NCBI RefSeq assembly: GCF_014652235.1
Contig: NZ_BMYK01000004.1
Location: 413,776-477,775, forward strand
Source of the DNA: Pseudorhodoferax aquiterrae
Lineage (GTDB): Bacteria > Pseudomonadota > Gammaproteobacteria > Burkholderiales > Burkholderiaceae_C
DNA length: 64,000 nucleotides
Direction: 5' to 3'
Positions 1 through 64,000 of this stretch are shown here, piece after piece (within the stretch, counting starts at the first letter, position 1; each line of letters begins with the position of its first letter). The notes beneath the pieces were generated by a model. It made no database searches and was not told the origin of the DNA. It worked only from the letters and a program-made list of their open reading frames with translations. Both the position numbers and the translations under genes were made by a program.

Positions 1-1
1 C

Positions 2-871
2 CTGCGCGCCGTGACCGTGCCCAAGCGCGGCATCGGCCACCAGACGCTGGGCCAGCTCGGCGTGTACGCCACGCAGTACAAGCTTTCGCTGTTCGAGTCG
101 CTGTTCTCGTCCTCGCTGGCCAGCCTGTTGCCGCGCCGCGGCTACGAGAGCCTGGTGGAGTTCGGCCGCTACGTGAACGACCTGGAGTACCGCGCGCGCC
201 AGACCATGGGGGCCGAGGCCGCACGCGCCTTCATGATGGAGTGGCTCAAGGAGATCGGCTACGAACAGCACCTCTACGACAACGAGGAGAGCGAGGCTGC
301 CGCCGCGACGCGCTGGTCCAACGTGATGGACTTCGTGGACTGGATGTCGGGCCGCTGCGGCGGGCAGATCGACGACGCGGCCGGCGTCACCACGCAGTCG
401 GAGGTGAAGTCGCTCATGGAGGTCGCGCAGACCATCTCGCTGCTCTCCACCATGAGCGAGCGCGAGCAGGACCAGGACCTCGTCACGCTGTCCACGCTGC
501 ACGCTTCCAAGGGCCTGGAGTGGCCGCACGTGGTGCTGGTGGGGGTGAACGAGGGCATGCTGCCGTTCAAGCTCGACGACGACGACGGCCGCCAGCAGAA
601 GGTCAGCGACGAGACCGCGCAGCGCCTGCAGGAGGAGCGCCGCCTCATGTACGTGGGCATCACGCGCGCGCAGCGCACGCTGGCCGTGAGCTGGACGCGC
701 AAGCGCAAGAAGGGCCGCGACCTGGTGCCGGCCCAGCCCAGCCGCTTCATCGCCGAAATGGGGCTGGACAAGGCCACGGTGAAGGAAGACCCGCGCGAGA
801 AGCTGCGCCAGCTGCGCGCGGAGTTCGCGGCCAAGAAGGCGGCCGGCGCCGCGCCGGAGAAGAGCGCATGA
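2..871 (+). CDS. rep: ATP-dependent DNA helicase Rep/UvrD family, C-terminal part (5' end outside window)
   Basis: Superfamily 1A 3'-5' DNA helicase that unwinds DNA during replication restart or repair. The frame is open from the left edge, so only about the last 290 residues are present. The helicase C-terminal half is visible: TLHASKGLEW (motif V region), then an EERRLMYVGITRA block (motif VI) with its conserved arginine. The tail AVSWTRKRKKGRD followed by PSRFIAEM is the pattern I associate with Rep rather than UvrD or PcrA, but without the N-terminus the subfamily is an inference. The ATP-binding Walker A region lies upstream of the window. The stop codon overlaps the next start (ATGA at 868-871), suggesting translational coupling to the small secreted protein downstream. 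Confidence 0.85.
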   Translation: MRAVTVPKRGIGHQTLGQLGVYATQYKLSLFESLFSSSLASLLPRRGYESLVEFGRYVNDLEYRARQTMGAEAARAFMMEWLKEIGYEQHLYDNEESEAAAATRWSNVMDFVDWMSGRCGGQIDDAAGVTTQSEVKSLMEVAQTISLLSTMSEREQDQDLVTLSTLHASKGLEWPHVVLVGVNEGMLPFKLDDDDGRQQKVSDETAQRLQEERRLMYVGITRAQRTLAVSWTRKRKKGRDLVPAQPSRFIAEMGLDKATVKEDPREKLRQLRAEFAAKKAAGAAPEKSA

Positions 872-1305
872 AACCGGCGGGGATGGGCGGCCTGTGCGGC
901 CTTGTGTTGTTGCTGGCCGCCTCGGCCCAGGCCCAGACCACCGATTCCACGCCCGCCTGCCCCGCGCCGCACGAAATGCGCGCGCTCCACCTCTATGGCA
1001 CCTGGCAGGCGCAGTGGCAGGGCGAGGACGCGCCCGGCGCCACGCTGCAGCTCGAACGCCATCCGGAGCTGGGCGACAGCGTGCGCGGCCGCGTCGAGCG
1101 CGACGGCACCACGGCGCTGCTGGCCGGCGATGTGGACGATGGCGACCTCACGCTGGAGGAGTCGCGCGACGGCAAGCGCATCTCGGCCACCTGGATCGGT
1201 CGTGTCGATGCGGACTCCTGTGGCAAGCTGATCCGCGGCACCTGGACCGATGCCGACACCGAGGCCAGGCGCGAATTCGTGCTGCGCCGTGCCGCGGGTT
1301 GGTGA
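868..1305 (+). CDS. Small secreted protein of unknown function
   Basis: Predicted 145-residue protein with a clear N-terminal signal peptide (hydrophobic GLCGLVLLLAASAQAQ, cleavage expected after AQA near residue 23), so probably periplasmic. I do not recognise the family. The mature part has two cysteines (CPAPHEMRA near the start and DSCGKLIRG near the end) that could pair, and is rich in short beta-type stretches such as YGTWQAQWQG and GTWTDADTE, suggesting a small beta-barrel fold. Its ATG overlaps the helicase stop by 4 bp and its TGA (1303-1305) shares a base with an ATG at 1305 in the phospholipase frame, so the three genes look cotranscribed. Confidence 0.7.
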   Translation: MKPAGMGGLCGLVLLLAASAQAQTTDSTPACPAPHEMRALHLYGTWQAQWQGEDAPGATLQLERHPELGDSVRGRVERDGTTALLAGDVDDGDLTLEESRDGKRISATWIGRVDADSCGKLIRGTWTDADTEARREFVLRRAAGW

Positions 1306-1343
1306 TGAACGCTCTTTCTTTCCCGCTCTGCAAAGGACTTTCC

Positions 1344-2549
1344 ATGGCTGGTCTTTCCCCGCTGCTGCGCCCCGCGCCGCTCGCCGCCTTGCTGCTCGGT
1401 GTGGGCGCACTGCCTGCCGCGCAGGCCCAGACCGGCCCTGTGCCGAGCTGGCAGACCTGCGCGGCCCAGGCCGGCGACGATGCCGCGCGGCTGCGCTGCT
1501 TCGACGCCTGGGCGCGCCAGCAGCAGGCCGAGGCCGCGGCCGTCAACGCCAGGGCGGCTGCCAACGTCCCCAAGGACGGCCCCACCATCAACAAGCCCGA
1601 CAGCACGGGCGCGACGGCCACCACGGCCGTGGCCAGCACCGCGGTGCCGACGGCAGCGCCCGAGGCGCCCGTGGTGCCGCGTTGCCACGACACGCGCTAT
1701 TCCACGCTCTCGCGGATCTGGGAACTGGAGTCCGGCACCGACTGCGGCGAGTTCGGCCTGCGCGGTTACCGGCCCATCACGCTGTCGCTCGCGCAGTCCA
1801 GCAGCGTGAACCGCACGCCCGGCACGCCCAACCCCGAGAACCAGTCCGACGAGACCAACGAATACCGTCGCACCGAGGCGCGCATCCAGCTGTCGGTGCG
1901 GACCAAGGTGGCGCAGGGCCTGCTGACGCCGCGCGAGGGCAGTGCCGTGGACTCGCTGTGGTTCGCCTACTCGCAGCAGTCGTTCTGGCAGGTGTTCACG
2001 CCGCAGCTGTCGCGCCCTTTCCGCGCCACCGACCACGAGCCCGAGCTGATCTACGCCTACCCGAGCTATGCCGAGTTCGGCAACTGGCGCCTGCGCTACA
2101 CGGGCCTGGGCCTGGTCCACCAGTCCAACGGCCAGAGCCTGCCGCTGTCGCGCAGCTGGAACCGCGTCTACCTGATGGCCGGCATGGAAAGCAAGGACGA
2201 GCGCTTCCGCCTGACGGGCCGCGTCTGGCACCGCTTCCACGAGAAGGCCGAGAGCGACGACAACCCGGACATCACCGACTACATCGGCCGTGCCGAGATC
2301 ACGGGCGGCTGGACGCTGTCCAGCCGCGACAACTTCTCGCTCACGGTGCGCCACCCGCTCAAGTCCAACGGCAAGGGGTCGGCGCGCTTGGAGTGGTCGC
2401 ATGCCCTGGGCCCGCAGGGCGAAGGCGGCTGGCTGCGCAGCGGGCTGCGCCTGCACACCCAGGTCTTCCACGGCTACGGCGACAGCCTGATCGACTACAA
2501 CGTGCGCAAGACCGTGTTCAGCGTGGGTCTGAGCCTGATGGACTTCTGA
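1344..2549 (+). CDS. pldA: Outer membrane phospholipase A (PldA/OMPLA family)
   Basis: Calcium-dependent outer-membrane phospholipase that hydrolyses acyl chains of phospholipids misplaced in the outer leaflet. The 401-residue protein has a signal peptide (LAALLLGVGALPAAQAQ), a low-complexity Ala/Thr/Pro linker at about residues 60-110, and a beta-barrel domain. The catalytic block GLVHQSNGQS followed by LSRSWNRVYL matches the OMPLA His-x-Ser-Asn-Gly signature and the downstream Ser-Arg-Ser-Trp-Asn motif. The protein ends in phenylalanine, as outer-membrane barrels usually do. I chose ATG 1344 because AAAGGA lies 6-8 bp upstream and the signal peptide then starts cleanly; an in-frame ATG at 1305 is possible but would put extra residues before the signal peptide. 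The 3' end overlaps the convergent lipoprotein gene by 32 bp. Confidence 0.9.
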   Translation: MAGLSPLLRPAPLAALLLGVGALPAAQAQTGPVPSWQTCAAQAGDDAARLRCFDAWARQQQAEAAAVNARAAANVPKDGPTINKPDSTGATATTAVASTAVPTAAPEAPVVPRCHDTRYSTLSRIWELESGTDCGEFGLRGYRPITLSLAQSSSVNRTPGTPNPENQSDETNEYRRTEARIQLSVRTKVAQGLLTPREGSAVDSLWFAYSQQSFWQVFTPQLSRPFRATDHEPELIYAYPSYAEFGNWRLRYTGLGLVHQSNGQSLPLSRSWNRVYLMAGMESKDERFRLTGRVWHRFHEKAESDDNPDITDYIGRAEITGGWTLSSRDNFSLTVRHPLKSNGKGSARLEWSHALGPQGEGGWLRSGLRLHTQVFHGYGDSLIDYNVRKTVFSVGLSLMDF

Positions 2550-2979
2550 GGCCGTCGGCCTCCGCGCAGCGCCGCTGCAGCTGCTGCAGCAGCGAGCGGG
2601 TCTGCACCCAGTCGACCCAGCGGCCGCCTTGCTGGACGACGGCCGGCACATCGTCGCCGCGGCTCTGGCCGCGGGCGTAGACCAGCACCTCGTGGTCGGG
2701 CGCGTCCTCGTCGGTCAGGCGGGTCGTGATGTCGGCGCCGTCCAGCGGCACCTGCAGGGAGGCCTCTCCTTCGGCTTCCACGCGCAGCACGCAGCCGGGC
2801 AACAGTGCATGGCGGTAGCGCGTGCGCAGGTGCGGCCGGGCGCCGACCCCATCCAGCGTCTGCAGCAGCTGCGCCGTGCTCATCGCCGATTCGTCGAGCA
2901 GGGCCGCGTCTTCGGTCGGGTAGCCGTCGCAGCCGCCCAGCAGCCCCGCGGCAGCCAGCACCGCGAGGACTGGCTTCAA
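2518..2979 (-). CDS. Small putative lipoprotein, downstream of the CNNM gene
   Basis: Predicted 153-residue protein starting at a TTG whose bases overlap the stop of the upstream CNNM gene (TTGA), typical of coupled translation. The N-terminus KPVLAVLAAAGLLGGC is a lipoprotein signal peptide with lipobox LGGC, so the mature protein would carry a lipidated cysteine near residue 17. The rest (an RYRHALLPGCVLRVEAEG block and a C-terminal LLQQLQRRC segment) matches no family I know. Two further cysteines could form a disulfide. The gene overlaps the end of pldA on the opposite strand by 32 bp. Confidence 0.6.
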   Translation of the reverse strand: MKPVLAVLAAAGLLGGCDGYPTEDAALLDESAMSTAQLLQTLDGVGARPHLRTRYRHALLPGCVLRVEAEGEASLQVPLDGADITTRLTDEDAPDHEVLVYARGQSRGDDVPAVVQQGGRWVDWVQTRSLLQQLQRRCAEADGLRSPSGSDPR

Positions 2980-4298
2980 GCCTGGGTCTCCGCGTCGCCA
3001 TCGACCTGCACCGGATCGGGCAGGCGCTGGGCCAGCACCTTGTCGATGGTGCGGCCGTCCATGTCCACGATCTCCAGCTTCCAGCCCTCCCATTCGGCCG
3101 TGTCGGCCACGCGCGGCAGCCGGCCCGACAGCAGCATCAGCATGCCGGCCAGCGTGTGGTAGCGGCCGCGCTCCTCCTCGGGCACGGTGTCCAATCCCAG
3201 GCGGTCCTTGAGTTCGGGCACCGGGATGTGGCCGTCCAGCAGCCAGCTGCCATCGTCGCGCTGCACGGCCCAGGAGGTCTGCGGATCGCGCGGCTGGAAT
3301 TCGCCCGTGATGGCCTCGATCAGGTCCTGCAGCGTGACGATGCCCTGCACCTCGCCGTATTCGTCGATGACGAAGGCCATCTGCATGTCGCTGGAGCGGA
3401 AGTTGTCCAGCAGCTCCATGCCGGTCAGCGTCTCGGGCACGTACAGCGGTTGCGTGAGCAGCTGCTTGGCAAGGTCGCGCTGGTCCTCGCGCAGCGCGCG
3501 CGACAACCACTGGCGCGCGTTCAGGATGCCCAGCACGTTGTCCAGGCCGCCGCGCACGACCGGAAAGCGCGCATGGTCGCTCTCCTCGATGCGGCGCAGG
3601 TTCTCCTCGAAGGGCAGGTCGGCGTCCAGCGTGACCACGTCGCTGCGCGGCACCATGAGCGAGACGATCTGGCGGTCGTCCAGCCGGAACACGTTGCGCA
3701 CCATGTCGTGCTCGTGCGACTCGATCACACCAGCGGTCGTGCCTTCGGCCAGCATGGCGTGGATCTCGTCGGCCGTGATCGGGTTCGGGTTGCCGTCCTT
3801 CACGCCCAGCAGGCGCAGCAGCGCCTGGGTGGAGACGGTCAGCAGCTTGACGAAGGGCTTGGTGGCCGTGGCCAGCCAGTTGATGGGCCGCGCCACCAGC
3901 CGGGCCAGGGCCTCGGGGTGGGTCTGCCCCAGGCGCTTGGGCACCAGCTCGCCGGCCACGATGGAGACGTAGGTGATCAGCACCACGACCAGCGCCGTCG
4001 CGGCATAGCCGCTGGAGGAGGCCGGCACGCCCATCTCGGTCAGCCAGTCGGCCAGCGGCGCGGCCAGCGCGGCCTCGCCGACGATGCCGTTCAGCACGCC
4101 GATGGAGGTGATGCCGATCTGGATGGTGGACAGGAAACGCGTCGGGTCTTCGCCGAGCTTGATCGCGGCGCTGGCGGCCGGATCGCCTTCATCGACGAGT
4201 TTTTGCAGGCGCGCGCGGCGCGCCGTGACGAGCGCGATTTCCGACATCGCGAACAGGCCGTTGAGCAGGACCAAGGCCAATAAAACAAAGATTTCCAC
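2976..4298 (-). CDS. CNNM/CorC/HlyC-family membrane protein (DUF21-CBS-CorC_HlyC)
   Basis: Inner-membrane protein of the hemolysin-III-unrelated CNNM (DUF21) family, whose members act in magnesium or cobalt export or as transport modulators. The 440 residues follow the family order: an N-terminal DUF21 region (residues 1 to about 190) beginning with hydrophobic IFVLLALVLLNGLFAMSEIA and including GELVPKRLG; paired CBS domains around 215-340 (MVPRSDVVTLD; VIDEYGEVQGIVTLQDL); and a C-terminal CorC_HlyC domain (DGSWLLDGHIPVPELKDRLG). The length is normal. Old names such as hemolysin are misleading for this family. The stop overlaps the start of a lipoprotein gene, so the two probably form an operon. 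Confidence 0.88.
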   Translation of the reverse strand: MEIFVLLALVLLNGLFAMSEIALVTARRARLQKLVDEGDPAASAAIKLGEDPTRFLSTIQIGITSIGVLNGIVGEAALAAPLADWLTEMGVPASSSGYAATALVVVLITYVSIVAGELVPKRLGQTHPEALARLVARPINWLATATKPFVKLLTVSTQALLRLLGVKDGNPNPITADEIHAMLAEGTTAGVIESHEHDMVRNVFRLDDRQIVSLMVPRSDVVTLDADLPFEENLRRIEESDHARFPVVRGGLDNVLGILNARQWLSRALREDQRDLAKQLLTQPLYVPETLTGMELLDNFRSSDMQMAFVIDEYGEVQGIVTLQDLIEAITGEFQPRDPQTSWAVQRDDGSWLLDGHIPVPELKDRLGLDTVPEEERGRYHTLAGMLMLLSGRLPRVADTAEWEGWKLEIVDMDGRTIDKVLAQRLPDPVQVDGDAETQA

Positions 4299-4397
4299 AG
4301 GGCACCCGAAGGGGAAGACGAGAGGTTGGCACCGCCGCGGCAGCGACGGGCTTGGCCAGGTTGGCCGGTAGCAGGGGAGGCAGGACGCGCCGCGGCG

Positions 4398-4754
4398 CTA
4401 GGCGCGCACGATCGGGGCGATGGCGGCGATGGACGCGGCGATGGGCGGGCGCTGCAGGCGCGCCAGATCGGGCGCCAGCCAGCCGCCGGGCGCGGGCGCA
4501 TCGGGCCGCACGGGCAGGCCGGCCGCCACGCCGGTGTCGCCCGGGCCGAGCAGCCCGAGCAGGTCGGCCAGCAGCTGGAACGGCAGGTTGTCGAGGTGGT
4601 GGTCGTCCAGGGAACCTTCCGCGGCGCTGGACGGGCCGGGCTGGGCCTGTTCGGTGAGGGCGTCGGAGCAGACCTCGGCGGCCAGCTCCTGGGCGGAGAG
4701 GCCCATCCACGCCATGGCCAGGGCAAGGAAGAAGGCGAGGGCCCGGGAACGCAT
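4398..4754 (-). CDS. Small secreted protein of unknown function
   Basis: Predicted 118-residue protein with a signal peptide (RALAFFLALAMAWMGLSAQELA). The mature part has one cysteine and an acidic/His-containing segment EGSLDDHHLDNLPFQLL, then a Pro/Ala-rich tail. No family is recognised. The DDHH cluster might bind a metal, but that is only suggested by composition. It lies 99 bp upstream of the CNNM gene on the same strand, separated by a GC-rich gap with no obvious terminator, so cotranscription with a metal-transport-type gene is possible. Confidence 0.5.
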   Translation of the reverse strand: MRSRALAFFLALAMAWMGLSAQELAAEVCSDALTEQAQPGPSSAAEGSLDDHHLDNLPFQLLADLLGLLGPGDTGVAAGLPVRPDAPAPGGWLAPDLARLQRPPIAASIAAIAPIVRA

Positions 4755-4806
4755 GATGGGCCGGATTTTACGGGGACCGCCACAGCGGCCCGCGGCGAGG
4801 ACCGTC

Positions 4807-5181
4807 TCAGGCGTGTGCGCGGGCGGCGCCGAACTTGCCGTGCGGCAGGCTGGCCAGGCGCGAGAACATGCGCCGGCAGTAGCCCGCGACCGACAGGCAC
4901 TTGTTGATCTCGTCCACCGGCAGCGGACCGGAAACGACCACGATGTCGTTGGCGCTGTCCTGCGCGCCGGCGGCCCGCAGGCGGCGCCGCGCACCGTTGG
5001 CCCAGGAATGGATGCGCGCGGGGTTGCCGTGCTGGTGCAGGTGGCCGGTGCTGGCGTCGAAGGCGATGGCGACCGTATCGGTCTTGAGCTTGAGCTTGTG
5101 CTCCCCGGTGGCCACGCTGGGCGGCGTGGCGAGGTCGTACAGGTAGTAGCTGCCGGCTTTCAACTGGTACTGCAGATCCAT
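4807..5181 (-). CDS. Conserved-looking small protein, function unknown
   Basis: Predicted 124-residue soluble protein. It begins MDLQYQLKAGSYYLYDLATP and is preceded by AAAGGA about 6 bp upstream, which supports the ATG at 5181. There is no signal peptide or membrane segment. Features include a histidine-bearing GHLHQHGNPARIHSWANG stretch, a basic GARRRLRAAG segment, and two cysteines (NKCLSVAGYCRR). I do not recognise the family. It is transcribed divergently from dbpA. Confidence 0.6.
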   Translation of the reverse strand: MDLQYQLKAGSYYLYDLATPPSVATGEHKLKLKTDTVAIAFDASTGHLHQHGNPARIHSWANGARRRLRAAGAQDSANDIVVVSGPLPVDEINKCLSVAGYCRRMFSRLASLPHGKFGAARAHA

Positions 5182-5320
5182 ACGGTGTCCTTTTTGGGGG
5201 CATTGTGGTGGGCGGCTCGGCCAGCCAAACGCCGGTGCAACAAGGGGAATCGGTGCCAGTTCGCGATTTTGCGCCGCAATCTGTGCAATTCCTGGCTTGA
5301 CGAGCGCGGACAATCGCAAC

Positions 5321-6718
5321 ATGTCTGAAACGAATTTGGCGGACCGCGCGTTCGCACGGCTCCCGCTGCCGCCGGCGCAGCTGGACAACCTGGCCAGCCT
5401 GGGCTTCACGCAGATGACGCCGATCCAGGCCGCCAGCCTGCCGCTGGCGCTGGCCGGGCGCGACCTGATCGCCCAGGCCGAGACCGGCAGTGGCAAGACC
5501 GCGGCCTTCGGCCTGGCGCTGCTGGCGGGGCTGAACCCGCGCTTCTTCGGCGCCCAGGCGCTGGTGCTGTGCCCCACGCGGGAGCTGGCCGACCAGGTGG
5601 CCCAGGAGCTGCGGCGGCTGGCGCGCGCGCAGGACAACATCAAGACCGTGGTGCTGTGCGGCGGCGTGCCGCTGCGCAACCAGGCCGCCAGCCTGGAGCA
5701 CGGCGCCCACATCGTGGTCGGCACGCCGGGCCGCGTGCTGGACCACCTGGAGCGCGGCAACCTGGTGCTGGACGGGCTGCGCACGCTGGTGCTGGACGAA
5801 GCCGACCGCATGCTGGACATGGGCTTCATGGACGACATCGCCGCCGTGGCCCGGCGTTGCCCGGCCGACCGCCAGACCTTGCTGTTCTCGGCCACCTACC
5901 CCGAGGGCATCGCCCAGCTGGCGCGCCAGTTCCTGCGCGATCCGCAGCGCATCACGGTCGAGAAGAAGCAGGACGTCAGCCACATCGTGCAGCATTGGTA
6001 CGAGGTGGAAGAGGGCCAGCGGCTGGACGCCGTGGTGCGCCTGCTGCGGCACCACCGACCCGACAACGCGCTGGCCTTTTGCAACACCAAGCAGCAGTGC
6101 CGCGACCTGCTGGCCGTGCTGCGCGGCCATGGCTTCGCGGCGCTGGCGCTCTACGGCGAGCTGGAGCAGGTCGAGCGCGACCAGGTGCTGGTGCGCTTCG
6201 CCAACCGCAGCGCCAACGTGCTGGTGGCGACCGATGTGGCCGCGCGCGGGCTGGACATCGCGCGCCTGGGCGCCGTGGTCAACGTCGACGTGACGCCGGA
6301 TCCCGAGGTGCACGTGCACCGCGTGGGCCGCACCGGCCGCGCGGGCGAGAAGGGCCTGGCGCTGAACCTCGCCAGCATGGACGAGATGGGGCGCGTGGGC
6401 CGCATCGAGCAGCTGCAGGGCCAGCCTGCGCGCTTCGAGCCGCTGGCGTCGCTGCAGGACCAGGGCATGCCGCCGCCCCCGCCCATGGCCACGCTGCAGA
6501 TCCAGGGCGGACGCAAGGAGAAGATCCGCGCCGGCGACGTGCTGGGCGCGCTGACCGGCGAGGCTGGCTACACGCGCGAGCAGATCGGCAAGATCGACGT
6601 GAACGAGTTCTCCACCTATGTGGCGGTGGCGCGCGGCATCGCGCAGCAGGCCGCCAGCCGGCTCGACCGCGGCCGCATCAAGGGCAAGAGCGTGCGCGTG
6701 CGCCTGCTCGACGATTGA
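5321..6718 (+). CDS. dbpA: DEAD-box ATP-dependent RNA helicase DbpA
   Basis: RNA helicase that is activated by hairpin 92 of 23S rRNA and acts in large-subunit assembly. The 465 residues carry the full DEAD-box set: Q motif (GFTQMTPIQAASLP), Walker A AETGSGKTAAF, PTRELADQV, TPGRVLDHLE, DEAD within VLDEADRMLDMGF, SAT, and motifs V and VI (VATDVAARGLDI, HRVGRTGRAG). The C-terminal 75 residues (IRAGDVLGALTGEAG through GKSVRVRLLDD) match the DbpA RNA-binding domain, which separates it from other DEAD proteins. An in-frame TTG at 5297 is an alternative start; ATG 5321 gives the normal N-terminus. Confidence 0.95.
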   Translation: MSETNLADRAFARLPLPPAQLDNLASLGFTQMTPIQAASLPLALAGRDLIAQAETGSGKTAAFGLALLAGLNPRFFGAQALVLCPTRELADQVAQELRRLARAQDNIKTVVLCGGVPLRNQAASLEHGAHIVVGTPGRVLDHLERGNLVLDGLRTLVLDEADRMLDMGFMDDIAAVARRCPADRQTLLFSATYPEGIAQLARQFLRDPQRITVEKKQDVSHIVQHWYEVEEGQRLDAVVRLLRHHRPDNALAFCNTKQQCRDLLAVLRGHGFAALALYGELEQVERDQVLVRFANRSANVLVATDVAARGLDIARLGAVVNVDVTPDPEVHVHRVGRTGRAGEKGLALNLASMDEMGRVGRIEQLQGQPARFEPLASLQDQGMPPPPPMATLQIQGGRKEKIRAGDVLGALTGEAGYTREQIGKIDVNEFSTYVAVARGIAQQAASRLDRGRIKGKSVRVRLLDD

Positions 6719-6743
6719 ACGTTTCCCTTCCTATACTGCCGGA

Positions 6744-7433
6744 ATGAACCAGACGGTACATTCCCGGCGCCGTGCGGCCAGTGCCAGGCCCGCCGCCAAG
6801 GATGGCAAGGAGACAAGCCGCACCAACGATCCCGCGCGCACCATGGCCAACATCCTGGACGTGGCGCTGACCGAGTTCGCGGAGAAGGGCCTGGACGGCG
6901 CGCGCATCGACGAGATCGCGGCCGCCACGCAGACCTCCAAGCGCATGATCTACTACTACTTCGGTAGCAAGGAGGGACTGTACCTGGCCGTGCTGGAGGC
7001 CAGCTACCGGGCCATGCGCGAGACCGAGGCCGACCTGCACTTGGGTGACCTGGCGCCCGAGGCTGCGCTGCGCCGCCTCGTGGAATTCACGTTCGACCAC
7101 CACCTGGCCAGCGAGCCCTACATCCGCCTGGTGATGGCCGAGAACATGCAGCGCGGCCACTACATGGCGCAGAGCCAGAGCATCGAGCAGCTCAACGTGC
7201 CGGCGATCTCGGCCATCGAGGACTTGTATGCGCGCGGCCTGGCCGCCGGGGTCTTCCGCGCTGGCGTGGACGCGATCGACCTGCATGCCACCATCTCGGC
7301 GCTGTGCTTCTTCAACGTGGCGAACCGCCACACCTTCGGCCTGATCTTCAAGCGCGACTACACCGAGCCGGCGGTCGCGGCCGCGCGGCGCGAGTCCATC
7401 GTCCAGACCGTGCTGCGCTTCGTGCAAGGGTAA
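6744..7433 (+). CDS. TetR-family regulator of the adjacent TRAP/AroQ operon
   Basis: Predicted 229-residue DNA-binding repressor. After a basic 30-residue leader, the TetR helix-turn-helix is clear: ILDVALTEFAEKGLDGARID, then EIAAATQTSKRMIYYYFGSKEGLY at about residues 37-80. The C-terminal ligand domain has the YcdC-like pattern seen in regulators of catabolic genes. It lies 59 bp upstream of dctQ on the same strand. A 21-bp sequence at its own start codon resembles a dyad in front of dctQ, suggesting it controls both itself and the transporter. The ligand is unknown; a quinate-pathway metabolite is an inference from the neighbours. Confidence 0.85.
   Translation: MNQTVHSRRRAASARPAAKDGKETSRTNDPARTMANILDVALTEFAEKGLDGARIDEIAAATQTSKRMIYYYFGSKEGLYLAVLEASYRAMRETEADLHLGDLAPEAALRRLVEFTFDHHLASEPYIRLVMAENMQRGHYMAQSQSIEQLNVPAISAIEDLYARGLAAGVFRAGVDAIDLHATISALCFFNVANRHTFGLIFKRDYTEPAVAAARRESIVQTVLRFVQG
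6747..6767 (+). promoter_or_regulatory. Candidate second TetR site inside the tetR start
   Basis: AACCAGACGGTACATTCCCGG matches the dyad at 7453-7473 in 16 of 21 positions. It is less symmetric and lies in codons 2-8 of the regulator. It could be a weak autoregulatory site or a chance match. Confidence 0.25.
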
Positions 7434-7452
7434 GCCCCTAGAGTGAAAAACT

Positions 7453-7473
7453 AACCAGTTCGTACATTACTGG
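7453..7473 (+). promoter_or_regulatory. Candidate TetR operator in front of the first TRAP operon
   Basis: The sequence AACCAGTTCGTACATTACTGG has inverted arms CCAGT and ACTGG separated by nine bases, in the gap between tetR and dctQ and 20 bp before the GTG start. Position and symmetry fit a TetR-family operator. This assignment is inferred from sequence alone. Confidence 0.4.
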
Positions 7474-7492
7474 GTTCGCAAGGAGACACGGC

Positions 7493-8020
7493 GTGGTTCA
7501 GAAACTCATCCAAGGCTATTGCCGGCTGCTGGGCTGGCTCATGGTCGCCAGCCTCGCGCTGATGGTGGTCATGGTGTTCGGCAACGTGGTCATGCGCTAC
7601 GCGTTCAACTCCGGGCTCACGCTCTCCGAGGAACTGTCGCGCTGGCTGTTCGTCTGGCTGACCTTCCTGGGCGCCGTGGTGGCGCTCAACGAGCGCGGCC
7701 ACCTGGGCACCGATTCGCTGATCGCGCGGCTGCCGCGCGCGGGCCAGAAGGTCTGCCTGTTCCTGAGCCTCGTGCTGATGTGCTGGCTGTGCTGGCTGGT
7801 CTTCGACGGTTCCTGGCAGCAGGTGAAGATCAACTGGGATTCCACGAGCGCCGTGATGGAGGCGCGCATGGGCTACTTCTACGCCAGCGGCATGGTGTTC
7901 GCACTGCTGGCCGCGCCGGTCTTGCTGCTGAACCTGGTGCGCCTGCTGACGGGCCGCATGTCGGACGACGAACTGATCGGCGTGCGCGAGAACGAAGACC
8001 AACATCCGGAGCAGGCATGA
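7493..8020 (+). CDS. dctQ: TRAP transporter small membrane subunit (DctQ), first TRAP-AroQ module
   Basis: Four-helix small permease subunit of a sodium-driven tripartite ATP-independent periplasmic transporter. Its 175 residues have the DctQ signature: an MVVMVFGNVVMRYAFNSG helix, then EELSRWLFVWLTFLGA, and a NERGHLGTDSL loop. The GTG start is supported by AAGGAG 7 bp upstream (7480-7485). Its stop overlaps the dctM start (ATGA at 8017-8020). A close paralog lies at 35313. Substrate is probably a carboxylic acid; the adjoining AroQ points to quinate, shikimate or dehydroquinate. Confidence 0.92.
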   Translation: MVQKLIQGYCRLLGWLMVASLALMVVMVFGNVVMRYAFNSGLTLSEELSRWLFVWLTFLGAVVALNERGHLGTDSLIARLPRAGQKVCLFLSLVLMCWLCWLVFDGSWQQVKINWDSTSAVMEARMGYFYASGMVFALLAAPVLLLNLVRLLTGRMSDDELIGVRENEDQHPEQA

Positions 8021-9297
8021 CCATCGCCATCTTCCTGGGCTCTTTGCTGGTGGCCATGGCCATCGGCGTGCCGATCTCGTTCGCACTGCTGGCCAGCGGC
8101 GCTGCGCTGATGGTGCAGATGGACATGTTCGACGCGCAGATCCTGGCGCAGAACCTGATCGAAGGTTCCAACAGCTTCCCGCTGCTGGCCGTGCCCTTCT
8201 TCATGCTGGCCGGCGAGATCATGAACGCGGGCGGTCTGTCGCGCCGCATCGTGCAATTCGCGATGGCGCTGGTCGGGCACGTGCGCGGTGGCCTGGGCTA
8301 TGTGGCGATCGGCGCGGCCGTGATGATGGCGGCGCTGTCGGGCTCGGCCGTGGCCGACGCGGCGGCGCTGTCGGCCCTGCTGCTGCCGATGATGGTGAGG
8401 GCCGGGCACGACAAGGCGCGCTCGGCCGGCCTGCTGTCGGCGGCCAGCATCATCGCGCCCGTGATTCCGCCGTCCATCGGCTTCGTGATCTTCGGCGTGG
8501 CCGCCAACGTGTCGATCTCCAAGCTGTTCCTGGCCGGCATCGTGCCCGGCGTGCTGCTGGGCACGGCGCTGTGCTTCACCTGGTGGTGGCTGGGCCGGCG
8601 CGAGAACGTGCCGCCGCAGCCGCGCCGCAGCCGCGCGGAAATCCTCGGCGCGCTCAAGGATGCGACCTTCGCACTGGGCCTTCCGGTCATCGTCATCGTG
8701 GGCCTGAAGTTCGGCGTGTTCACGCCGACCGAGGCCGCGGTCGTCGCGGCGGTCTACGCCCTGCTGATCTCGGTGTTCGTCTACCGCGAGCTCCGCTTCA
8801 ACCAGCTGTTCGGCCTGTTCCTCGCTGCGGCCAAGACCACGGCCGTGATCATGTTCCTGGTGGCCGCCGCGATGGTCAGCGCCTGGCTGATCACGGTGGC
8901 CCAGTTGCCCGACCAGATCGTGAGCCTGCTGCAGCCGCTGCTGGACAGCCCGCGCCTGCTGATGGCCGCCATCATGGTGCTGGTGATCGTCGTCGGCACG
9001 GCCATGGACATGACGCCCACGGTGCTGATCCTCACGCCGGTGCTGATGCCCATCGTCAAGGCCGCCGGCATCGACCCGGTGTACTTCGGCGTGCTGTTCA
9101 TCATGAACAACGCCATCGGTCTGATCACACCGCCCGTGGGCACCGTGCTCAACACCGTGGCCGGCGTCGGCAAGATCAGCATGGACCAGGTCACCAAGGG
9201 CGTCTGGCCCTTCATGGTCGCGCAGTTCGCGCTGATGTTCCTGATGGTCCTGTTCCCCGCCATCGTCACCGTGCCGGCGCGCTGGCTGGCCGGCTGA
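8017..9297 (+). CDS. dctM: TRAP transporter large permease subunit (DctM), first module
   Basis: Inner-membrane transport subunit of about 12 helices that couples sodium flow to substrate uptake. The 426 residues are of usual length, with the family landmarks PVIPPSIGFVIFG, FTPTEAAVVAAVYA and NNAIGLITPPVG. It begins within the stop of dctQ and is followed 29 bp later by dctP, so Q, M and P form one operon. The paralog at 36078 is nearly identical in most helices, pointing to duplication of the whole transporter module. Confidence 0.94.
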   Translation: MTIAIFLGSLLVAMAIGVPISFALLASGAALMVQMDMFDAQILAQNLIEGSNSFPLLAVPFFMLAGEIMNAGGLSRRIVQFAMALVGHVRGGLGYVAIGAAVMMAALSGSAVADAAALSALLLPMMVRAGHDKARSAGLLSAASIIAPVIPPSIGFVIFGVAANVSISKLFLAGIVPGVLLGTALCFTWWWLGRRENVPPQPRRSRAEILGALKDATFALGLPVIVIVGLKFGVFTPTEAAVVAAVYALLISVFVYRELRFNQLFGLFLAAAKTTAVIMFLVAAAMVSAWLITVAQLPDQIVSLLQPLLDSPRLLMAAIMVLVIVVGTAMDMTPTVLILTPVLMPIVKAAGIDPVYFGVLFIMNNAIGLITPPVGTVLNTVAGVGKISMDQVTKGVWPFMVAQFALMFLMVLFPAIVTVPARWLAG

Positions 9298-9326
9298 CCC
9301 GTTCCCGTCACCACTGGAGACACCCC

Positions 9327-10325
9327 ATGAAACGCCTCATGCTCAAGACCCTGGTAGCAGCAGCTGCCTTCGCCGCGCTCGGTGCCCAGGCCCAGGACAC
9401 GCGCACCATCAAGTTCGCCACGCAGAACCCCAAGGGCCATCCGCTCGTGATGGGCATGGAGAAGTTCGCCGAGATCGTCACCGCCAAATCCGGCGGCAAG
9501 CTCAAGGTCAACCTGTTCCCGGGCGGCACGCTGGGCAGCGACCAGGCCAACGTCTCGGCCATCCAGGGCGGCACGCTGGAGATGGCGAGCATGAACTCGG
9601 GCATCCTCGCCAGCCAGGTCAAGGAGTTCGCGGTCTACGACTTCCCGTTCATGTTCGGCAGCAATGCCGAGGCCGAGGCCATCGTCGACGGCCCCTTCGG
9701 CAAGAAGCTGCACGACAAGCTCAAGGACAAGGGCATGATCGGCCTGTCCTACTTCGAGCTGGGCTTTCGCGACATCACCAACAGCAAGCGCCCGATCACC
9801 AAGGTGGAGGACCTGGCCGGCCTGAAGCTGCGCGTGATCCCCAACCCGATCAACGTGGACTGGGTCAAGGCGCTGGACGCCAATCCCACGCCGCTGCCCT
9901 TCCCCGAGGTCTACGCCGCGCTCGAGCAAAAGGCCATCGACGGCCAGGAGAACCCGGTCACCGTCATCAACGCCAACAAGTTCTACGAGGTGCAAAAGCA
10001 TGTGGTGCTGAGCCACCACCAGTACAACCCGCAGTCCGTGCTGATCAGCAAGAAGTTCTGGGACAGCCTGCAGCCCGCGCAGCAAAAGATCATCGCCGAC
10101 GCGGCGGTCGAGGCCACGAAATTCCAGCGCCAGGCCGCGCGCGAGCAGGTCGCCATCGCGCTCGAAAACATGAAGAAGAACGGCATGCAGGTGACCGAGC
10201 TGCCGCCCGCCGAACTGGCCAAGCTGCGCGACAAGATGCGCCCCGTGACGGCCAAGCATGCCGTGACCGTGGGCCAGGACGTGGTGGCCGAACTGCAGGC
10301 CGAGCTGGCGAAGGTGCGCAAGTAA
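9327..10325 (+). CDS. dctP: TRAP transporter periplasmic binding protein (DctP), first module
   Basis: Periplasmic solute receptor that delivers substrate to DctQM. The 332-residue protein has a signal peptide (LKTLVAAAAFAALGAQAQ). Family motifs are IKFATQNPKGHPLVMGMEKF near the N-terminus, and KRPITKVEDLAGLKLRVIPN, where the arginine normally contacts a carboxylate of the substrate. EVYAALEQKAIDGQENP is the canonical DctP block. ATG 9327 follows GGAG by a normal spacing. The receptor at 33817 has the same architecture but is clearly diverged, so the two systems may bind different ligands. Confidence 0.93.
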   Translation: MKRLMLKTLVAAAAFAALGAQAQDTRTIKFATQNPKGHPLVMGMEKFAEIVTAKSGGKLKVNLFPGGTLGSDQANVSAIQGGTLEMASMNSGILASQVKEFAVYDFPFMFGSNAEAEAIVDGPFGKKLHDKLKDKGMIGLSYFELGFRDITNSKRPITKVEDLAGLKLRVIPNPINVDWVKALDANPTPLPFPEVYAALEQKAIDGQENPVTVINANKFYEVQKHVVLSHHQYNPQSVLISKKFWDSLQPAQQKIIADAAVEATKFQRQAAREQVAIALENMKKNGMQVTELPPAELAKLRDKMRPVTAKHAVTVGQDVVAELQAELAKVRK

Positions 10326-10334
10326 GGAGCCGGC

Positions 10335-10781
10335 ATGAAGATCCTCACGCTGCACGGCATCAACCTCAACATGTTCGGCAAGCGCGACCCCAAGACCTAC
10401 GGCACGGCCACGCTGGCGGACATCGACGCGCAGCTGGCCGCGCTCGGCCGCGAACTCGGCGTCGAGGTCGAGTGCTTCCAGACCAATTTCGAAGGCGCGA
10501 TGGTCGAACGCATCCACGCCGCCCACACCGAGGGCGTGGACGCCATCGTCATCAACGCCGGCGCCTGGACGCACTACAGCTACGGCATCCGCGACGCGCT
10601 GGCCATCCTGGCGTGCCCCATCGTCGAGGTGCACATGTCCAACGTGCACGCGCGCGAAGCCTTCCGCCACCATTCGGTGCTGGCCGAGATCGTCCAGGGC
10701 CAGATCGCCGGCTTCGGCGTGGACAGCTACCTGCTGGGCCTGCGCACGGCCGTCACGCACGCCCGGGCCCGGGCCGTCTGA
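10335..10781 (+). CDS. aroQ: Type II 3-dehydroquinate dehydratase (AroQ), catabolic copy
   Basis: Dehydrates 3-dehydroquinate to 3-dehydroshikimate; in this context probably catabolic. The 148 residues have normal length. Active-site blocks are intact: LNMFGKRDPKTYG (Arg and catalytic Tyr), INAGAWTHYSYGIRDAL (Asn and His) and EVHMSNVHAREAFRHHS (His and Arg). The usual S-N-H-E-G is T-N-F-E-G here. Its ribosome-binding site overlaps the dctP stop (TAAGGAG), so it is the last gene of the TRAP operon. A second, more altered copy is at 34862. Confidence 0.9.
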   Translation: MKILTLHGINLNMFGKRDPKTYGTATLADIDAQLAALGRELGVEVECFQTNFEGAMVERIHAAHTEGVDAIVINAGAWTHYSYGIRDALAILACPIVEVHMSNVHAREAFRHHSVLAEIVQGQIAGFGVDSYLLGLRTAVTHARARAV

Positions 10782-10798
10782 GGTCCGGACGGGCCGGG

Positions 10799-10827
10799 CT
10801 TGCGCATCGCCGGGCGCGGTGCGCAAG
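10799..10827. terminator. Stem-loop between convergent aroQ and membrane-protein genes
   Basis: Perfect 8-bp arms CTTGCGCA and TGCGCAAG enclose a 13-base loop, placed between two convergent stop codons. There is no T-run, so it may act as a bidirectional or Rho-assisted terminator. Confidence 0.5.
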
Positions 10828-10842
10828 CGGCGGCGAACCGCT

Positions 10843-11274
10843 TCACGACCCGGCGCCCAGCGCCGCGGCACCCACGGCGTACGACAAGCCCAGCACCAGG
10901 CAGATGCCCGAAGACAGGTACCAGAAGGTGCTCGAGTTGTCCGGGAACATGGGCTTCAACAGCGGAAAGGCCAGCGCCCTGGCGAGGTAGACGGCGCCGA
11001 CGAGGGCGAGCACTGGCCGCGTGAATGGCAAGGACGGTGCCAGGCCCGCGCCCGAGAAGGCATAGACGGCCCACACCAGCAGCACGCCGGCGATGGCGGC
11101 GGTGACCAGGGCCGGTGCGGTCTTGCCGGCCTCGGCTGCGCGCGCCATGCGCTCGCCCGCGCCCATGAGCCGGTAGGCCGGGCCGCCCAGCACGATGCAG
11201 ACCACATGCGCCAGCGCAGCGATGGCGCTCAGGGTGCCGCCGAACAGCAGGGCGTTGGTACCGAGGTCGTGCAT
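10843..11274 (-). CDS. Small integral membrane protein of unknown function
   Basis: Predicted 143-residue protein with four hydrophobic segments (SAIAALAHVVCIVLGG, LVTAAIAGVLLVWAVYAF, LALVGAVYLARALAF, ICLVLGLSYAVGAAAL). It resembles small conserved membrane proteins of proteobacteria with a four-helix layout, but I cannot name a family confidently. It follows the TIM-barrel gene by 64 bp on the same strand and could be the last gene of the SDR-VOC-TIM operon. Confidence 0.65.
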   Translation of the reverse strand: MHDLGTNALLFGGTLSAIAALAHVVCIVLGGPAYRLMGAGERMARAAEAGKTAPALVTAAIAGVLLVWAVYAFSGAGLAPSLPFTRPVLALVGAVYLARALAFPLLKPMFPDNSSTFWYLSSGICLVLGLSYAVGAAALGAGS

Positions 11275-11338
11275 GGAGGGGACTGCAAATGTCTTGGAAA
11301 CAGGACGCTGCCGATCCGGCCGGGCATCCGCGCCGCGC

Positions 11339-12253
11339 TCATCCCGCCATCGCCTTCAGGCGCATCTGGCCCGGCAGCGGCACCGAGCGCTTGAGCACGT
11401 CCTCGGCCAGCCACAGCGCCGACTTGCGCGCCCGCTCGGCCACCGTGGGCAGCGGCAGGTTCAGGAAGTCGTCGTTGAAGACCTCGAAGCTGTAGTCGCC
11501 GCGGTAGCCCAGCTTGTCCAGCCGCAGCACGAGTTCGACCACCTGCTCGCTGTGCACGCCCTCGCCCGGGAACACGCGCATGGTGCGCGCGGTGGTCATG
11601 CGTTCCTCGAAGGTCGGCGTGTCCTGCCACAGGAAGTCGGCCAACTGCACGAGGAAGATCTTGCTCGGGTCCAGGTAGTCGATTTCCGAGAGCGGGGTCT
11701 TGGCCGCCAGCACGTGGAAGGAGTCGATGCCCACGCCCAGGTTGGGGCAGTCGGCACGGCAGACCACGTCCCAGGCCGTCGTGAACTCGTTGACCGTGTG
11801 GCCCCAGGACAGGCCTTCGTAGGCGATCTTGATGCCCAGCGGCACGGCCAGCATGGCCAGCTTGCGCAGGTCGCGCGCGATCAGGTCCAGGTCCTGCGTG
11901 GCATGGCGCGAGGTCGACGAGCAGGCCAGCAGCACCGTGCAGCCCAGCGCGGCGCACATCTCCAGCATGCTCTTGGCGATGTCCACCTTGTAGTGGTGCA
12001 GGTGGCCGGACAGGCCCTCGAAGTCGCGCAGCACCTGGAAGCCCGTGCCGCGCAGGCCGCTGTCCTTGACGGCCTGCACGGCCGCCGAGAGGCCGCCCGG
12101 GTGGCCGACCAGGTCGTTGGCCTTGAGCATGACCTGCGTGAAGCCGGCCTCACGCATGGCGGACAGCTTGGCTTCCAGCGGCCCGGCCAGCGTGATCGTG
12201 TCCATGCCGAAGCCTTCGAAGTTGCCCTCGGTGTGCAGCCGCATGCCGTTCAC
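11339..12253 (-). CDS. TIM-barrel enzyme, probable 3-dehydroshikimate dehydratase domain protein (QuiC N-half-like)
   Basis: Sugar phosphate isomerase/epimerase fold, 304 residues. The metal-binding set expected of AsbF/QuiC-type 3-dehydroshikimate dehydratases is present in order: Glu in AYEGLSWG, Asp and His in GVGIDSFHVL, Gln in FLVQLAD and Glu in SFEVFND. That reaction converts 3-dehydroshikimate to protocatechuate, the step after AroQ. In Pseudomonas QuiC this domain is fused to a C-terminal HPPD-like domain; here the HPPD-like protein is a separate gene immediately upstream, overlapping by 4 bp (ATGA at 12250-12253). Function is inferred from motif and context; hydroxypyruvate isomerase or another epimerase is the alternative. 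Confidence 0.75.
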   Translation of the reverse strand: MNGMRLHTEGNFEGFGMDTITLAGPLEAKLSAMREAGFTQVMLKANDLVGHPGGLSAAVQAVKDSGLRGTGFQVLRDFEGLSGHLHHYKVDIAKSMLEMCAALGCTVLLACSSTSRHATQDLDLIARDLRKLAMLAVPLGIKIAYEGLSWGHTVNEFTTAWDVVCRADCPNLGVGIDSFHVLAAKTPLSEIDYLDPSKIFLVQLADFLWQDTPTFEERMTTARTMRVFPGEGVHSEQVVELVLRLDKLGYRGDYSFEVFNDDFLNLPLPTVAERARKSALWLAEDVLKRSVPLPGQMRLKAMAG

Positions 12254-13158
12254 TCCTGCGCGCTGTGCACGAGCTCGAACACCACCGAGCCCAGGTAGGT
12301 CTTGGTGATGGCGCCGCGCCGCTCGGTGTGGGCGGCGGCGGTTTCGACGAATTCCACGCCCAGCGCGCGCAGCGCCTGCACGGCGGCCAGCACGTCGGGC
12401 ACGCCCAGGCCGATGCGCTGCAGCTTCTCGCCGGTGTCCAGCACATGCGGCTCGGGCTCGACCAGCTGCAGCATGAAGCGCTGCGTGGCATCCAGCGCCG
12501 GCGTGCGCAGCAAGGTGCCCTTGGGCATGATGCCGAAGCGCAGGTCGTCGGGGATCAGCTCGGTGCCGAACAGCTCGCGGTAGAACTCGATCCAGTCGTT
12601 GCTGCGGCCCGGGCCGATGTACTGCACCACGCCGAAGAAGTGGATGCCGGCCGTGGCGGCCGGGTGCTGCTCGACCGAGGGAATCGGCACGAAGTCCACG
12701 TCGTAGATCGAGAACTCCTTGTAGCGGTCGACGAAGTAGATGCGGCTGCCGCCCGCGCCGTGGATGGCCGGGATGTTCAGCTCCATCACCTCCGCATGGC
12801 CTGGCACGGCCCAGGCGCCGCGCTCCAGCACGTAGCGGTAGGCCGCCCGCGCATCGCGCGCACGCAGCGCGATGGCCGAGATGGTCGGCACCTCCTGGCT
12901 GGCGCCCGGCGCGTCGGCTGCGTGGGCGTTGACCACGATGTTGAGCCCGCCCTGGCGGTACAGCAGGATCTCGCGCGAACGGTGCCGCGCGATGGGCCGA
13001 AAGCCCATCATCTCCAGCACCTGGCCCAGGGCCTGGGGCTTGGAGGTGGCGTACTCGATGAACTCGATGCCGTCCAGGCCCAGCGGGTTGGCGGCGTCGC
13101 TGAACGAAGCCTGCAGGGGCTCGCGCGGGTCGGGGGTATTCAGCAGCAGATCACTCAT
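12250..13158 (-). CDS. VOC-superfamily protein related to 4-hydroxyphenylpyruvate dioxygenase (QuiC C-half-like)
   Basis: Predicted 302-residue protein with two VOC modules: GLDGIEFIEYATSKPQALGQ at the start of the first, and GIHFFGVVQYIGPGRSNDWI then EFYRELFG at the start of the second. The C-terminal LGSVVFELVHS supplies the glutamate position of the HPPD metal site, and the second-module histidine is present, while the first-module ligand is replaced by Glu/Phe. True HPPD is about 350 residues, so this is a shorter relative. As the upstream partner of the TIM-barrel gene it corresponds to the C-terminal half of fused QuiC, with gene order reversed relative to the fused protein. Dioxygenase activity should not be assumed. 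Confidence 0.75.
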   Translation of the reverse strand: MSDLLLNTPDPREPLQASFSDAANPLGLDGIEFIEYATSKPQALGQVLEMMGFRPIARHRSREILLYRQGGLNIVVNAHAADAPGASQEVPTISAIALRARDARAAYRYVLERGAWAVPGHAEVMELNIPAIHGAGGSRIYFVDRYKEFSIYDVDFVPIPSVEQHPAATAGIHFFGVVQYIGPGRSNDWIEFYRELFGTELIPDDLRFGIMPKGTLLRTPALDATQRFMLQLVEPEPHVLDTGEKLQRIGLGVPDVLAAVQALRALGVEFVETAAAHTERRGAITKTYLGSVVFELVHSAQE

Positions 13159-13193
13159 GCGCGCATTCTGCGCCAGCCGACGCTGTTTTTCGT

Positions 13194-13964
13194 CTAGCGC
13201 ACGAGCAGCACGCCGCCATCCACGGTCAGTGTGGTGCCGACCACATAGTCCCCCGCGCGCGAGGCCAGGTAGATGGCCGCCGCCGCCATGTCCTCGGGCT
13301 GGCCGATGCGCCTGGCGGGGATGCGCCGTGCGACCTCTTCGCCCTGGTCGCGCGCGGCGCGGTTCATCTCCGAGGCGAAGGCGCCGGGCGCGATCGCGCT
13401 GACCACGATGTTGTCCTCGATCAGCCGCAACGCCATGCGTTTGGTGAGGTGGATCAGCCCGGCCTTGCTCGCCGCATAGGAGTAGGTCTCCAGCGGGCTC
13501 ACGCCCTGGCCGTCGATGGAGGCGATGTTGATGACCTTGGCCGGCCGGCTCTGCGCCGCCAGCCGCAGCGGCGCGGCCAGGGCCTGGGTCAGGAAGAAGG
13601 GGGCCTTGAGGTTCAGGTTGACGACCTTGTCCCACCCGGATTCGGGAAAGTCGTCGAAGGGCTCGCCCCAGGCCGCGCCCGCGTTGTTGACGAGGATGTC
13701 CAGCTGCGGCTCCAGCGCGACGAAGGCATCGGCCAGCGCGCGGGCGCCGGCCACGCTGGAGACATCGGCCGGCAGCGCGATGCAGTGCCCCAGCGCAGCC
13801 ATCTCGTGCGCGGCCTGGGTGCAGGCCTCGCCCTTGCGCGCCGAGATGTACACGCGCGCGCCCTGGGCCAGGAAACCCTCGGCGATCATGCGGCCGATGC
13901 CGCGCGAGCCGCCGGTGACGAGGGCCGTGCGGCCGGCCAGGGAGAACAGGTCTTGGGTCTGCAT
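13194..13964 (-). CDS. Short-chain dehydrogenase/reductase (SDR, gluconate-5-dehydrogenase-like)
   Basis: Classical SDR of 256 residues. The nucleotide-binding TGGSRGIG motif is at residues 17-24, NNAG follows, and the catalytic Ser (NIASIDG), Tyr and Lys (YSYAASK) are all present, with PG in SAIAPGAFASEM. It is first in a minus-strand operon with the VOC and TIM-barrel genes (35 bp gap). By context it may oxidise quinate or shikimate, or a related polyol acid, but SDR substrate cannot be read from sequence. It is transcribed divergently from the cyclase-PilZ gene. Confidence 0.85.
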   Translation of the reverse strand: MQTQDLFSLAGRTALVTGGSRGIGRMIAEGFLAQGARVYISARKGEACTQAAHEMAALGHCIALPADVSSVAGARALADAFVALEPQLDILVNNAGAAWGEPFDDFPESGWDKVVNLNLKAPFFLTQALAAPLRLAAQSRPAKVINIASIDGQGVSPLETYSYAASKAGLIHLTKRMALRLIEDNIVVSAIAPGAFASEMNRAARDQGEEVARRIPARRIGQPEDMAAAAIYLASRAGDYVVGTTLTVDGGVLLVR

Positions 13965-14023
13965 GGGATGTCGCGCTCCGTGTAGGGGGAAAGCCGATCA
14001 GCTTAGCGGCCCTACACTTGCCC

Positions 14024-14040
14024 GTCGCCACTTTGGCGAC
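14024..14040 (+). promoter_or_regulatory. Short perfect hairpin in the cyclase leader
   Basis: GTCGCCA-CTT-TGGCGAC forms a 7-bp perfect stem with a 3-base loop ending 19 bp before the cyclase ATG. The start lacks a good Shine-Dalgarno sequence (CCCCCCAGC precedes it), so the hairpin might influence translation, or be a protein-binding dyad. Confidence 0.35.
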
Positions 14041-14059
14041 ACCGCCCCACCCCCCCAGC

Positions 14060-15133
14060 ATGAAACAGATCCACCGCCAGCAGTTGGCCGAGCGCCTGCT
14101 GGCCCTGGCAGAGTCCGGTGCATTGCAGCAGAGCGACGCACGCGCGCGCATCGCCGACGTGATCGACAGCGTGGAGCATGCCGACGCCGCGGCCGACCTG
14201 CGCCGCGTGACCATCCTGCTGTCGGACCTGCGCGGTTTCACGGCGCTGGCGGAGCAGCACTCGGCGCTGGCCATGGTCGAGGCGCTGAACCGCTACCTCG
14301 CGCGCATGACCGAGATCATCCTGCGCTGGGGCGGTGCCATCGACAAGTTCATGGGCGACGCGATCATGGTGCTGTTCGGCGCGCCCGAGGCACTGGAGGA
14401 CGACATCGTCTCGGCGATCGCCTGCGCCATCGAGATGCAGATCGCGATGGACGAGATCAACGCCGACAACCGCCAGCACGGCATGGCGCCCTGGTTCATG
14501 GGCATCGGCATCAACACCGGCGAGGTGGTGGCCGGCCAGCTGGGCTCGCGCCTGCACAGCGAATACACGGTGATCGGCGACCAGGTCAACCTGGCCTCGC
14601 GCATCGAGGCGCACAGCCTGCGCGGGCAGATTCTGCTGTCCGAGGCCACCTGGCGCCAGGCGCAGGGCTTCATCGAGACCGGCGATGTCAACGAGGTCAG
14701 CGTCAAGGGCAAGCGCGAGACCGTGCGCATGTACGAGCTGCAGGCCACGCATCGCCCGCACCGGCTCGTGGCGCCCAAGCGCGAGATCCGCAACAGCCCG
14801 CGCGTGGAGGTCGACATGCCGCTGGTGTTCCGCCGGCTCAAGGGCAAGGCCGTGGGCACGCGCAAGCTGGACGGCCGCATCACCGATCTCAGCTACGGTG
14901 GCATGTTCGTGCGCAGCGCGGTGGCGCTGCAGGCCTTCGACGACATCTGCTTCGCGCTGTCGCTGTCGCTGATGGGCCGCGAGCTGACCGAGATCTACGC
15001 CAAGGTGCTGCGCGTGGTGCCGCTGCCCGACGGGCAGTTCGGCTACCCGGTGGAGTTCACGGCCATCGAGGCCAAGGCCCAGCAGTCGATCAAGGAGTTC
15101 GTCGACGGCATCGTCGAACTCGGCCGACCCTAG
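14060..15133 (+). CDS. Class III adenylate/guanylate cyclase fused to a PilZ domain
   Basis: Predicted 357-residue cytoplasmic protein. A short helical N-terminus is followed by a class III cyclase domain at about residues 48-230: metal-binding Asp in TILLSDLRGFTAL and in KFMGDAIMVLFGAP, and the transition-state Asn/Arg in IGDQVNLASRIEAH. From about residue 250 a PilZ domain follows, with the c-di-GMP-binding RxxxR (RNSPR) and DxSxxG (DLSYGG) motifs intact. The protein should make cAMP or cGMP under c-di-GMP control. ATG 14060 has a poor ribosome-binding site; a TTG at 14018 is the only other start. Its stop codon shares CTAG with the convergent iclR stop. Confidence 0.88.
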   Translation: MKQIHRQQLAERLLALAESGALQQSDARARIADVIDSVEHADAAADLRRVTILLSDLRGFTALAEQHSALAMVEALNRYLARMTEIILRWGGAIDKFMGDAIMVLFGAPEALEDDIVSAIACAIEMQIAMDEINADNRQHGMAPWFMGIGINTGEVVAGQLGSRLHSEYTVIGDQVNLASRIEAHSLRGQILLSEATWRQAQGFIETGDVNEVSVKGKRETVRMYELQATHRPHRLVAPKREIRNSPRVEVDMPLVFRRLKGKAVGTRKLDGRITDLSYGGMFVRSAVALQAFDDICFALSLSLMGRELTEIYAKVLRVVPLPDGQFGYPVEFTAIEAKAQQSIKEFVDGIVELGRP

Positions 15134-15933
15134 GCCGCAGCCTGGCGCGCGGCCGCTTGCCGCACGAAGATCGGCGAGGCCGTGCTGGCCATGGCCAGTT
15201 CGCCGGCCGCCTGGTTCAGGGCCGCGCCGAGTTCCAGCATGCGCGGCGCAGTCAGGCGGATCGCCGGGCCGGCGATCGTGATCACGCCGATGGTGTCCTC
15301 GCCGCGCCGCTGAACGGGCGCGGCCATGGCGTTCATGCCGGGCGCGTAGACCTCCTCGATCAGCGAGAAGCCGCGCGCGCGGTCTTCCTGCAGCATCTGC
15401 TCCAGCGCCTTCCAGGTGGTGGGCGCGCGCGGCCCGTAGGCGGCCGGCTCGCCGAAGCCCTGCTTGACCACGAGCTCCAGCGCGCGTTCTTCGGACAGCG
15501 TCATGAGCCAGGCGTGGCCGCCGGCGCTGCACGACAGGCGCAGGTCGATGCCCATGTCGGGGTCGTAGCGCAGGCCGAAGCGCGCGCCCTGGGCCTTGGC
15601 CACGAAGGTCAGCCGGTCGCCGTCGACGATGGCCAGGCGCACCAGCTCGCCCGACACGTCGGCCAGCCGGTCGATGATGGGCTGGGCGATGTCCACGATG
15701 CCCGAGCCACCCAGGTAGGACAGGCCCAGCGCCGCCAGCTTGGTGGTCAGCGCGTAGTCGCCGTGGTCGCGCATCTGGCGCACGTAGCCGCAGCGCACGA
15801 GCTCGGTCAGCACCCGGTGGCAGGCCGACAGCGGCAATTCCAGGTCCGCCGCGACGGCCGACAAGGCCTTGCCTTCGGGGCGCGCGGCCAGGTATTCGAG
15901 GACGGACAGGGAACGTTCCAGGGGGCTGCTCAT
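15130..15933 (-). CDS. IclR-family transcriptional regulator 1
   Basis: Predicted 267-residue regulator. An N-terminal winged helix (LERSLSVLEYLAARPEGKAL, then LPLSACHRVLTELVRCGYV as recognition region) precedes the IclR effector domain with DGDRLTFVAKAQG, CSAGGHAWLMTLSEER and GVITIAGPAIRL. It is highly similar over its whole length to the IclR protein at 32905, including long identical stretches in the wing and the start of the effector domain. It is divergent from the PQQ dehydrogenase gene, with two IclR-like boxes in the shared promoter region. I infer that it controls that gene and itself. Confidence 0.9.
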   Translation of the reverse strand: MSSPLERSLSVLEYLAARPEGKALSAVAADLELPLSACHRVLTELVRCGYVRQMRDHGDYALTTKLAALGLSYLGGSGIVDIAQPIIDRLADVSGELVRLAIVDGDRLTFVAKAQGARFGLRYDPDMGIDLRLSCSAGGHAWLMTLSEERALELVVKQGFGEPAAYGPRAPTTWKALEQMLQEDRARGFSLIEEVYAPGMNAMAAPVQRRGEDTIGVITIAGPAIRLTAPRMLELGAALNQAAGELAMASTASPIFVRQAAARQAAA

Positions 15934-16050
15934 GGCCGGGATTGTCACCCGAAGCCGGACCGCTCCCGGCGGGCACCGCCCTGCATCCAGCCGGCCGTTC
16001 GACCGAACTGCGTACAGGTTTACCCCAGGTGCCAAAGCCTAGCCTGCACG

Positions 16051-16087
16051 TAATATGGAAACTAATTCCACATGGAAACTATTTCTA
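16051..16087 (+). promoter_or_regulatory. Pair of IclR-type boxes and -10-like TAATAT before the PQQ dehydrogenase
   Basis: Box 1, TGGAAACTAATTCCA, is at 16056-16070 and box 2, TGGAAACTATTTCTA, at 16073-16087, starting 17 bp apart. Both fit the IclR-family consensus TGGAAATNATTTCCA known from Escherichia coli, box 2 with a relaxed right arm. A TATA-like TAATAT (16051-16056) abuts box 1, so binding there would cover the transcription start. The whole gap 15934-16185 holds this element and nothing else I can name. Confidence 0.65.
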
Positions 16088-16185
16088 AATCTCGTGGCGC
16101 GCATTTCCGCGCGCCCCGGGAAACGGCGCCCCTGCGCAGGCGCGCCGTGCCGACCGCCCATTTCCACAACCACCGGAGACCTCGC

Positions 16186-18231
16186 ATGCGCCTTGCGCTC
16201 ATCCCTTCCCTGATCATGACGCTGGGCGTCCTGGCGGCCGCGCCGCCGGCCCTGGCCGAGCCCGCCAGCCAGTCTCCCGGCTGCTGCACGGCCACCACGC
16301 GCGACGTGGAGAAGGTCGGCGGCAACCTGGGCAACCAGAACTACTCGGCGCTGCGCCAGATCAACAAGTCCAACGTCCGGCAGCTCGGCGCCATCTGGCT
16401 CAACGAGATCGAGGGCGGCATCACCACCGGCACCAACCAGAGCACGACCATCGTCAAGGACGGCGTGATCTACATCGAGTCGGCGCTGGGCCGGCTGCAT
16501 GCGGTCGACGGCGTGACGGGCCAGACCAAGTGGGTCTACCCCGGCAAGGGCACGATCACGCGGCGCGGCCCGGCCATCGGCCAGGGCATGGTGTTCACCA
16601 TCGCCACCGGCAACACCGTGGTGGCGCTGAACAAGGACACCGGCCAGGTCGTCTGGGAAAAGCAGATCAACGGCTATGGCAACGTGGCCAAGGTCGGCGT
16701 GGTCTACCACGACGGCATGCTCTACCTGGGCACCAACGACGGCACGCGCGGCGCCGCCCTGGCCGTGGACGCGGGCACCGGCGAGCTCAAGTGGTACTTC
16801 TTCGGCATCCCCGGCCCGGGCGAGTTCGGCTACGACACCTGGGGCGGCGGCCCGCAGAGCGGCGCCACGCCCTGGATCCACCCGGCCGTGGACCCGGAGC
16901 TGAACCTCGTCTACTGGACCTTCGGCAACGCGCGCGGCGGTTCCTCGCAGGACGGCTCGCAGCGGCCCGGCCAGAACCTGTTCGCCAATTCCATCGTCGC
17001 CACGGACGCCAAGACCGGCGCCTACAGGTGGCACTTCCAGTCCGTGCACCATGACATCTGGGACATGGACAACGTCAACGCGCCCGTGCTGGCGGACGTG
17101 ACCGTCAAGGGCAAGCCGCGCAAGGCCTTGATCTACGGCAGCAAGACGGCCATGTGGTACATCCTGGACCGCACCGACGGCACGCCGCTGGTCGGCATCG
17201 ACGAGAAGCCCGTGCCGCAGGACGCGCGCCAGAACACCTGGCCCACGCAGCCCTATCCGCGCGGCGACGCCTGGATGCCGCTGTGCGTGACCGACAGCGG
17301 CCCGGCCCGCGCCGTGCCCAACTTCAAGCGCGGCTGCCTGTACTCGGCGCACTGGGACGAGCCCGTGCTGTCCATCCCCGGCCAGGGCGGCGGCGGCGAC
17401 TGGAGCCATGTCTCCTTCAGCCACAGCACCAAGCTCGTCTACACGGGCTTCGGCTACGTGAGCTCGGCCCACTCGCTGACCGAGGCCAGCAACGGCCTGC
17501 GTCCGCTGGGCACGGAGATGACGGGCGGCATCGTGGCCATCGACCCGGCCACCAACAAGATCCGCTGGAAGAAGGACATGCCGTACTCGCTGGCCCACGG
17601 CAACGGCATCCTGACCACGGCCGCCGACCTGCTGTTCATCGGCCAGCCCGATGGCAACCTGCTCGGCATGGACGCGCTGAACGGCCGCGAGCTGTGGCGT
17701 TTCCAGACCGGTGCGGCGATCAGCGCCAGCCCCATCACCTACGAGGTCAACGGCGAGCAGTACATGGCCATCTATGCCGGCGGCACCGGCATTCCCTACG
17801 GTGATTCGGCCCAGCGCGGCGACCACCTGTGGGCCTTCAAGATCGGCGGCACCGTGCCACAGGCGGCCGAGCCGACCAAGCCCGTCATCCGCCGTCCCAT
17901 CAGCGCCGCGGCGGTCGAGGGCAGCGTCGTCAACAACACCGTCACGCTGGCACGGCAGTGGAGCGGCGGCCAGGTCGGCGCGGCCGAAGCCGGCGGCGTG
18001 AACGCGATGGCACCGCAGCACCTGCGTGTGCCGGTGGGCACCACGGTGACCTTCCTGAATCCGGCCACCAACACCAAGCAGCACTGCGCCACGCAGTTCT
18101 TCGAAGGCTTGTTCAATGCCGGCCCGCTGGCACCGGGCCAGGCCTTCCAGTACACGTTCAGCGAACGCGGCGAGTACTTCTACAACGACTGCACCGACCC
18201 GCGCTCGACCGGCAAGGTCGTCGTGTACTGA
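16186..18231 (+). CDS. Secreted PQQ-type dehydrogenase with C-terminal cupredoxin-like domain
   Basis: Predicted 681-residue exported protein with signal peptide LIPSLIMTLGVLAAAPPALA. Residues about 30-560 form the eight-bladed propeller of PQQ dehydrogenases: GGNLGNQNYSALRQIN at the start, VHHDIWDMD (residues 287-294; the D-x-W-D block of PQQ enzymes), ALIYGSKTAMWYILDRTDG, and a closing DHLWAFKIGG. It looks closer to the glucose/quinate type than to methanol dehydrogenase, and the vicinal cysteine pair of the latter is absent from its usual place; a CC occurs instead near the mature N-terminus. Residues about 570-681 resemble a cupredoxin, with His633 and Cys669, but the His and Met expected after the Cys are Pro672 and Lys677, so type 1 copper binding is doubtful. 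No cytochrome c motif is present. Substrate unknown; quinate-like compounds are a contextual guess. Confidence 0.82.
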   Translation: MRLALIPSLIMTLGVLAAAPPALAEPASQSPGCCTATTRDVEKVGGNLGNQNYSALRQINKSNVRQLGAIWLNEIEGGITTGTNQSTTIVKDGVIYIESALGRLHAVDGVTGQTKWVYPGKGTITRRGPAIGQGMVFTIATGNTVVALNKDTGQVVWEKQINGYGNVAKVGVVYHDGMLYLGTNDGTRGAALAVDAGTGELKWYFFGIPGPGEFGYDTWGGGPQSGATPWIHPAVDPELNLVYWTFGNARGGSSQDGSQRPGQNLFANSIVATDAKTGAYRWHFQSVHHDIWDMDNVNAPVLADVTVKGKPRKALIYGSKTAMWYILDRTDGTPLVGIDEKPVPQDARQNTWPTQPYPRGDAWMPLCVTDSGPARAVPNFKRGCLYSAHWDEPVLSIPGQGGGGDWSHVSFSHSTKLVYTGFGYVSSAHSLTEASNGLRPLGTEMTGGIVAIDPATNKIRWKKDMPYSLAHGNGILTTAADLLFIGQPDGNLLGMDALNGRELWRFQTGAAISASPITYEVNGEQYMAIYAGGTGIPYGDSAQRGDHLWAFKIGGTVPQAAEPTKPVIRRPISAAAVEGSVVNNTVTLARQWSGGQVGAAEAGGVNAMAPQHLRVPVGTTVTFLNPATNTKQHCATQFFEGLFNAGPLAPGQAFQYTFSERGEYFYNDCTDPRSTGKVVVY

Positions 18232-18241
18232 CAGCTCCCAC

Positions 18242-18269
18242 GGCCTCGCCGCCGTACGGCGGCGGGGCC
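18242..18269. terminator. Long GC-rich hairpin between PQQ dehydrogenase and PEP-CTERM genes
   Basis: The core CGCCGCCGTACGGCGGCG (18247-18264) is a perfect palindrome and the stem extends outward as GGCC/GGCC across one T-G wobble. No T-run follows, so it may reduce rather than stop read-through, or protect the upstream mRNA end. Confidence 0.55.
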
Positions 18270-18297
18270 ATCTTCCCGATCCCACCGGAGACATGAC

Positions 18298-19065
18298 TTG
18301 AACCACCGCATCACCTCGTTCGGCCTGGCCCTGGCCCTCACGCTCGGCGCGGCCGCCAGCCAGGCCGCCGTCGCCCGCTTCGACACCACCAGCTTCAGCT
18401 ACAGCGTCTCCAGCGGCGCGCTGAACTGGTCCACCGCCGACCAGTACCAGCGCCTGGACACCGAAGCCGCATCCGGCGGCGGCGCGCTGGGCTACGACAG
18501 CGCGTCCAACGACTGGAGCAGCTGGGCCAGCCAGGCCCTGGCGGCCTCCAGCCCCTACGCCGGCGCCTCGGCGGCCACGGCGGGCCAGACCCTGCAGGGC
18601 AACGCCCAGGCCACCCGCACGAACCTGCTGCCCATCGACGTGCCCGCACACACCAGCCGCGCCTATGCCAACCAGGCCGGCGTGTTCAGCCTGACCGAGG
18701 ACGGCACCGTCACCTTCACGATCGGCTGGCGCATCGAAGTGCAGGGCGATGCGTCCGATCCGCTGGCCGACTACGGCCATGCGCTGATGGCGCTGATGGC
18801 GGGGGCCTACGACGGCAGCACCGGCACCTCGCTGAACGAGGAGTTGTTCTCGTTCGACGCGGTGAGCGGCCTGGCCGTGGCCAGCGGCACCTGGGTCTTC
18901 GATGTCACGCTGGCGGCCGGCCAGCTCGGCTATTACGACCTGACCGGCACGGCCAGTGCCGAGGCCAGCGCCCAGGGCGCGGCCGAGGTGCCCGAACCCG
19001 CCAGCCTGGCACTGTTCGGCGCTGGCTTGGCGGCGCTGCTCGGCCTGCGCCGCCGCCGCGGCTGA
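18298..19065 (+). CDS. PEP-CTERM surface/secreted protein 1
   Basis: Predicted 255-residue exported protein. It has a signal peptide (SFGLALALTLGAAASQA), a Ser/Ala/Thr-rich body, and the full PEP-CTERM sorting signal at the C-terminus: VPEPAS, a hydrophobic helix LALFGAGLAALLGL and a basic RRRR tail, recognised by an exosortase for processing during export. Start choice: TTG 18298, placed 7 bp after CCGGAG. An ATG five bases upstream (18293) is out of frame and reads only ATG-ACT-TGA, so it is not the start. It follows the PQQ gene by 66 bp with a hairpin between. Confidence 0.85.
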   Translation: MNHRITSFGLALALTLGAAASQAAVARFDTTSFSYSVSSGALNWSTADQYQRLDTEAASGGGALGYDSASNDWSSWASQALAASSPYAGASAATAGQTLQGNAQATRTNLLPIDVPAHTSRAYANQAGVFSLTEDGTVTFTIGWRIEVQGDASDPLADYGHALMALMAGAYDGSTGTSLNEELFSFDAVSGLAVASGTWVFDVTLAAGQLGYYDLTGTASAEASAQGAAEVPEPASLALFGAGLAALLGLRRRRG

Positions 19066-19071
19066 AGTGCA

Positions 19072-19135
19072 AACGGCCCCCGTGCCTGCGGGCGCGGGGC
19101 CGTTGCGCGAAGAGGGCCCGGCATCGCCGGGCCTT
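19072..19135. terminator. Double bidirectional terminator between two convergent PEP-CTERM genes
   Basis: Two stem-loops lie between the stops of the convergent genes. The first has arms AACGGCCCC and GGGGCCGTT (19072-19104). The second has arms GGCCCGGC and GCCGGGCC around ATC (19115-19133), extended by A-T and G-T pairs to 19113-19135, with a short T-rich end. Confidence 0.7.
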
Positions 19136-19140
19136 GTGCT

Positions 19141-19683
19141 TCAGGCCTGGGGGCGGCGGGCGCGGCGCGACCAGCCCAGGCCGGCCAGACCGGCCAGCAG
19201 CAGGGCGGCGCTCGCAGGCTCGGGCACGTCGTTGACCAGGGTCAGCGTCAGGCTGCCCAGGTTCACGTAGCCGTCGTACTCCTTGCTGATCGACAGGTTC
19301 AGCGCACCGTCCTGCAGCAAGGCCAGCTCGGCGCCCGTGAAGGTGTAACTGAAGGCCGTGGGCGGGCTGACCTCGCTGTTGGTCGCGCAGTCGTCCCACA
19401 GCGAGCAGTAGGCCACCTCTACGCCGTCGCCGTAGACGAAGACCTCGGTGGTCGTGCTGGAGAACCCATTGCCGAATGTGCCGCTCAGCGTGGCCGACAC
19501 GATATTGCCCTGGGACGAGAAATTGAATTGGCCCACATTCAGAGCCAAAGGCCAGGAACTCCAGACACTGTCACCGGTGCTGAAATCGGCCAGGGTGCTC
19601 GTGACCACACCAGCCTGCGCCATGGCGGCGCATGCCGCCAGCAATGCCGCCGCGGCGGACTTTTTCATTCTGGAAAAACGCAT
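19141..19683 (-). CDS. PEP-CTERM surface/secreted protein 2
   Basis: Predicted 180-residue exported protein: signal peptide MKKSAAAALLAACAAMAQA, a beta-rich body with two cysteines (CSLWDDC), and a C-terminal PEP-CTERM signal with VPEPAS, a hydrophobic stretch AALLLAGLAGLGW and a basic RRARR tail. ATG 19683 is chosen because GGAG precedes it by 6 bp; ATG 19668 directly before KKSAAA is the alternative. The gene is divergent from the ThuA-like pair across a 325-bp gap holding two IclR-type boxes, so it is probably in the same regulon. Confidence 0.83.
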   Translation of the reverse strand: MRFSRMKKSAAAALLAACAAMAQAGVVTSTLADFSTGDSVWSSWPLALNVGQFNFSSQGNIVSATLSGTFGNGFSSTTTEVFVYGDGVEVAYCSLWDDCATNSEVSPPTAFSYTFTGAELALLQDGALNLSISKEYDGYVNLGSLTLTLVNDVPEPASAALLLAGLAGLGWSRRARRPQA

Positions 19684-20008
19684 AAACACTCCAATCCGTT
19701 GAATCGAGGGCGCCCCCGCAGCCCCAACCGACTGTCGGGACACAAAAAAATGGCGGCATGCGAGTCTAGCGAGTCGATGTGGAAGATGTTTCCATGTTTC
19801 CCCTCTTGACGTTCATGTGCTTTTGCAACAGGATTGGAAAACTATTCCACATGCTTTGATTCCCTGAAATCAGGCGAATAACGAAAGGGGGAGACATATT
19901 CAACCAGTCCCAATGCGCAGCACCTGAGCGCCCAGCCCGGTGCTGAAGATTCGCCGATCCGAAAAAGGCGCAGCTTCGTTTTCTCATTTCTCCTGAAGGA
20001 TTAACTCC
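19684..20008. promoter_or_regulatory. Divergent promoter region with two IclR-type boxes (19780-19794, 19835-19849)
   Basis: TGGAAGATGTTTCCA (19780-19794) and TGGAAAACTATTCCA (19835-19849) both show perfect TGGAA/TTCCA arms around five bases. Between them, TTGACG (19806-19811) and CAGGAT (19829-19834) are spaced 17 bp like a sigma-70 promoter reading toward the ThuA-like genes; the second box follows its -10 directly. The region is less GC-rich than its surroundings, as expected for a promoter. The rest, about 19850-19990, has no ORF or repeat I can support. Confidence 0.65.
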
Positions 20009-20986
20009 ATGCATCGAAAAATCGATGGCAGTGGCGGCCGCCGCATGCGCGCCTGCGCACTGGCGCTGGCCGGCGCGGGCCTGTCGTCCGCGGCCCTGGC
20101 GCAGATGGGGGCGCCCGCGCCGGGCAGCCTCGACACCCAGTACAACGCCTGCCGCGGCACCAATCCCAACTGCTACAACGACTGGGGCGCGTTCGCCAAC
20201 ACGCCCAACAAGGTGCTGATCTACTCGCGCACGGCCGGCCCGCGCCATGCCAACCTGGGACCGGCGCTGGCCCCCGGTCTGAACCCGCCGCTGGTGGCGG
20301 CCAACGCCGTGCAGAACGGGCTGATCCGCCTGCTGGCCGCCGAAGGCATCCAGGCCGACTGGACCGAGGACGTGGCCCGCATGACCAGCCTGAACGGCTA
20401 CAAGGCCATCATCTTCGCCAGCCCCACGCGCGATGCGCTCTGGGACCACGCCAAGAGCGCCGCCGGCGGCACGCAACTGGACGCGGCGCGCCACGCGCTG
20501 CGCCAATACATGCGCCGCGGCGGCGGCTTCGTGGGCATCCACAACGCCTTCGGCACCGAATACAACTGGCCCTACTACGAAGGCCTGCTGGGCAACGCGA
20601 ACTTCTACGACCACGGCGCCAACCAGAACGGCACCGTGCGCGTGGTCAACAAGAAGGACAGCTCCACGGAGATGCTGCCGGCCAGCTTCGCGTTCAAGGA
20701 CGAGTGGTACACGCTGATGCCGTACCCGACCAACGTGAAGTTCCTGATGGTGGTGGACACCAACTCGCTGGCCACCAAGCGCAGCACGCACCCGGGCCAC
20801 GGCAAGTTCCATCCCGTGTCCTGGTGCCAGTACTACGACGGCGGCCGCTCCTGGGTAACCACGCTGGGCCACGACGCCGGCGCGTTCGCGCAGGACACCT
20901 CCACCTTCCCTGGCGCTGCGGAATTCCAGAAGCACATCGTGGCCGGCATCAAGTCGGCCATGGGCCTGGTGCCCTTCTGCAAATGA
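20009..20986 (+). CDS. Secreted ThuA-like domain protein A
   Basis: Predicted 325-residue exported protein with a ThuA-like (class I glutamine-amidotransferase-like) fold. Signal peptide: a basic start, then ACALALAGAGLSSAALAQ. The mature N-terminus has a two-cysteine segment CRGTNPNCYNDWGAF. The fold then begins with KVLIYSRTAGPRHANL and includes GYKAIIFASPTRDALW and MRRGGGFVGIHNAFGTEY, the block where other ThuA proteins place a conserved HxA/F. The late HPVSWCQYYDGGRSWVTTLGHD block is also typical. ThuA relatives act on sugars or polysaccharides, but no reaction is proven for secreted ones. AAGGA precedes ATG 20009. A very similar copy follows 44 bp downstream. Confidence 0.82.
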   Translation: MHRKIDGSGGRRMRACALALAGAGLSSAALAQMGAPAPGSLDTQYNACRGTNPNCYNDWGAFANTPNKVLIYSRTAGPRHANLGPALAPGLNPPLVAANAVQNGLIRLLAAEGIQADWTEDVARMTSLNGYKAIIFASPTRDALWDHAKSAAGGTQLDAARHALRQYMRRGGGFVGIHNAFGTEYNWPYYEGLLGNANFYDHGANQNGTVRVVNKKDSSTEMLPASFAFKDEWYTLMPYPTNVKFLMVVDTNSLATKRSTHPGHGKFHPVSWCQYYDGGRSWVTTLGHDAGAFAQDTSTFPGAAEFQKHIVAGIKSAMGLVPFCK

Positions 20987-21030
20987 GCCCGCCCCGTCCG
21001 GCCTTCCCCTCTTCGATCCAAGGAAACACC

Positions 21031-21981
21031 ATGTCCCGTACCACCCGCGCCCTCGGCGCCGCCGCCGCCCTGTTCCTGGCCGGCTTCGCACAGGCCCAGA
21101 CCGGCGCGCCCGCACCCGGCAGCCTGGACCCCTACTACAAGGTCTGCCGCGGCACCAACCCCAATTGCTACAACGACTGGGGCGCCTTCGCCAGCACGCC
21201 CAACAAGGTGCTGATCTACTCGCGCACGGCCGGCCCGCGCCATGCCAACCTGGGGCCGGCGCTGGCCCCCGGCCTGAACCCGCCGCTGGCGCCCGCCAAC
21301 GTCGTGCAGAACGCCCTCGTGCGCCTGCTGGCCGCCGAAGGCATCCAGGCCGACTGGACCGAGGACGTGGCCCGCATGACCAGCCTGAACGGCTACAAGG
21401 CCGTCATCTTCGCCAGCCCCACGCGCGACGCGCTGTGGGACCACGCCAAGACCGCGGCCGGCGGCACGCAACTGGATGCGGCGCGCCATGCGCTGCGCCA
21501 GTACATGCGCCGCGGCGGCGGCTTCGTGGGCATCCACAACGCCTTCGGCACCGAATACAACTGGCCTTACTACGAGGGCCTGCTGGGCAATGCCAACTTC
21601 TACGACCACGGCGCCAACCAGAACGGCACCGTGCAGGTGGTCAACAAGAACGACGCTTCGACCGAGATGCTGCCCGACAGCTTCGGCTTCAAGGACGAGT
21701 GGTACACGCTGGTGCCGTTTCCGACCAACGTGAAGTTCCTGCTGACGGTGGACACCAACTCGCTGGCCACCAAGCGCGGCACGCACCCCGGCCATGGCAA
21801 CTTCCATCCCGTGTCCTGGTGCCAGTACTACGACGGCGGCCGTTCGTGGGTGACCACGCTGGGCCACGACGGCGCGGCCTTCGCCGAGGACACCTCGGCC
21901 TTCCCGGGCGCGGCCGAGTTCCAGAAGCACATCGTGGCCGGCATCAAGTCGGCCATGGGCCTGGTGCCGTTCTGCCGTTGA
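21031..21981 (+). CDS. Secreted ThuA-like domain protein B (tandem duplicate of A)
   Basis: Predicted 316-residue exported protein. By eye it differs from protein A at about 30 of some 290 aligned mature residues, while the signal peptides (here TTRALGAAAALFLAGFAQAQ) are unrelated, as usual after tandem duplication. All ThuA-like blocks are kept, including the Cys pair CRGTNPNCYNDW and the C-terminal cysteine LVPFC. Differences include Lys to Asn and Arg to Gln changes near the NQNGTVQVVNKN loop, which might alter ligand contact. AAGGAA precedes the ATG. The ELWxxDGT gene starts 2 bp after its stop, so the three are one operon. Confidence 0.82.
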   Translation: MSRTTRALGAAAALFLAGFAQAQTGAPAPGSLDPYYKVCRGTNPNCYNDWGAFASTPNKVLIYSRTAGPRHANLGPALAPGLNPPLAPANVVQNALVRLLAAEGIQADWTEDVARMTSLNGYKAVIFASPTRDALWDHAKTAAGGTQLDAARHALRQYMRRGGGFVGIHNAFGTEYNWPYYEGLLGNANFYDHGANQNGTVQVVNKNDASTEMLPDSFGFKDEWYTLVPFPTNVKFLLTVDTNSLATKRGTHPGHGNFHPVSWCQYYDGGRSWVTTLGHDGAAFAEDTSAFPGAAEFQKHIVAGIKSAMGLVPFCR

Positions 21982-21983
21982 GC

Positions 21984-23429
21984 ATGGCGGTGCGGGCTTC
22001 CCTCTGGTGCCGTCGGCTCGCCGCGCTGGCGGCGGGCGCCGCCGTGCTGCATGCCGCGGCGCAGGCCGGGCCGGCGCTGCACCATCCGGGCGGCATGGCC
22101 ACGCTGCCCGATGGCACGCTGCTGCTGGCCGCCGATGCCGGCGACGGGCATGGCACGGAGCTGTGGGCCGTCGATGCCCGTGACGGCAGTCGCCGCCTCG
22201 TGCGCGACATCCGGCCGGGGCCGCTGGGCGCGCACCCGAGCGGGCTCACGCTGTGGCGCGGCCAGGCCTACTTCGCGGCCGACGACGGCCAGCACGGCCT
22301 GGAACTGTGGCGCAGCGACGGCACCGAGGCCGGCACCACGCGTGTGGCCGATCTGCGGCCGGGCCCGGAGGGCTCGCTGCCCAACGGCTTCGTGGCCTTC
22401 GGCGACGCGCTGTACTTCTCCGCCGACGATGGGCGCCACGGCTTCGAACTGTGGCGCACCCAGGGCACGGCCGAGACCACCAGCCTGGTGGCCGACATCC
22501 ATCCCGGCGCGCCGGGCGGGTTGCCGCGCCAGCTCACGGTGCTGGGCGGCGCCCTGCTGTTCAGCGCCAGCGACGCCGAGGGCGGCACCGAACTGTGGCG
22601 CAGCGACGGCACGGCCGCCGGCACCCGGCGCGTGCGGGACATCCGGGCCGACGGCGATGCCAACCCCGAGCAGCTCACGCGCGTGGGCGACACGCTGTTC
22701 TTCACGGCCGACGACGGCCGCCACGGCCGCGAGCTCTGGCGCAGCGACGGCACGGCCGCCGGTACGCAACTGGTGCGCGACATCCGGCCCGGCCGCGACA
22801 GCGCGCAGCCGCGCCACCTGGTGCAGGCCGGCCGCTGGCTCTGGTTCGCCGCCGACGACGGCCGCCACGGCATCGAGCTGTGGCGCAGCGATGGCAGCGC
22901 CGAGGGCACGGCGCTGGTGGCCGACATCCGGCCCGGTCCGGCCAATGCGCTGCCCAGCCACCTCACTGCGCTGGGCGAGCAGGTGGTGTTCGCGGCCTAC
23001 GACGGCGTGCACGGCGTGGAGCCCTGGATCAGCGACGGCACGGTGGCCGGCACGCGGCTGCTGGCCGACATCCACGCCGGCCCCGGCCATTCCAACGCCT
23101 GGGCCTTCACGCGGCTGGGCGAGCGCATCGTGTTCGCCGCCGACGACGGCCGCCTGGGCATGGAGGTCTGGCAGACACGCGGTGCACCGGGCGACGCGCA
23201 ACTGCTGCGCGACGAGCGTGCCGGCGCGGCCGGTGCCTTCCCGCGCGGCTTCGTCGCGGTGGACGGGCGCCTCGCCTTCGTGGCCGAGGCGGCCGACGGC
23301 GCGACCTACCTCGCGCTCGACGGCGTGCCGGCGCGGAACTGCGGCAGCGCCGACAGCGGCACGGTGGGCAAGGCGCCGGGCGCGGCCGGCTGCGTGGCCT
23401 CGGCGCCGTCCTCCTGGGCCACGCGGTAG
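21984..23429 (+). CDS. Secreted ELWxxDGT-repeat beta-propeller protein
   Basis: Predicted 481-residue exported protein with signal peptide LAALAAGAAVLHAAAQAG. The body is built of roughly 47-residue repeats, each with a variant of FxADDGxHGxELWxSDGTxxGT followed by VxDIxPG; at least eight can be counted (for example ELWRSDGTEAGTTRV, ELWRSDGTAAGTRRV, ELWRSDGSAEGTALV, EPWISDGTVAGTRLL). Such repeats form extracellular beta-propellers of unknown ligand. The ATG is 2 bp after the ThuA-B stop. The last 124 bp overlap the convergent pseudopilin gene, so the final 40 residues (after VPARNCGSADSG) could be read-through rather than conserved sequence. Confidence 0.82.
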   Translation: MAVRASLWCRRLAALAAGAAVLHAAAQAGPALHHPGGMATLPDGTLLLAADAGDGHGTELWAVDARDGSRRLVRDIRPGPLGAHPSGLTLWRGQAYFAADDGQHGLELWRSDGTEAGTTRVADLRPGPEGSLPNGFVAFGDALYFSADDGRHGFELWRTQGTAETTSLVADIHPGAPGGLPRQLTVLGGALLFSASDAEGGTELWRSDGTAAGTRRVRDIRADGDANPEQLTRVGDTLFFTADDGRHGRELWRSDGTAAGTQLVRDIRPGRDSAQPRHLVQAGRWLWFAADDGRHGIELWRSDGSAEGTALVADIRPGPANALPSHLTALGEQVVFAAYDGVHGVEPWISDGTVAGTRLLADIHAGPGHSNAWAFTRLGERIVFAADDGRLGMEVWQTRGAPGDAQLLRDERAGAAGAFPRGFVAVDGRLAFVAEAADGATYLALDGVPARNCGSADSGTVGKAPGAAGCVASAPSSWATR

Positions 23430-23869
23430 ACGAAGCGCCAGTCGGAGAGCTGGGCGGCGTCCTCGAAGGCGGTGTCCAGGCGGCCGAAGCCCTGGCGCTT
23501 GAGCGGCGCCGCGGTCGAGCGGCTGTGCACGCCCAGGATGCCGCCGCCGGGCGCCGGCACCAGCACCCAGTCGCTGCCCGTCATGGGGTCCAGGTAGACG
23601 CGGCGCAGGTGTCGGCGGACGGTGGGCCAGCGCCGGTCCAGCAGCAGTTCGTCCAGGCGCTGCGGAAAGCGGTGCTGCTGGCCCAGCGGCACCTCCTCGT
23701 AGTAGCGCTTGATCGCCGCGCGGATCTGGTCGCCCGCGAACAGCAGCTCGGCCTCGCGCTCGCGCTGGGCGTGCACGCTCCACAGGCTGCCCGTGGCGGC
23801 CAGGCCCGCGCCCAGCAGGGCCACGGCGAGCAGCAGGCCCACGTAGGTGAAGCCGCGCTGCCGCCTCAT
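23306..23869 (-). CDS. Type II secretion/type IV pilin-like protein with atypical N-terminus
   Basis: Predicted 187-residue membrane-anchored protein. It starts MRRQRGFTYVGLLLAVALLG, with a short basic prepilin leader and a prepilin-peptidase site after the Gly, but the near-universal Glu at mature position 5 is Gly here, as seen in some minor pseudopilins (GspK type). A helical segment HAQREREAELLFAGDQIRAA follows, then a soluble domain ending in a Pro/Ala-rich tail that overlaps the ELWxxDGT gene. It starts within the stop of the previous pseudopilin gene (ATGA), so it is the last gene of the secretion operon. Confidence 0.78.
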   Translation of the reverse strand: MRRQRGFTYVGLLLAVALLGAGLAATGSLWSVHAQREREAELLFAGDQIRAAIKRYYEEVPLGQQHRFPQRLDELLLDRRWPTVRRHLRRVYLDPMTGSDWVLVPAPGGGILGVHSRSTAAPLKRQGFGRLDTAFEDAAQLSDWRFVYRVAQEDGAEATQPAAPGALPTVPLSALPQFRAGTPSSAR

Positions 23870-24426
23870 AGCGCCGACAGTTCGGTGCCACCGCGCGTCT
23901 TGCCCGGCGCGCCGCTGCGCACGTCGTAGACGCGGCCCGGCGCGGCGCGGCCGTCGGCGGCGGCCGGCGGCGGCACGAAGATCCAGCTCTCGCTGCTGTC
24001 GGTGTAGGGGTCCACCGGCGGCGCGCGCAGGTAGCGCCGGCGCACCAGTTCCGCGAGGTCGTCCGGGTAGCGCCCGGTGTCGGCGTAGAACTTGTCGATG
24101 TTGTCGCGCATGACCGCCAGCGACTGGCGCAGCGCGTTCTCGCGCGCGTGCTCCACCGCGCCGAAGTAGCGCGGCGCGGCGATCGACAGCAGCGTGGCCA
24201 GGATGGCCATGACCACCAGCAGTTCGACCAGCGTGAAGCCACGCAGAACGTGGCGATATGCACGCGCACGGTGCGCCGTTTGCTCCGTATGAACCCGATC
24301 CGCAAGCCGCTGTTCGAGCGGCCCCAGCAGACGCCGCGGAACGGGCTCTGCCCGGCCGCTGGCGGTGCCCCTGGAGGGGGATGGAATGGCTACACGAAGT
24401 GAGCCATTCAAACGGAGTGGCGTCAT
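23866..24426 (-). CDS. GspG-like pseudopilin with long, repeat-encoded pre-leader
   Basis: Predicted 186-residue protein. The prepilin motif RGFTLVELLVVMAILATLLS lies about 62 residues in, followed by a GspG-like body (IDKFYADTGRYPDDLAELV, PPVDPYTDSSESWIFVPP). The 60-odd residues before it are encoded by sequence resembling an intergenic repeat and have no conserved character. ATG 24426 sits 1 bp after the previous gene's stop, and I found no in-frame ATG, GTG or TTG between it and the motif, so translation probably does start there unless CTG is used. The peptidase would then remove an unusually long leader. Confidence 0.72.
   Translation of the reverse strand: MTPLRLNGSLRVAIPSPSRGTASGRAEPVPRRLLGPLEQRLADRVHTEQTAHRARAYRHVLRGFTLVELLVVMAILATLLSIAAPRYFGAVEHARENALRQSLAVMRDNIDKFYADTGRYPDDLAELVRRRYLRAPPVDPYTDSSESWIFVPPPAAADGRAAPGRVYDVRSGAPGKTRGGTELSAL
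24290..24420. repeat. Putative dispersed intergenic repeat inside a pseudopilin gene (approximate ends)
   Basis: Contains the dyad CCCCT-GG-AGGGG (24368-24379) and flanking sequence that I recall as a common dispersed element in Comamonadaceae genomes. Only this one copy is in the window, so repeat status is from memory and the ends are approximate. Confidence 0.35.
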
Positions 24427-24427
24427 G

Positions 24428-24985
24428 TCACCACTCCCGGTACGGGCGGCCGTTCAGGCCGGTGCGGTCCGACAGCGAATGCACGTCGTACACGTCCTTG
24501 CCGGGCTGCGGCTGGTCGGCCGGCGAGGCGTAGCTGCGCAGGCCCCAGGTCTGGGCCGCCGGCACGCTGCCCTCGCCCGTGAAGAAGGGATCGGGTGGCA
24601 CGCGGCGCAGGAAGCGCACGGGCCGGCCCTGCGGGTCGCGCGCGTTCGTGGCGCCGTCCACCAGCGCCTGCAGCGTGGGCGGGTAGCCGGTGGCATCGCT
24701 CGCGCGCGGCACGCTGCCGGCCTCGGCGGCGCGCTTGTAGTCGTCGATGGCCTGGCGGATCTGGCGCAGCGCACTGCGCAGCTCGGCCTCCTTGCTGCGC
24801 TGCACGGCCAGTTCGGCCAGCGGCAGGGCCATGGCCGCGAGCACGCCGACGATGGCCACGGTGACCGTCAGCTCGACCAGCGTGAAGCCGCGGTGGAATG
24901 TGGCCCCCACGCTCCCCGCTGCGCGAGGTTCGCTGCCCCCCGAGGGGGCGCGCGCTTGCTTGGGGCGGCCCGGCGCGGCGCTCAT
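24428..24985 (-). CDS. Pseudopilin with repeat-encoded N-terminal extension
   Basis: Predicted 185-residue protein. The prepilin motif HRGFTLVELTVTVAIVGVLA begins near residue 31 and carries the Glu at mature position 5. A GspG-like body follows (ALRQIRQAIDDYKRAAEAG, RFLRRVPPDPFFTGEG, KDVYDVHSLSDRTGLNG). The first 25 residues are encoded by a GC-rich dyad element that looks like an inserted repeat. ATG 24985 overlaps the secretin stop (ATGA), favouring the long form; a GTG at codon 26 would give a normal 8-residue leader, but its GGGGAG lies too close to act well. Confidence 0.77.
   Translation of the reverse strand: MSAAPGRPKQARAPSGGSEPRAAGSVGATFHRGFTLVELTVTVAIVGVLAAMALPLAELAVQRSKEAELRSALRQIRQAIDDYKRAAEAGSVPRASDATGYPPTLQALVDGATNARDPQGRPVRFLRRVPPDPFFTGEGSVPAAQTWGLRSYASPADQPQPGKDVYDVHSLSDRTGLNGRPYREW
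24901..24976. repeat. Putative dispersed GC-rich repeat with central dyad, read as coding sequence
   Basis: The dyad GCCCCC-CGA-GGGGGC (24935-24949) and its surroundings resemble a frequent short element between Comamonadaceae genes, recalled rather than searched. Here it falls inside the 5' end of a pseudopilin gene. Confidence 0.4.
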
Positions 24986-27195
24986 CGCTGCACGATCCCG
25001 ATCTGCACAGGCGGCGGCGCCTGCACCGGCAGGTTGGCGCTGGCCACGTCGAAGCCGATCTCGGCCTGCCCCGGCGCCTTGGCCAGCACGCGCAGGCGCA
25101 CCGTGGCCGGTGGTGCGGCCACGCCGGCCATGCCCGAGGAGGACAGCTCCACGCCGGCATCGCCCGCACCGCCCACGGGCGCCAGCAGGGCCGGGTCGTA
25201 GCGCAGCTGCACGCGCGCCGTGATGGCCTGGTTGCCGTCGGGCAGCGCGAGCTGCACGCTGAACTCCTCGCCGATGCCGACCTGCGCCGGCACCTGCGCG
25301 CCGAGGGCGGCCAGCGCCTCGGGCACCGGCGCGCCGGCGGCCGCGCGGCCGGCCGGCGTGGCCGTGGTGGCTGCGCCCGGCGGCGTCAGCGCCATGGCCG
25401 TGCCATCGCGAAAGCGCAGCGGCACGCGGCCCGGCACGGACTCGGTGCCCGAGGCGAACTGGCTCTCCACGGTCTCGGGCCGGCGCACGTTGCGCAGCAC
25501 GCGCGGCGTGACCAGCAGCACGATCTCGGTCTTGGCCACGGTCTGGTCGTTGTTGCGGAACAGCCGGCCCAGCACCGGCAGCTCGGCCGCGCCGGGCAGC
25601 TTGGCCATGCTCTGGCGGTCCTCGTTGTTGATGAGGCCGGCCAGCACCTGGGTCTCGCCGTCGCGCAGGCGCAGCGTGGTGGTGGCGTTGCGCGTGCCCA
25701 GCCGGTAGGCCACCGTGCCCGAGATGTTGAGCTGCGAGAGGATGTTGGAGACCTCCAGCTGCACCTTGATGGCGACCTCGTCCTCCAGGTAGACGTTGGG
25801 CTCCACGTCCAGCTTCAGTCCCGTCTCCAGGTAGCTCACGGCCGAGGACACGCCCACGTTGGCGGTGGAGGTGGTGGTGATCACGGGCACCTTCTCGCCG
25901 ATGTGGACCTTGGCCTTCTCGCGGTTGCGCACGCGGATGCGCGGGTTGGCCAGCAGGTTGGCGCCGCCGTCGGTCTGGCGCAGGTTCAGGATCAGGAGCG
26001 GGTTGGCGGTGTAGGCGCGCAGGCCGCCGCTGCCCAGCTGCACCAGGCCGTCCGAGGTCGTGCCGCCGGTACCAGGGATGCGGCCGACGATCTGCTCCGG
26101 AAAGCGCAGGCCGATCTCCTGCGCCACGCTGGAGGCGATTTCCAGCACCTCCAGCTCCAGCATGACCTCGGGCTCGCCCAGGTCCTGCGTGGCCACCAGT
26201 TGCTCGGCCAGGCGGATGGCCTCGGGCGTGTCGCGCATGATCACGAGGTTGAGCCGCTCGTCCACGAACAGGTCGCGCGTCTTGACCAGCGCGCGGATCA
26301 TCGCGGCGGTCTGCTTGGCGTCGGCATTGGCGAGGTAGAAGCTGCGCATCACGAGCTCCTGGTACTCGCGCTGCTTGGCCTGGGTGTTGGGGTAGACGAT
26401 CAGCGTGTTGTCGTTGAGCAGTTTGCGCTCGAGCTGGTTGGTCTGCAGCAGCACGCCCAGCACGTCCGCCAGGCTGGTGTCGCGCACGAAGATGGTGGTG
26501 CGCTGGTCGCCCTTGATGTCCTTGTCGAGCACGAAGTTGAGCCCGCCGTGGTTGGACAGGATCTCGAAGATCGTGGCCAGCGGCACGTCGCGCAGCTCCA
26601 GCGTGAGGCGCCGCGCCATGGCCTGGCGCAGTTGCGGCTCCTTCTGTTCCAGCAGCCGGCGGCGCTCGGCCACGCTGCGCACCACGGCCTCGGCGCCGCG
26701 CTGGCGCGAGTTGCGCGCGAGCACGCTGCGGGCGATGCGGTCGGCGCCGTCCAGGTCGCCCGCGGCCAGCAGGCGCTCGGCCTCGGCCACGGACAGACGG
26801 TGCGCGCGGTCGGCCTGCACGGCCTGGATGCCGCCCTGCGCCACCACCGAGGCCGGGTCCATGCGCAGCGCACTGCGGTAGCGGTCCTCGGCCACGTCCA
26901 GCAGGCCGGCCGCGCGGGCGGCGTCGCCGTCGCGCAGGTAGACGCCGGCCACCGCGTCGCGCTGCAGCATGTAGGCGTTGTAGGCGCTGGGGTCCAGCGG
27001 CGGCGTGCGGGCGGCGCGTTCCAGCTGCGCCAGGCCCGCCTCCACCTGGCCGGCCGCGATGAGTTGCTGCGCCGACTGCACGGAGGCCTCGCGCGGCGAG
27101 GCACAGGCCGCCAGCAGCGCCAGCACCACCAGGGCGGGCCAGCGCCAGTGCGGCGGGAAGGCGTGCGCGCGGCGGGCGCGGTGTGGCGATGTCAC
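24982..27195 (-). CDS. gspD: Outer-membrane secretin (GspD/PilQ/MshL-like) with cohesin-like C-terminal domain
   Basis: Forms the outer-membrane channel of the secretion/pilus system. The 737-residue lipoprotein has lipobox LLAACAS, a TPR-like N-terminal region at about residues 40-170, secretin N domains (LTLELRDVPLATIFEILSNH and NLVIMRDTPEAIRLAEQLV) and the secretin core with VPVITTTSTANVG, GLKLDVEPNVYLEDEVAIKV and the final TEIVLLVTPRVLRN. After a Pro/Ala linker, residues about 640-737 resemble a cohesin-type beta domain (VQLRYDPALLAPVGGAG, LRVLAKAPGQAEIGFDVAS), as in several secretins of MSHA-like systems. It overlaps the next gene by 4 bp. Confidence 0.9.
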   Translation of the reverse strand: MTSPHRARRAHAFPPHWRWPALVVLALLAACASPREASVQSAQQLIAAGQVEAGLAQLERAARTPPLDPSAYNAYMLQRDAVAGVYLRDGDAARAAGLLDVAEDRYRSALRMDPASVVAQGGIQAVQADRAHRLSVAEAERLLAAGDLDGADRIARSVLARNSRQRGAEAVVRSVAERRRLLEQKEPQLRQAMARRLTLELRDVPLATIFEILSNHGGLNFVLDKDIKGDQRTTIFVRDTSLADVLGVLLQTNQLERKLLNDNTLIVYPNTQAKQREYQELVMRSFYLANADAKQTAAMIRALVKTRDLFVDERLNLVIMRDTPEAIRLAEQLVATQDLGEPEVMLELEVLEIASSVAQEIGLRFPEQIVGRIPGTGGTTSDGLVQLGSGGLRAYTANPLLILNLRQTDGGANLLANPRIRVRNREKAKVHIGEKVPVITTTSTANVGVSSAVSYLETGLKLDVEPNVYLEDEVAIKVQLEVSNILSQLNISGTVAYRLGTRNATTTLRLRDGETQVLAGLINNEDRQSMAKLPGAAELPVLGRLFRNNDQTVAKTEIVLLVTPRVLRNVRRPETVESQFASGTESVPGRVPLRFRDGTAMALTPPGAATTATPAGRAAAGAPVPEALAALGAQVPAQVGIGEEFSVQLALPDGNQAITARVQLRYDPALLAPVGGAGDAGVELSSSGMAGVAAPPATVRLRVLAKAPGQAEIGFDVASANLPVQAPPPVQIGIVQR

Positions 27196-27782
27196 TAGTT
27201 CTGCTCCTCGGTGTCGGGTGCGGCGGGCGCCTGTCCGGCCGCTGGCGCGCCGGCGCCCTGGCTGGCCACCAGGGCCAGCACGTGGCGGGTGCCGGTCGGC
27301 ACGTGCAGCAGGCGCAGCTCGCGCGTGCCGATGTGCTCGACCAGGTAGTCGGGGGTGAGAGGGCGGCCGGCCACGGCGGCCAGCTGGCGTGGGCCGTGCG
27401 CGAGGAACACGGTGCTCGTGCCGTCTTCGGTCCAGCGGCCCAGGAAGCGGAAGGGCAGTGCCGGTGCGGCGGCGGCCTGGTCGGGCGCCGGCACCGGCGC
27501 CGCGGGCCGTGCGGCGGCAGCGCCCTGCGCTGCGGCAGCAGCGGCCACCGCTTCCTGCGCCGGGTCGCCGAAGGGGTTGCGACCGGCGCCGCCATAGGGG
27601 CGCTGCGGCACGGCCAGCGCGGCGGCAGGCAGGGCCTGGGCGGCACGGGCCGGCCGTGCCGCCGGCGCGCTGGCAGCGGGCGGGTCGGCCGCGTCCTGTG
27701 GCGGCGCGGCCAGCATGGCCGCGCCCGTGAGCAGGGCGGCCACACCGTAGAGCATCCAGCGCTGGCGGGTGGACAAGGCCAT
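27195..27782 (-). CDS. GspC/PilP/MshK-like periplasmic linker protein
   Basis: Predicted 195-residue protein with one N-terminal membrane helix (WMLYGVAALLTGAAMLAA), a long Ala/Pro-rich periplasmic linker containing GRNPFGDP, and a small C-terminal beta domain (LPFRFLGRWTEDGTSTVFL; YLVEHIGTRELRLLHVPTG) that fits the PilP/GspC homology region contacting the secretin. Position between the PilO-like gene and the secretin supports this. Sequence similarity is weak, so the family call rests on layout and context. Confidence 0.68.
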   Translation of the reverse strand: MALSTRQRWMLYGVAALLTGAAMLAAPPQDAADPPAASAPAARPARAAQALPAAALAVPQRPYGGAGRNPFGDPAQEAVAAAAAAQGAAAARPAAPVPAPDQAAAAPALPFRFLGRWTEDGTSTVFLAHGPRQLAAVAGRPLTPDYLVEHIGTRELRLLHVPTGTRHVLALVASQGAGAPAAGQAPAAPDTEEQN

Positions 27783-27785
27783 GGC

Positions 27786-28268
27786 TCAGCGGCGCAGGTA
27801 GAGCGACAGCCGCAGATCGGCCTCGAGCCGCGCATCGGCCGTGCGGCGGAACTGCACGTCGTCGAGCGCGACGAAGGCGTTGTGCTCCAGCAGACCGCCC
27901 AGGAGGCCGCGGATCTGCGCGTAGTCGCCCGCGGTGCGCAGCGCGATGCGGTAGCGCGCCAGGCGCGGGTCGTCGGCGCGTTGCTCCAGCCGGTACTCGG
28001 CCGCGCGCAGCGGCACGCCGGCCTGGCGCGCCGCGATGTCCATGGCGGCCAGCGCCTCGGCCAGCGCATCCAGCGGCGGGAAGGCCGCATGGAATTGCGC
28101 CAGCTGCGCGGCCGGCGCCGCCTGCGCGGCATCGGCGCGCGGCGCTGGCGGTACCACGGCCGCGAGCGCGGCCTGCTCGGCGCGCAGCGGGGCGACCAGT
28201 GTGAACTCGGCGGCCACGGCCAGCGCGAGCAGCAACAGGCCGATCGCAGCCAGGCGGCCGGCCGTCAT
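27786..28268 (-). CDS. PilO/GspM-like assembly protein
   Basis: Predicted 160-residue inner-membrane protein: N-terminal helix LAAIGLLLLALAVAAEFTLV, a short coiled region and a ferredoxin-like periplasmic domain (LARYRIALRTAGDYAQIRGL; NAFVALDDVQFRR). Such proteins pair with PilN to link the cytoplasmic ATPase with the secretin. Start ATG 28268 overlaps the PilN-like stop by 4 bp. Confidence 0.68.
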   Translation of the reverse strand: MTAGRLAAIGLLLLALAVAAEFTLVAPLRAEQAALAAVVPPAPRADAAQAAPAAQLAQFHAAFPPLDALAEALAAMDIAARQAGVPLRAAEYRLEQRADDPRLARYRIALRTAGDYAQIRGLLGGLLEHNAFVALDDVQFRRTADARLEADLRLSLYLRR

Positions 28269-28777
28269 GGCCCCTCCCATTCGGCGGTCAGCGTGAAGCG
28301 CAGCGCCGGCGTGGCCGCATCCTCCTGCAGCGCATGCTCCACCAGCAGCACCTGGCGGAAGCCGGGTTGCCGTTCGAGCCGGGCCATGTAGGCCAGCACC
28401 TGGGCCAGGTCCGCGGCGTGGCCGCCCAGCCGCGCGCGCCGGCTGCCGCCCTCGGGCTGCAGCGCCGTGAGGAACACACCGGGCACCTCGACGGCCTCGA
28501 GCGCGCGGAACCAGGCATCCCAGGGCACGGCCAGCGTGGCCGCGACGGCCTGCGCCGCCGCGGTCTCGGCCGCCAGCGCGGGCGGCACGGCCCTGGCGGC
28601 GCTGCCGGTCTGCGGCTGCAGGCGCGCGCGTGCAACGGCCTGCGCATCCAGGGCCTGGCCGTGGCGCAGGCCGACCAGCGCGCAGGCCGCCAGGCCCAGC
28701 GCCAGCACGCCGTGGCCCCACCAGCGGGCCCAGGGCGAGGGCGGCAGGAACTCGAGTTCGGGTGCGCGCAAGGCCAT
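28265..28777 (-). CDS. PilN/GspL C-half-like assembly protein
   Basis: Predicted 170-residue inner-membrane protein with a helix at residues 19-38 (WWGHGVLALGLAACALVGL), a helical linker and a periplasmic domain (VPGVFLTALQPEGGSRRARL; YMARLERQPGFRQVLLVEH). Size and place, directly after the PilM-like gene and before the PilO-like gene, fit PilN. Similarity is weak. Confidence 0.66.
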   Translation of the reverse strand: MALRAPELEFLPPSPWARWWGHGVLALGLAACALVGLRHGQALDAQAVARARLQPQTGSAARAVPPALAAETAAAQAVAATLAVPWDAWFRALEAVEVPGVFLTALQPEGGSRRARLGGHAADLAQVLAYMARLERQPGFRQVLLVEHALQEDAATPALRFTLTAEWEGP

Positions 28778-28778
28778 C

Positions 28779-29561
28779 TCAAATGTCTTGCGCGCTCAGC
28801 GCAAGGTGCTCGGCCTGCCACCCGGGAAGGTCGGGCGACGTGACCGGCCCCGCCGCTGCCAGGCCCTGCCAGGCCACGTGCACCAGCGGCTGCTCGGCGG
28901 GCTCCAGGCCCTCCAGCAGCGCGCAGCGCGCGAGCCAGGGCGCCAGCGCGGCCTGGCCCTGCACGGCATCGAAGGGCAGGCTGCGCAGGCTCTGCCAGCC
29001 CTGCGCCGGATCGATGCGCGCCAGCAGCGCGCCGTCGACCTCGGTCACCAGCAGCCAGGCCGCGCGGCCGGCCAGGCGCGGCCAGGCGTGGGCGGCCGCC
29101 AGCGCCAGCAGCGGGCGCACGGACACGGCATGCAGGCCGGCCTGCAATGCCTGCTGCCGCAGGCGCGCGAGCCAGCCCGCATCGAGCGCAGCGGCGGGCA
29201 TGCCGGCACCGGCGGCAGCGTCCACGGCCAGGTCCCAGCCCTCGACCGCGTCGCCATGCACGCCGCGCAGCAGTTCGCGCGCGGCCACGCGGCGTTCGGT
29301 CCCGCCACGCAGCGCACGGCCGTCGGGCAACAGCGCCATGTGGACCAGGCGGTTGGACACCACGATGCGCGCCCGCGCGCGGCGCGGCGCGGCCTGGGCC
29401 GCCACGGCGCCCAGCGCCAGCAGCAGCGCATCGGCGCCGTCCGCAGCCACGGCGTGCCGGTGCTGCTGCGGCGCCTGCCAGCCGCGCCGGCGCAGCACCA
29501 GCCCCACCTGCGAAGGTGCCAGCCAGACGGCGGCCTGCTCACGCCACGGCAGTCGTGACAC
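28779..29561 (-). CDS. PilM/GspL cytoplasmic-domain-like protein
   Basis: Predicted 260-residue soluble protein rich in Ala/Leu, resembling the actin-like cytoplasmic part of GspL or PilM that binds the secretion ATPase (VVSNRLVHMALLPDG, LAVDAAAGAGMPAAALDAGW, WLLVTEVDGALLARIDPAQG). Start GTG 29561 lies inside the end of gspE, giving a 23-bp overlap. The call depends mainly on order between gspE and the PilN-like gene. Confidence 0.6.
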   Translation of the reverse strand: MSRLPWREQAAVWLAPSQVGLVLRRRGWQAPQQHRHAVAADGADALLLALGAVAAQAAPRRARARIVVSNRLVHMALLPDGRALRGGTERRVAARELLRGVHGDAVEGWDLAVDAAAGAGMPAAALDAGWLARLRQQALQAGLHAVSVRPLLALAAAHAWPRLAGRAAWLLVTEVDGALLARIDPAQGWQSLRSLPFDAVQGQAALAPWLARCALLEGLEPAEQPLVHVAWQGLAAAGPVTSPDLPGWQAEHLALSAQDI

Positions 29562-31221
29562 GTTGCACCTCCTCCAGGCTGGTCGCGCCTGCGCGCAACA
29601 GGTCCAGCGCGGCCTCGCGCAGCAGCCGCGTGCCGTTGCGGCGCGCGGTGTCCTTGAGCACACGCACGGGCTGGCGCGTGATGATGAGCTCGGCCAGTTC
29701 GTCCGTCATCACGAGGATCTCGGCGATGGCCACGCGGCCCAGGTAGCCGGTGGCGCGGCACTGGCCGCAGCCGCGTCCGGCCATGAAGTGCACGGCCGAG
29801 AGGTCCGCGCCGGCCAGGCCGGCATCGGCCAGCGCTTCCGCGCCCGGCTGCACCGGCACGCTGCAGTGCGGGCAATTGCGCCGCACCAGCCGCTGCGCCA
29901 CGATGCCGTTCAGCGCGGCCGTGAAGCTGTAGGCGTCGATGCCCATGTGTGCGAAGCGGCCCAGCACGTCGAAAACGTTGTTGGCGTGCACGGTGGTGAA
30001 CACCAGGTGGCCCGTCAGCGCGGCCTGGATCGCGATCTGCGCGGTCTCCGCGTCGCGGATCTCGCCCACCATCACGCGGTCGGGGTCGTGCCGCAGGATG
30101 GAGCGCAGGCCGCGCGCGAAGGTCAGGCCCTTCTTCTCGTTGACGGGGATCTGCAGCACGCCGGGCAGCTGGTACTCCACCGGGTCCTCGATGGTCACGA
30201 TCTTCTCGTGGCCGTGGTGGATCTCCGAGATCGCGGCGTACAGCGTGGTGGTCTTGCCGCTGCCGGTGGGGCCGGTCACGAGCAGCATGCCGTGCGGCTC
30301 GCCGGCCAGGCGGCGGATGGTGCGGCGCTCCGGCGCACCGAAGCCCAGACTGTCCAGCGTGAGGCCGCGCGCGGCGTCGGCCAGCTGCTGCTTGTCCAGG
30401 ATGCGCAGCACCGCGTCCTCGCCGAAGATGGACGGCATGATGGACACCCGCAGATCGATCTCGCGGCCGCGCACGGCCACCGTGAAGCGCCCGTCCTGCG
30501 GGATGCGGCGCTCGGCGATGTCCAGCTGCGCCATCACCTTGATGCGCGAGATCACCTGCTCGGCCAGTTCCTGGCCCGCGTCGCTGCGCACGGCCACCAG
30601 CACGCCGTCGATGCGGTACTTGATGGCCAGGCCGCCGGCGCCGGTTTCCAGGTGGATGTCCGAGGCATTGGCCTTGAGCGCGTCGTACAGCGTGGAGCGC
30701 ACCAGGCGCACCACGGCGCTGCTGCCCTCGGCGATGCTCTGGAACGAGAGGTCCTCGGCCTCGCTGCCGGCGCTGGCGCTGGCGCCCCCGGCGATCTGCA
30801 ACTGCTCCAGCGCCGAGAGGCCTTCCTCGTGCCGCGCCAGCCAGGCCGCGATGTCGCCACCGTGCGCGAGCACCCAGCGCGCCGGCTGACCCAGCGCCTG
30901 CTCGGCCCGTGCGCAGCGCTGGTCGTCGAAGGGGTCGCCCAGCACGAGCTGCAGCGCGCCATCGCCATCGCGCAGCGCCAGCATCTGCAGCGCGTGGCAG
31001 GCAGCGAAGGGCAGGGCGTCGAAGGCCGGTTGCCAGGCGTGCAGGTCGGCGATGCGCGCCAGCGGGTAGTGCAGGCTTTGCGCGAGCCGCGCGGTGAAGC
31101 GCTCGGGCGCGTCGCCGGACAGTTCTTCCAGCATGCGCACGACCGGGGCGCCGCGTTCGTTGGCCAGCCGGCGCGCCTGGGCGATGGCGCGCGCCGTGAA
31201 GGAGGGCAGGGCCGCGTTCAT
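29539..31221 (-). CDS. gspE: Type II secretion/type IV pilus assembly ATPase GspE/PilB
   Basis: Hexameric ATPase that powers pseudopilus assembly. The 560 residues include an N-terminal N1E-like region, then Walker A VTGPTGSGKTTTLYAA, the Asp box VTIEDPVEYQL, Walker B with RHDPDRVMVGEIRD, the His box TTVHANNVFDVLGR, and a zinc-binding tetracysteine site (CPHC and CGQC). All catalytic motifs are intact. Start ATG 31221 overlaps the gspF stop by 4 bp. Confidence 0.95.
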   Translation of the reverse strand: MNAALPSFTARAIAQARRLANERGAPVVRMLEELSGDAPERFTARLAQSLHYPLARIADLHAWQPAFDALPFAACHALQMLALRDGDGALQLVLGDPFDDQRCARAEQALGQPARWVLAHGGDIAAWLARHEEGLSALEQLQIAGGASASAGSEAEDLSFQSIAEGSSAVVRLVRSTLYDALKANASDIHLETGAGGLAIKYRIDGVLVAVRSDAGQELAEQVISRIKVMAQLDIAERRIPQDGRFTVAVRGREIDLRVSIMPSIFGEDAVLRILDKQQLADAARGLTLDSLGFGAPERRTIRRLAGEPHGMLLVTGPTGSGKTTTLYAAISEIHHGHEKIVTIEDPVEYQLPGVLQIPVNEKKGLTFARGLRSILRHDPDRVMVGEIRDAETAQIAIQAALTGHLVFTTVHANNVFDVLGRFAHMGIDAYSFTAALNGIVAQRLVRRNCPHCSVPVQPGAEALADAGLAGADLSAVHFMAGRGCGQCRATGYLGRVAIAEILVMTDELAELIITRQPVRVLKDTARRNGTRLLREAALDLLRAGATSLEEVQRVTTAVA

Positions 31222-32420
31222 CCCAGGCTTCCGGCCAGCTCGAAGATCGGCAGGTACATCAGGATCACGATGGCGCCGATGACCACGCCGATCACGGCCA
31301 TCAGCACGGGCTCGAACAGCTTGGTGAACCATTCGATCCAGCGCGCGAGCTCCTCGTCGTGGAAGCCGGCGATGCGCTCCATCATGGCCGCCATGTCGCC
31401 GCTGTTCTCGCCCACGCGCAGCATGCGCGTGGCCACGGGCGTGGTCAGGCCCGCGGCGGCCATGGCGTCGGACAGCACGATGCCCTCGCGCACCTGCTGC
31501 GTCGCGTGCACCAGGCCCTGGCGCATGTGCAGCGGCAGCAGGTCTGCGACCATGGCCAGGGCCGGCACGATGGGCGTGCCGCCGCGCAGCAGCATGCCCA
31601 GCGAGCGGTAAAAGCGCGCCAGATGGTAGGTGGCCAGCCGCGTGCCGATGGCCGGGATGCGCGTGAGCAGCGCGACGCCACGCGGCAGCAGCCGGCGCGC
31701 GCTGGCGGCGGCCAGCACCGCGAGCACGAGCAGCGCGGCGCCGATGGCCGCGCCATGCGCCTGCACGCCCTGGCCCCAGCGCAGCAGCAGCATCGACATC
31801 CAGGGCAGGTCGGGGCCCGATTCGGCGTAGATGCCGGAAAAGCGCGGCACCACGTAGCCGAGCAGGAACAGCACCACGAGGCCGCCCAGCGCCAGCAGCG
31901 CGACCGGGTAGATCGAGGCCGACACCACCTTCTTGCGCACCAGGTCCAGCCGCTCGTGGTAGTCCACATAGCGGGCCAGCGACTCGACCAGGTCGCCGCT
32001 GCGCTCGGAGGCCTGCACCGTGGTCACGTACAGCGGCGGGAAGGCCTGGGGCAGCGCGGCCAGCACGCGCGAGAAGGACTGGCCTTCGAACAGCCGGGCG
32101 CGCATCGCGGCCAGCACGGGGCGCACGTCGCTGCGCGTTTCCTTCTCCAGCAGCGTGTCCAGCGTCTCGGGCAAGGAGAGGCCGGCCTGCAGCAGGGCCA
32201 TGAGCTCCAGCGTGAACTGCAGCAGCGGAAAGCGCGGCCTGCGCTGCAGGCGCAGCGAGGGCAGGCCGGGCCGGGCGAACAGGGCGCGCCGGGGCGCGGC
32301 CGACAGCACGGCCAGGCCCTGGGCGCGGGCGCGCTGCGTGGCCGTGGCCAGGTCGTCGGCCTCGACCGCCAGCCGCACCACGCCTTCGCCCGGGCGGAAG
32401 CCGCGCACATCGAACTGCAT
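31218..32420 (-). CDS. gspF: Type II secretion inner-membrane platform protein GspF
   Basis: Polytopic platform that contacts GspE and the pseudopilus. The 400 residues show two T2SSF domains: FTLELMALLQAGLSLPETLD in the first and FYRSLGMLLRGGTPIVPALA in the second, each followed by paired membrane helices, ending with LMAVIGVVIGAIVILMYLPI. Length is normal. ATG 32420 is 14 bp after the gspG stop. Confidence 0.94.
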   Translation of the reverse strand: MQFDVRGFRPGEGVVRLAVEADDLATATQRARAQGLAVLSAAPRRALFARPGLPSLRLQRRPRFPLLQFTLELMALLQAGLSLPETLDTLLEKETRSDVRPVLAAMRARLFEGQSFSRVLAALPQAFPPLYVTTVQASERSGDLVESLARYVDYHERLDLVRKKVVSASIYPVALLALGGLVVLFLLGYVVPRFSGIYAESGPDLPWMSMLLLRWGQGVQAHGAAIGAALLVLAVLAAASARRLLPRGVALLTRIPAIGTRLATYHLARFYRSLGMLLRGGTPIVPALAMVADLLPLHMRQGLVHATQQVREGIVLSDAMAAAGLTTPVATRMLRVGENSGDMAAMMERIAGFHDEELARWIEWFTKLFEPVLMAVIGVVIGAIVILMYLPIFELAGSLG

Positions 32421-32434
32421 CGCGTGGGGCTCCT

Positions 32435-32851
32435 CTACCAGCTGGTCACGTCCGCCGCGTCGCCGCTGCCGCCGGCCTGGCCGTCCTTGCCCAGCGAGTA
32501 CAGGTCGAACTCGCCGTGCTGGCCGGGCGACTTGTAGAGGTAGGGCCGGCCCCAGGGATCGGGCGGCACGCCTTTTTGCAGGTAGGGGCCGTCCCAGCGG
32601 GCCACGCCGGTGGGGCGCGCGGTCAGCGCGGCCAGGCCCTGCTCGTCGCTGGGGTACTGGCCCACGTCGAGCCGGTAGGTGTTGAGCGCGCTGGTCAGCG
32701 CGGCGATCTGCGCCTGCGCGGCGCGCACCTCGGACTTGCCGACCTGCGAGAAGTAGCGCGGCGCCACGTAGGCGGCCAGGAGGCCGATGATGACCATGAC
32801 GACGAGCAGCTCGAGCAACGTGAAGCCGCGGGGCCGGCGGTGGGCGGGCAT
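32435..32851 (-). CDS. gspG: Major pseudopilin GspG
   Basis: Main pseudopilus subunit, 138 residues. A short leader ends in RPRG, then FTLLELLVVMVIIGLLAAYV with Glu at mature position 5, APRYFSQVGKSEVRAAQAQI, and the calcium-site C-terminus (YPSDEQGLAALTARPTGVAR, DPWGRPYLYKSPGQHGEFDL, YSLGKDGQAGGSGDAADVTSW), the conserved GspG ending. It is the first gene of the secretion operon and starts 53 bp after the iclR2 stop on the same strand, with no terminator seen between. Confidence 0.95.
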   Translation of the reverse strand: MPAHRRPRGFTLLELLVVMVIIGLLAAYVAPRYFSQVGKSEVRAAQAQIAALTSALNTYRLDVGQYPSDEQGLAALTARPTGVARWDGPYLQKGVPPDPWGRPYLYKSPGQHGEFDLYSLGKDGQAGGSGDAADVTSW

Positions 32852-32904
32852 GGGGTTGGGTCTCCAGGTGGTGCGGCCTGCGGTGCCGCGCAGGGGCAGC
32901 GCGC

Positions 32905-33699
32905 TCACCGCGCTGCTCCCGGGCGGCGCGCAAGGATGGGCGAGGCGGCCGTGGCCAGCGCCAATTCCTCGGCCGCGGCCAGCAGCGGCGCGGCCAGTTC
33001 CTCCATGCGCCGCGCGTCCAGGCGGATGGACGGCCCGGCGATGGTGATCACGCCCGTGGCCGCCTCGCCGCGCCGGCGCACCGGCGCGGCCATGGCGCTC
33101 ATGCCGGGCGCATACATCTCGTGCATCTGCGAGACGCCGCGCACGCGGTCCTGCGCCAGCAGGTCGACCACGGCCTTCCAGCCGGTCGGCGCGTGCGGCC
33201 CGTAGTCGCGCGGCTCGCCGAAACCCTGGCGGACGATGAGTTCCAGCGCGCGCTCCTCGGACAGCGTCATGAGCCAGGCGTGGCCGGCCGCGCTGCACGA
33301 CAGACGCACGTCGATGCCCATGTCGGGGTCGTAGCGCAGGCCGAAGCGCGCGCCCTGGGCCTTGGCCACGAAGGTCAGCCGGTCGCCGTCGACGATGGCC
33401 AGGCGCACGAGTTCGCCGCTGGTCTCGGCGAGCCGGTCGATGATGGGCTGGGCCAGCTCGACAATGCCCGAGCCGCCCAGGTAGGACAGGCCCAGCGCCG
33501 CCAGCTTGGTGGTCAATGCGTAATCGCCATGCTCGCGTGTCTGGCGCACGTAGCCGCAGCGCACCAGGTCGCTGAGCAGGCGGTGGCAGGCCGACAGCGG
33601 CAGCGCCAGCTCCTCGGCCATGGTCGACAGGGTCTTGCCTGTCGGGCGCATGGCCAGGTATTCCAGGATGGTCAGGGAACGTTCCAGCGTGCTTGCCAT
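32905..33699 (-). CDS. IclR-family transcriptional regulator 2
   Basis: Predicted 264-residue paralog of the regulator at 15130. Winged helix LERSLTILEYLAMRPTGKTL and LPLSACHRLLSDLVRCGYV; effector domain with DGDRLTFVAKAQG, CSAAGHAWLMTLSEER and GVITIAGPSIRLD. Residues in the recognition helix are nearly the same in both, so they probably bind the same box. It is divergent from the second TRAP module and upstream of the secretion operon, so read-through would make it the first gene of that operon. Confidence 0.9.
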   Translation of the reverse strand: MASTLERSLTILEYLAMRPTGKTLSTMAEELALPLSACHRLLSDLVRCGYVRQTREHGDYALTTKLAALGLSYLGGSGIVELAQPIIDRLAETSGELVRLAIVDGDRLTFVAKAQGARFGLRYDPDMGIDVRLSCSAAGHAWLMTLSEERALELIVRQGFGEPRDYGPHAPTGWKAVVDLLAQDRVRGVSQMHEMYAPGMSAMAAPVRRRGEAATGVITIAGPSIRLDARRMEELAAPLLAAAEELALATAASPILARRPGAAR

Positions 33700-33733
33700 G
33701 CGCCGGATTGTTGTTCGGAAGCGCCTTCTTGTT

Positions 33734-33766
33734 TGGAAGGGTTTTCCTTAATGGAAAAGATTTCCT
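33734..33766 (+). promoter_or_regulatory. Pair of IclR-type boxes between iclR2 and the second TRAP operon
   Basis: TGGAAGGGTTTTCCT (33734-33748) and TGGAAAAGATTTCCT (33752-33766) start 18 bp apart in the 117-bp divergent promoter region, similar to the 17-bp spacing before the PQQ gene. A half-matching third element with CGGAA lies just upstream. Both directions (iclR2 plus gsp genes, and dctP) could be controlled here. Confidence 0.65.
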
Positions 33767-33816
33767 AGAAATTTAGCATTGCCGCATTCCACCACCCATC
33801 CCCGAGAGGAGCACCC

Positions 33817-34833
33817 GTGAATCCCTTGTTCCGCAGCGTCCTGGCCACGGCCGCGAGCGCCGTGCTGGCTTTGTCCGCCACCGCCCCCCTGGCCCAGGAC
33901 TTCCAGGAGCGCACCATCAAGTTCGGCCACCTGAACAACACCGACCACCCGGTGAGCTTCGGCGTCAAGCGCTTCTCCGAACTGCTGGCGGCCAAGACGG
34001 GCGGCAAGTTCAAGGTGCAGGAGTTTCCGTCCAACCAGCTCGGCAACGAGATGCAGCAGCAGTCCGCGCTGCAGGGCGGCGTGCAGGAAATGTCGGCCCC
34101 GGCCACGACCTCGCTGGCCGGCATCGTCAAGGAGTTCGGCCTGGTGGACTTCCCGTTCGCGGTGTCCACCTTCGAGCAAGCCGATGCGCTGCTGGACGGC
34201 CCGCTGGGCCTGGCGCTGATCGCGCGGCTGCCGGAGAAGGGCCTGGTCGCGCTGGGCTACTGGGACCTGGGCTTTCGCAACGTCACCAACAGCAAGCGGC
34301 CCATCGCCAAGGCCGAGGACCTGGAAGGCCTCAAGCTGCGCGTGATCCCGAACCCGGTGTTCCTCGAATCGTTCAAGGCCTTCAAGGCCAACCCCGTGCC
34401 CATGCCCTTCGCCGAGCTGTACGGCGCGCTGGAGGCCAAGGCCGTGGACGGCCAGGAGAACCCCTTCGCCGTGATCCTGTCGAACAAGTTCTTCGAGGTG
34501 AACAAGTTCGTCAGCGCCACCAACCACGTCTACGCCGCCAACATCGTGCTGGTCAGCAAGCGCTTCTGGGACAAGCTCTCGCCGGCCGAGCAGAAGGCCA
34601 TGCACGAAGCGGCCGACGAGGCCCGCCGCTACCAGCGCCAGGTCAGCCGCGCCGCCGCGCAGAAGGCCGTGGGCGAGCTGCAGGCCAAGGGCATGCAGTA
34701 CAACACCATCGCCCCGGCCGAGCAGGCCCGCATGGGCGCCATCGTCAAGCCGGTGCTGGAGAAGTTCGCCAGCAGCTACGACCCCGCCATCGTCAAGCTC
34801 TACAACGACGAGCTGGCCAAGGTCCGCAAGTGA
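33817..34833 (+). CDS. dctP: TRAP transporter periplasmic binding protein (DctP), second module
   Basis: Periplasmic receptor of 338 residues with signal peptide LATAASAVLALSATAPLAQ. The DctP blocks IKFGHLNNTDHPVSFGVKRF, KRPIAKAEDLEGLKLRVIPN (substrate-carboxylate arginine) and ELYGALEAKAVDGQENP are intact. GTG 33817 is preceded by GAGGAG. Compared with the first module's receptor the ends are diverged, while the hinge block around GFRNVTNSKRPI is almost the same, so a related but not necessarily identical ligand is likely. Regulation by IclR2 is inferred from the upstream boxes. Confidence 0.93.
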   Translation: MNPLFRSVLATAASAVLALSATAPLAQDFQERTIKFGHLNNTDHPVSFGVKRFSELLAAKTGGKFKVQEFPSNQLGNEMQQQSALQGGVQEMSAPATTSLAGIVKEFGLVDFPFAVSTFEQADALLDGPLGLALIARLPEKGLVALGYWDLGFRNVTNSKRPIAKAEDLEGLKLRVIPNPVFLESFKAFKANPVPMPFAELYGALEAKAVDGQENPFAVILSNKFFEVNKFVSATNHVYAANIVLVSKRFWDKLSPAEQKAMHEAADEARRYQRQVSRAAAQKAVGELQAKGMQYNTIAPAEQARMGAIVKPVLEKFASSYDPAIVKLYNDELAKVRK

Positions 34834-34861
34834 AGTCCCCAAGCGCTCCGGAACACAAGAA

Positions 34862-35308
34862 ATGAAGATCCTCGTCCTGCACGGCCCCAACCTGAACCTG
34901 TTCGGCCGGCGCGAACCCCACATCTACGGCACCACCACGCTGGCGCAGATCAACGAGCAGTTGGCCACGCTGGCCGGCGAGCTCGGCGTCGAGCTGGCCA
35001 CGCTGCAGTCCAACCACGAAGGCGCGCTGGTCGACTTCCTGCACGCGCACATCGACACGGCCGCCGGCGCGCTGGTCAACCCGGCCGGGCTGACCCAGCA
35101 CGGCGTGCCGCTGCACGATGCGATCAAGGCCATGCCGTTCCCGGTGCTGGAAGTGCACATGTCCAACATCGCCGCGCGCGAGACCTGGCGTGCCCATTCC
35201 ATCATCTCGCCGGCGGTGAAGGCCACGATCCAGGGCCTGGGCCCGATGTCGTACCTTCTGGGCCTGCGCGGCGTCGTGGCGCTGGCGCAGAGCATCCAGA
35301 AGGCCTGA
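34862..35308 (+). CDS. aroQ: Type II 3-dehydroquinate dehydratase-like protein (AroQ), second copy, altered active site
   Basis: 148-residue AroQ homolog with NLFGRREPHIYG (Arg and catalytic Tyr22), SNHEG and EVHMSNIAARETWRAHS intact. The substrate-contacting His that follows the conserved Asn (His81 in Mycobacterium numbering) is Gln79 here (VNPAGLTQHG), next to a histidine. The neighbouring R-D-A is H-D-A. It may work with reduced or changed specificity. It sits between dctP and dctQ rather than after the transporter genes as in the first module. Confidence 0.82.
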   Translation: MKILVLHGPNLNLFGRREPHIYGTTTLAQINEQLATLAGELGVELATLQSNHEGALVDFLHAHIDTAAGALVNPAGLTQHGVPLHDAIKAMPFPVLEVHMSNIAARETWRAHSIISPAVKATIQGLGPMSYLLGLRGVVALAQSIQKA

Positions 35309-35312
35309 GCCC

Positions 35313-35843
35313 GTGCAGCGCGCGATCGACGGGCTCTTCAAGGGCTTGCAGTGGCTCATGGTGATCTGCATGGCCGTCATGGTGGTGCTGGTGTTCGGCA
35401 ACGTGGTGATGCGCTACGGCTTCAACTCCGGCCTGCTGCTGTCCGAAGAACTGTCGCGTTGGCTGTTCGTGTGGATGACCTTCCTGGGCGCCGTCGTGGC
35501 GTTGAACGAACGTGCCCACCTGGGCACCGATTCCTTGATCTCCAGGCTGCCGCCCGGCGGCAAGAAGCTGTGCCTGCTGCTCACGCTGCTGCTGATGCTC
35601 TTTCTGACATGGCTGGTCTTTCGCGGCTCGTACGAGCAGGTGAAGATCAACTGGGCCTCGACCAGCGCCGTCATGGAAGCCTCCATGGGTTACTTCTATG
35701 CCAGCGGCCTGGTGTTCTCGGTGCTGTCCGTCCCGGTGCTGCTGTTGCAGCTGTTCCGGCTCGTGACGGGCCGCATGAGCGAGGCTGAGCTCGTGAACAT
35801 CACCGAAAACGAAGACGTGCCGCACGGCGACGCAAAGGCTTGA
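35313..35843 (+). CDS. dctQ: TRAP transporter small membrane subunit (DctQ), second module
   Basis: 176-residue paralog of the DctQ at 7493, with matching helices (MAVMVVLVFGNVVMRYGFNS; EELSRWLFVWMTFLGAVVAL) and NERAHLGTDSL loop. GTG 35313 begins 4 bp after the aroQ stop. Unlike the first module, it does not overlap dctM: a 234-bp gap with terminal inverted repeats follows, starting at the last base of its stop codon. Confidence 0.92.
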   Translation: MQRAIDGLFKGLQWLMVICMAVMVVLVFGNVVMRYGFNSGLLLSEELSRWLFVWMTFLGAVVALNERAHLGTDSLISRLPPGGKKLCLLLTLLLMLFLTWLVFRGSYEQVKINWASTSAVMEASMGYFYASGLVFSVLSVPVLLLQLFRLVTGRMSEAELVNITENEDVPHGDAKA

Positions 35844-36063
35844 GAAGCTGTGAACGAACCCCTCACGACCACGCGAGGCCCGATGGCCAGTGGTGTTCAG
35901 CACCATCGCCGCGCCCAGGGCCTCGCCCTTCGGGCCGGGGCGCGCCAGGCCACATGCGGGCGTTGCAGGCCTTGCCCGGGCACGAGCCCGGGCGGCGGCC
36001 TGCGCCTACGCCTGCGGCCCGGCGCACCCCGTCGTGGCCGCGATCGGTTCATTCACAGCTTCT
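35843..36063. mobile_element. Possible MITE-like element with 18-bp terminal inverted repeats, between dctQ and dctM
   Basis: Left end AGAAGCTGTGAACGAACC (35843-35860) and right end GGTTCATTCACAGCTTCT (36046-36063) are inverted repeats matching at 17 of 18 positions. The 185 bp between are GC-rich and contain no supportable gene. No clear target duplication is seen. The homologous place in the first TRAP module has dctQ and dctM overlapping by 4 bp, so this looks like an insertion. The ends could instead be a regulatory dyad. Confidence 0.5.
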
Positions 36064-36077
36064 GAGGACTCGCCGAC

Positions 36078-37358
36078 ATGACCATCTTCATTTTCGTGGG
36101 CGCACTGCTGGCCGCCATGGCCATCGGCGTGCCGATCTCCTATGCGCTGCTGGCCAGCGGTGCCGCATTGATGTGGCATCTGGACATGTTCGATGCCCAG
36201 ATCCTGGCGCAGAACCTGCTCGAGGGGGCCAACAGCTTCCCGCTGCTGGCCGTGCCCTTCTTCATGCTGGCCGGCGAGATCATGAACGCGGGCGGCCTGT
36301 CGCGCCGCATCGTGCAGTTCGCGATGACCATGGTCGGCCACGTGCGGGGCGGCCTGGGCTACGTGTCCATCGCCGCAGCCATCATGATGGCCGCACTGTC
36401 CGGCTCGGCCGTGGCCGATGCCGCTGCGCTGGCGGCGCTGCTGCTGCCCATGATGGTGGCTGCCGGGCACGACAAGGCGCGCTCGGCCGGCCTGCTGTCG
36501 GCCGCCAGCATCATCGCGCCCGTGATCCCGCCGTCCATCGGCTTCGTGATCTTCGGCGTGGCGGCCAACGTGTCCATCTCCAAGCTGTTCCTGGCCGGCA
36601 TCGTGCCCGGTGTGTTGCTGGGCGTAGCGCTGTGCGTGACCTGGTGGATCCTGAGCCGGCGCGAGAACGTGCAGCCGCAGCCGCGCCGCAGCAGGGCAGA
36701 GATCTTCCTGGCATTCAAGGACGCGCTGTTCGCGCTCGGCCTGCCGGTGATCGTGATCGTCGGCCTGAAGTTCGGCGTGTTCACGCCGACCGAGGCCGCC
36801 GTGGTGGCCGCGGTGTACGCGCTGGTGGTGTCGGTCTGCGTCTACGGGGAACTCAAGCTGAACCAGTTGTTCGGCCTGTTCCTGGCGGCCTCCAAGACCA
36901 CGGCGGTGGTCATGTTCCTGGTGGCCGGCGCCATGGTCAGCGCCTGGCTCATCACGGTGGCGCAACTGCCCGACCAGGTGGTTTCCTTGCTGCAGCCGCT
37001 GCTGGACAACCCGCGTGTGCTGATGGCCGCCATCATGTTGCTGGTGATGGTCGTGGGCACGGCGCTGGACATGACGCCCACCATCCTGATCCTAACGCCG
37101 GTGCTGATGCCCATCGTCAAGGCCGCGGGCATCGATCCGGTCTACTTCGGCGTGCTGTTCATCATGAACAACGCCATCGGGCTGATCACGCCGCCCGTGG
37201 GCGTGGTGCTCAACACCGTGGCCGGCGTCGGCAAGATCAGCATGGACCAGGTGACCAAAGGGGTCTGGCCCTTCATGGTCGCGCAGTTCATTCTGATGTT
37301 CCTGATGGTCCTGTTCCCCGCGCTCGTGATCGTTCCGGCACGCTGGTTCGCCGGCTGA
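36078..37358 (+). CDS. dctM: TRAP transporter large permease subunit (DctM), second module
   Basis: 426-residue paralog of the DctM at 8017, same length, with PVIPPSIGFVIFGVAANVSI, FTPTEAAVVAAVYALVVSV and NNAIGLITPPVG conserved. GAGG precedes ATG 36078 at a normal distance, so translation can restart after the inserted 234-bp segment. Most substitutions relative to the first copy are conservative changes within helices. Confidence 0.94.
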   Translation: MTIFIFVGALLAAMAIGVPISYALLASGAALMWHLDMFDAQILAQNLLEGANSFPLLAVPFFMLAGEIMNAGGLSRRIVQFAMTMVGHVRGGLGYVSIAAAIMMAALSGSAVADAAALAALLLPMMVAAGHDKARSAGLLSAASIIAPVIPPSIGFVIFGVAANVSISKLFLAGIVPGVLLGVALCVTWWILSRRENVQPQPRRSRAEIFLAFKDALFALGLPVIVIVGLKFGVFTPTEAAVVAAVYALVVSVCVYGELKLNQLFGLFLAASKTTAVVMFLVAGAMVSAWLITVAQLPDQVVSLLQPLLDNPRVLMAAIMLLVMVVGTALDMTPTILILTPVLMPIVKAAGIDPVYFGVLFIMNNAIGLITPPVGVVLNTVAGVGKISMDQVTKGVWPFMVAQFILMFLMVLFPALVIVPARWFAG

Positions 37359-37403
37359 TGGCCGGCTGCGCAGGCGTCGTGCGATGCAGCGCGGCCAGCC
37401 ATC
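37357..37403 (+). terminator. Stem-loop after the second TRAP operon
   Basis: GATGGCCGGCTGC (37357-37369) pairs with GCGGCCAGCCATC (37391-37403) with one mismatch and one wobble. It starts at the dctM stop; no T-run follows. The remaining gap up to 37547 shows no gene or other element. Confidence 0.45.
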
Positions 37404-37547
37404 GCTGAGAACGAAGGGTTGCAGCAGGGCGGTGACGGCGCCAGCGCGCTGGCTGGCGGGGTGACTGCGGTCATGCCGGCGCTCAAAACACATAACTTCC
37501 ACCATCTTGCAGATGCGATGGGCTCGCAATGGTGGTTTCATCGCGGC

Positions 37548-37766
37548 ATGTCCATCACCCGCCTTGTGTCCCTCTGCTGCCTGCTGCTGTTCGCCAGCGC
37601 GACAGCCGCGGTCGTGCTGCTGCCCGAGGTGCCGGCTGCTGCTCTCGGCTGGCGCATGCCGGAGCCCCCGTTCGGCGCACTGCTGTTCGCGCTGGCCTGT
37701 GCGCTGGTGCTGACCCTGGGCCGAGCTTCGGTGCCCCCGGCGCGCCGCGAGCCGTCGGGCGACTGA
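37548..37766 (+). CDS. Possible small membrane protein, unknown
   Basis: An open frame of 72 residues, starting MSITRLVSLCCLLLFASATA, has two hydrophobic stretches (CLLLFASATAAVVLLP and FGALLFALACALVLTL) and a charged end. There is no good ribosome-binding site, and the surrounding DNA is coding-like in several frames, so it may not be real. An upstream in-frame start at 37419 would add a segment without coding character. Confidence 0.3.
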   Translation: MSITRLVSLCCLLLFASATAAVVLLPEVPAAALGWRMPEPPFGALLFALACALVLTLGRASVPPARREPSGD

Positions 37767-37856
37767 CGCCCATCTGCGCTGCGCCTCGTCAAACCTGACG
37801 ATGCGCCGGGCCTGCCCGCCTGGTGTGATGGCGGCTCCCCATCCAAGGAGTCGCCC

Positions 37857-39134
37857 ATGCCGTCATCTGTCCGCTTCGCCCTCGCGGGCCTGTGCCTTGC
37901 GGCCGCCGTGCCGGCGCAGGCCGAGATCGTCATCACCACCCCGTTCATGAACTTCGAGACGCGTGCGCAGAACACGCTGGGCTTTCTCGAAGGCGCCTAC
38001 GTGCGCTTCGGCGCCAACTCGGTCGTGGACAGCGCCACCGGCAGCCCGGCCGGCATCAGCGGCGTGGCCAGCACCATCGACGTGTTCGGCGGGGGTCTGG
38101 TCGAGCGCACGGTCAACGCCAACCCCGGTCCCAGCATTCCCAACTTCTTCTCGCGCTACCTGACGCTGCCGACCAGCGGCGCGCTGCACCCCAACCTGTT
38201 CCAGCCCTGGACGCTGCGCTTCAGCAAGGGCAACGAGAGCGCGAGCGCCCAGGTGCAACTGCCGGCCGGCGCGCGGCCCATCGGCTTCGTCAACAGCATC
38301 GCGCTGGCCGGCACGGCCGCGGCGCCGACCTTCAGCTGGACGCCGCCCGCGCAGGACCAGGTGCAGGGCTACCGCGTGAACATCTTCGACCGCAGCCTCG
38401 TCAACAACGACCCGAGCAAGGGCCCGCTCAGCAACGGCCAGGTCATGAGCCGCGACCTGCAGACGCCCAGCTACACGGTCGATCCGGCGCACTTCACGGT
38501 GCCCGGCTATGCCTTCGAATTCGGCAAGCAGTACACCATCGAGATCTCGGCGCTGCAGACGCGCGATGGCAGCACACGCACCAACAACAGCAACCTGCAA
38601 TCCGTGGCGCGGGTCTATGCGGAGTTCACGCCGACCGAGACCGGCGGCCAACAGGTGCAGCTGCCCGCGGTGCGGGCCGACGGCGCCTTCGAGTTCAATT
38701 TCGCCGTGGCGGTCAACACCACCTACTACATCGATCCGCTGGTCGCGGTCGGCTACGACTACCAGATCGGCGCGGGCGACCCGAACTTCCGCAGCGTGGT
38801 GCTGCCCAGCGACGTGGGCGACGGTCTGTACGACCTGTGGCTGTGGAACGGTAGCGACTGGTGGCTGGTCGCGCCGGACTGGTTGGGCGGCAGGACCTTC
38901 GACTTCGGACTGGCGGGCGTGGACCGCTTCCGCGTCACCGGCATCGAGGCCGGCGCCGGCCTGGACCCTGGCGACACCACGGCCTTCGTCACCGGCGTCG
39001 CCTTCACGGGCGACGGCCGCTTCACCGGCACGCAGACGCCGCTCACACAGGAGGTGCCCGAGCCGCCGGCGGCGGCGCTGCTCTTCGCGGGACTGGCGGC
39101 GCTGGCGCTGCGGCGACGCCAACTCAACGGTTGA
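37857..39134 (+). CDS. PEP-CTERM surface/secreted protein 3
   Basis: Predicted 425-residue exported protein: signal peptide [18 protein letters not shown], a large beta-rich body including a fibronectin-like stretch ([34 protein letters not shown]), then [20 protein letters not shown] and a basic end, the PEP-CTERM signal. CCAAGGAG precedes the ATG. No IclR box was seen upstream, so it may not belong to the nearby regulon. Its last 11 bp overlap the convergent oxidoreductase gene. Confidence 0.85.
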
Positions 39135-40107
39135 CGTCGACCACGAGCCGGCCACGCACGCGGCCGGCCAGGATGTCGGTGCCGGCCTGCACGGCCTCAT
39201 CCAGACCGATCTCGGTCGTGAGCGCGTCCAGCTTCGCCAGGTCCAGGTCACGCGCGAGCCGTTCCCAGGCCGGCATGCGCACCGAGGGCTTGGCCATCAC
39301 GCTGTCGATGCCGTACAGCGTGATCCCGCGCAGGATGAAGGGCGCCACGGACGCCGGGAAGTCCAGGCCCTGCGCCAGGCCGCAGGCGGCCACGGCGCCG
39401 CCGTAGCGCGTCTGCGCGCAGGCGTTGGCCAGCGTGTGGCTGCCGACCGAGTCGACCACGGCGGCCCAGCGCTCCTTGCCGAGCGGCTTGCCTGGCGCCG
39501 AGAGTTCGGCCCGGTCCATCACCTCGGCCGCGCCGAGCGCCTGCAGGTGCGCGGCCTCGCCGGTGCGGCCGGTGGAGGCGACGACGCGGTGACCCAGCCC
39601 GGCCAGCAGCGTGATGGCCACGCTGCCCACGCCGCCGTTGGCGCCCGTGACCAGCACGTCGCCCATGCCGGGCGCCAGGCCGTGACGCTCCAGCGCCAGC
39701 ACGCACAGCATGGCGGTGTAGCCGGCCGTGCCGATGGCCATGGCCTGGCGCGTGGTCAGGCCCTCGGGCAGCGGCACCAGCCAGTCGGCCTTGACGCGCG
39801 CCTTCTGCGCCAGGCCGCCCGAGTGCGTCTCGCCCACGCCCCAGCCGTTCAGCACCACGCGGTCGCCGGCCTTGAAGCGCGCGTCTTCGCTGGCCTCGAC
39901 CGTGCCGGCGAAGTCGATGCCCGCGTGCAGCGGAAACTTGCGCACCACGGGCGACTTGCCCGTGATGGCCAGTCCGTCCTTGTAGTTGATGGTGGAGTAC
40001 TCCACCCGCACCAGCACCTCGCCGTCGGGCAGCGCGGCCTCGTCGACCTGCTGCACGCCGGCACGGTAGCCGGCGTCGTCCTTCTCGATCACCAGAGCCT
40101 TGAACAT
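39124..40107 (-). CDS. acuI: NADPH-dependent acrylyl-CoA reductase AcuI/YhdH-type oxidoreductase (MDR family)
   Basis: Medium-chain dehydrogenase/reductase of 327 residues, without structural zinc site. It begins [20 protein letters not shown] as AcuI/YhdH proteins do, with [35 protein letters not shown], the cofactor motif [20 protein letters not shown], and [13 protein letters not shown]. The family reduces acryloyl-CoA to propionyl-CoA in detoxification. It appears to stand alone between a PEP-CTERM gene and a TRAP operon. Confidence 0.88.
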
Positions 40108-40156
40108 GGCATGACCTCCTGCGGCGCATTCTGACCGCAGGGCGGCGCCGGCCGTG

Positions 40157-42097
40157 TCACCGTCCGTACAAGGTCTGGGGCAACCACAGGCCGATCTCGG
40201 GCCACAGGTAGAGCAGGAAGATCGCGAGGATCTGGATGCCCATGAACGGGATCATGCCGGCGAAGATCTGGTTCAAGGTCACGTGCGGCGGCGCCACGCC
40301 CTTGAGGTAGAAGGCCGACATCGCCACCGGCGGCGACAGGAAGGCGGTCTGCAGGTTCAGCGCCACGAGCAGGCCGAAGAACAGCGGGTCCACGCCGAAG
40401 TGGTCCAGCAGCGGGATGAAGATGGGCATGAAGATCACGATGATCTCGGTCCACTCCAGCGGCCAGCCCAGGAGGAAGATCACGATCTGCGAGAGCACCA
40501 TGAACTCCAGCTTGGAGAGGTTCATGGACAGCACCCATTTCTCGATGAGTTCCTGCCCGCCCAGCAGCGCGAAGGCGGCCGAGAAGATGGCCGAGCCCAC
40601 GAACAGCCAGCACACCATGGCCGAGGTCTTGGCCGTGAGGTAGACCGATTCCTTGACCACGTCCATGCTCAGGCGCCGGTAGGCCGCAGCCAGCAGGAAG
40701 CCGCCCAGCGAGCCCATGGCGGCGGCCTCCGTCGGCGTGGTCAGCCCGAACACGATGGAGCCCAGCACCGCGAGGATCAGCACCACGAGCGGGAAGAACG
40801 ATGCCAGCAGCATCTTGAAGATTTCCAGCCGCGCGAAGCTCAGGAACAGGTAGAACAGTGCGAGCAGCGCGCCCAGCACCGCGAAGCTGACCCACCACCA
40901 GGTGGGCGCAGCCTTGCGCTCGGCGGTGGCCTGCGCCGTGGTGGCCGTCGGTGCGCTGGCCGGCTCGGCGGCCGCGACGGCCGGCGGCTCGGCGCCGGGC
41001 GGCTCCTGCACGGCGCCTTCCGTTGGCGGTTCCCGCAGCCCGCCCTCGGACGGCGGCTCCTGCAGCCCGCCGTCCGTCGGCGGCTCCTGCAGTCCGCCCT
41101 CGGCGGGCGCGCCACTGCTTTCTGCGCCGATCGGCTGGATGTCGTACTGCGCCTCGGCCTCGACCGTCGTCACGGCGCGCCAGCTGCCGATGGCGAGCAG
41201 CGCGAACAGCAGCGCCGGCAGCACGACCAGGGCCAGCTGGCGCAGCACGTAGCCCGTCGGCACGTCGGCGTTGCGCTTGCCCTTGAGCGCCTGCAGCAGG
41301 CGGGCCGGGGCATGGCTGGCCGTGTCGGCCGGCAAGGCACGAGTCAGCGCGGGCAGCTCCACGCGCCGCTCCTCGGCCGACAGCGGTGGCGCCCATTGCG
41401 GCTTGATCTTGGCCATGAGGATCACGTACACCACGTACAGGCCGGCCAGCATCAGGCCCGGGAAGAAGGCGCCCGCGTACAGCTGCACCACCGACACGCC
41501 GGCCGTGGCGCCGTACAGGATCAGCAGCACCGAGGGCGGGATCAGGATGCCCAGGCAGCCGCCGGCCGTGATGGCGCCGGCCGCCATCGAGGTGCTGTAG
41601 CCGGCGCGCAGCATGGCCGGCAGCGCCAGCAGGCCCATCAGCGTGACGACGGCGCCGACGATGCCGGTGGCGGTGGCGAAGATGGCGCAGGTGACCAGCG
41701 TGGCCACGGCCAGCGAGCCGGGCACGCGCGCCATCGCCAGGTGCATGCTCTTGAACAGCTTCTCGATCAGGTTGGCGCGCTCGACCAGGTAGCCCATGAA
41801 CACGAACAGCGGGATCGCGATCAGCACGTCGTTGGCCATGCTCTTGTAGGCCGCCTGCACCATGAGGTCCAGCGTGCGCTGGATGTCGCCGTCGTAGGCG
41901 AGCCAGGTGAAGATCATGCCCATGCCCATCAGCGTGAAGGCCGTGGGAAAGCCCAGCATGATGGCGATGACCACCAGCGACAGCATCAAGAGGCCCTGGT
42001 GGCCGTGCGTGACCCTGTCCACGCCCAGCAGCATCCAGACGATGGCCAGCAGCACCAGGCCCATGATGGAAAAGCCGAACCACAGTTCCTTGCGCAT
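40157..42097 (-). CDS. dctM: TRAP transporter large permease subunit (DctM) with a large repeat-bearing insertion, third system
   Basis: 646 residues, versus about 430 usual. The N-terminal half ([60 protein letters not shown]) and C-terminal half ([40 protein letters not shown]) are normal DctM. Between them, about 190 residues carry an extra helix pair and a Pro/Glu-rich low-complexity loop made of four nine-residue repeats such as GGLQEPPTD. TakP-type systems often have longer DctM proteins. The start lies directly after the dctQ stop. Confidence 0.92.
40998..41105. repeat. Four 27-bp tandem repeats within dctM
   Basis: The phrase GGCGGCTCCTGCA or a close variant starts at 40998, 41025, 41052 and 41079, exactly 27 bp apart. 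Translated on the minus strand it gives nine-residue units [27 protein letters not shown] and GAVQEPPGA. Copies are diverged, so the array is not very recent, but the period is whole-codon and length variation would keep frame. Confidence 0.85.
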
Positions 42098-42718
42098 TCA
42101 GGTGCTCCCTTGCTTGGCTGCGAGCTCGCGGTCCAGCGCGGCGATGTCGGCGTCCTGCACGTGCACCATCTCCTTGAGCTTGTCGACGTCGACCTCCTGC
42201 ACGTCGTCGCCGCGCGGCGGCCAGGCGCCGGTCTTCAGGCAGATCACGCAGCGCGCGATCTCCGCCAGGCCCTGCAGCAGCAGCGCCGCCGCGGCCACGG
42301 GGATCACGAACTTGAACGGGTACAGCGGCAGCGGCGTGGCCGAGAAGGTCTGCTCGCGGATGGCCAGCGACTCCTGCGCGTAGGTCCAGCCGGCCCAGGC
42401 CATCGCGAGGACGCCGGGCAGGAAGAACACGATGTAGAGAACGAGGTCCACGCCGGCCTGGCCGCGCGGGCTGAAGAAGCCGTAGAGCACGTCGCCACGC
42501 ACGTGGCCGCCCTTGGCCAGCGTGTAGGCGCCCGCCAGCATGAACAAGGTCCCGTACAGCATGATCTGCGCGTCCAGCACCCAGGCGTGCGGGTTGTTCA
42601 GCGCGTAGCGGGAGAACACCTCCCAGCTGATCAGGGCCGTGAGCGCGACCACGGCCCAGGCCGCGGTCTTGCCGATGAAGGTGGAGATCGCGTCGACCGC
42701 GAGGAGTAGCTTCTGCAT
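42098..42718 (-). CDS. dctQ: TRAP transporter small membrane subunit (DctQ), third system
   Basis: 206-residue four-helix subunit, longer than usual. Helices include WAVVALTALISWEVFSRYAL and LVLYIVFFLPGVLAMAWAGW; AHVRGDVLYG-type loop (KGGHVRGDVLYGFF) is present. The charged C-terminal extension (EVDVDKLKEMVHVQDADIAA) is typical of TakQ-like proteins. I chose ATG 42718; an in-frame TTG at 42748 would start directly at the foot of a strong hairpin. Confidence 0.9.
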   Translation of the reverse strand: MQKLLLAVDAISTFIGKTAAWAVVALTALISWEVFSRYALNNPHAWVLDAQIMLYGTLFMLAGAYTLAKGGHVRGDVLYGFFSPRGQAGVDLVLYIVFFLPGVLAMAWAGWTYAQESLAIREQTFSATPLPLYPFKFVIPVAAAALLLQGLAEIARCVICLKTGAWPPRGDDVQEVDVDKLKEMVHVQDADIAALDRELAAKQGST

Positions 42719-42748
42719 GGCACCGTTCTCAAAATCCAGGAACGACAA

Positions 42749-42768
42749 GGGCGCCGCTCGGGGCGCCC
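42749..42768 (-). promoter_or_regulatory. Intercistronic hairpin between dctP and dctQ
   Basis: Arms GGGCGCC and GGCGCCC around a six-base loop lie between the dctP stop and the dctQ start, followed on the transcribed strand by TTGTCGTTCC, weakly T-rich. Such hairpins may let the receptor be made in excess over the permease by partial termination or mRNA protection. Confidence 0.5.
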
Positions 42769-42792
42769 TGTCACGGCAGCATCAGCGACGCA

Positions 42793-43911
42793 TCAGCTCT
42801 TCTTCGGTGCGAAGTAGTGGTTGTAGGCCATCTTGAAATCGACCGTGTAGTCGTTGTGCCATTGGCCGGCGCGCTGCGCGAAGGCGCGCTGCGAATCCAG
42901 CACCTTCTTGAACATCGGGTTGTCCTTGGCTTTGGCCGCGACCGCCTTGTCCCAGGACGCCAACTGCGCGCGCAGGATCGCATCGGGCGTCTTGTAGAAC
43001 TTGATGCCCTGCTTCTTGAGTTCCTCGTAGTCCTTGGAGTTGCGCTCGATCGCCTTCCAGCTCATGTCGGCGCTGGCGGCCTGCACGCCGTAGTCGATGA
43101 TGGACTTGAGCTCGGCCGGCAGCGCGTCGAGCTTGGCCTTGTTGAACAGCACCTCGAACTGCTCGCCGCTCTGGTGGAAGCTTTGCAGCATGCAGTTCTT
43201 GGCCACGTCGGGAAAGCCCAGCACGCGGTCGCTGGAGGCGTTGTTGAACTCGGCCGCGTCGATCAGGCCGCGGTCCAGTGCAGGCACGATCTCGCCGCCG
43301 GGCAGCGGGTTCACGGCCGCGCCCATGTCGGTGAACACGTCCACCGCCAGGCCCACGGTGCGGAACTTCAGGCCCTTCATGTCCTCGGCCTTGGCCACGG
43401 GCTTCTTGAACCAGCCCAGCGGCTGCGTGGGCATGGGGCCGTACATGTAGGAGACCACGTCCAGGTTCAGGCTCTTGTAGATCTCCTCGACGAGCGCCTT
43501 GCCGCCGCCGTAGTAGTGCCAGGCCAGCACCATGTTGGCGTCCATGCCGAAGCCCGGGCCCGAGCCCCACAGCGCCAGCGCGGAGTTCTTGCCGTACCAG
43601 TAGGCGATCACGCCATGGCCGCCGTCCAGCGTGCCCTTGCTGACCGCGTCGAGCAGCTGGAACGCGGGCACCACCGAGCCGGCCGGCAGCACGTCGATCT
43701 TCAGGCGGTTGCCGGCCATGTCGTTGATCTTCTTGGCCAGGTCCTGCGCGTATTCGTGGAAGATGTCCTTGGCCGGCCAGGTGCTCTGAAAGCGCAGCGT
43801 GGTGGTCTGCGCCTGGCTGACCATGGGCGCGGACATCGCACCCGCGGCCACGGCGGCGCCCTTGAGCAGGTTGCGGCGGCGCGGCGCAGCAGAGGGTTTG
43901 GCTTGGGTCAT
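42793..43911 (-). CDS. dctP: TRAP transporter periplasmic binding protein (TakP/DctP-type), third system
   Basis: 372-residue receptor with a twin-arginine signal (RRRNLLKGAAVAAGAMSAPM), so probably exported folded by Tat. The body matches TakP-type 2-oxoacid binding proteins: LRFQSTWPAKDIFHEYAQDL, YWYGKNSALALWGSGPGFG, LKFRTVGLAVDVFTDMGAAV, then NPLPGGEIVPALDRGLIDAAEF. Known relatives bind 2-oxo acids or lactate with a bound metal; the ligand here is not established. Order P-Q-M on the minus strand. It is divergent from the persulfide dioxygenase gene. Confidence 0.92.
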   Translation of the reverse strand: MTQAKPSAAPRRRNLLKGAAVAAGAMSAPMVSQAQTTTLRFQSTWPAKDIFHEYAQDLAKKINDMAGNRLKIDVLPAGSVVPAFQLLDAVSKGTLDGGHGVIAYWYGKNSALALWGSGPGFGMDANMVLAWHYYGGGKALVEEIYKSLNLDVVSYMYGPMPTQPLGWFKKPVAKAEDMKGLKFRTVGLAVDVFTDMGAAVNPLPGGEIVPALDRGLIDAAEFNNASSDRVLGFPDVAKNCMLQSFHQSGEQFEVLFNKAKLDALPAELKSIIDYGVQAASADMSWKAIERNSKDYEELKKQGIKFYKTPDAILRAQLASWDKAVAAKAKDNPMFKKVLDSQRAFAQRAGQWHNDYTVDFKMAYNHYFAPKKS

Positions 43912-44005
43912 CGGTGTGTCTCCAGTGGTTGTCGAAGAAGGCGCGTGGATGTTGGGTCATCTGACAACCCGGGCCAACACGGAATGTCCCCGACAGGGAA
44001 TACCA

Positions 44006-44023
44006 CTACGTACACTGGCGTAG
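44006..44023 (+). promoter_or_regulatory. Inverted repeat before the persulfide dioxygenase gene
   Basis: CTACG and CGTAG flank eight bases, about 20 bp before the ATG. The rest of the 133-bp divergent gap includes a looser dyad around TCATCTGA (near 43958-43966). Either could be an operator; no regulator gene is adjacent. Confidence 0.3.
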
Positions 44024-44044
44024 ATACAACCACCCTCGCATGCC

Positions 44045-45154
44045 ATGGACCCCATCCAGCTCTTCGACCCCGCCTCCAGCACCTACACCTATGTGCTGGC
44101 CGACCCGGCCACGCGTGCGGCCGTGATCATCGACCCGGTGGACGCGCAGCTCGAGCGCGACCTGGCGCTGCTGCGCGAGCGCGGTCTGCAACTGGCCTGG
44201 ACGCTGGAGACGCATGCCCATGCCGACCACGTGACCAGCGCCGGGCTGCTGGCCGAGCACGCCGGCGCACGCACCGCCGCGCCGGCCGGCTGCGGCATCG
44301 CCACCGCGGCCGTGCAGCTGCACGACGGCGAGGAGATCGCCTTCGGCCAGCAGCGCCTGCGCGTGCTGCACACGCCGGGCCACACGGCCGGCAGCATGTG
44401 CTACCTGTGGCATGGCCATGTGTTCACGGGGGACACCTTGCTGATCGGCGGCTGCGGCCGCACGGATTTCCAGTCGGGCAGCGCGCAGGCGCTGTACCGC
44501 AGCATCACCGGCGTGCTGTTCCAGCTGCCCGATGCCACCATGGTCTGGCCCGGCCACGACTACCAGGGCCGCACGCACACGACCATCGGGGCCGAGAAGC
44601 GGTCGAATCCGCGCGTGGCCGGCAAGAGCGAGGCCGAGTTCGTGGCCATCATGGAGGCGCTCAACCTGCCCCGCCCCCAGCGCATGGACGAGGCCGTGCC
44701 GGCCAACCTGCAATCGGGCCTGGGCGCCGCGCCGGCGGTGGCCGATGCCGCGCCGCGCCCGGCCGAGGGCTACGCCGGGGATGTCTCACCCGCACTCGCG
44801 GCGCAGTGGTTCGCCGATGGCCAGGCCGTGCTGGTGGATGTGCGGACCGACGCCGAGCGCGAGTGGGTGGGCTTCGTGCCCGGCGCCGTGCCCGTGGCCT
44901 GGAAGCAGTGGCCCGGCATGGCGCTGAACCCGGACTTCGACAGCGCGCTGCGCGCCGCCGTGCCCCCGGGCGGCAAGGTGCTGCTGCTGTGCCGTAGCGG
45001 CGTGCGCTCGGTGGCCGCGGCCAAGCGCGCGACCGAATTGGGCATCGAGGCCTACAACATCCTCGAAGGCTTCGAGGGGGACCCCGATGCCGATGCGCAC
45101 CGCAACCGCAAGGGCGGCTGGCGCTACCGCGGCCTGCCCTGGCGGCAGAGTTGA
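44045..45154 (+). CDS. Persulfide dioxygenase-type metallo-beta-lactamase fused to a rhodanese domain
   Basis: Predicted 369-residue cytoplasmic protein for sulfane-sulfur metabolism: oxidation of glutathione persulfide to sulfite plus sulfur transfer. Residues 1 to about 235 form an ETHE1-like MBL domain with iron-binding THAHADH, LHTPGHTAGSM, FTGDTLLIGGCGRTDF and WPGHDYQG. Residues about 250-369 form a rhodanese domain (VLVDVRTDAEREWVGFVPGA) with catalytic Cys in LLLCRSGVRS. Such fusions (CstB/PRF-like) let both steps occur in one protein. All key residues are present. Confidence 0.9.
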   Translation: MDPIQLFDPASSTYTYVLADPATRAAVIIDPVDAQLERDLALLRERGLQLAWTLETHAHADHVTSAGLLAEHAGARTAAPAGCGIATAAVQLHDGEEIAFGQQRLRVLHTPGHTAGSMCYLWHGHVFTGDTLLIGGCGRTDFQSGSAQALYRSITGVLFQLPDATMVWPGHDYQGRTHTTIGAEKRSNPRVAGKSEAEFVAIMEALNLPRPQRMDEAVPANLQSGLGAAPAVADAAPRPAEGYAGDVSPALAAQWFADGQAVLVDVRTDAEREWVGFVPGAVPVAWKQWPGMALNPDFDSALRAAVPPGGKVLLLCRSGVRSVAAAKRATELGIEAYNILEGFEGDPDADAHRNRKGGWRYRGLPWRQS

Positions 45155-45169
45155 GTCAGGGGGAGCGCC

Positions 45170-45439
45170 ATGTGCCGCAGCATCAAGACCCTGTTCAACT
45201 TCGAGCCGCCGGCGACAGAACTGGAGATCCGCGCGGCCTCGCTGCAGTTCGTGCGCAAGCTCTCGGGCTTTTCGGTGCCGTCGAAGGCGAACGAGGCCGC
45301 CTTCGCGCGGGCGGTGGAGGCCGTGGCGGCCGCGGCCAGCGAACTGCTCGCGGAGCTGGTGACGACGGCCGAGCCGAAGAACCGCGACGACGAGGCCGCC
45401 AAGGCCCGCGCGCGCAGCGTGGCCCGCTTCAGCGCCTGA
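45170..45439 (+). CDS. DUF2277 protein
   Basis: 89-residue protein starting MCRSIKTLFNFEPPATELEI, the recognisable DUF2277 signature, with ASLQFVRKLSGFSVPSKANE next. Function is unknown; relatives are small soluble helical proteins. It begins 15 bp after the persulfide dioxygenase-rhodanese stop with AGGGGGAG ahead of it, so the two are probably cotranscribed. The end overlaps the convergent response-regulator gene by 11 bp. Confidence 0.88.
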   Translation: MCRSIKTLFNFEPPATELEIRAASLQFVRKLSGFSVPSKANEAAFARAVEAVAAAASELLAELVTTAEPKNRDDEAAKARARSVARFSA

Positions 45440-46415
45440 CCTGGCGCTCGGGCTGGCGCGCGAGCCAGGCCGCGTAGCTGCTCTCGGCCGGCGGCTGGTG
45501 CGCCGCTTCCAGCATGAACAGCGCGCCGATCAGGCTGCCGTCCAGCCCGATCGGGAAGGCCGGCTCCAGCCGCGGCACCGCGCCGCGCCCCAGCGCCTGG
45601 CCCAGTTCCAGGTCGACGAGACGGCGGCCGTGCCGGATGTCGTCCAGCGCGCTGGCGTCCAGCCCCGCGGCCTCGGCCAGCTGCTCCAGCTCCTCCAGCC
45701 CGGACACCGGTTCGAGCTGCAGCCATCCCACCGCGCCGGCGGCCGTGCGCCCGAGCGCGCCGAACGGGTCGCCCAGCACCACATGCTCAACGAAGCCATG
45801 CTGGTCCAGCAGCTGCTGCAGCGCGCGCGCCGTGGAAGGCACGCGCAGCTGCGCGTTCTGCACCGGCGTCAGCGTGCCGCGCCAGATCTGCGAGGCGCGC
45901 GTGTTGGCGTTGGAGGGCATGTGGCGCAACACCGTCAGCAGGCGGGCCGCCACGTCGGGATCCTGCTTGGGCAGGAACTGGTCGATCAGCGCGCGGTTGA
46001 AGGCATCGACGGCGATCTGCTCGTCGGCCTGGCCGGTCAGCAGCACGCGCAGGCCGGGCCAGTCGCTCAGGGCGGCGAGCGCGTCCAGACCGTTCATCTG
46101 CGGCATCGAGTAGTCGACGATGCAGGCGTGCGTGAGCGCGTAGCGCGCGCGCACCGGGCCGGCCCAGTAGGCCAGCACCTGCGGCAGCAGCGGTGTGGCG
46201 CCCTGGCGCCAGCGGTCGATGATCTGCTGCTGCGCCCAGGCGTCGTCTTCCCAGACGGCCGATTCCTGCTGCAGCAGGCCCAGGCACTCGTCCACGCTGG
46301 TGTGCAGGCGCACATTCCAGTGGCCGGGCAGCATGAGGGCCAGCATCTGAAGGTAGTCCGGGTCGTCGTCCAGGAACGAGAAACTGCCGGGGCAATGGAA
46401 CAGCGGAAGGCTCAT
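45429..46415 (-). CDS. Response-regulator-like protein with an enlarged receiver domain
   Basis: Predicted 328-residue protein. The receiver pattern is recognisable: FLDDDPDYLQMLALMLPG near the start (acidic pair), phospho-acceptor Asp101 in ACIVDYSMPQMNGLDAL, Thr in VLLTGQADE, and Lys in FLPKQDP. Asp101 is about 45 residues later than usual because of an inserted helical segment (VWEDDAWAQQQIIDRWRQG). The C-terminal 150 residues have no recognised domain and no DNA-binding helix-turn-helix. It is transcribed divergently from a LuxR-type gene; the pair may signal together. Confidence 0.75.
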   Translation of the reverse strand: MSLPLFHCPGSFSFLDDDPDYLQMLALMLPGHWNVRLHTSVDECLGLLQQESAVWEDDAWAQQQIIDRWRQGATPLLPQVLAYWAGPVRARYALTHACIVDYSMPQMNGLDALAALSDWPGLRVLLTGQADEQIAVDAFNRALIDQFLPKQDPDVAARLLTVLRHMPSNANTRASQIWRGTLTPVQNAQLRVPSTARALQQLLDQHGFVEHVVLGDPFGALGRTAAGAVGWLQLEPVSGLEELEQLAEAAGLDASALDDIRHGRRLVDLELGQALGRGAVPRLEPAFPIGLDGSLIGALFMLEAAHQPPAESSYAAWLARQPERQVRR

Positions 46416-46475
46416 GGAGAGGGGACAGGTGGGTCCTGGAAAGTGCCGGTGGTATTGTCACGGCAAGGTTTTCCC

Positions 46476-47159
46476 ATGTCGTCACGCTCACCTGTCAGAA
46501 CTGCCAGTCGCTCCTTGATCGAACTCCTGCGGGAGTGGTTGCACGCGCTTTCAGCGCAGGACGTGGGCGCCATCGTGGTGCTGGGGCCGGAACTGCACGG
46601 TGAGCCGTCCGAGCGCCGCGTGCTGGCCGTCTACCCGCTCAGCGCCCAGCAGGCCGCCTATGCGCTGGCCCGCAGTCCCGACTTCGGCGAAGGTCCGCGG
46701 CGGCATGGCATGCCGGCTGCGGCCTCGCAACGGCTGGCGCAGCCGCACCAGCCCGAGGCCGAGGTGGATGCGCAATGGCGCCGCGCCTGGCTGGCCCTGG
46801 GCATGCAGGCGGTGGTGCGCGTGAGCTTCGGACTGCCGGCCGGGCGCAGCTTCGATTGCTTCCTGTTCGTTTCGGGCGAGCTGCACCAGCGCAGCCAGGT
46901 TGCCGCGCTGGCCTGGCTGGCCCAGGGCTTCTGGCCCAGTCTGCGCAGTGCGCTGGTGGCGGCCTGGAGCCCGCTGACGCGGCGCGAGGAGGAATGCCTG
47001 CGGCTGGCCTTCGACGGCCTGACCGCGCGCGCCAGCGCCGAGCGCATGGAATGCTCCGAGCGCACCGTCAATTTCCACATGGCCAACGCCATGGCCAAGC
47101 TCGGCGCGGACAACAAGATGGCGGCGATCCAGCGCGCCTGCTGGCTCGGTGCGATCTAG
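46476..47159 (+). CDS. LuxR-type transcriptional regulator
   Basis: Predicted 227-residue protein. The C-terminal 65 residues are a LuxR/GerE helix-turn-helix (LTRREEECLRLAFDGLTARA, SAERMECSERTVNFHMANAM, AKLGADNKMAAIQRA). The N-terminal 155 residues have the size of an autoinducer-binding domain, but conserved ligand residues are not obvious, and no luxI-type gene is nearby. It is divergent from the response-regulator-like gene across 60 bp. Its stop shares CTAG with the convergent amidase. Confidence 0.85.
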   Translation: MSSRSPVRTASRSLIELLREWLHALSAQDVGAIVVLGPELHGEPSERRVLAVYPLSAQQAAYALARSPDFGEGPRRHGMPAAASQRLAQPHQPEAEVDAQWRRAWLALGMQAVVRVSFGLPAGRSFDCFLFVSGELHQRSQVAALAWLAQGFWPSLRSALVAAWSPLTRREEECLRLAFDGLTARASAERMECSERTVNFHMANAMAKLGADNKMAAIQRACWLGAI

Positions 47160-48607
47160 GTCGATGCGTCAGCGCGGCTCGGCGGCGTGCGGCGCAGCAG
47201 GGCCTGCTCGGCCGCCTCGTAGGCGGCGGCCAGGCGCAGCACGCCGGCGTCGTCGCGCGGGCGCCCGATCAGCTGCAGGCCCATGGGCAGGCCCTGCGGG
47301 CCGAAGCCGGCCGGGATGCTGATGGCCGGCAGACCCGCGAAGGTGGCGTAGATCACCACCTCCATCCAGCGGTGGTAGGTGTCCATGGCGCGGCCCGCGA
47401 TCTGCGTGGGCCAGCGCTCGGTGGCCGCGAAGGGCCAGACCTGGGCGCTGGGCAGGGCCAGCACGTCGTGGCGCTCGAACAGGCCCAGCAGGTGCTGGTA
47501 GAAGGCCGTGCGCCGGCCGCTGGCGGCCATGAACTGCGCGGCGCTGGTGCCCTGGCCCTGCTCGTATTCCCACAGCGCCTCGGGCTTGATGCGTTCGCGC
47601 GCCTGCGGCAGCGCCATCAGCGGCGCGATGCGCGCGCCCACGAGCACGCGGCGCCAGATGAGCCAGGCGTCCCAGACCGGCTCGGGCGCCGTGCCGAGCG
47701 CCGTGGGCTCGACCACGCAGCCCAGCGCGGCCAGCCGGCCCAGCGCCTGTTCGCAGCAGTCCAGCACGCCGGCCTCCATGGGCAGGTAGCCGCCCAGGTC
47801 GCCGAGCCAGGCGATGCGTGCGGGCCGCGCGGGCTGGCCCAGGGCTTCGGCGAAGCGGGCGCCATCGTCCAGCGACAGCGGCGCGCGCACGTCGTGGCCG
47901 GCCTGGGTGTCCAGCATGCGCGCGAGGTCGCGCACGGTGCGCGCCATCGGGCCGGCCGTGCCCAGCTGCGCGAGCCAGGCATCGGTGGCCGGCACCTGCG
48001 GCACGCGGCCCTGGCTGGGCCGCATGCCGAAGATGTGGTTCCAGCCGGCCGGGTTGCGCAGGCTGCCCATGAAGTCCGAGCCATCGGCCACGGCCACCAT
48101 GCGCTGCGCGAGCGCCACGGCCGCGCCGCCGCTGCTGCCGCCGGCCGAGCGCGTGGGGTCCCAGGCGTTGCCGGTGGTGCCGAAGACTTCGTTGAAGGTG
48201 TGCGAGCCCAGCCCGAACTCGGGCGTGTTGGTCTTGCCGATCACGATGCCGCCGGCCGCCTTGATGCGCGCGACCATCAACTCATCCTCGCGCGGCACCT
48301 GGTGCGCCAGCAGCGGCGAACCGTGCGTGGTGGCGATGCCGGCCGTGGCCGAGAGGTCCTTGATGGCCTGCGGGATGCCGTGCAGCCAGCCCTTGGACTG
48401 GCCGCGCGCGAGCAAGGCGTCGTGCGCGTCGGCCTCGGCCAGCAGGGCCTCGGGATCGCGCAGGCTCACGATGGCGTTGAAGCACGGGTTGCGCGCGGCG
48501 ATGCGGGCCAGCGTGGCCTGCATCAGTTCGAGGCAGGTCAGCTGGCCGGCGTGCAGGGCCTGCGAGAGGGCGGTGGCGTCGAGGTCGTCGAGGATGTTCT
48601 GGGGCAT
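47156..48607 (-). CDS. Amidase-signature family amidase
   Basis: Ser-cisSer-Lys hydrolase of 483 residues acting on a carboxamide of unknown identity. The catalytic Lys is in GIPQAIKDLSATAG, the amidase signature is GGSSGGAAVALAQRMVAVAD (cis-Ser and neighbouring Ser; the nucleophile region reads DGSDFMGSLRNPAG, with Met-Gly-Ser in place of the more usual GGSIR). Length is normal. ATG 48607 is preferred because the family usually starts close to ILDDLDATAL; an ATG six codons upstream is possible. Confidence 0.85.
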   Translation of the reverse strand: MPQNILDDLDATALSQALHAGQLTCLELMQATLARIAARNPCFNAIVSLRDPEALLAEADAHDALLARGQSKGWLHGIPQAIKDLSATAGIATTHGSPLLAHQVPREDELMVARIKAAGGIVIGKTNTPEFGLGSHTFNEVFGTTGNAWDPTRSAGGSSGGAAVALAQRMVAVADGSDFMGSLRNPAGWNHIFGMRPSQGRVPQVPATDAWLAQLGTAGPMARTVRDLARMLDTQAGHDVRAPLSLDDGARFAEALGQPARPARIAWLGDLGGYLPMEAGVLDCCEQALGRLAALGCVVEPTALGTAPEPVWDAWLIWRRVLVGARIAPLMALPQARERIKPEALWEYEQGQGTSAAQFMAASGRRTAFYQHLLGLFERHDVLALPSAQVWPFAATERWPTQIAGRAMDTYHRWMEVVIYATFAGLPAISIPAGFGPQGLPMGLQLIGRPRDDAGVLRLAAAYEAAEQALLRRTPPSRADAST

Positions 48608-48634
48608 GCCCGGTTTATAGGGCATGCCGCGGCG

Positions 48635-49054
48635 TCAGTTCACCAGCGTGATGCGGTCGACCTCGAACTCGCGCTTGCGCAGGCCCTTGTCGAACTCGCC
48701 GACCAGTTCCACGCGCTGCTCGGCGCCGATGGTCTGGCCGGGCGGGAAGCGGTCGTCGTCGATCTCCACCGTGATGCGGCCGCTGTCGTCGGCGAAGGTG
48801 TACTTGTCGCCGCCATCGTGCGAGACGATGCGGCCTTGCAGGCGTGCGTGCTGCTCGTCCTTGCCGGTCTCGAGCAACTGCTTGACCGTGACCAGCGGGA
48901 CCGAACTCGGGCCGCCGTAGCTGCCGTGCTGGCCGGCCCGGGCCGGCTGCGCGGCCGTGCTGGGGCCGGTGTAGCCGGCGGCCGGCTGGGCCTGGGCGGC
49001 GCCCACGGCGAGCAGCATGGCGGCGAGGGCGGCGGCGGTGAGGGAATGGCGCAT
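48635..49054 (-). CDS. YgiW/YdeI-family periplasmic OB-fold protein
   Basis: 139-residue exported protein with signal peptide LTAAALAAMLLAVGAAQAQ and a bacterial OB-fold (BOF) domain: VPLVTVKQLLETGKDEQHAR, LQGRIVSHDGGDKYTFADDS, GRITVEIDDDRFPPGQTIGA, then VELVGEFDKGLRKREFEVDR. Members are induced by stress and by cationic compounds. Length and motif order are typical. The mature N-terminus is Gly/Pro/Ser-rich. Confidence 0.9.
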   Translation of the reverse strand: MRHSLTAAALAAMLLAVGAAQAQPAAGYTGPSTAAQPARAGQHGSYGGPSSVPLVTVKQLLETGKDEQHARLQGRIVSHDGGDKYTFADDSGRITVEIDDDRFPPGQTIGAEQRVELVGEFDKGLRKREFEVDRITLVN

Positions 49055-49142
49055 GGTGGTACTCCTTGGTGCTGTGCCGCAGACCCGTTCCGCGGCATGG
49101 CTGCATTGGACGCGCCGCAGATGAAGGCAATCTGATGTGCCG

Positions 49143-50327
49143 CTACCAGCTGGCCGCACCGCCTTCGAGCATGCGCTGCGCGAGCAGAAAGCCCGCCGCG
49201 TTCCAGCTCTGGCCCGGCATGCCGCGCGGTGCCAGCGTCCTGCCGTGGAACCACTCGGTGAAGCGCCAGCCGTGCGCGGCATTGGCCTGCGCCAGCCGCA
49301 GCAGCGCGCCCTGCGCCTGTTCCGTACGCCCCAGGCGTGCCAGCGCCATCGCCCAGAAGCCGCCCACGAAGGGCCAGATGCCGCCGTTGTGGTACTGGTG
49401 CTGGAGGTTCTGCTGGTGCCGCTCCATGTAGCGGCGCCACAGGTCGTGCTGGCGCGTGAGCGGGTGCAGCACCACGCGCACCGGGTAGGGCTGGTCGGCC
49501 TGCGCGGCCGTGATGGTGTCGGCGATGCGCGCGGCCATGGTCTCGTCGGCCAGGCCGCAGAGCAGGGCCAGCACGTTGCCGAACACGTCGCCCTCGTCGC
49601 CGACCACGGCCAGGTTCACGAACGAAAGGTACAAGCCGGGATCGCGCCGGCCGCGCCGCGCGTAGTGGCGCAGCAGGCGAGCCCGGTGGTAGGTGGGCAG
49701 GTCGCGCTGGAACGGGTTGAACAGGTGGTTGAAGTGGTGCGCCGTGGCCTGCGCGTCGGCGAGGCCGAAGCGCCGCTTGACCTCGAACCACAGCGCGTTG
49801 GTGTAGAGCACATAGCCCGAGCGCGGCATGATGTCCGCCCAGTCGCTGGCCTCGTTCTGCTGCAGCAGCCGGAAGGTCTGGTGCTCCTGCGCGAGCAGCC
49901 AGCCGATGGCACGCTGCACGCCGTCCTGCCAGTGCGTGGCGCCCACCGTGCCGTGCCGGCGCACGTGGTCCACCGCGATCAGCCACCACAGCGTGGCGTC
50001 GATGCAGCCCAGGTACCAGAAGTCGGCGTCCAATCCATCGGGGTCCACGTACTTGGGGATCTGGCCGTTGGCCGCCTGCTGCGCGGCCAGGGCATCGAGG
50101 CTGGCGACGGCGCCGCGCTCCAGCGCCGGCACGCCGCTGCCGCACATGGCCATCACGCAGATGGCGGCGTCGCGGCCGAAGATGCGCGTGTAGCGGCGGG
50201 CCTCGGCCGCCTGGGTGCGGCTGGCCGCGAGGATGCCGTGCGGCGTGCAGTTGGCCTCGAGCAGGGCCAGCGAGGCCCGGGTGCATTCGGCCAGCAGCGT
50301 GGTGGGGGCGTGGTGCGGGTCGGTCAT
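49143..50327 (-). CDS. Glycoside hydrolase family 100-like (alkaline/neutral invertase-type) protein
   Basis: Predicted 394-residue cytoplasmic six-hairpin glycosidase, often annotated as amylo-alpha-1,6-glucosidase. Recognisable parts are the acidic FGRDAAICVMAMCGSG, GQIPKYVDPDGLDADFWYLG, CIDATLWWLIAVDHVRRHG, QNEASDWADIMPRSGYVLYT (with the likely catalytic Asp), and near the end EWFHGRTLAPRGMPGQSWNA. The last stretch is typical of family GH100. Substrate (sucrose or another disaccharide) is not certain; it is about 60-100 residues shorter than plant invertases. Confidence 0.78.
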   Translation of the reverse strand: MTDPHHAPTTLLAECTRASLALLEANCTPHGILAASRTQAAEARRYTRIFGRDAAICVMAMCGSGVPALERGAVASLDALAAQQAANGQIPKYVDPDGLDADFWYLGCIDATLWWLIAVDHVRRHGTVGATHWQDGVQRAIGWLLAQEHQTFRLLQQNEASDWADIMPRSGYVLYTNALWFEVKRRFGLADAQATAHHFNHLFNPFQRDLPTYHRARLLRHYARRGRRDPGLYLSFVNLAVVGDEGDVFGNVLALLCGLADETMAARIADTITAAQADQPYPVRVVLHPLTRQHDLWRRYMERHQQNLQHQYHNGGIWPFVGGFWAMALARLGRTEQAQGALLRLAQANAAHGWRFTEWFHGRTLAPRGMPGQSWNAAGFLLAQRMLEGGAASW

Positions 50328-50377
50328 GGTCGGGGCATTCTGAAGCAGGGCGCAAAGTCCCGCGGCATGATGCCGGC

Positions 50378-51475
50378 ATGCCGACCGCCCCCACCCTGGA
50401 GCAGCTGCGCCGCCACGCGATCGCGCGCACGCTGTTCACACCCACCACGCTGCCGCGCGCCATCGCCCGCCTGGGCTTCGTGCAGGCCGACCCGATCCGC
50501 GCGCCCGCGCGCGCCCAGGACCTCACGCTGCGCCACCGCGTGCGCGACTACCGCGCCGGTGACCTGGAGCGGCGCTACGCCCGGCTCGGCATCGAAGAGG
50601 ATTTCTTCGTCAACTACGGCTTTCTGCCTCGCGCGCATGCCGACCTCATGCACCCGCGCAGCGCGCGCGACACCTGGACGCCCGAGCGCGCATTGCAGGC
50701 CGCCGCCGTGCTGGCCTTCGTGCAGGAGCGCGGCGCCGTGCACCCGCGCGAGGTCGAGGCGCAGTTCGCCCACGGGCGCACGCGCAACTGGTTCGGCGGC
50801 CATTCCAACGCGAGCACCCAGCTGCTCGACGCCATGCACTACCGCGGCCAGCTGCGCGTGCTGCGGCGCGAGGGCGGCACGCGCGTCTACGCCGTGCGTG
50901 TGTCCGGCCTGCCGCCCGACGACGCCCAGGCCATCGCCGCGCGCATGGACGCCCTCATCGATGTGGTCGTGGCCAAGTACGCACCGCTGCCGGCCGCCAG
51001 CCTGGGCCAGCTGCTGAGCCATCTGCTGCGTGGCGGCACGCCGCAATGGGCGGCCGAGCGCGCCGCCGCACTCGCGCGCGTTAGAGCGCGGTTGGCGCGC
51101 GCGCGCGTTGACGGCGTGGACTGGTACTGGCCGGCCACCGAGAACCCCGCCGCTGCGCGCTGGCGGACCGACGACGGCGTGCGCCTGCTCACGCCGTTCG
51201 ACCCCGTGGTCTGGGACCGGCGCCGCTTCGAACTGTTCTGGGGCTGGGCCTACCGCTTCGAGGCCTACACGCCGGCGCCCAAGCGCCAGCTCGGCTACTA
51301 CGCGCTGCCGCTGCTGTGGCACGAGCAGATCGTGGGCTGGGGCAACCTGTCGGTCGTGGGGGGCGTGCTGCAGGCGCAGTTCGGCTACGTGGCGGGCAGA
51401 CCGCCGCGGGCCGCCGCGTTCCGCCGCGGGCTCGAAGAAGAACTCGCGCGCATGCGCGCATTCCTGGCCCTGTAG
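50378..51475 (+). CDS. YcaQ/AlkZ-family DNA glycosylase (winged-helix HTH_42)
   Basis: Predicted 365-residue protein of the family that unhooks DNA interstrand crosslinks or removes bulky alkylated bases. The catalytic QxD motif is seen as GFVQADPIRAPARAQDLTLR near residue 34; further blocks are RHRVRDYRAGDLERRYARLG, FVNYGFLPRAHADLMHPR, VRLLTPFDPVVWDRRRFELF and WGWAYRFEAYTPAPKRQLGY, all usual for this family. Length is close to the norm. It is divergent from the GH100-like gene across 50 bp. Confidence 0.85.
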   Translation: MPTAPTLEQLRRHAIARTLFTPTTLPRAIARLGFVQADPIRAPARAQDLTLRHRVRDYRAGDLERRYARLGIEEDFFVNYGFLPRAHADLMHPRSARDTWTPERALQAAAVLAFVQERGAVHPREVEAQFAHGRTRNWFGGHSNASTQLLDAMHYRGQLRVLRREGGTRVYAVRVSGLPPDDAQAIAARMDALIDVVVAKYAPLPAASLGQLLSHLLRGGTPQWAAERAAALARVRARLARARVDGVDWYWPATENPAAARWRTDDGVRLLTPFDPVVWDRRRFELFWGWAYRFEAYTPAPKRQLGYYALPLLWHEQIVGWGNLSVVGGVLQAQFGYVAGRPPRAAAFRRGLEEELARMRAFLAL

Positions 51476-51476
51476 G

Positions 51477-52739
51477 TCAGAGCAGCAGGAAGGCCGCGGC
51501 AGCGACCGCGGTCGGCCCGAGTGCGCCCAGCACCAGGGCGCCGATGCTGATGGTCTCGTCGGCGAAGCCGCGCTTGAGCAGGGCCACGCCGGCCGGGTTG
51601 GGCGCGTTCGCGATCACGGTCAGCCCCCCGCCGGCCACGGCACCGGCCACCAGCATGTACTTCGCCGGGTCGGACATGCCCTCGATCAGCGAGCCCAGGT
51701 AGGTCAACGCCGCGTTGTCGGTGACGGCCGTGAGCCCCAGCGCGCCGAAGAACAGCGCCAGCGGCTCCAGCCCCGAGACGATGGGCTGCAGCCACCACTG
51801 CTGCATGCCGCCCAGCACCACCAGCCCGGCCAGGAAGAAGCCGACCAGCAGTGCCTCCTTGAGAATCAGCGGGCTCTGGTGCTGGGCATAGGCCTGCGTG
51901 AAGCCCAGGAACAGCAGGAACAGGCCGAGGAAGATCACGGGGTGGTGGGCGAACAGCACCACGCCCGCGAGCAGGGCCACGTGCACGAGCACCACGGCGG
52001 CCGGCAGCGGCTTGGCGGCCGGCGCGGGCGCCGTGCCGGGACTCTGCGCGCGCAGGAAGCGACGCAGCACGAAGGTGGCCACCGTGGCATTGACGAGCAC
52101 CGCCAGCGCGGCCTTCCAGCCGAAGTTCTGCAGCATGAACAGGCTGTCCCATTGCCAGGCGCTGGCCACCATGAGCACCGGCGGCGCGGCATAGGCCGTG
52201 AGCGTGCCGCCGATGGACACGTTCACGAACAACACGCCCAGTGCCAGGTACTTCGCGCCCTCGGGCACCTCACGGCGGAAGATCTGCGGCGCGAGCATGA
52301 GCGCCGCGATGGTCATGGCCGCGGGCTCGGTCACGAGCGAGCCGAACAGCGGCACGGCCGCCAGGCCCAGCCAGGCGGTCGCCATGGGCGTGGGCACGGG
52401 CGCCAGCCGCGCCGCCTGGTCGACCAGCGCCGCCACGGTGCGCACGATGGGGCGCGAGGCCGCCATGACCATCACGACGAAGACGAAAAGCGGCTCCGTG
52501 TAGTTGCGCGATTCGGCATAGGCCAGCGCCTGGGGACCGCCCGCGGCCAGCGCGAGAACGGCGATGAGCACCATGGCCCAGAAGCCGAACACCACCTCTA
52601 CCTCTCCGAGCAGGTGGAACAGGCCGGCATGGCGCGGGAAACGGTGGGAGAGCCGCTCGAGCTGCTTGGCGGCGAAGGTGTGGGCCAGCGCGATGGCGAA
52701 CAGCGCGGCGGCGATCCACTGGATCGTGGGGTCGGACAT
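51477..52739 (-). CDS. Putative Na+/H+ antiporter (Na_H_antiport_3-like membrane protein)
   Basis: Predicted 420-residue inner-membrane protein with 10-12 helices. The N-terminal AIALAHTFAAKQLERLSHRF, then GLFHLLGEVEVVFGFWAMVL, and the TEPAAMTIAALMLAPQIF and ALTYLGSLIEGMSDPAKYML blocks are the family marks of this group of ion-transporter-superfamily antiporters. Ion specificity cannot be read from sequence. It ends 1 bp after the convergent DNA glycosylase stop. Confidence 0.82.
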   Translation of the reverse strand: MSDPTIQWIAAALFAIALAHTFAAKQLERLSHRFPRHAGLFHLLGEVEVVFGFWAMVLIAVLALAAGGPQALAYAESRNYTEPLFVFVVMVMAASRPIVRTVAALVDQAARLAPVPTPMATAWLGLAAVPLFGSLVTEPAAMTIAALMLAPQIFRREVPEGAKYLALGVLFVNVSIGGTLTAYAAPPVLMVASAWQWDSLFMLQNFGWKAALAVLVNATVATFVLRRFLRAQSPGTAPAPAAKPLPAAVVLVHVALLAGVVLFAHHPVIFLGLFLLFLGFTQAYAQHQSPLILKEALLVGFFLAGLVVLGGMQQWWLQPIVSGLEPLALFFGALGLTAVTDNAALTYLGSLIEGMSDPAKYMLVAGAVAGGGLTVIANAPNPAGVALLKRGFADETISIGALVLGALGPTAVAAAAFLLL

Positions 52740-53001
52740 GGGACGGGCAGGGCTAGACCGCGCGGCGGCCCGACCTGCGCGAAGACCTGGCATGCCCCTG
52801 CGGCACCCACCCGGGCGCGGATTCTACGGACGCGGGCCAAGCCCTTGCGCCGGACCAGGGCACCGCGCCGCGCCGGTGCCCGAGCGATCTTTCCAAGACC
52901 GCAAGTTTCACTTTCGAACTTCTCGGTTTTCCGCGCGCGGCGTGCGCCAGATACTTGCCCGCAACCCCGGATGGCACCGGACAAGACGGAAGGCGAACAC
53001 C
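52740..53001. promoter_or_regulatory. 262-bp divergent promoter region
   Basis: A lower-GC patch around 52890-52935 (runs of TTTC and TTCG) stands out and is the likely promoter or LysR-binding region for the aldehyde dehydrogenase operon. I see no clean dyad, hairpin or gene in it. Confidence 0.35.
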
Positions 53002-54480
53002 ATGCAAACGTACCAACTCTTCATCGACAACCAGTGGGTGGAGCCCGACTCCGGCAGCTACTTCGACGCACTGGACCCCTTCTCCGGCGCGCCCTGGGCG
53101 CGCGTGCCGCAGGGCAATGCGCGCGACGTCGACCGTGCCTGCCGCGCGGCCGAGGCCGCGTTCCACGGCCCCTGGAGCCGCCTGTCGGCCACCGAGCGCG
53201 GCATGCTGCTGGTGCGGCTCGCGCAGCTGATCGAGCAGAACGCGGAACAGCTGGCGGCGGCCGAGAGCCGGGACAACGGCAAGCTGCTGGGCGAGGTGCT
53301 GGGCCAGGTCCGCTACACCGCCAAGTACTTCCGTTACTACGGCGGCCTGGCCGACAAGATCCAGGGTGCGGTGGTGCCGATCGACAAGCCCAAGGTCTTC
53401 AACTACACGCGCTACGAACCCGTGGGCGTGGTCGCCACCATCACGCCCTGGAACTCCTCGCTGCTGCTCACGGCATGGAAGGTGGCGCCCGCGCTGTGCG
53501 CGGGCAACACCATCGTCGCCAAGCCCTCCGAGCACACCTCGGTGTCCATGTTCCTGCTGGCCCGCCTGTTCGAGCAGGCCGGGTTCCCGGCGGGCGTGTT
53601 CAACGTCGTGACCGGGCTGGGCAAGGACGTGGGCGAGCCCCTGGTCGCGCATCCCGCGGTGGGCGTGGTGGCGTTCACCGGCGGCGACGAAGGCGGGCGG
53701 CGGGTGGCCGTGCAGGCCGCGCAGCACCTCAAGCGCTGCACGCTGGAGTTGGGGGGCAAATCGCCCAACATCGTGTTCGACGATGCCGACCTGACCAATG
53801 CGGCCAACGGCGTGGTCACCGGCATCTTCTCGGCCGGCGGGCAGACCTGCATGGCCGGCTCGCGCCTGCTGCTGCAGGAGAGCATCCACGACCGCTTCGT
53901 CGCGCGTCTGCTGGAGATCTGCAAGGACGCCCGCCTGGGCAATCCCGCCGAGCCGGGCGTGCAGATGGGACCGGTGGCCACGCGTCCGCAGTTCGACAAG
54001 GTCATGGACTACATCGCGATCGCCAAGGCCGAAGGCGCCCAGTGCGTGCAGGGCGGGCGTTCCCGTTCGGGCCCGGGCTATGGGGCGGGGCAGTTCGTCG
54101 AGCCGACCATCTTCACGGGCGTGCACAACGGCATGCGCATCGCACAGGAGGAGGTGTTCGGGCCGGTGCTGTCCGTGATCCCCTTCAAGGACGAAGCGGA
54201 CGCCGTGCGGATCGGCAACGACATCCGCTTCGGCCTTGCGGCGGGCGTCTGGACGCAGAGCCTGCACCGGGCGATGGTCATGTCCGAGCGACTGCGCGCC
54301 GGCACGGTGTGGGTCAACAACTACCGCTCCACGAGCTTCACGACGCCGTTCGGCGGATTCAAGAACAGCGGCCTGGGCCGCGAGGGCGGCGTGGAGGCGG
54401 TCAAGGAGTTCCTGGAGGTCAAGAGCGTCTGGATCTCCAGCGACCTGCAGATGCCCGATCCCTTCATCCGCAAGTACTGA
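53002..54480 (+). CDS. NAD(P)-dependent aldehyde dehydrogenase
   Basis: 492-residue ALDH that oxidises an aldehyde to a carboxylate. Key parts: VVATITPWNSSLLLTAWKVA, catalytic Glu in TLELGGKSPNIVFDDADL, nucleophile Cys in FSAGGQTCMAGSRLLL, and the C-terminal IAQEEVFGPVLSVIPF and TPFGGFKNSGLGREGG. GGAAGG precedes the ATG. It is first in an operon with an FAD dehydrogenase and a Bug receptor, so it probably acts on a carboxylic-acid-derived aldehyde taken up by that route. Closest in style to betaine/gamma-aminobutyraldehyde-type ALDHs. Confidence 0.9.
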   Translation: MQTYQLFIDNQWVEPDSGSYFDALDPFSGAPWARVPQGNARDVDRACRAAEAAFHGPWSRLSATERGMLLVRLAQLIEQNAEQLAAAESRDNGKLLGEVLGQVRYTAKYFRYYGGLADKIQGAVVPIDKPKVFNYTRYEPVGVVATITPWNSSLLLTAWKVAPALCAGNTIVAKPSEHTSVSMFLLARLFEQAGFPAGVFNVVTGLGKDVGEPLVAHPAVGVVAFTGGDEGGRRVAVQAAQHLKRCTLELGGKSPNIVFDDADLTNAANGVVTGIFSAGGQTCMAGSRLLLQESIHDRFVARLLEICKDARLGNPAEPGVQMGPVATRPQFDKVMDYIAIAKAEGAQCVQGGRSRSGPGYGAGQFVEPTIFTGVHNGMRIAQEEVFGPVLSVIPFKDEADAVRIGNDIRFGLAAGVWTQSLHRAMVMSERLRAGTVWVNNYRSTSFTTPFGGFKNSGLGREGGVEAVKEFLEVKSVWISSDLQMPDPFIRKY

Positions 54481-54520
54481 CACGGCCGAACGGCGCCACC
54501 AAGAGGGAGCGGGAGACACC

Positions 54521-55993
54521 ATGGACCAGATTCCAAAGGACGGCACGGCGTACGACGTGCTCGTCATCGGCAGCGGCATCGCCGGCCTGTCCGCGGCATG
54601 CGCGGCGGCGGACCGCGGTGCGCAGGTGGCGGTGCTGGAGCGTTCGCCACCCGGGGAGTTCGGCGGCAACACGCGCTGGACCGAGTCCTATCTGCGCATG
54701 AAGAACGAGCACGAGGTCAGCGACGACTTCGAGGAACTGCTGGTCGCCAACGCGGGCCACCATATCGATCCGAACGTGGTCGCCGAGGCATCCGGTCCAT
54801 ATGCACAGTGGCCCGGCTACGTGAAGGCCCACGGCATGCCGGATCCGGAGCTGGTCGCCACGCTCTCGGGCGGCGCGGGCCCCACGGTGCAGTGGCTCAA
54901 GGGCTACGGCATCCGCTTCGCGGCCCTGCCCACCTACTTCGTCACGGCGGCCGCGCCGCGCCTGATGCCGGTCGGCGGTGGCCTGGCGATGATCGAGGCG
55001 TTGCAGGCGCATGCGCGCGCGCAGGGCGTGGTGCTGCATTTCCACACCACCGCGCTGTCGCTGTCGCGGCGTGATGCCGAAGGATGGCTGCGCGTGGGTG
55101 TTGCTGCGGGGGTGGAGGCGGGCACCGCCATCACGCTGCGCGCGCGTGCGGTCGTGATCGCGTCGGGCGGATTCGAGGGCAACCCGGAGATGATGACGCG
55201 CTACATCGGTCCGACGGCGCGCTACCTCCGTCCGGTGGCGCGGGGCGGCTACTACAACAGGGGCGAAGGCATCCGCCTGGCCTTGGAACTCGGCGCGGCG
55301 CCGGCCGGCGACTTCAGCTCCTTCCATGCCGAGCCGCTGGATCCGCGCTCGCCCGCGCCCGAGGCGCTGGTCATGAACTTTCCCTACGGCATCCTCGTGA
55401 ACCGGCAGGGCCGCCGCTTCACCGACGAGGCGCCCGGCCCGGTGGACGTGCACTACGACCACATCGCCCGCGCGATCAAGGACGAACCCGACGGCATCGC
55501 CTGGGTGGTGTTCGACCAGCGCATCCACGACGTGCCGAACTGGAAGCGCAGCATCCGCACGGACCAGCCGCCGATCCAGGCCGACAGCATCGCGGCCCTG
55601 GCCCAGGCCTGCGGCATCTCCGCCGCCGGCCTGGAGCGCACCGTGCAGGCCTACAACGCGGCATGCGGAAACGGCGAATTCAGCCCGCTGCGGCCCGACG
55701 GTCTGGCCACCCGGGGCCTGGAGCCCCCCAAGTCCCACTGGGCGCGCCCGATCAAGGATGGGCCCTACATGGCCTATCCGATCATGGCCGGCATCTGCTT
55801 CACCTACGGCGGCATCAAGACCGACAGCCAGGCCCGGGTCGTCGATGCCGACGGGCGCCCCGTTCCCGGCCTGTACGCGGCCGGCGAAGCCACCGGCCTG
55901 TACCACCAGGTCTACACGGGCGCGACCTCGGTGCTGCGCGGCGCGGTCTTCGGAAAGATCGCCGGGGAGCTGGCCGCGGCGTCGTCCGGTTGA
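54521..55993 (+). CDS. FAD-dependent dehydrogenase, fumarate-reductase/tricarballylate-dehydrogenase-like
   Basis: 490-residue soluble flavoprotein. FAD-binding GSGIAGLSAACAAADRG follows near residue 17, with VIASGGFEGNPEMMTRYIG in the middle and the C-terminal ICFTYGGIKTDSQARVVDAD and LYAAGEATGLYHQVYTGATS. The layout fits TcuA-like tricarballylate dehydrogenases and 3-ketosteroid/fumarate-type oxidoreductases. No TcuB partner is nearby. The first ATG after GGGAG is 54521, 40 bp after the ALDH stop. The substrate is probably a polycarboxylate or its derivative, inferred from family and the Bug neighbour. Confidence 0.83.
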   Translation: MDQIPKDGTAYDVLVIGSGIAGLSAACAAADRGAQVAVLERSPPGEFGGNTRWTESYLRMKNEHEVSDDFEELLVANAGHHIDPNVVAEASGPYAQWPGYVKAHGMPDPELVATLSGGAGPTVQWLKGYGIRFAALPTYFVTAAAPRLMPVGGGLAMIEALQAHARAQGVVLHFHTTALSLSRRDAEGWLRVGVAAGVEAGTAITLRARAVVIASGGFEGNPEMMTRYIGPTARYLRPVARGGYYNRGEGIRLALELGAAPAGDFSSFHAEPLDPRSPAPEALVMNFPYGILVNRQGRRFTDEAPGPVDVHYDHIARAIKDEPDGIAWVVFDQRIHDVPNWKRSIRTDQPPIQADSIAALAQACGISAAGLERTVQAYNAACGNGEFSPLRPDGLATRGLEPPKSHWARPIKDGPYMAYPIMAGICFTYGGIKTDSQARVVDADGRPVPGLYAAGEATGLYHQVYTGATSVLRGAVFGKIAGELAAASSG

Positions 55994-56030
55994 GCTGCCT
56001 GGAACACGTCGAAATGCACAAGGAGACACC

Positions 56031-57029
56031 ATGAACATTCCTGACCACGGCGCCACGCGCCGCGCTGCGCTCAAGGCCATGGCCTGGGGCGCAGCCGCCG
56101 GCCTGTCCGGTGCCGCCGGGGCGCAGACCGCCGCGAAGTGGGTGCCCGCCGGTCCCGTCAAGATGACCGTGCCCTATGCCGCGGGCGGCGGCACGGACGT
56201 GCTGGCACGGCTGGTCTCCAGCCAGGTCGGCAACGCGCTGGGGCAGCCCATCGTGATCGAGAACCGTCCGGGCGTGAACGGCATCCTGGGGACCAACCTG
56301 GTCTACGGCGCCCATCCGGACGGACAGACCCTGCTGTTCGCGGCCGCGGACTTCATCTCGATCGCGCCGCATGTCTACAGGAACGCGGTCAAGTTCGACC
56401 CGGCCCGGTTTGCGCCGGTGGCGCTGATTGCGAAGATGGGTTTCGTGCTGGCTTCGCGCGCCGACAACAGCGCGAAGGATCTGCAGGAGGTCATCGCGCG
56501 GGCCAGGGCCAAGGAGGTCACGTACGCCCATTGGGGGCCGGGCAGCACCTCGCAGATGGCCATGGAACTGCTGCGCTCGAAGGCGCCCGGATTTCGGGCC
56601 TTGCCGGTGCCGTACGGCGGTGCCGCGCCCGTGCTCAACGCGGTCATGGCCGGCGACGTGGAGTACGGCTTCGTGCCCACGCCGCTGGCCATGGCGAGCC
56701 AGAGCAAGCTCAAGCTGTACGCCATCGCCTCGCCGCAGCGCTTCGCGGGCATCAAGGACGTGCCCACGCTCGCCGAGAAGGGCTACGCCGTGGATGCGGA
56801 CACCTGGTTCGGCGTGCTGGCACCGCCGAAGACACCGGCCGCCGTGGTCGAGGCCCTGCGCGCGCAACTGGTCGCGGCGGCTGCCGATCCGCGCGTGGGC
56901 GCGCGCATGGCCGAGATGGGCTACACGGCCACCAACATCACGCCCGAGAACTTCGGCGCCTTCATCCAGGCGGAGTACGCGCGCTGGGGCAGCGTCGTCC
57001 GCGCCGCGAACATCCAGTCCGTCGATTGA
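56031..57029 (+). CDS. Bug-family tripartite tricarboxylate transporter receptor, Tat-exported
   Basis: 332-residue periplasmic receptor. A twin-arginine-like signal (TRRAALKAMAWGAAAGLSGA) starts it; the Bug pattern then follows: MTVPYAAGGGTDVLARLVSS, QPIVIENRPGVNGILGTNLV, YGAHPDGQTLLFAAADF, LPVPYGGAAPVLNAVMAGDV and LAEKGYAVDADTWFGVLAPP. AAGGAG precedes the ATG. No TctA/TctB permease genes are in the window, so it must work with a permease elsewhere or as a sensor. Confidence 0.92.
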   Translation: MNIPDHGATRRAALKAMAWGAAAGLSGAAGAQTAAKWVPAGPVKMTVPYAAGGGTDVLARLVSSQVGNALGQPIVIENRPGVNGILGTNLVYGAHPDGQTLLFAAADFISIAPHVYRNAVKFDPARFAPVALIAKMGFVLASRADNSAKDLQEVIARARAKEVTYAHWGPGSTSQMAMELLRSKAPGFRALPVPYGGAAPVLNAVMAGDVEYGFVPTPLAMASQSKLKLYAIASPQRFAGIKDVPTLAEKGYAVDADTWFGVLAPPKTPAAVVEALRAQLVAAAADPRVGARMAEMGYTATNITPENFGAFIQAEYARWGSVVRAANIQSVD

Positions 57030-57078
57030 CCCGCGGCGGCCCGCTGCGGGGCCGCGCGCGGCGCGACAATCCGCGCGC

Positions 57079-58005
57079 ATGAAGCGCAAGATCCCCAGCA
57101 CGATCGCCCTGTCCGTCCTCGAGGCCGCGGCCCGGCACGGCAGCTTTGCACGTGCCGCGGCCGAGCTCTACATGACCGAGAGCGCCGTGAGCCGCCAGAT
57201 CGCCACGCTGGAAAGCTACGTGGGCGTGCGCCTGTTCAGCCGCGAGAAGAAGCAGGTCGAGCTGACCGAACTCGGCGCCCGCTACGCTGCCGCCATCCGG
57301 CCCGGCCTGGACGAGATGGAGGCCCAGACCCTGGCCCTCATGCACAGCAAGGACGGCGGCGGCGTGCTGGAACTGGCGGTCATCCCGACCTTCGCCGCGC
57401 GCTGGCTGCTGCCGCGCCTGCACGCGTTCCGGGCCGCGCATCCACGCATCTCCGTCAACATCGGGGAACGTGCCGACCCGTTCCTGTTCCGTGGCACGCC
57501 CTTCGACGCGGCGCTGCACTTCGACGACGGTTCCTGGGAAGGCGTGCACAAGGTCCACCTGTTCGACGAAGAGGTCGTGCCGGTCGTGAGCCCGCGCCAC
57601 CACGATGTGCAGGCGCTGCGCGATCCAGCGCGCCTCGCGCAGGTGCCGCTGCTGGTCAAGCGTTCGCGCCCGGAAGCGTGGCAGCGCTGGTTTGCGCTGG
57701 CGGGCTGCACGCCGGGCAGCGTGGCGCCGGCCATGCGCTTCGAGCTCTATTCCACCGTGATCGACGCCGCCAAGGCCGGGCTCGGTGCGGGCCTGGTGCC
57801 GCGCTTCTACATCCAGGACGACGTGCGCCGCGGCGAACTCGCCATCCCGCTGGACCTGCCCATCCGCCACGAGAAACGCTATTGCCTGTTCTACCCCAGC
57901 CACCGCCCGGTGTCGTCCGTGGTGGCGGCGTTCGAGTCCTGGGTCGTCGCGCAGGCCGCGGCATTCAGCGCGGAGCTGGCGGAGGACCGCGGCGCCGCAC
58001 CGTAG
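57079..58005 (+). CDS. LysR-family transcriptional regulator
   Basis: 308-residue regulator. Helix-turn-helix at residues about 8-55 (SVLEAAARHGSFARAAAELY, MTESAVSRQIATLESYVGVR, LFSREKKQVELTELG) and a GcvA-like effector domain (LELAVIPTFAARWLLPRLHA; AAKAGLGAGLVPRFYIQDDV). It is the last gene of the plus-strand ALDH cluster, 49 bp after the Bug gene, and probably regulates it; LysR genes are more often divergent, so this order is less usual. Confidence 0.9.
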   Translation: MKRKIPSTIALSVLEAAARHGSFARAAAELYMTESAVSRQIATLESYVGVRLFSREKKQVELTELGARYAAAIRPGLDEMEAQTLALMHSKDGGGVLELAVIPTFAARWLLPRLHAFRAAHPRISVNIGERADPFLFRGTPFDAALHFDDGSWEGVHKVHLFDEEVVPVVSPRHHDVQALRDPARLAQVPLLVKRSRPEAWQRWFALAGCTPGSVAPAMRFELYSTVIDAAKAGLGAGLVPRFYIQDDVRRGELAIPLDLPIRHEKRYCLFYPSHRPVSSVVAAFESWVVAQAAAFSAELAEDRGAAP

Positions 58006-58039
58006 CGGGATGACGGGGCGCCGTGGCTCCGCGGCGTCC

Positions 58040-59005
58040 TCAATCCAACCGAATCCCCGCCGCCCGGATCACCGCGCCCCAGCGCCTGGACTCGGCCCGC
58101 GCCAGCGCCAGGAACTGCGCGGGCGTGCCTGGCAGCGCCTCCATGCCGATGTCGGCGAAGCGCTTCTGCACGGCCGCGGTCTGGAACGACTTGTTCAGTT
58201 CGGCATTGAGCCGCGCCACCACGGGCGCGGGCAGGCCCGCCGGCCCCAGGATGCCCTGGAAGGCGTAGACCTCGCTGTCCTTCACGCCGGCCTCGGCCAG
58301 TGTGGGCACGCCGGGCAGCAGCGCGCTGCGCTGCGCCGAGCCGATGGCCAGCACGCGCACCTTGCCGCTTTGCATCACCGACAGGCCCGAGGCCAGGTCC
58401 AGGAACATGCAGGGCACCTGGCCGCCCATCACATCGGCCATGGCCGGGGCCGCGCCGCGGTAGGGGATGTGCACGAGGAAGCTGCCCGTGCGGTTCTTGA
58501 ACAGCTCCATCGCCAGGTGGTGCGGCGAGCCGTTGCCGGGCGAGGCGTAGTTGACCTTGCCCGGGTTGGCCTTCACATGGGCCAGGAACTCGGCGAAGGT
58601 CTTGGCCGGGAAGTCCGGGTGCACCACCAGCGCCAGCGGGAAGCGGCCGATCGCGCCGATGTAGCTGAAGTCCTTCTCGGGGTGGAAGGGCAGCTTGGCG
58701 AACAGGTGCTCGTTGAAGGCCAGCACGGCGTTGTCGGCCGACAGGATGGTCAGGCCGTCGGGCTTGGCGCGTGCGACGAGTTCGGCACCGATGTTGGTGG
58801 CCGCGCCCGGGCGGTTGTCGACCACGATGCTCTGGCCCAGCGGGCCCCGCATGGCCTCGGAGAGCGTGCGCGCCAGCACGTCGGTGCCGCCGCCGGCCGG
58901 GTAGGGCACGACCCAGCGGATCGGCTGGTCGCTGCCCTGGGCGTGGGCGGCCGGCGTGGCGAAGGCGGTGGCAGCCAGGGTGGCCAGAAGGTGGCGTCGT
59001 TGCAT
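58040..59005 (-). CDS. Bug-family tripartite tricarboxylate transporter receptor
   Basis: 321-residue periplasmic receptor with signal peptide LLATLAATAFATPAAHAQ. Bug blocks: IRWVVPYPAGGGTDVLARTL, QSIVVDNRPGAATNIGAELV, IPYRGAAPAMADVMGGQVPC and VPTLAEAGVKDSEVYAFQGI. It is last in the aromatic-type operon, 5 bp after the DUF2783 gene, and is distinct from the receptor at 56031, with which it converges on the LysR side. The ligand is probably the operon's aromatic or carboxylate substrate. Confidence 0.92.
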   Translation of the reverse strand: MQRRHLLATLAATAFATPAAHAQGSDQPIRWVVPYPAGGGTDVLARTLSEAMRGPLGQSIVVDNRPGAATNIGAELVARAKPDGLTILSADNAVLAFNEHLFAKLPFHPEKDFSYIGAIGRFPLALVVHPDFPAKTFAEFLAHVKANPGKVNYASPGNGSPHHLAMELFKNRTGSFLVHIPYRGAAPAMADVMGGQVPCMFLDLASGLSVMQSGKVRVLAIGSAQRSALLPGVPTLAEAGVKDSEVYAFQGILGPAGLPAPVVARLNAELNKSFQTAAVQKRFADIGMEALPGTPAQFLALARAESRRWGAVIRAAGIRLD

Positions 59006-59010
59006 GGGGG

Positions 59011-59241
59011 TCAGTCTCCGTTCTCGTGGGCGGACAGCGATGGTAGGGGCAGCGCGTGCAAGGCCTCGGCCAGCGCCTGGCGGCAGCGCGCCTCGTCGCC
59101 GACCTGCTCCATGAGCAGCAGCGCCAGCCGGGCCAGGAACAGGGCCTCGCGCGCCGGGCCGGCCTCGGTGATGGCCTGGGCGCAGGCCGCGTAGAGGCGG
59201 TCGCGCGCGTCGGCGGGCAGGGCGCGGCTCACTGCTTCCAT
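59011..59241 (-). CDS. Small DUF2783-like protein
   Basis: 76-residue helical protein (LPADARDRLYAACAQAITEA, then GPAREALFLARLALLLMEQV and GDEARCRQALAEALHAL). Composition and position beside an FAD hydroxylase fit DUF2783, small partner proteins of aromatic-catabolic operons whose role is not known. It overlaps the aldolase gene by 13 bp and precedes the Bug gene by 5 bp. Confidence 0.75.
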   Translation of the reverse strand: MEAVSRALPADARDRLYAACAQAITEAGPAREALFLARLALLLMEQVGDEARCRQALAEALHALPLPSLSAHENGD

Positions 59242-60014
59242 GACGGGTCCAGCCGGTCGATGCGCCGCAGCATCGCGGCGAACAGGTCCTGGCCCATGGC
59301 CGCGCCACCCAGGAAGCGGCGCGCATCCTCCACGCAGCCCTGGCGCACGGCCTCGCCGATGGGCTGGCGCGGGCCCAGCGCCGCGCCGGCCACCTGCACC
59401 TCGCAGGCGCGCTGCAGCGCCCACAGCGTGTACAGCGCCTTGGGCAAGGTCTCGCTCCAGACCAGCAGGCCATGGTTGCGCAGGACCACGGCCTGGCGCT
59501 CGCCCACGCTGGCCAGCAGGCGTGGTCCCTCGTCGGCGTGCAGCGTGATGCCCTCGAAGTCGTGGTAGGCCACGCGGTCGCTGAGCTGGGCCGCGTAGAA
59601 GTTCGTGGTTTCCAGGCCCTGGGCGCTGCAGGCCACGGCCATGCCGGCCGTGGTGTGGGTGTGCATCACGCACTGCGCGCCCGGCAGGTGGCGGTGCAGC
59701 GTGGCGTGCGGCGTGAAGCCGGCCGGGTTGATGGGCCAGGGGCTGTCGGACAGCAGGCGGCCGTCCAGGTCGACCTTGACGAGGTTGGAGGCCGTGACCT
59801 CGCTGTAGTGCAGGCCGAAGGGGTTGAGCAGGAAGTGGTGCTCGGGTCCCGGCACGCGCAGCGAGATGTGGTTGTAGATGCCTTCGCTCCAGCCCCAGAA
59901 GTCGAAGATGCGGTAGCAGGCGGCCAGTTGCAGCCGGGCCTGCCATTCGGTGTGCGCCATGCCGGGCGGGCAGGCGGCGAGCGCGGCCGGCAGCGGATCG
60001 TGGGCGGTGTTCAT
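59229..60014 (-). CDS. Class II aldolase/adducin-family protein
   Basis: 261-residue zinc-dependent aldolase-fold protein. The metal-binding histidines are seen in VMHTHTTAGMAVACSAQG and in VVLRNHGLLVWSETLPKALY; the N-terminal IFDFWGWSEGIYNHISLRVP and LNPFGLHYSEVTASNLVKVD are typical. Relatives act in aromatic or sugar-acid breakdown. It starts in the hydroxylase stop (ATGA at 60011-60014), so it is translationally coupled. Confidence 0.9.
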   Translation of the reverse strand: MNTAHDPLPAALAACPPGMAHTEWQARLQLAACYRIFDFWGWSEGIYNHISLRVPGPEHHFLLNPFGLHYSEVTASNLVKVDLDGRLLSDSPWPINPAGFTPHATLHRHLPGAQCVMHTHTTAGMAVACSAQGLETTNFYAAQLSDRVAYHDFEGITLHADEGPRLLASVGERQAVVLRNHGLLVWSETLPKALYTLWALQRACEVQVAGAALGPRQPIGEAVRQGCVEDARRFLGGAAMGQDLFAAMLRRIDRLDPSWKQ

Positions 60015-61642
60015 GCGGTGGTCTCCTCGTCGTGGTGGATGCAGCTGGCGCGCGCGAGGGCGCGGGCCAGCGCGCCGGCTGGCGGCAGCCCGGGCCAGCG
60101 CGCGGCCACGTGGCCGTCGGGGCGCAGCAGCAGCGTGGGGCCGTCGTCGCTCTGCAGCGGCAGCAGCGCCAGCGGCAGCGCCCCGGCATCGCCCGCGAGC
60201 GCCGCGGCATGCGCGGGCCGGCACAGCAGCGCGAAGCCCGGGCCGGTGTGGTCCAGCAGGTGGCCGCCGCCGGGCAGCGGCCGGTCGGCCAGCACCTCGC
60301 CGGGCAGCGGGCCGGCGATGGCGTGGGTGTCGGGCGTGGACAGCGGCGAGTCCACGTAGCGCACGGCCTCGGTCTGGCGCGGGTTGATGAGCTGGGCGAT
60401 GCCGCGGTGCCGTTCGGCCAGCGACAGCGCGGCCTCGCGCAGCAGCTCGAAGCCGCGCGAGGGCGGCGACATGAACTCGGTGCTGCGCATGGCGCTCTCG
60501 GCGTTGGTGTGGAAGGCCGCGATGCGTTCCTGCGAGTAGCTGTCGAGCAGCGCGTGGCCGGCCCGACCCTGCGCCACCAGCGCGAGTTTCCACGCCAGGT
60601 TGTCGGCGTCGTCGAAGCCCGAGTTGAGTCCGCGCACGCCGAAGATCGGCATGGCGTGCGCCGCATTGCCGGCGAACAGCACGCGGCCGTGGCGGTAGCT
60701 TCCCAGCGTCATCGCGCCGGCGCGGTAGACCGAGGTCCAGACCGGCTTCCAGGGCAGGTGGCCTTCGCCGATGGCGTCCAGGTGGCGCTGCACGAAGGCC
60801 TGCACGGCGGCCGGCGTGAGCGCCTCCTCGGTGCTCTGGCCGGCGCGCAGCTGGTAGTCGATGCGCCAGATGTCGTCGGGCTGGGGGTGCATCAGCACGG
60901 TGCCGCCGCGGTGCCAGGGCGGATCGAACCAGGCGCGGCGCTCGACCGGGTGGCGGCTCGGCAGTTCGATGTCGATGATCACGTAGCGGCCTTCGTAGGC
61001 CGCGCCGTGCAGTTCCAAGCCCAGCGCCTTGCGCACGAAGCTCTGGCCGCCGTCGCAGGCGACCAGCCAGTCGGCATCGAGCGTGTAGTGGCCCAGCGCA
61101 TTGCGCGCCTGCAGCTGCACCCCGTCGGCCTGCTGCGCGAAGCCGCTCAAGGCCGTGCCCCAGCGCAGGTCGATCCGACCCGGCGTGGCGGCGTTGCAGC
61201 GGTCGATCGCGTCGAGCAGGAACTGCTCGATGTAGTACTGCGACAGGTTCAGCATGGGCGGCAGCTTGTGGCCGGCGTCGTGCGGCATCGCGAAGCGCAG
61301 CACCTCGGTGGTCTGGTAGAAGCTGCGGCCTGCCGTCCAGGGCAGGCCCTTGGCCAGGAAGGCCTCGAGCGCACCCAGGCGCTGCAGGATCTGCAGGCTG
61401 CGGCGCGAGACGCAGATCGCCCGGCTGCCGGTGCAGACCGTGTCGTCGGCCTCCAGCAGCACGCTGGCCACGCCCTGCATGGCCAGCCCCAGTGCCAGTG
61501 CCATGCCGACCGGGCCGCCGCCGGCGATGGCCACGGCATGGCGGCGGGTCTCCCGGCCGTCCTGCAGCGCCGGTAGCCGCGGCGCATGGCGGGTGTAGTG
61601 GAAGGCGCCGACGGATGGCGGCGGGGGCTCGGGCGCGGGCAT
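60011..61642 (-). CDS. FAD-dependent aromatic monooxygenase (MhpA/PHBH-like)
   Basis: 543-residue flavoprotein hydroxylase of the class that hydroxylates phenolic acids with NAD(P)H. The first FAD motif is AIAGGGPVGMALALGLAMQG near residue 40; the DG motif is LVACDGGQSFVRKALGLE; the second FAD motif reads RVLFAGNAAHAMPIFGVRGL, where Asn326 replaces the usual Asp of the GD motif. A C-terminal thioredoxin-like domain follows (GGHLLDHTGPGFALLCRPAH). It is first in the operon with the aldolase, DUF2783 and Bug genes, and divergent from a LuxR-type regulator. Confidence 0.87.
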   Translation of the reverse strand: MPAPEPPPPSVGAFHYTRHAPRLPALQDGRETRRHAVAIAGGGPVGMALALGLAMQGVASVLLEADDTVCTGSRAICVSRRSLQILQRLGALEAFLAKGLPWTAGRSFYQTTEVLRFAMPHDAGHKLPPMLNLSQYYIEQFLLDAIDRCNAATPGRIDLRWGTALSGFAQQADGVQLQARNALGHYTLDADWLVACDGGQSFVRKALGLELHGAAYEGRYVIIDIELPSRHPVERRAWFDPPWHRGGTVLMHPQPDDIWRIDYQLRAGQSTEEALTPAAVQAFVQRHLDAIGEGHLPWKPVWTSVYRAGAMTLGSYRHGRVLFAGNAAHAMPIFGVRGLNSGFDDADNLAWKLALVAQGRAGHALLDSYSQERIAAFHTNAESAMRSTEFMSPPSRGFELLREAALSLAERHRGIAQLINPRQTEAVRYVDSPLSTPDTHAIAGPLPGEVLADRPLPGGGHLLDHTGPGFALLCRPAHAAALAGDAGALPLALLPLQSDDGPTLLLRPDGHVAARWPGLPPAGALARALARASCIHHDEETTA

Positions 61643-61736
61643 GTCTGTCTCCTCGGTTCTGCGCGATGGCGGGATTGTCAGGAGCCGGCGCGCCGCCGTG
61701 TGTAGTAACTTCTGATGACAAGGACAAACCCCCACC

Positions 61737-62507
61737 ATGCAACGCTGGCGCATCCCTCCCACCGACCGGGCGCTGGCCGCCCGCGTGGTCGGCGGCGTGC
61801 TGGCCGGCGTGGGCACGGCGCGGCTCGCGGCGCACTACCTCGCGGCCCTGCAGGAACTGCTGCCCGTGACCTTCTGCACCGTGTTCGCGGTCGGTGCCAG
61901 TGGCCGCATCGAGACCGTGTCGGCCGCCAGCAGCTATGGCGACACGGCCGAGCGCACGGCCGGCCGCTACGTCGCCGAGCGCTTCGACCGCGTCGACCCC
62001 ATGCTGGTCTGGCTGGCCGCGCGCAAGCGGCCCGCACGCGCCCAGCTGTGGCTGGGCCACCACCGCGGCGACGAGCTGGCCGACGCGGCCTACCGTGCGG
62101 CCTGCTACACCGATGTGGGCATCCGCGAGCGCGCCTCGGTGCTGGTGCTCTCGCCCAACGGGCAGCGTGCGGCCATCAGCTGCTACCGCAGCCTCGCCCA
62201 GCCGGCCTTCGCGGCAGCGGACTTTGCACTGCTGGAGGCGCATGCGACGCTGCTGGCCGAGGCGACCGCCGCGCATGGCCGCGTGGTGGCGGCCGGCGCC
62301 CCGGTGGCCGCCGGCCTGGCGGGCGCGCTGCTGCGCTTAAGCCCGCGCGAGCGCGAGGTACTGGACCGGCTCGCGGCCGGCCGCACGGCCAAGGAGGCGG
62401 CGCAGGACCTGGGCGTGGCACTGAGCACGGTGCGCACGCTGCAGTACCGCGCGTTCCGGCGGTTGGGGCTGCGTTCGGTCAAGGACCTGTTGCGCGGCCG
62501 GGCCTGA
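61737..62507 (+). CDS. LuxR-type transcriptional regulator of the aromatic operon
   Basis: 256-residue regulator. A long N-terminal sensing region (LPVTFCTVFAVGASGRIETV; VGIRERASVLVLSPNGQRAA) precedes a C-terminal LuxR helix-turn-helix at about residues 195-250 (LSPREREVLDRLAAGRTAKE, AAQDLGVALSTVRTLQYRAF, RRLGLRSVKDLL). It is divergent from the monooxygenase gene across 94 bp and so probably its regulator. AAGGAC precedes the ATG. Confidence 0.88.
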   Translation: MQRWRIPPTDRALAARVVGGVLAGVGTARLAAHYLAALQELLPVTFCTVFAVGASGRIETVSAASSYGDTAERTAGRYVAERFDRVDPMLVWLAARKRPARAQLWLGHHRGDELADAAYRAACYTDVGIRERASVLVLSPNGQRAAISCYRSLAQPAFAAADFALLEAHATLLAEATAAHGRVVAAGAPVAAGLAGALLRLSPREREVLDRLAAGRTAKEAAQDLGVALSTVRTLQYRAFRRLGLRSVKDLLRGRA

Positions 62508-62631
62508 TCGGTTCCCGGCGCAGGCCGCCCTGGCCACGCTGCAGCATCCGTGCGATGCCCTCGGAGCAGCGCCGGGTGCGGCGCAGCGTTTGGAAGTCTT
62601 GCGAGGACGGCATCGGTAAGGGGTGCCGCGC

Positions 62632-63387
62632 TTACTTGCTCAGCACGCCCTTGACCGGATCGGCGCGGCCCAGCGTCTGTGCGCTGACCGGGGCGCCGGC
62701 CGCGATCAGCGCCGCGCGCTGCTGCGCAATCGGCGTGCGCGTGCAGATCTGCTCGAAGCGCGCGAGGGTGTCGAAGCAGGGCAGGGCGAGCACGCGCGCC
62801 ACGAAGGCGGCCGTGCGCGGCCAGCGCGTGGCGTCCAGCTGGTAGCGCGCAAAACCCAGGTTGCGGAAGAAGGTGGCGACCGCGATGTCGGCCAGCGACA
62901 GCGGGCCGAACAGCAGGCCGTCGGCGGGCAGCAGGGCCTCGAGGTGGTCCAGCGCGGCCGGGATCTCCACATCGCGCGCCTTGGCCAGCACGGCCTCGTC
63001 CACGGGCTGGTTCCAGACGAAGCGGTTGATCACGAGCTGGTTGAAGTAGCGCCAGATGAAGACCTCGCCCAGCACCGAATCGGCATATTCCTCCAGCGCC
63101 CTTGCGCGCGCCCGCGCCACGGTGTCGTCGGGCCACAGCGCGGGCGTGGGGTGCTTGTCCTGCAGGTACTCGCAGATCACCGTGGAGTCGGCCAGCGCAA
63201 GCTCGCCATCGAGCAGCACCGGCACGCGCCGCGCCGGGCTCAGCCGGGCGAAGCGCTCGTCGCCGAAGAACGGCACGATGGGGTCGATGGCATAGGGCAG
63301 GCCCTTGTATTCCAGCACGGCCAGCACCTTGCGCACATAGGGCGAGATGTAGGAACCGATGACGGTCAGCGGCGCGGTGGTCACCAT
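62632..63387 (-). CDS. Glutathione S-transferase family protein
   Basis: 251-residue GST. The N-terminal thioredoxin fold has LTVIGSYISPYVRKVLAVLE (Ser at the catalytic position) and RRVPVLLDGELALADSTVIC, with the cis-Pro and the Glu-Tyr pair (ICEYLQDKHP) for glutathione binding. A helical C-terminal domain follows (LFGPLSLADIAVATFFRNLG, with the N-capping SLADI). It lies 18 bp after the glnE stop on the same strand. The gap 62508-62631 holds no supportable gene. Confidence 0.9.
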   Translation of the reverse strand: MVTTAPLTVIGSYISPYVRKVLAVLEYKGLPYAIDPIVPFFGDERFARLSPARRVPVLLDGELALADSTVICEYLQDKHPTPALWPDDTVARARARALEEYADSVLGEVFIWRYFNQLVINRFVWNQPVDEAVLAKARDVEIPAALDHLEALLPADGLLFGPLSLADIAVATFFRNLGFARYQLDATRWPRTAAFVARVLALPCFDTLARFEQICTRTPIAQQRAALIAAGAPVSAQTLGRADPVKGVLSK

Positions 63388-63405
63388 GGGGCTACCTTCG
63401 GATGT

Positions 63406-64000
63406 TCAGTCGAACACGGCGTGCCACAGGGCCAGCACGGCGTCGCGTTCGCCGGCCACGTCGGCGGCGTCGACCTGGGTCGAGGCTTCGTCCAGCCGGG
63501 CACGGTGCTGCAGATGGCGCAGCTCGCGGTAGGCGTCGGCCGCGGCATGGCCCACGCCGGTGGGCAGCAGGCCACAGGCCTCGGCGCGGTGCAGCAGTGC
63601 GATGTTGCCAACGTTGGCGATCAGTTCGGCATGCCGGGCGGACTGCGACAGCACGAGGTACTGCACGGCGAACTCGGCATCGACCATGCCACCCGGGCTG
63701 TGCTTGAGGTCGAACTTCTCGCCGCGCACGGGATGGGCCGCGCGCACCTTCTCGCGCATGGCCACGATCTCGCTGCGCAGTGCCTGCGCATCGCGCGCCG
63801 ACGTGACCACGGCGCTGCGCACGGCGTCGAAGCGCGGCTGCAGCGCATCCATGCCGACCACGAAGCGCGCGCGCGTCATGGCCTGGTGCTCCCAGGTCCA
63901 GGCGGTGTTGCTGCCGCGGCCCTTCTGGTAGTTGGCGTAGGCCTCGAAGCTCGTGATGAGCAGGCCCGAGTTGCCGTTGGGGCGCAGCGCGGTGTCGATC
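63406..64000 (-). CDS. glnE: Glutamine synthetase adenylyltransferase/deadenylase GlnE, C-terminal part (5' end outside window)
   Basis: Bifunctional enzyme that adds and removes AMP on glutamine synthetase in response to nitrogen state. About the last 198 residues are present. The sequence at the window edge reads IDTALRPNGNSGLLITSFEA, then NTAWTWEHQAMTRARFVVG and REKVRAAHPVRGEKFDLKHS, followed by PGGMVDAEFAVQYLVL, all conserved in the C-terminal adenylyltransferase half and its helical domain. The 5' part lies beyond 64000. Confidence 0.92.
   Translation of the reverse strand, partial: IDTALRPNGNSGLLITSFEAYANYQKGRGSNTAWTWEHQAMTRARFVVGMDALQPRFDAVRSAVVTSARDAQALRSEIVAMREKVRAAHPVRGEKFDLKHSPGGMVDAEFAVQYLVLSQSARHAELIANVGNIALLHRAEACGLLPTGVGHAAADAYRELRHLQHRARLDEASTQVDAADVAGERDAVLALWHAVFD

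Follow-up and report, generated by a model that had tools for sequence, protein, structure and literature searches.

The window, a 64,000-nt stretch of Pseudorhodoferax aquiterrae DNA, carries two genes coding for IclR-family regulators, iclR1 and iclR2, together with genes coding for an exported quinoprotein-type (PQQ) dehydrogenase, two PEP-CTERM proteins, two ThuA-fold proteins, an ELWxxDGT repeat protein, a type II secretion system (T2SS) and a TRAP transporter accompanied by a dehydratase-family enzyme, AroQ2 (Table 1). Six 15-bp boxes lie in three divergent promoter gaps of this region.

Table 1. Genes and boxes of the locus, with the sequence of each box or the basis of each assignment.
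Feature	Position	Strand	Sequence or basis
iclR1, IclR-family regulator, PQQ side	15130..15933	-	HTH_IclR and IclR_C above Pfam cut-offs in longer ORF
Box 1, exact	16056..16070		TGGAAACTAATTCCA; conserved island
Box 2, relaxed right arm TTCTA	16073..16087		TGGAAACTATTTCTA
Quinoprotein-type dehydrogenase, signal peptide, C-terminal cupredoxin-like domain	16186..18231	+	PF01011; PDB matches; alignment
PEP-CTERM secreted protein 1	18298..19065	+	PF07589
PEP-CTERM secreted protein 2, divergent from ThuA1	19141..19683	-	PF07589
Box 3, exact	19780..19794		TGGAAGATGTTTCCA
Box 4, exact	19835..19849		TGGAAAACTATTCCA
ThuA1, exported ThuA-fold protein	20009..20986	+	PF06283; model and fold match
ThuA2, tandem copy of ThuA1	21031..21981	+	PF06283 in longer ORF; start from comparison with relatives
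ELWxxDGT repeat protein, 8 repeats	21984..23429	+	TIGR04534, 8 stretches; 8 copies at 141-144 nt
Last T2SS-operon gene, pseudopilin-like by eye	23306..23869	-	No Pfam match; conserved with operon
Pseudopilin	23866..24426	-	N_methyl PF07963
Pseudopilin	24428..24985	-	N_methyl PF07963
Secretin (GspD-like)	24982..27195	-	PF00263
Two small T2SS-operon genes	27195-27782; 27786-28268	-	Second, sub-cut-off T2SSM_b; first, none
PilN-like gene	28265-28777	-	PF05137
Unmatched T2SS-run gene	28779-29663	-	No profile match
GspE-like ATPase	29539..31221	-	PF00437; start from comparison with relatives
GspF-like protein, start approximate	31218..32420	-	PF00482
GspG-like major pseudopilin	32435..32851	-	PF08334
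iclR2, first gene of iclR2-T2SS run	32905..33699	-	HTH_IclR and IclR_C above Pfam cut-offs
Degenerate third TRAP-gap box	33716..33730		CGGAAGCGCCTTCTT; exactly 18 bp before 33734
Box 5, right arm TTCCT	33734..33748		TGGAAGGGTTTTCCT
Box 6, right arm TTCCT	33752..33766		TGGAAAAGATTTCCT
DctP, TRAP solute-binding protein	33817..34833	+	PF03480; nearest structures 4p47, 7bbr
AroQ2, type II 3-dehydroquinate dehydratase family	34862..35308	+	PF01220; NF003807
DctQ	35313..35843	+	PF04290
DctM	36078..37358	+	PF06808

The initial annotation had reported these six boxes, with the pattern TGGAA-N5-TTCC(A/T) and a relaxed right arm in one of them, and scans of the window and of the genome recovered all of them. 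Its statement that promoter gaps are the sole location is true of the six but not of a seventh near match at 26130, within the secretin gene. Two pairs are spaced by 17 bp (16056/16073) and 18 bp (33734/33752), as had been described, and the third by 55 bp (19780/19835). At one mismatch or fewer, the window contains 7 matches, whereas 100 shuffles yield 0.33 on average and never more than 2. The 7.1-Mb genome contains three exact TGGAA-N5-TTCCA sites, every one in the window (about 1.1 expected per genome from composition at the window GC), and 67 sites at one mismatch or fewer compared to 35 for a control consisting of the reversed pattern with the same composition. Six of these 67 fall within the 694 bp of the three divergent promoter gaps (binomial P about 1e-16, assuming uniform placement although promoters are AT-richer). 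These scans thus show that the sites do not occur at random frequency. Beyond the window, 60 sites were found at one mismatch or fewer, of which 43 were listed and 14 examined. These 14 were picked by eye, mostly for their AT-rich spacers. According to rough gene calls, 11 of them lie within genes (three at a possible start); of the other three, one follows a gene by 81 bp, one precedes a gene by 111 bp, and one is not close to any called gene. No second regulon locus was seen among these 14 of the 60. A scan for additional tandem sites, at 18-bp spacing with three mismatches allowed, returned only the TRAP gap and a weak place on C31, compared to one for the control. The split QuiC genes, AroQ1 and the TRAP genes of AroQ1 in the window carry no box at one mismatch or fewer, and none lies near pqqC among the genome matches listed.

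IclR1 and IclR2, previously described as near-identical, share 76% identity overall and 77% over residues 1-75, which makes them, as judged from sequence, close paralogues; their recognition helices were read by eye as SACHRVLTEL and SACHRLLSDL. Both are assigned by their profile scores to the IclR family but to no named NCBIfam subfamily, the best three subfamily scores (PcaR/PcaU, IclR and BhcR) being 109-126 bits compared to cut-offs of 285-380 bits. In the sections of Suvorova and Gelfand (2021; PMC8222616) compared here, the IclR group 2 operator is given as TGRAACA-N1-2-TGTTYCA, the operator of E. coli IclR as TGGAAATNATTTCCA (their Table 1) and the spacing of tandem sites as 18-22 bp between centres. 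The boxes at our locus resemble this class as tandem TGRAA...TTYCA palindromes and differ from it by an AT-rich centre in place of CA/TG; their spacing of 17-18 bp lies at or below that range. That the 54 distinct site strings collected across loci (both readings of divergent gaps included) show these arms reflects their choice at one mismatch or fewer. Around the centre, position 6 is A in 40/54 and position 10 is T in 39/54, and positions 7-9 are mixed; the boxes match the group 2 operator in the arms but not in the CA..TG flanking the centre. By hand count across loci, the centres are 17 or 18 bp apart in 13 tandem pairs and 55 bp apart in 3 others.

The window boxes appear as conserved islands in three relatives. 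In a four-genome alignment, which includes the very close G069, 18/20, 16/20 and 18/20 box-arm positions are invariant in the three gaps, compared to 91/298, 61/225 and 38/90 positions outside the arms. The tandem pattern occurs in 9 of 200 genomes of the family, including our own, and its reversed control in none; 10 of the 12 occurrences of the pattern fall in the gap preceding an IclR gene of this clade. Of 47 regions preceding related IclR genes, which come from related species and are hence not independent, 31 contain a box, compared to 0/47 for the reversed control; boxes also precede ThuA-PQQ, DctP and one ELWxxDGT gene. Across 81 upstream regions of 22 loci, a box is present for 18/22 IclR genes, 15/18 genes divergent from an IclR gene, 11/19 genes with their own promoter and 4/22 operon-internal genes (0/81 for the reversed control), each divergent gap being scored once per flanking gene and "operon-internal" being set by a simple distance rule; all four boxed genes of this last class own a gap (L071 DctP, L074 ThuA, L075 DctP and L109 ThuA). 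This count keeps fragments and distant homologues (L069 PQQ at 25%, the split L061 ThuA matches) as well as the DctP of the other TRAP at 48-49%, leaves out a box 470 bp before ThuA in L128 through its 350-bp look-back, and includes one each of L063 and L078, which are one contig, and of L074 and L084, apparently likewise. Conservation of the boxes thus extends, with exceptions, to the regions preceding orthologues in further species and genera. No box was found at one mismatch or fewer in the TRAP-side gap of G068, where both are readable at two, nor at these genes in Piscinibacter, a Rubrivivax MAG and Ramlibacter. Most of the gene set is also present in G174 and G116, where this IclR is absent and the mapped promoters have no boxes; of the three one-mismatch matches in G174 (L217 5667, 6153 and 7782), one lies in a DctP homologue and two outside mapped genes, with 0/3 in mapped promoters.

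Secretin, GspE, GspF, GspG and pseudopilins were identified in the T2SS run by profile matches; GspC was not recognised among the window genes scanned. Unlike a usual T2SS, the run includes a PilN-type inner-membrane part and sits in a predicted catabolic regulon. It has no box of its own in the window. In G175, a PqqU-like gene (811 bits, below the cut-off of 1200) lies between iclR and the T2SS operon, and an exact box lies 82 bp before gspG. We assign the T2SS to the regulon because of this box and because the run starts 53 bp downstream of iclR2. A close secretin (at least 60% identity, a cut set after the gap to the next, at 48%, was seen) is present in 6/200 genomes, each of which belongs to the 13 that carry the PQQ protein. 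We infer that the T2SS was added to the regulon in this clade.

The quinoprotein matched quinoprotein alcohol dehydrogenases (ADHs) and 5fc9 in the PDB. Like the quinoprotein and quinohaemoprotein ADHs 1kb0 and 6zcv, it belongs by sequence to the PQQ propeller family, and the alignment retains Arg, Asn, Asp, Lys and Trp residues which we take to be catalytic. Unlike these ADHs, it has no vicinal Cys-Cys, carries a cupredoxin-like tail and scores below curated PQQ-family cut-offs, with 283 compared to 480 bits for TIGR03075 (PQQ-dependent alcohol dehydrogenase) and 180 compared to 833 bits for TIGR03074 (membrane quinate/glucose dehydrogenase). The ligands of type I copper proteins are His, Cys, His and Met; the tail keeps H633 and C669, with no His shortly after the Cys. 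The genome contains pqqC, and PQQ supply genes are unlinked in the window. ThuA1 and ThuA2 share a 300-nt repeat that is 90% identical; a structural model of ThuA (mean pLDDT 75.7) found its matches among uncharacterised ThuA-like structures, which point to no mechanism. We surveyed the neighbourhoods of the best 80 quinoprotein homologue loci listed, divided into 35 close and 45 distant where identity drops from about 49% to 40%, several distant loci being short. ThuA lies near 31/35 close and 0/45 distant homologues, PqqB, PqqC and PqqE near 15, 17 and 17 of the 35 and 0/45, and AroQ and QuiC near 8/35 and 10/35 compared to 0/45 and 1/45. A TPP-enzyme and a CoA-transferase, mostly at 48-57% identity, neighbour 21/35 and 15/35 close homologues; the ALDH signal (23/35) is unspecific because identities are mostly near 30-34%.

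Lipobox-like or CGG-type starts were seen for PQQ and ThuA proteins of the Variovorax, Xylophilus, Acidovorax and Pseudacidovorax types. Clusters with a T2SS (the window, G175, G068, G174, G116 and Ramlibacter) show no convincing PQQ/ThuA lipobox, a simple pattern nonetheless flagging ILAC in G068 ThuA and LLSC in Ramlibacter PQQ. The PQQ and ThuA proteins of G078 and G183 look soluble (VLSC was flagged in G078 ThuA), with no secretin match at E 1e-120. Given these two genomes, and the ambiguous L079 and L083, two short or truncated loci, lipidation of PQQ and ThuA as a mark of T2SS-less clusters is a lead only.

The regulon predicted in the initial annotation is supported, since the sites are non-random and conserved upstream of orthologous genes; its description as a single extracellular system does not extend to TRAP-AroQ, which is an inner-membrane and cytoplasmic uptake module. 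We favour, at a probability of roughly two in three, a local IclR regulon that would place exported PQQ/ThuA oxidation, TRAP-AroQ uptake and the added T2SS under repressor-type control. IclR1 and IclR2 would bind the palindromes in the three gaps. They would control, from the first gap, the dehydrogenase and a PEP-CTERM protein; from the second, the other PEP-CTERM protein and the ThuA1-ThuA2-ELWxxDGT run; and from the third, iclR2 with the T2SS run on one side and the TRAP-AroQ operon on the other. Outside the cytoplasm, a polyhydroxy-acid substrate would be oxidised by the exported quinoprotein and ThuA, the TRAP transporter would import the acid product, and AroQ would dehydrate it; export by the window's own T2SS is likewise predicted.

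That the boxes are chance palindromes of AT-rich promoters is very improbable: some enrichment is expected where promoters are AT-richer than genes, but the reversed pattern of the same composition was absent from the same regions and the box arms are conserved above their flanks. Two or three separate autoregulated IclR loci, with a motif shared through recent paralogy, no functional regulon and the T2SS as a passenger, appear unlikely. Each IclR gene has its own adjacent boxes, the paralogues cluster in a tree with those of G069, G175 and G068 (support 92/90), and the window T2SS is without a separate box. However, about 4 kb separate the ThuA/PEP gap from the nearest iclR, and G069 and G068 retain the 55-bp pair of this gap. 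The PQQ-ThuA and TRAP-AroQ genes are arranged in other orders in Variovorax, Xylophilus and related loci and have boxes at their promoters there, in part far from the IclR gene; the box at the G175 T2SS and the co-occurrence of close secretin and PQQ protein also speak for shared control. Within the local regulon, the mode of control was judged from promoters placed by eye on conserved bases, a strict sigma-70 scan of the gaps having returned no promoter. Box 4 closely follows a conserved TTGACG-17-xAxxAT, lying past the -10 and across the start expected for ThuA, and the box before gspG in G175 covers the -35 and spacer. Since boxes overlap a probable -35 or follow a -10, we predict a repression lifted by a pathway metabolite, which would be steric, possibly with looping. 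Both placements argue against activators bound upstream of the -35 and requiring an effector, as PcaU and PobR can be, a mode that we consider rather unlikely, though less so than separate loci. It would fit the TRAP side, where a conserved TAG(C/G)AT follows the boxes, the -35 position is covered by box 6 and the degenerate third box recalls the three-box PcaU site (sections of PMC8222616 compared); PcaU and PobR are termed activators-repressors in the compared sections of PMC4213383.

The substrate is probably a quinate-like polyhydroxy acid, our best guess being that quinate or one of its derivatives is oxidised to 3-dehydroquinate. In line with an acid, the structures nearest to DctP include 7bbr, an Advenella sugar-acid receptor. 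Most of the mapped Burkholderiales clusters that have TRAP genes also have an AroQ2 homologue next to these genes (G174, G116 and L081 being exceptions), and AroQ or QuiC lie near Actinomadura members, the actinobacterial AroQ and QuiC being below cut-off. Both observations weigh against another polyhydroxy or cyclic alcohol, with AroQ2 acting on an analogue and actinobacterial members using a TPP/CoA-transferase route, which is nevertheless a serious contender at somewhat less than even odds. The TPP-enzyme and CoA-transferase neighbours would be superfluous for a plain quinate route, and the QuiC genes have no boxes. AroQ2 scores below the AroQ equivalog cut-off (TIGR01088, 151 compared to 170 bits) and above that of NF003807 (175 compared to 130), while AroQ1 passes. 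A different gene of the genome, at C2:3091, encodes a membrane PQQ dehydrogenase of the glucose/quinate/shikimate family that scores above the TIGR03074 cut-off. We know of no role of ThuA in quinate use. According to the sections of PMC4213383 compared, Acinetobacter baylyi combines the IclR-family regulator PcaU and divergent promoters at qui-pca with PQQ-dependent periplasmic quinate oxidation by QuiA, electrons reportedly passing to ubiquinone, a dehydroquinate dehydratase and QuiC. Our locus shares the regulator family, divergent promoters, PQQ and the dehydratase and QuiC genes, and differs in that its quinoprotein has a signal peptide, belongs to another subfamily and is accompanied by ThuA, TRAP and T2SS, and in that QuiC is without boxes.

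IclR regulons that have tandem palindromes and include quinate/shikimate genes are already known; PMC8222616, in the sections compared, describes IclR regulogs as mostly small, with quinate/shikimate metabolism and transport as one co-regulated COG set, and names no T2SS, ThuA or ELWxxDGT proteins. No paper on a PQQ-ThuA pair or on a T2SS in an IclR regulon was found among the literature matches listed, from a search of mainly open-access journals. More tentatively, the locus may encode an IclR-controlled extracellular oxidation machine, in which a new cupredoxin-tailed quinoprotein subfamily with ThuA-fold and ELWxxDGT partners, exported by its own T2SS in this clade or lipoprotein-tethered in Variovorax-type relatives, would act outside the cell to oxidise a substrate of quinate type or a larger one derived from plants, with TRAP uptake and AroQ dehydration as the following steps. 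If so, the PQQ-ThuA pair, found in both Burkholderiales and Actinobacteria, would constitute an enzyme system that has so far gone unrecognised. The locus suggests a possible way for a catabolic regulator to couple a secretion machine with an oxidation pathway, and it offers a lead to the function of three co-travelling, poorly understood families: exported ThuA, ELWxxDGT repeat proteins and the cupredoxin-tailed quinoprotein.

The six 15-bp palindromes (TGGAA-N5-TTCCA; boxes) that the initial annotation had placed in the window were confirmed in its sequence (see table). Allowing at most one mismatch, the window contains seven matches, versus a mean of 0.33 and a maximum of 2 in 100 shuffles. 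The seventh falls within the secretin gene, as does a one-mismatch match in a second genome, probably reflecting coding conservation. All three exact sites of the organism's genome (7,114,383 bases, 94 contigs) lie in the window, with about 1.1 expected per genome from composition alone (window GC), and sites with at most one mismatch number 67, versus 35 for the reversed pattern used as control. Six of these 67 lie within the 694 bp of the three gaps, where uniform placement predicts 0.007; the genome scan proposed earlier as a check on box frequency thus puts their clustering far above expectation.

Each box pair separates divergent genes. ThuA1, ThuA2 (which share a 300-nt repeat, 90% identical) and a protein with eight ELWxxDGT repeats are encoded consecutively on the plus strand. 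The gspG gene lies 53 bp after iclR2 and is followed on the same strand by gspF, gspE, a PilN-type gene, the secretin gene and pseudopilin genes, while DctP, the dehydroquinase-family gene AroQ2, DctQ and DctM are oriented opposite to this iclR2-T2SS run. On the upstream side of iclR1 lie a cyclase-PilZ fusion gene, an SDR gene, a gene pair resembling a split QuiC dehydroshikimate dehydratase, and AroQ1, a second dehydroquinase copy, with another TRAP set; the window scan at up to one mismatch found no box at any of these genes. The cyclase-PilZ gene is retained next to the block in two related genomes, G069 and G175.

Coordinates of the boxes and associated features (window positions unless a locus is named)
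Feature	Position	Context
Boxes 1 and 2	16056, 16073	iclR1/quinoprotein gap
Boxes 3 and 4	19780, 19835	PEP-CTERM gene/ThuA1 gap
Boxes 5 and 6	33734, 33752	iclR2/DctP gap
Degenerate third box	33716-33730	18 bp ahead of 33734, same 18-bp register; can be made out in G069 and G068 too
One-mismatch box in secretin gene	26130; L064 4033	
Split-QuiC-like gene pair	11339-13197	neighbouring genes separately match QuiC TIM-barrel and HPPD halves
Cyclase-PilZ gene	14018-15133	adenylate/guanylate cyclase catalytic domain fused to PilZ; adjoins iclR1
Quinoprotein gene	16186-18231	
PqqU-like TonB receptor gene	L060 12725-14818 (G175)	between iclR and T2SS

The conservation of the boxes upstream of orthologous genes, named earlier as a decisive test, was borne out in relatives. 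Tandem boxes occur at 12 places in nine of 200 family genomes (own genome counted), with no control hits; ten of these places are gaps upstream of an IclR gene of this clade, and the other two lie between the iclR 3' end and ThuA (G020) and ahead of DctP (G150). When the three gaps of the window are aligned with those of G069, G175 and G068, 52 of the 60 positions in the box arms do not vary, versus 190 of 613 outside them; most of the weight is carried by G175 and G068, G069 being close to the window. Related IclR genes, many from related species, gave 47 distinct upstream regions, of which 31 contain a box with at most one mismatch (reversed pattern, 0/47). Among 81 upstream regions of 22 loci, each divergent gap being counted once for each of its two genes, boxes were found ahead of 18/22 IclR genes, 15/18 genes divergent from IclR, 11/19 genes with their own promoter and 4/22 operon-internal genes (control, 0/81). 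Loci from Variovorax, Xylophilus, Acidovorax and Pseudacidovorax carry the predicted regulon genes in other orders with boxes at promoters, not at every one; Pseudacidovorax also has a box ahead of its ELWxxDGT gene, and the upstream regions scanned in Variovorax gossypii (L085) have none there. The two window IclRs fall into one group with the IclRs of G069, G175 and G068 (support 92/90), which would fit a duplication inside that clade; in compact clusters mapped elsewhere, a single IclR of this type was seen at each locus.

Six of 200 genomes encode a close secretin (identity of 60% or more; next 48%), and all six also encode the PQQ protein, which 13 genomes have (hypergeometric P ~2e-8; by genus 8e-6), the cut having been chosen after the identity gap was seen and five candidates per genome scored for most genomes. 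Between iclR and gspG, G175 carries a gene that scores far better against the PQQ importer PqqU than against any other family (811 bits, under the 1200 cut-off), suggesting co-regulation of PQQ import there. An exact box lies 82 bp ahead of this gspG and, read by eye, overlaps TTGGAA, 17 bp ahead of TATGAT. The gene set is found more widely than the boxes, because G174 and G116 carry PQQ, PEP-CTERM, ELWxxDGT, TRAP and T2SS genes (ThuA seen in G174 only) with this IclR absent from the stretches read and no box in any mapped promoter. Three one-mismatch matches occur at G174 locus L217, one inside a DctP homologue and two outside mapped genes, and L218 has one control match.

Although an automatic scan of the gaps found no promoter, reading by eye revealed candidate elements. 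In the ThuA gap, box 4 comes after a fully conserved TTGACG spaced 17 bp from a weak xAxxAT and would thus cover the expected start, while box 3 lies 55 bp upstream of box 4; in the DctP gap, a conserved TAG(C/G)AT follows by 17 bp an ATGGAA that overlaps box 6. These placements favour repression as the predicted mode of IclR control; activation, as for PcaU, would be possible by analogy.

Among the best 80 loci with quinoprotein homologues, a ThuA gene neighbours 31 of 35 close homologues, in both Burkholderiales and Actinobacteria, and 0/45 distant ones; PqqB lies near 15 of the 35, PqqC near 17 and PqqE near 17, and none of the three near any of the 45. Together with the PqqU-like gene, these Pqq genes support real use of PQQ by the predicted quinoprotein, despite its lack of vicinal cysteines and its scores under curated PQQ-family cut-offs. 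Its C-terminal cupredoxin-like domain keeps a His and a Cys and lacks the usual second His of the cupredoxin ligand pattern. At L071, L074, L075, L081, L082, L085, L109, L128, L222 and L224, outside the window clade, PQQ and ThuA proteins have N-terminal lipoprotein signals that are lipobox-like or of CGG type; those of the window clade lack convincing ones.

AroQ and QuiC genes in these 80 loci are near 8/35 and 10/35 close homologues, versus 0/45 and 1/45 distant ones, which favours a quinate-like substrate that the exported quinoprotein would oxidise outside the cytoplasm, the product then being taken up by TRAP and dehydrated by AroQ. A plain quinate route is argued against by the TPP-enzyme and CoA-transferase genes near 21/35 and 15/35 close homologues, by QuiC genes without boxes, by the fact that the genome also encodes another, membrane-type dehydrogenase from the glucose/quinate/shikimate family, and by AroQ2 scoring under the AroQ equivalog cut-off, which also slightly lowers confidence in the overall explanation. 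Clusters with PQQ or PQQ-ThuA genes in Ramlibacter and in many Actinobacteria (L080, L095 and further actinobacterial loci) have in common a TPP enzyme gene and a class III CoA-transferase gene.

Among the papers listed by the literature searches, none concerned the PQQ-ThuA pair or a T2SS under IclR-type control. Group 2 palindromes of IclR regulators are known from Suvorova and Gelfand (PMC8222616), with tandem sites at 18-22 bp in 94 groups and IclR regulogs that include a quinate/shikimate gene set, and Acinetobacter PcaU controls a PQQ-dependent quinate pathway (PMC4213383); by analogy with these precedents, the predicted window regulon is of a known kind. Overall, we consider a local IclR regulon, with predicted binding, repression and a quinate-like substrate, the best explanation, at a probability of about two in three.
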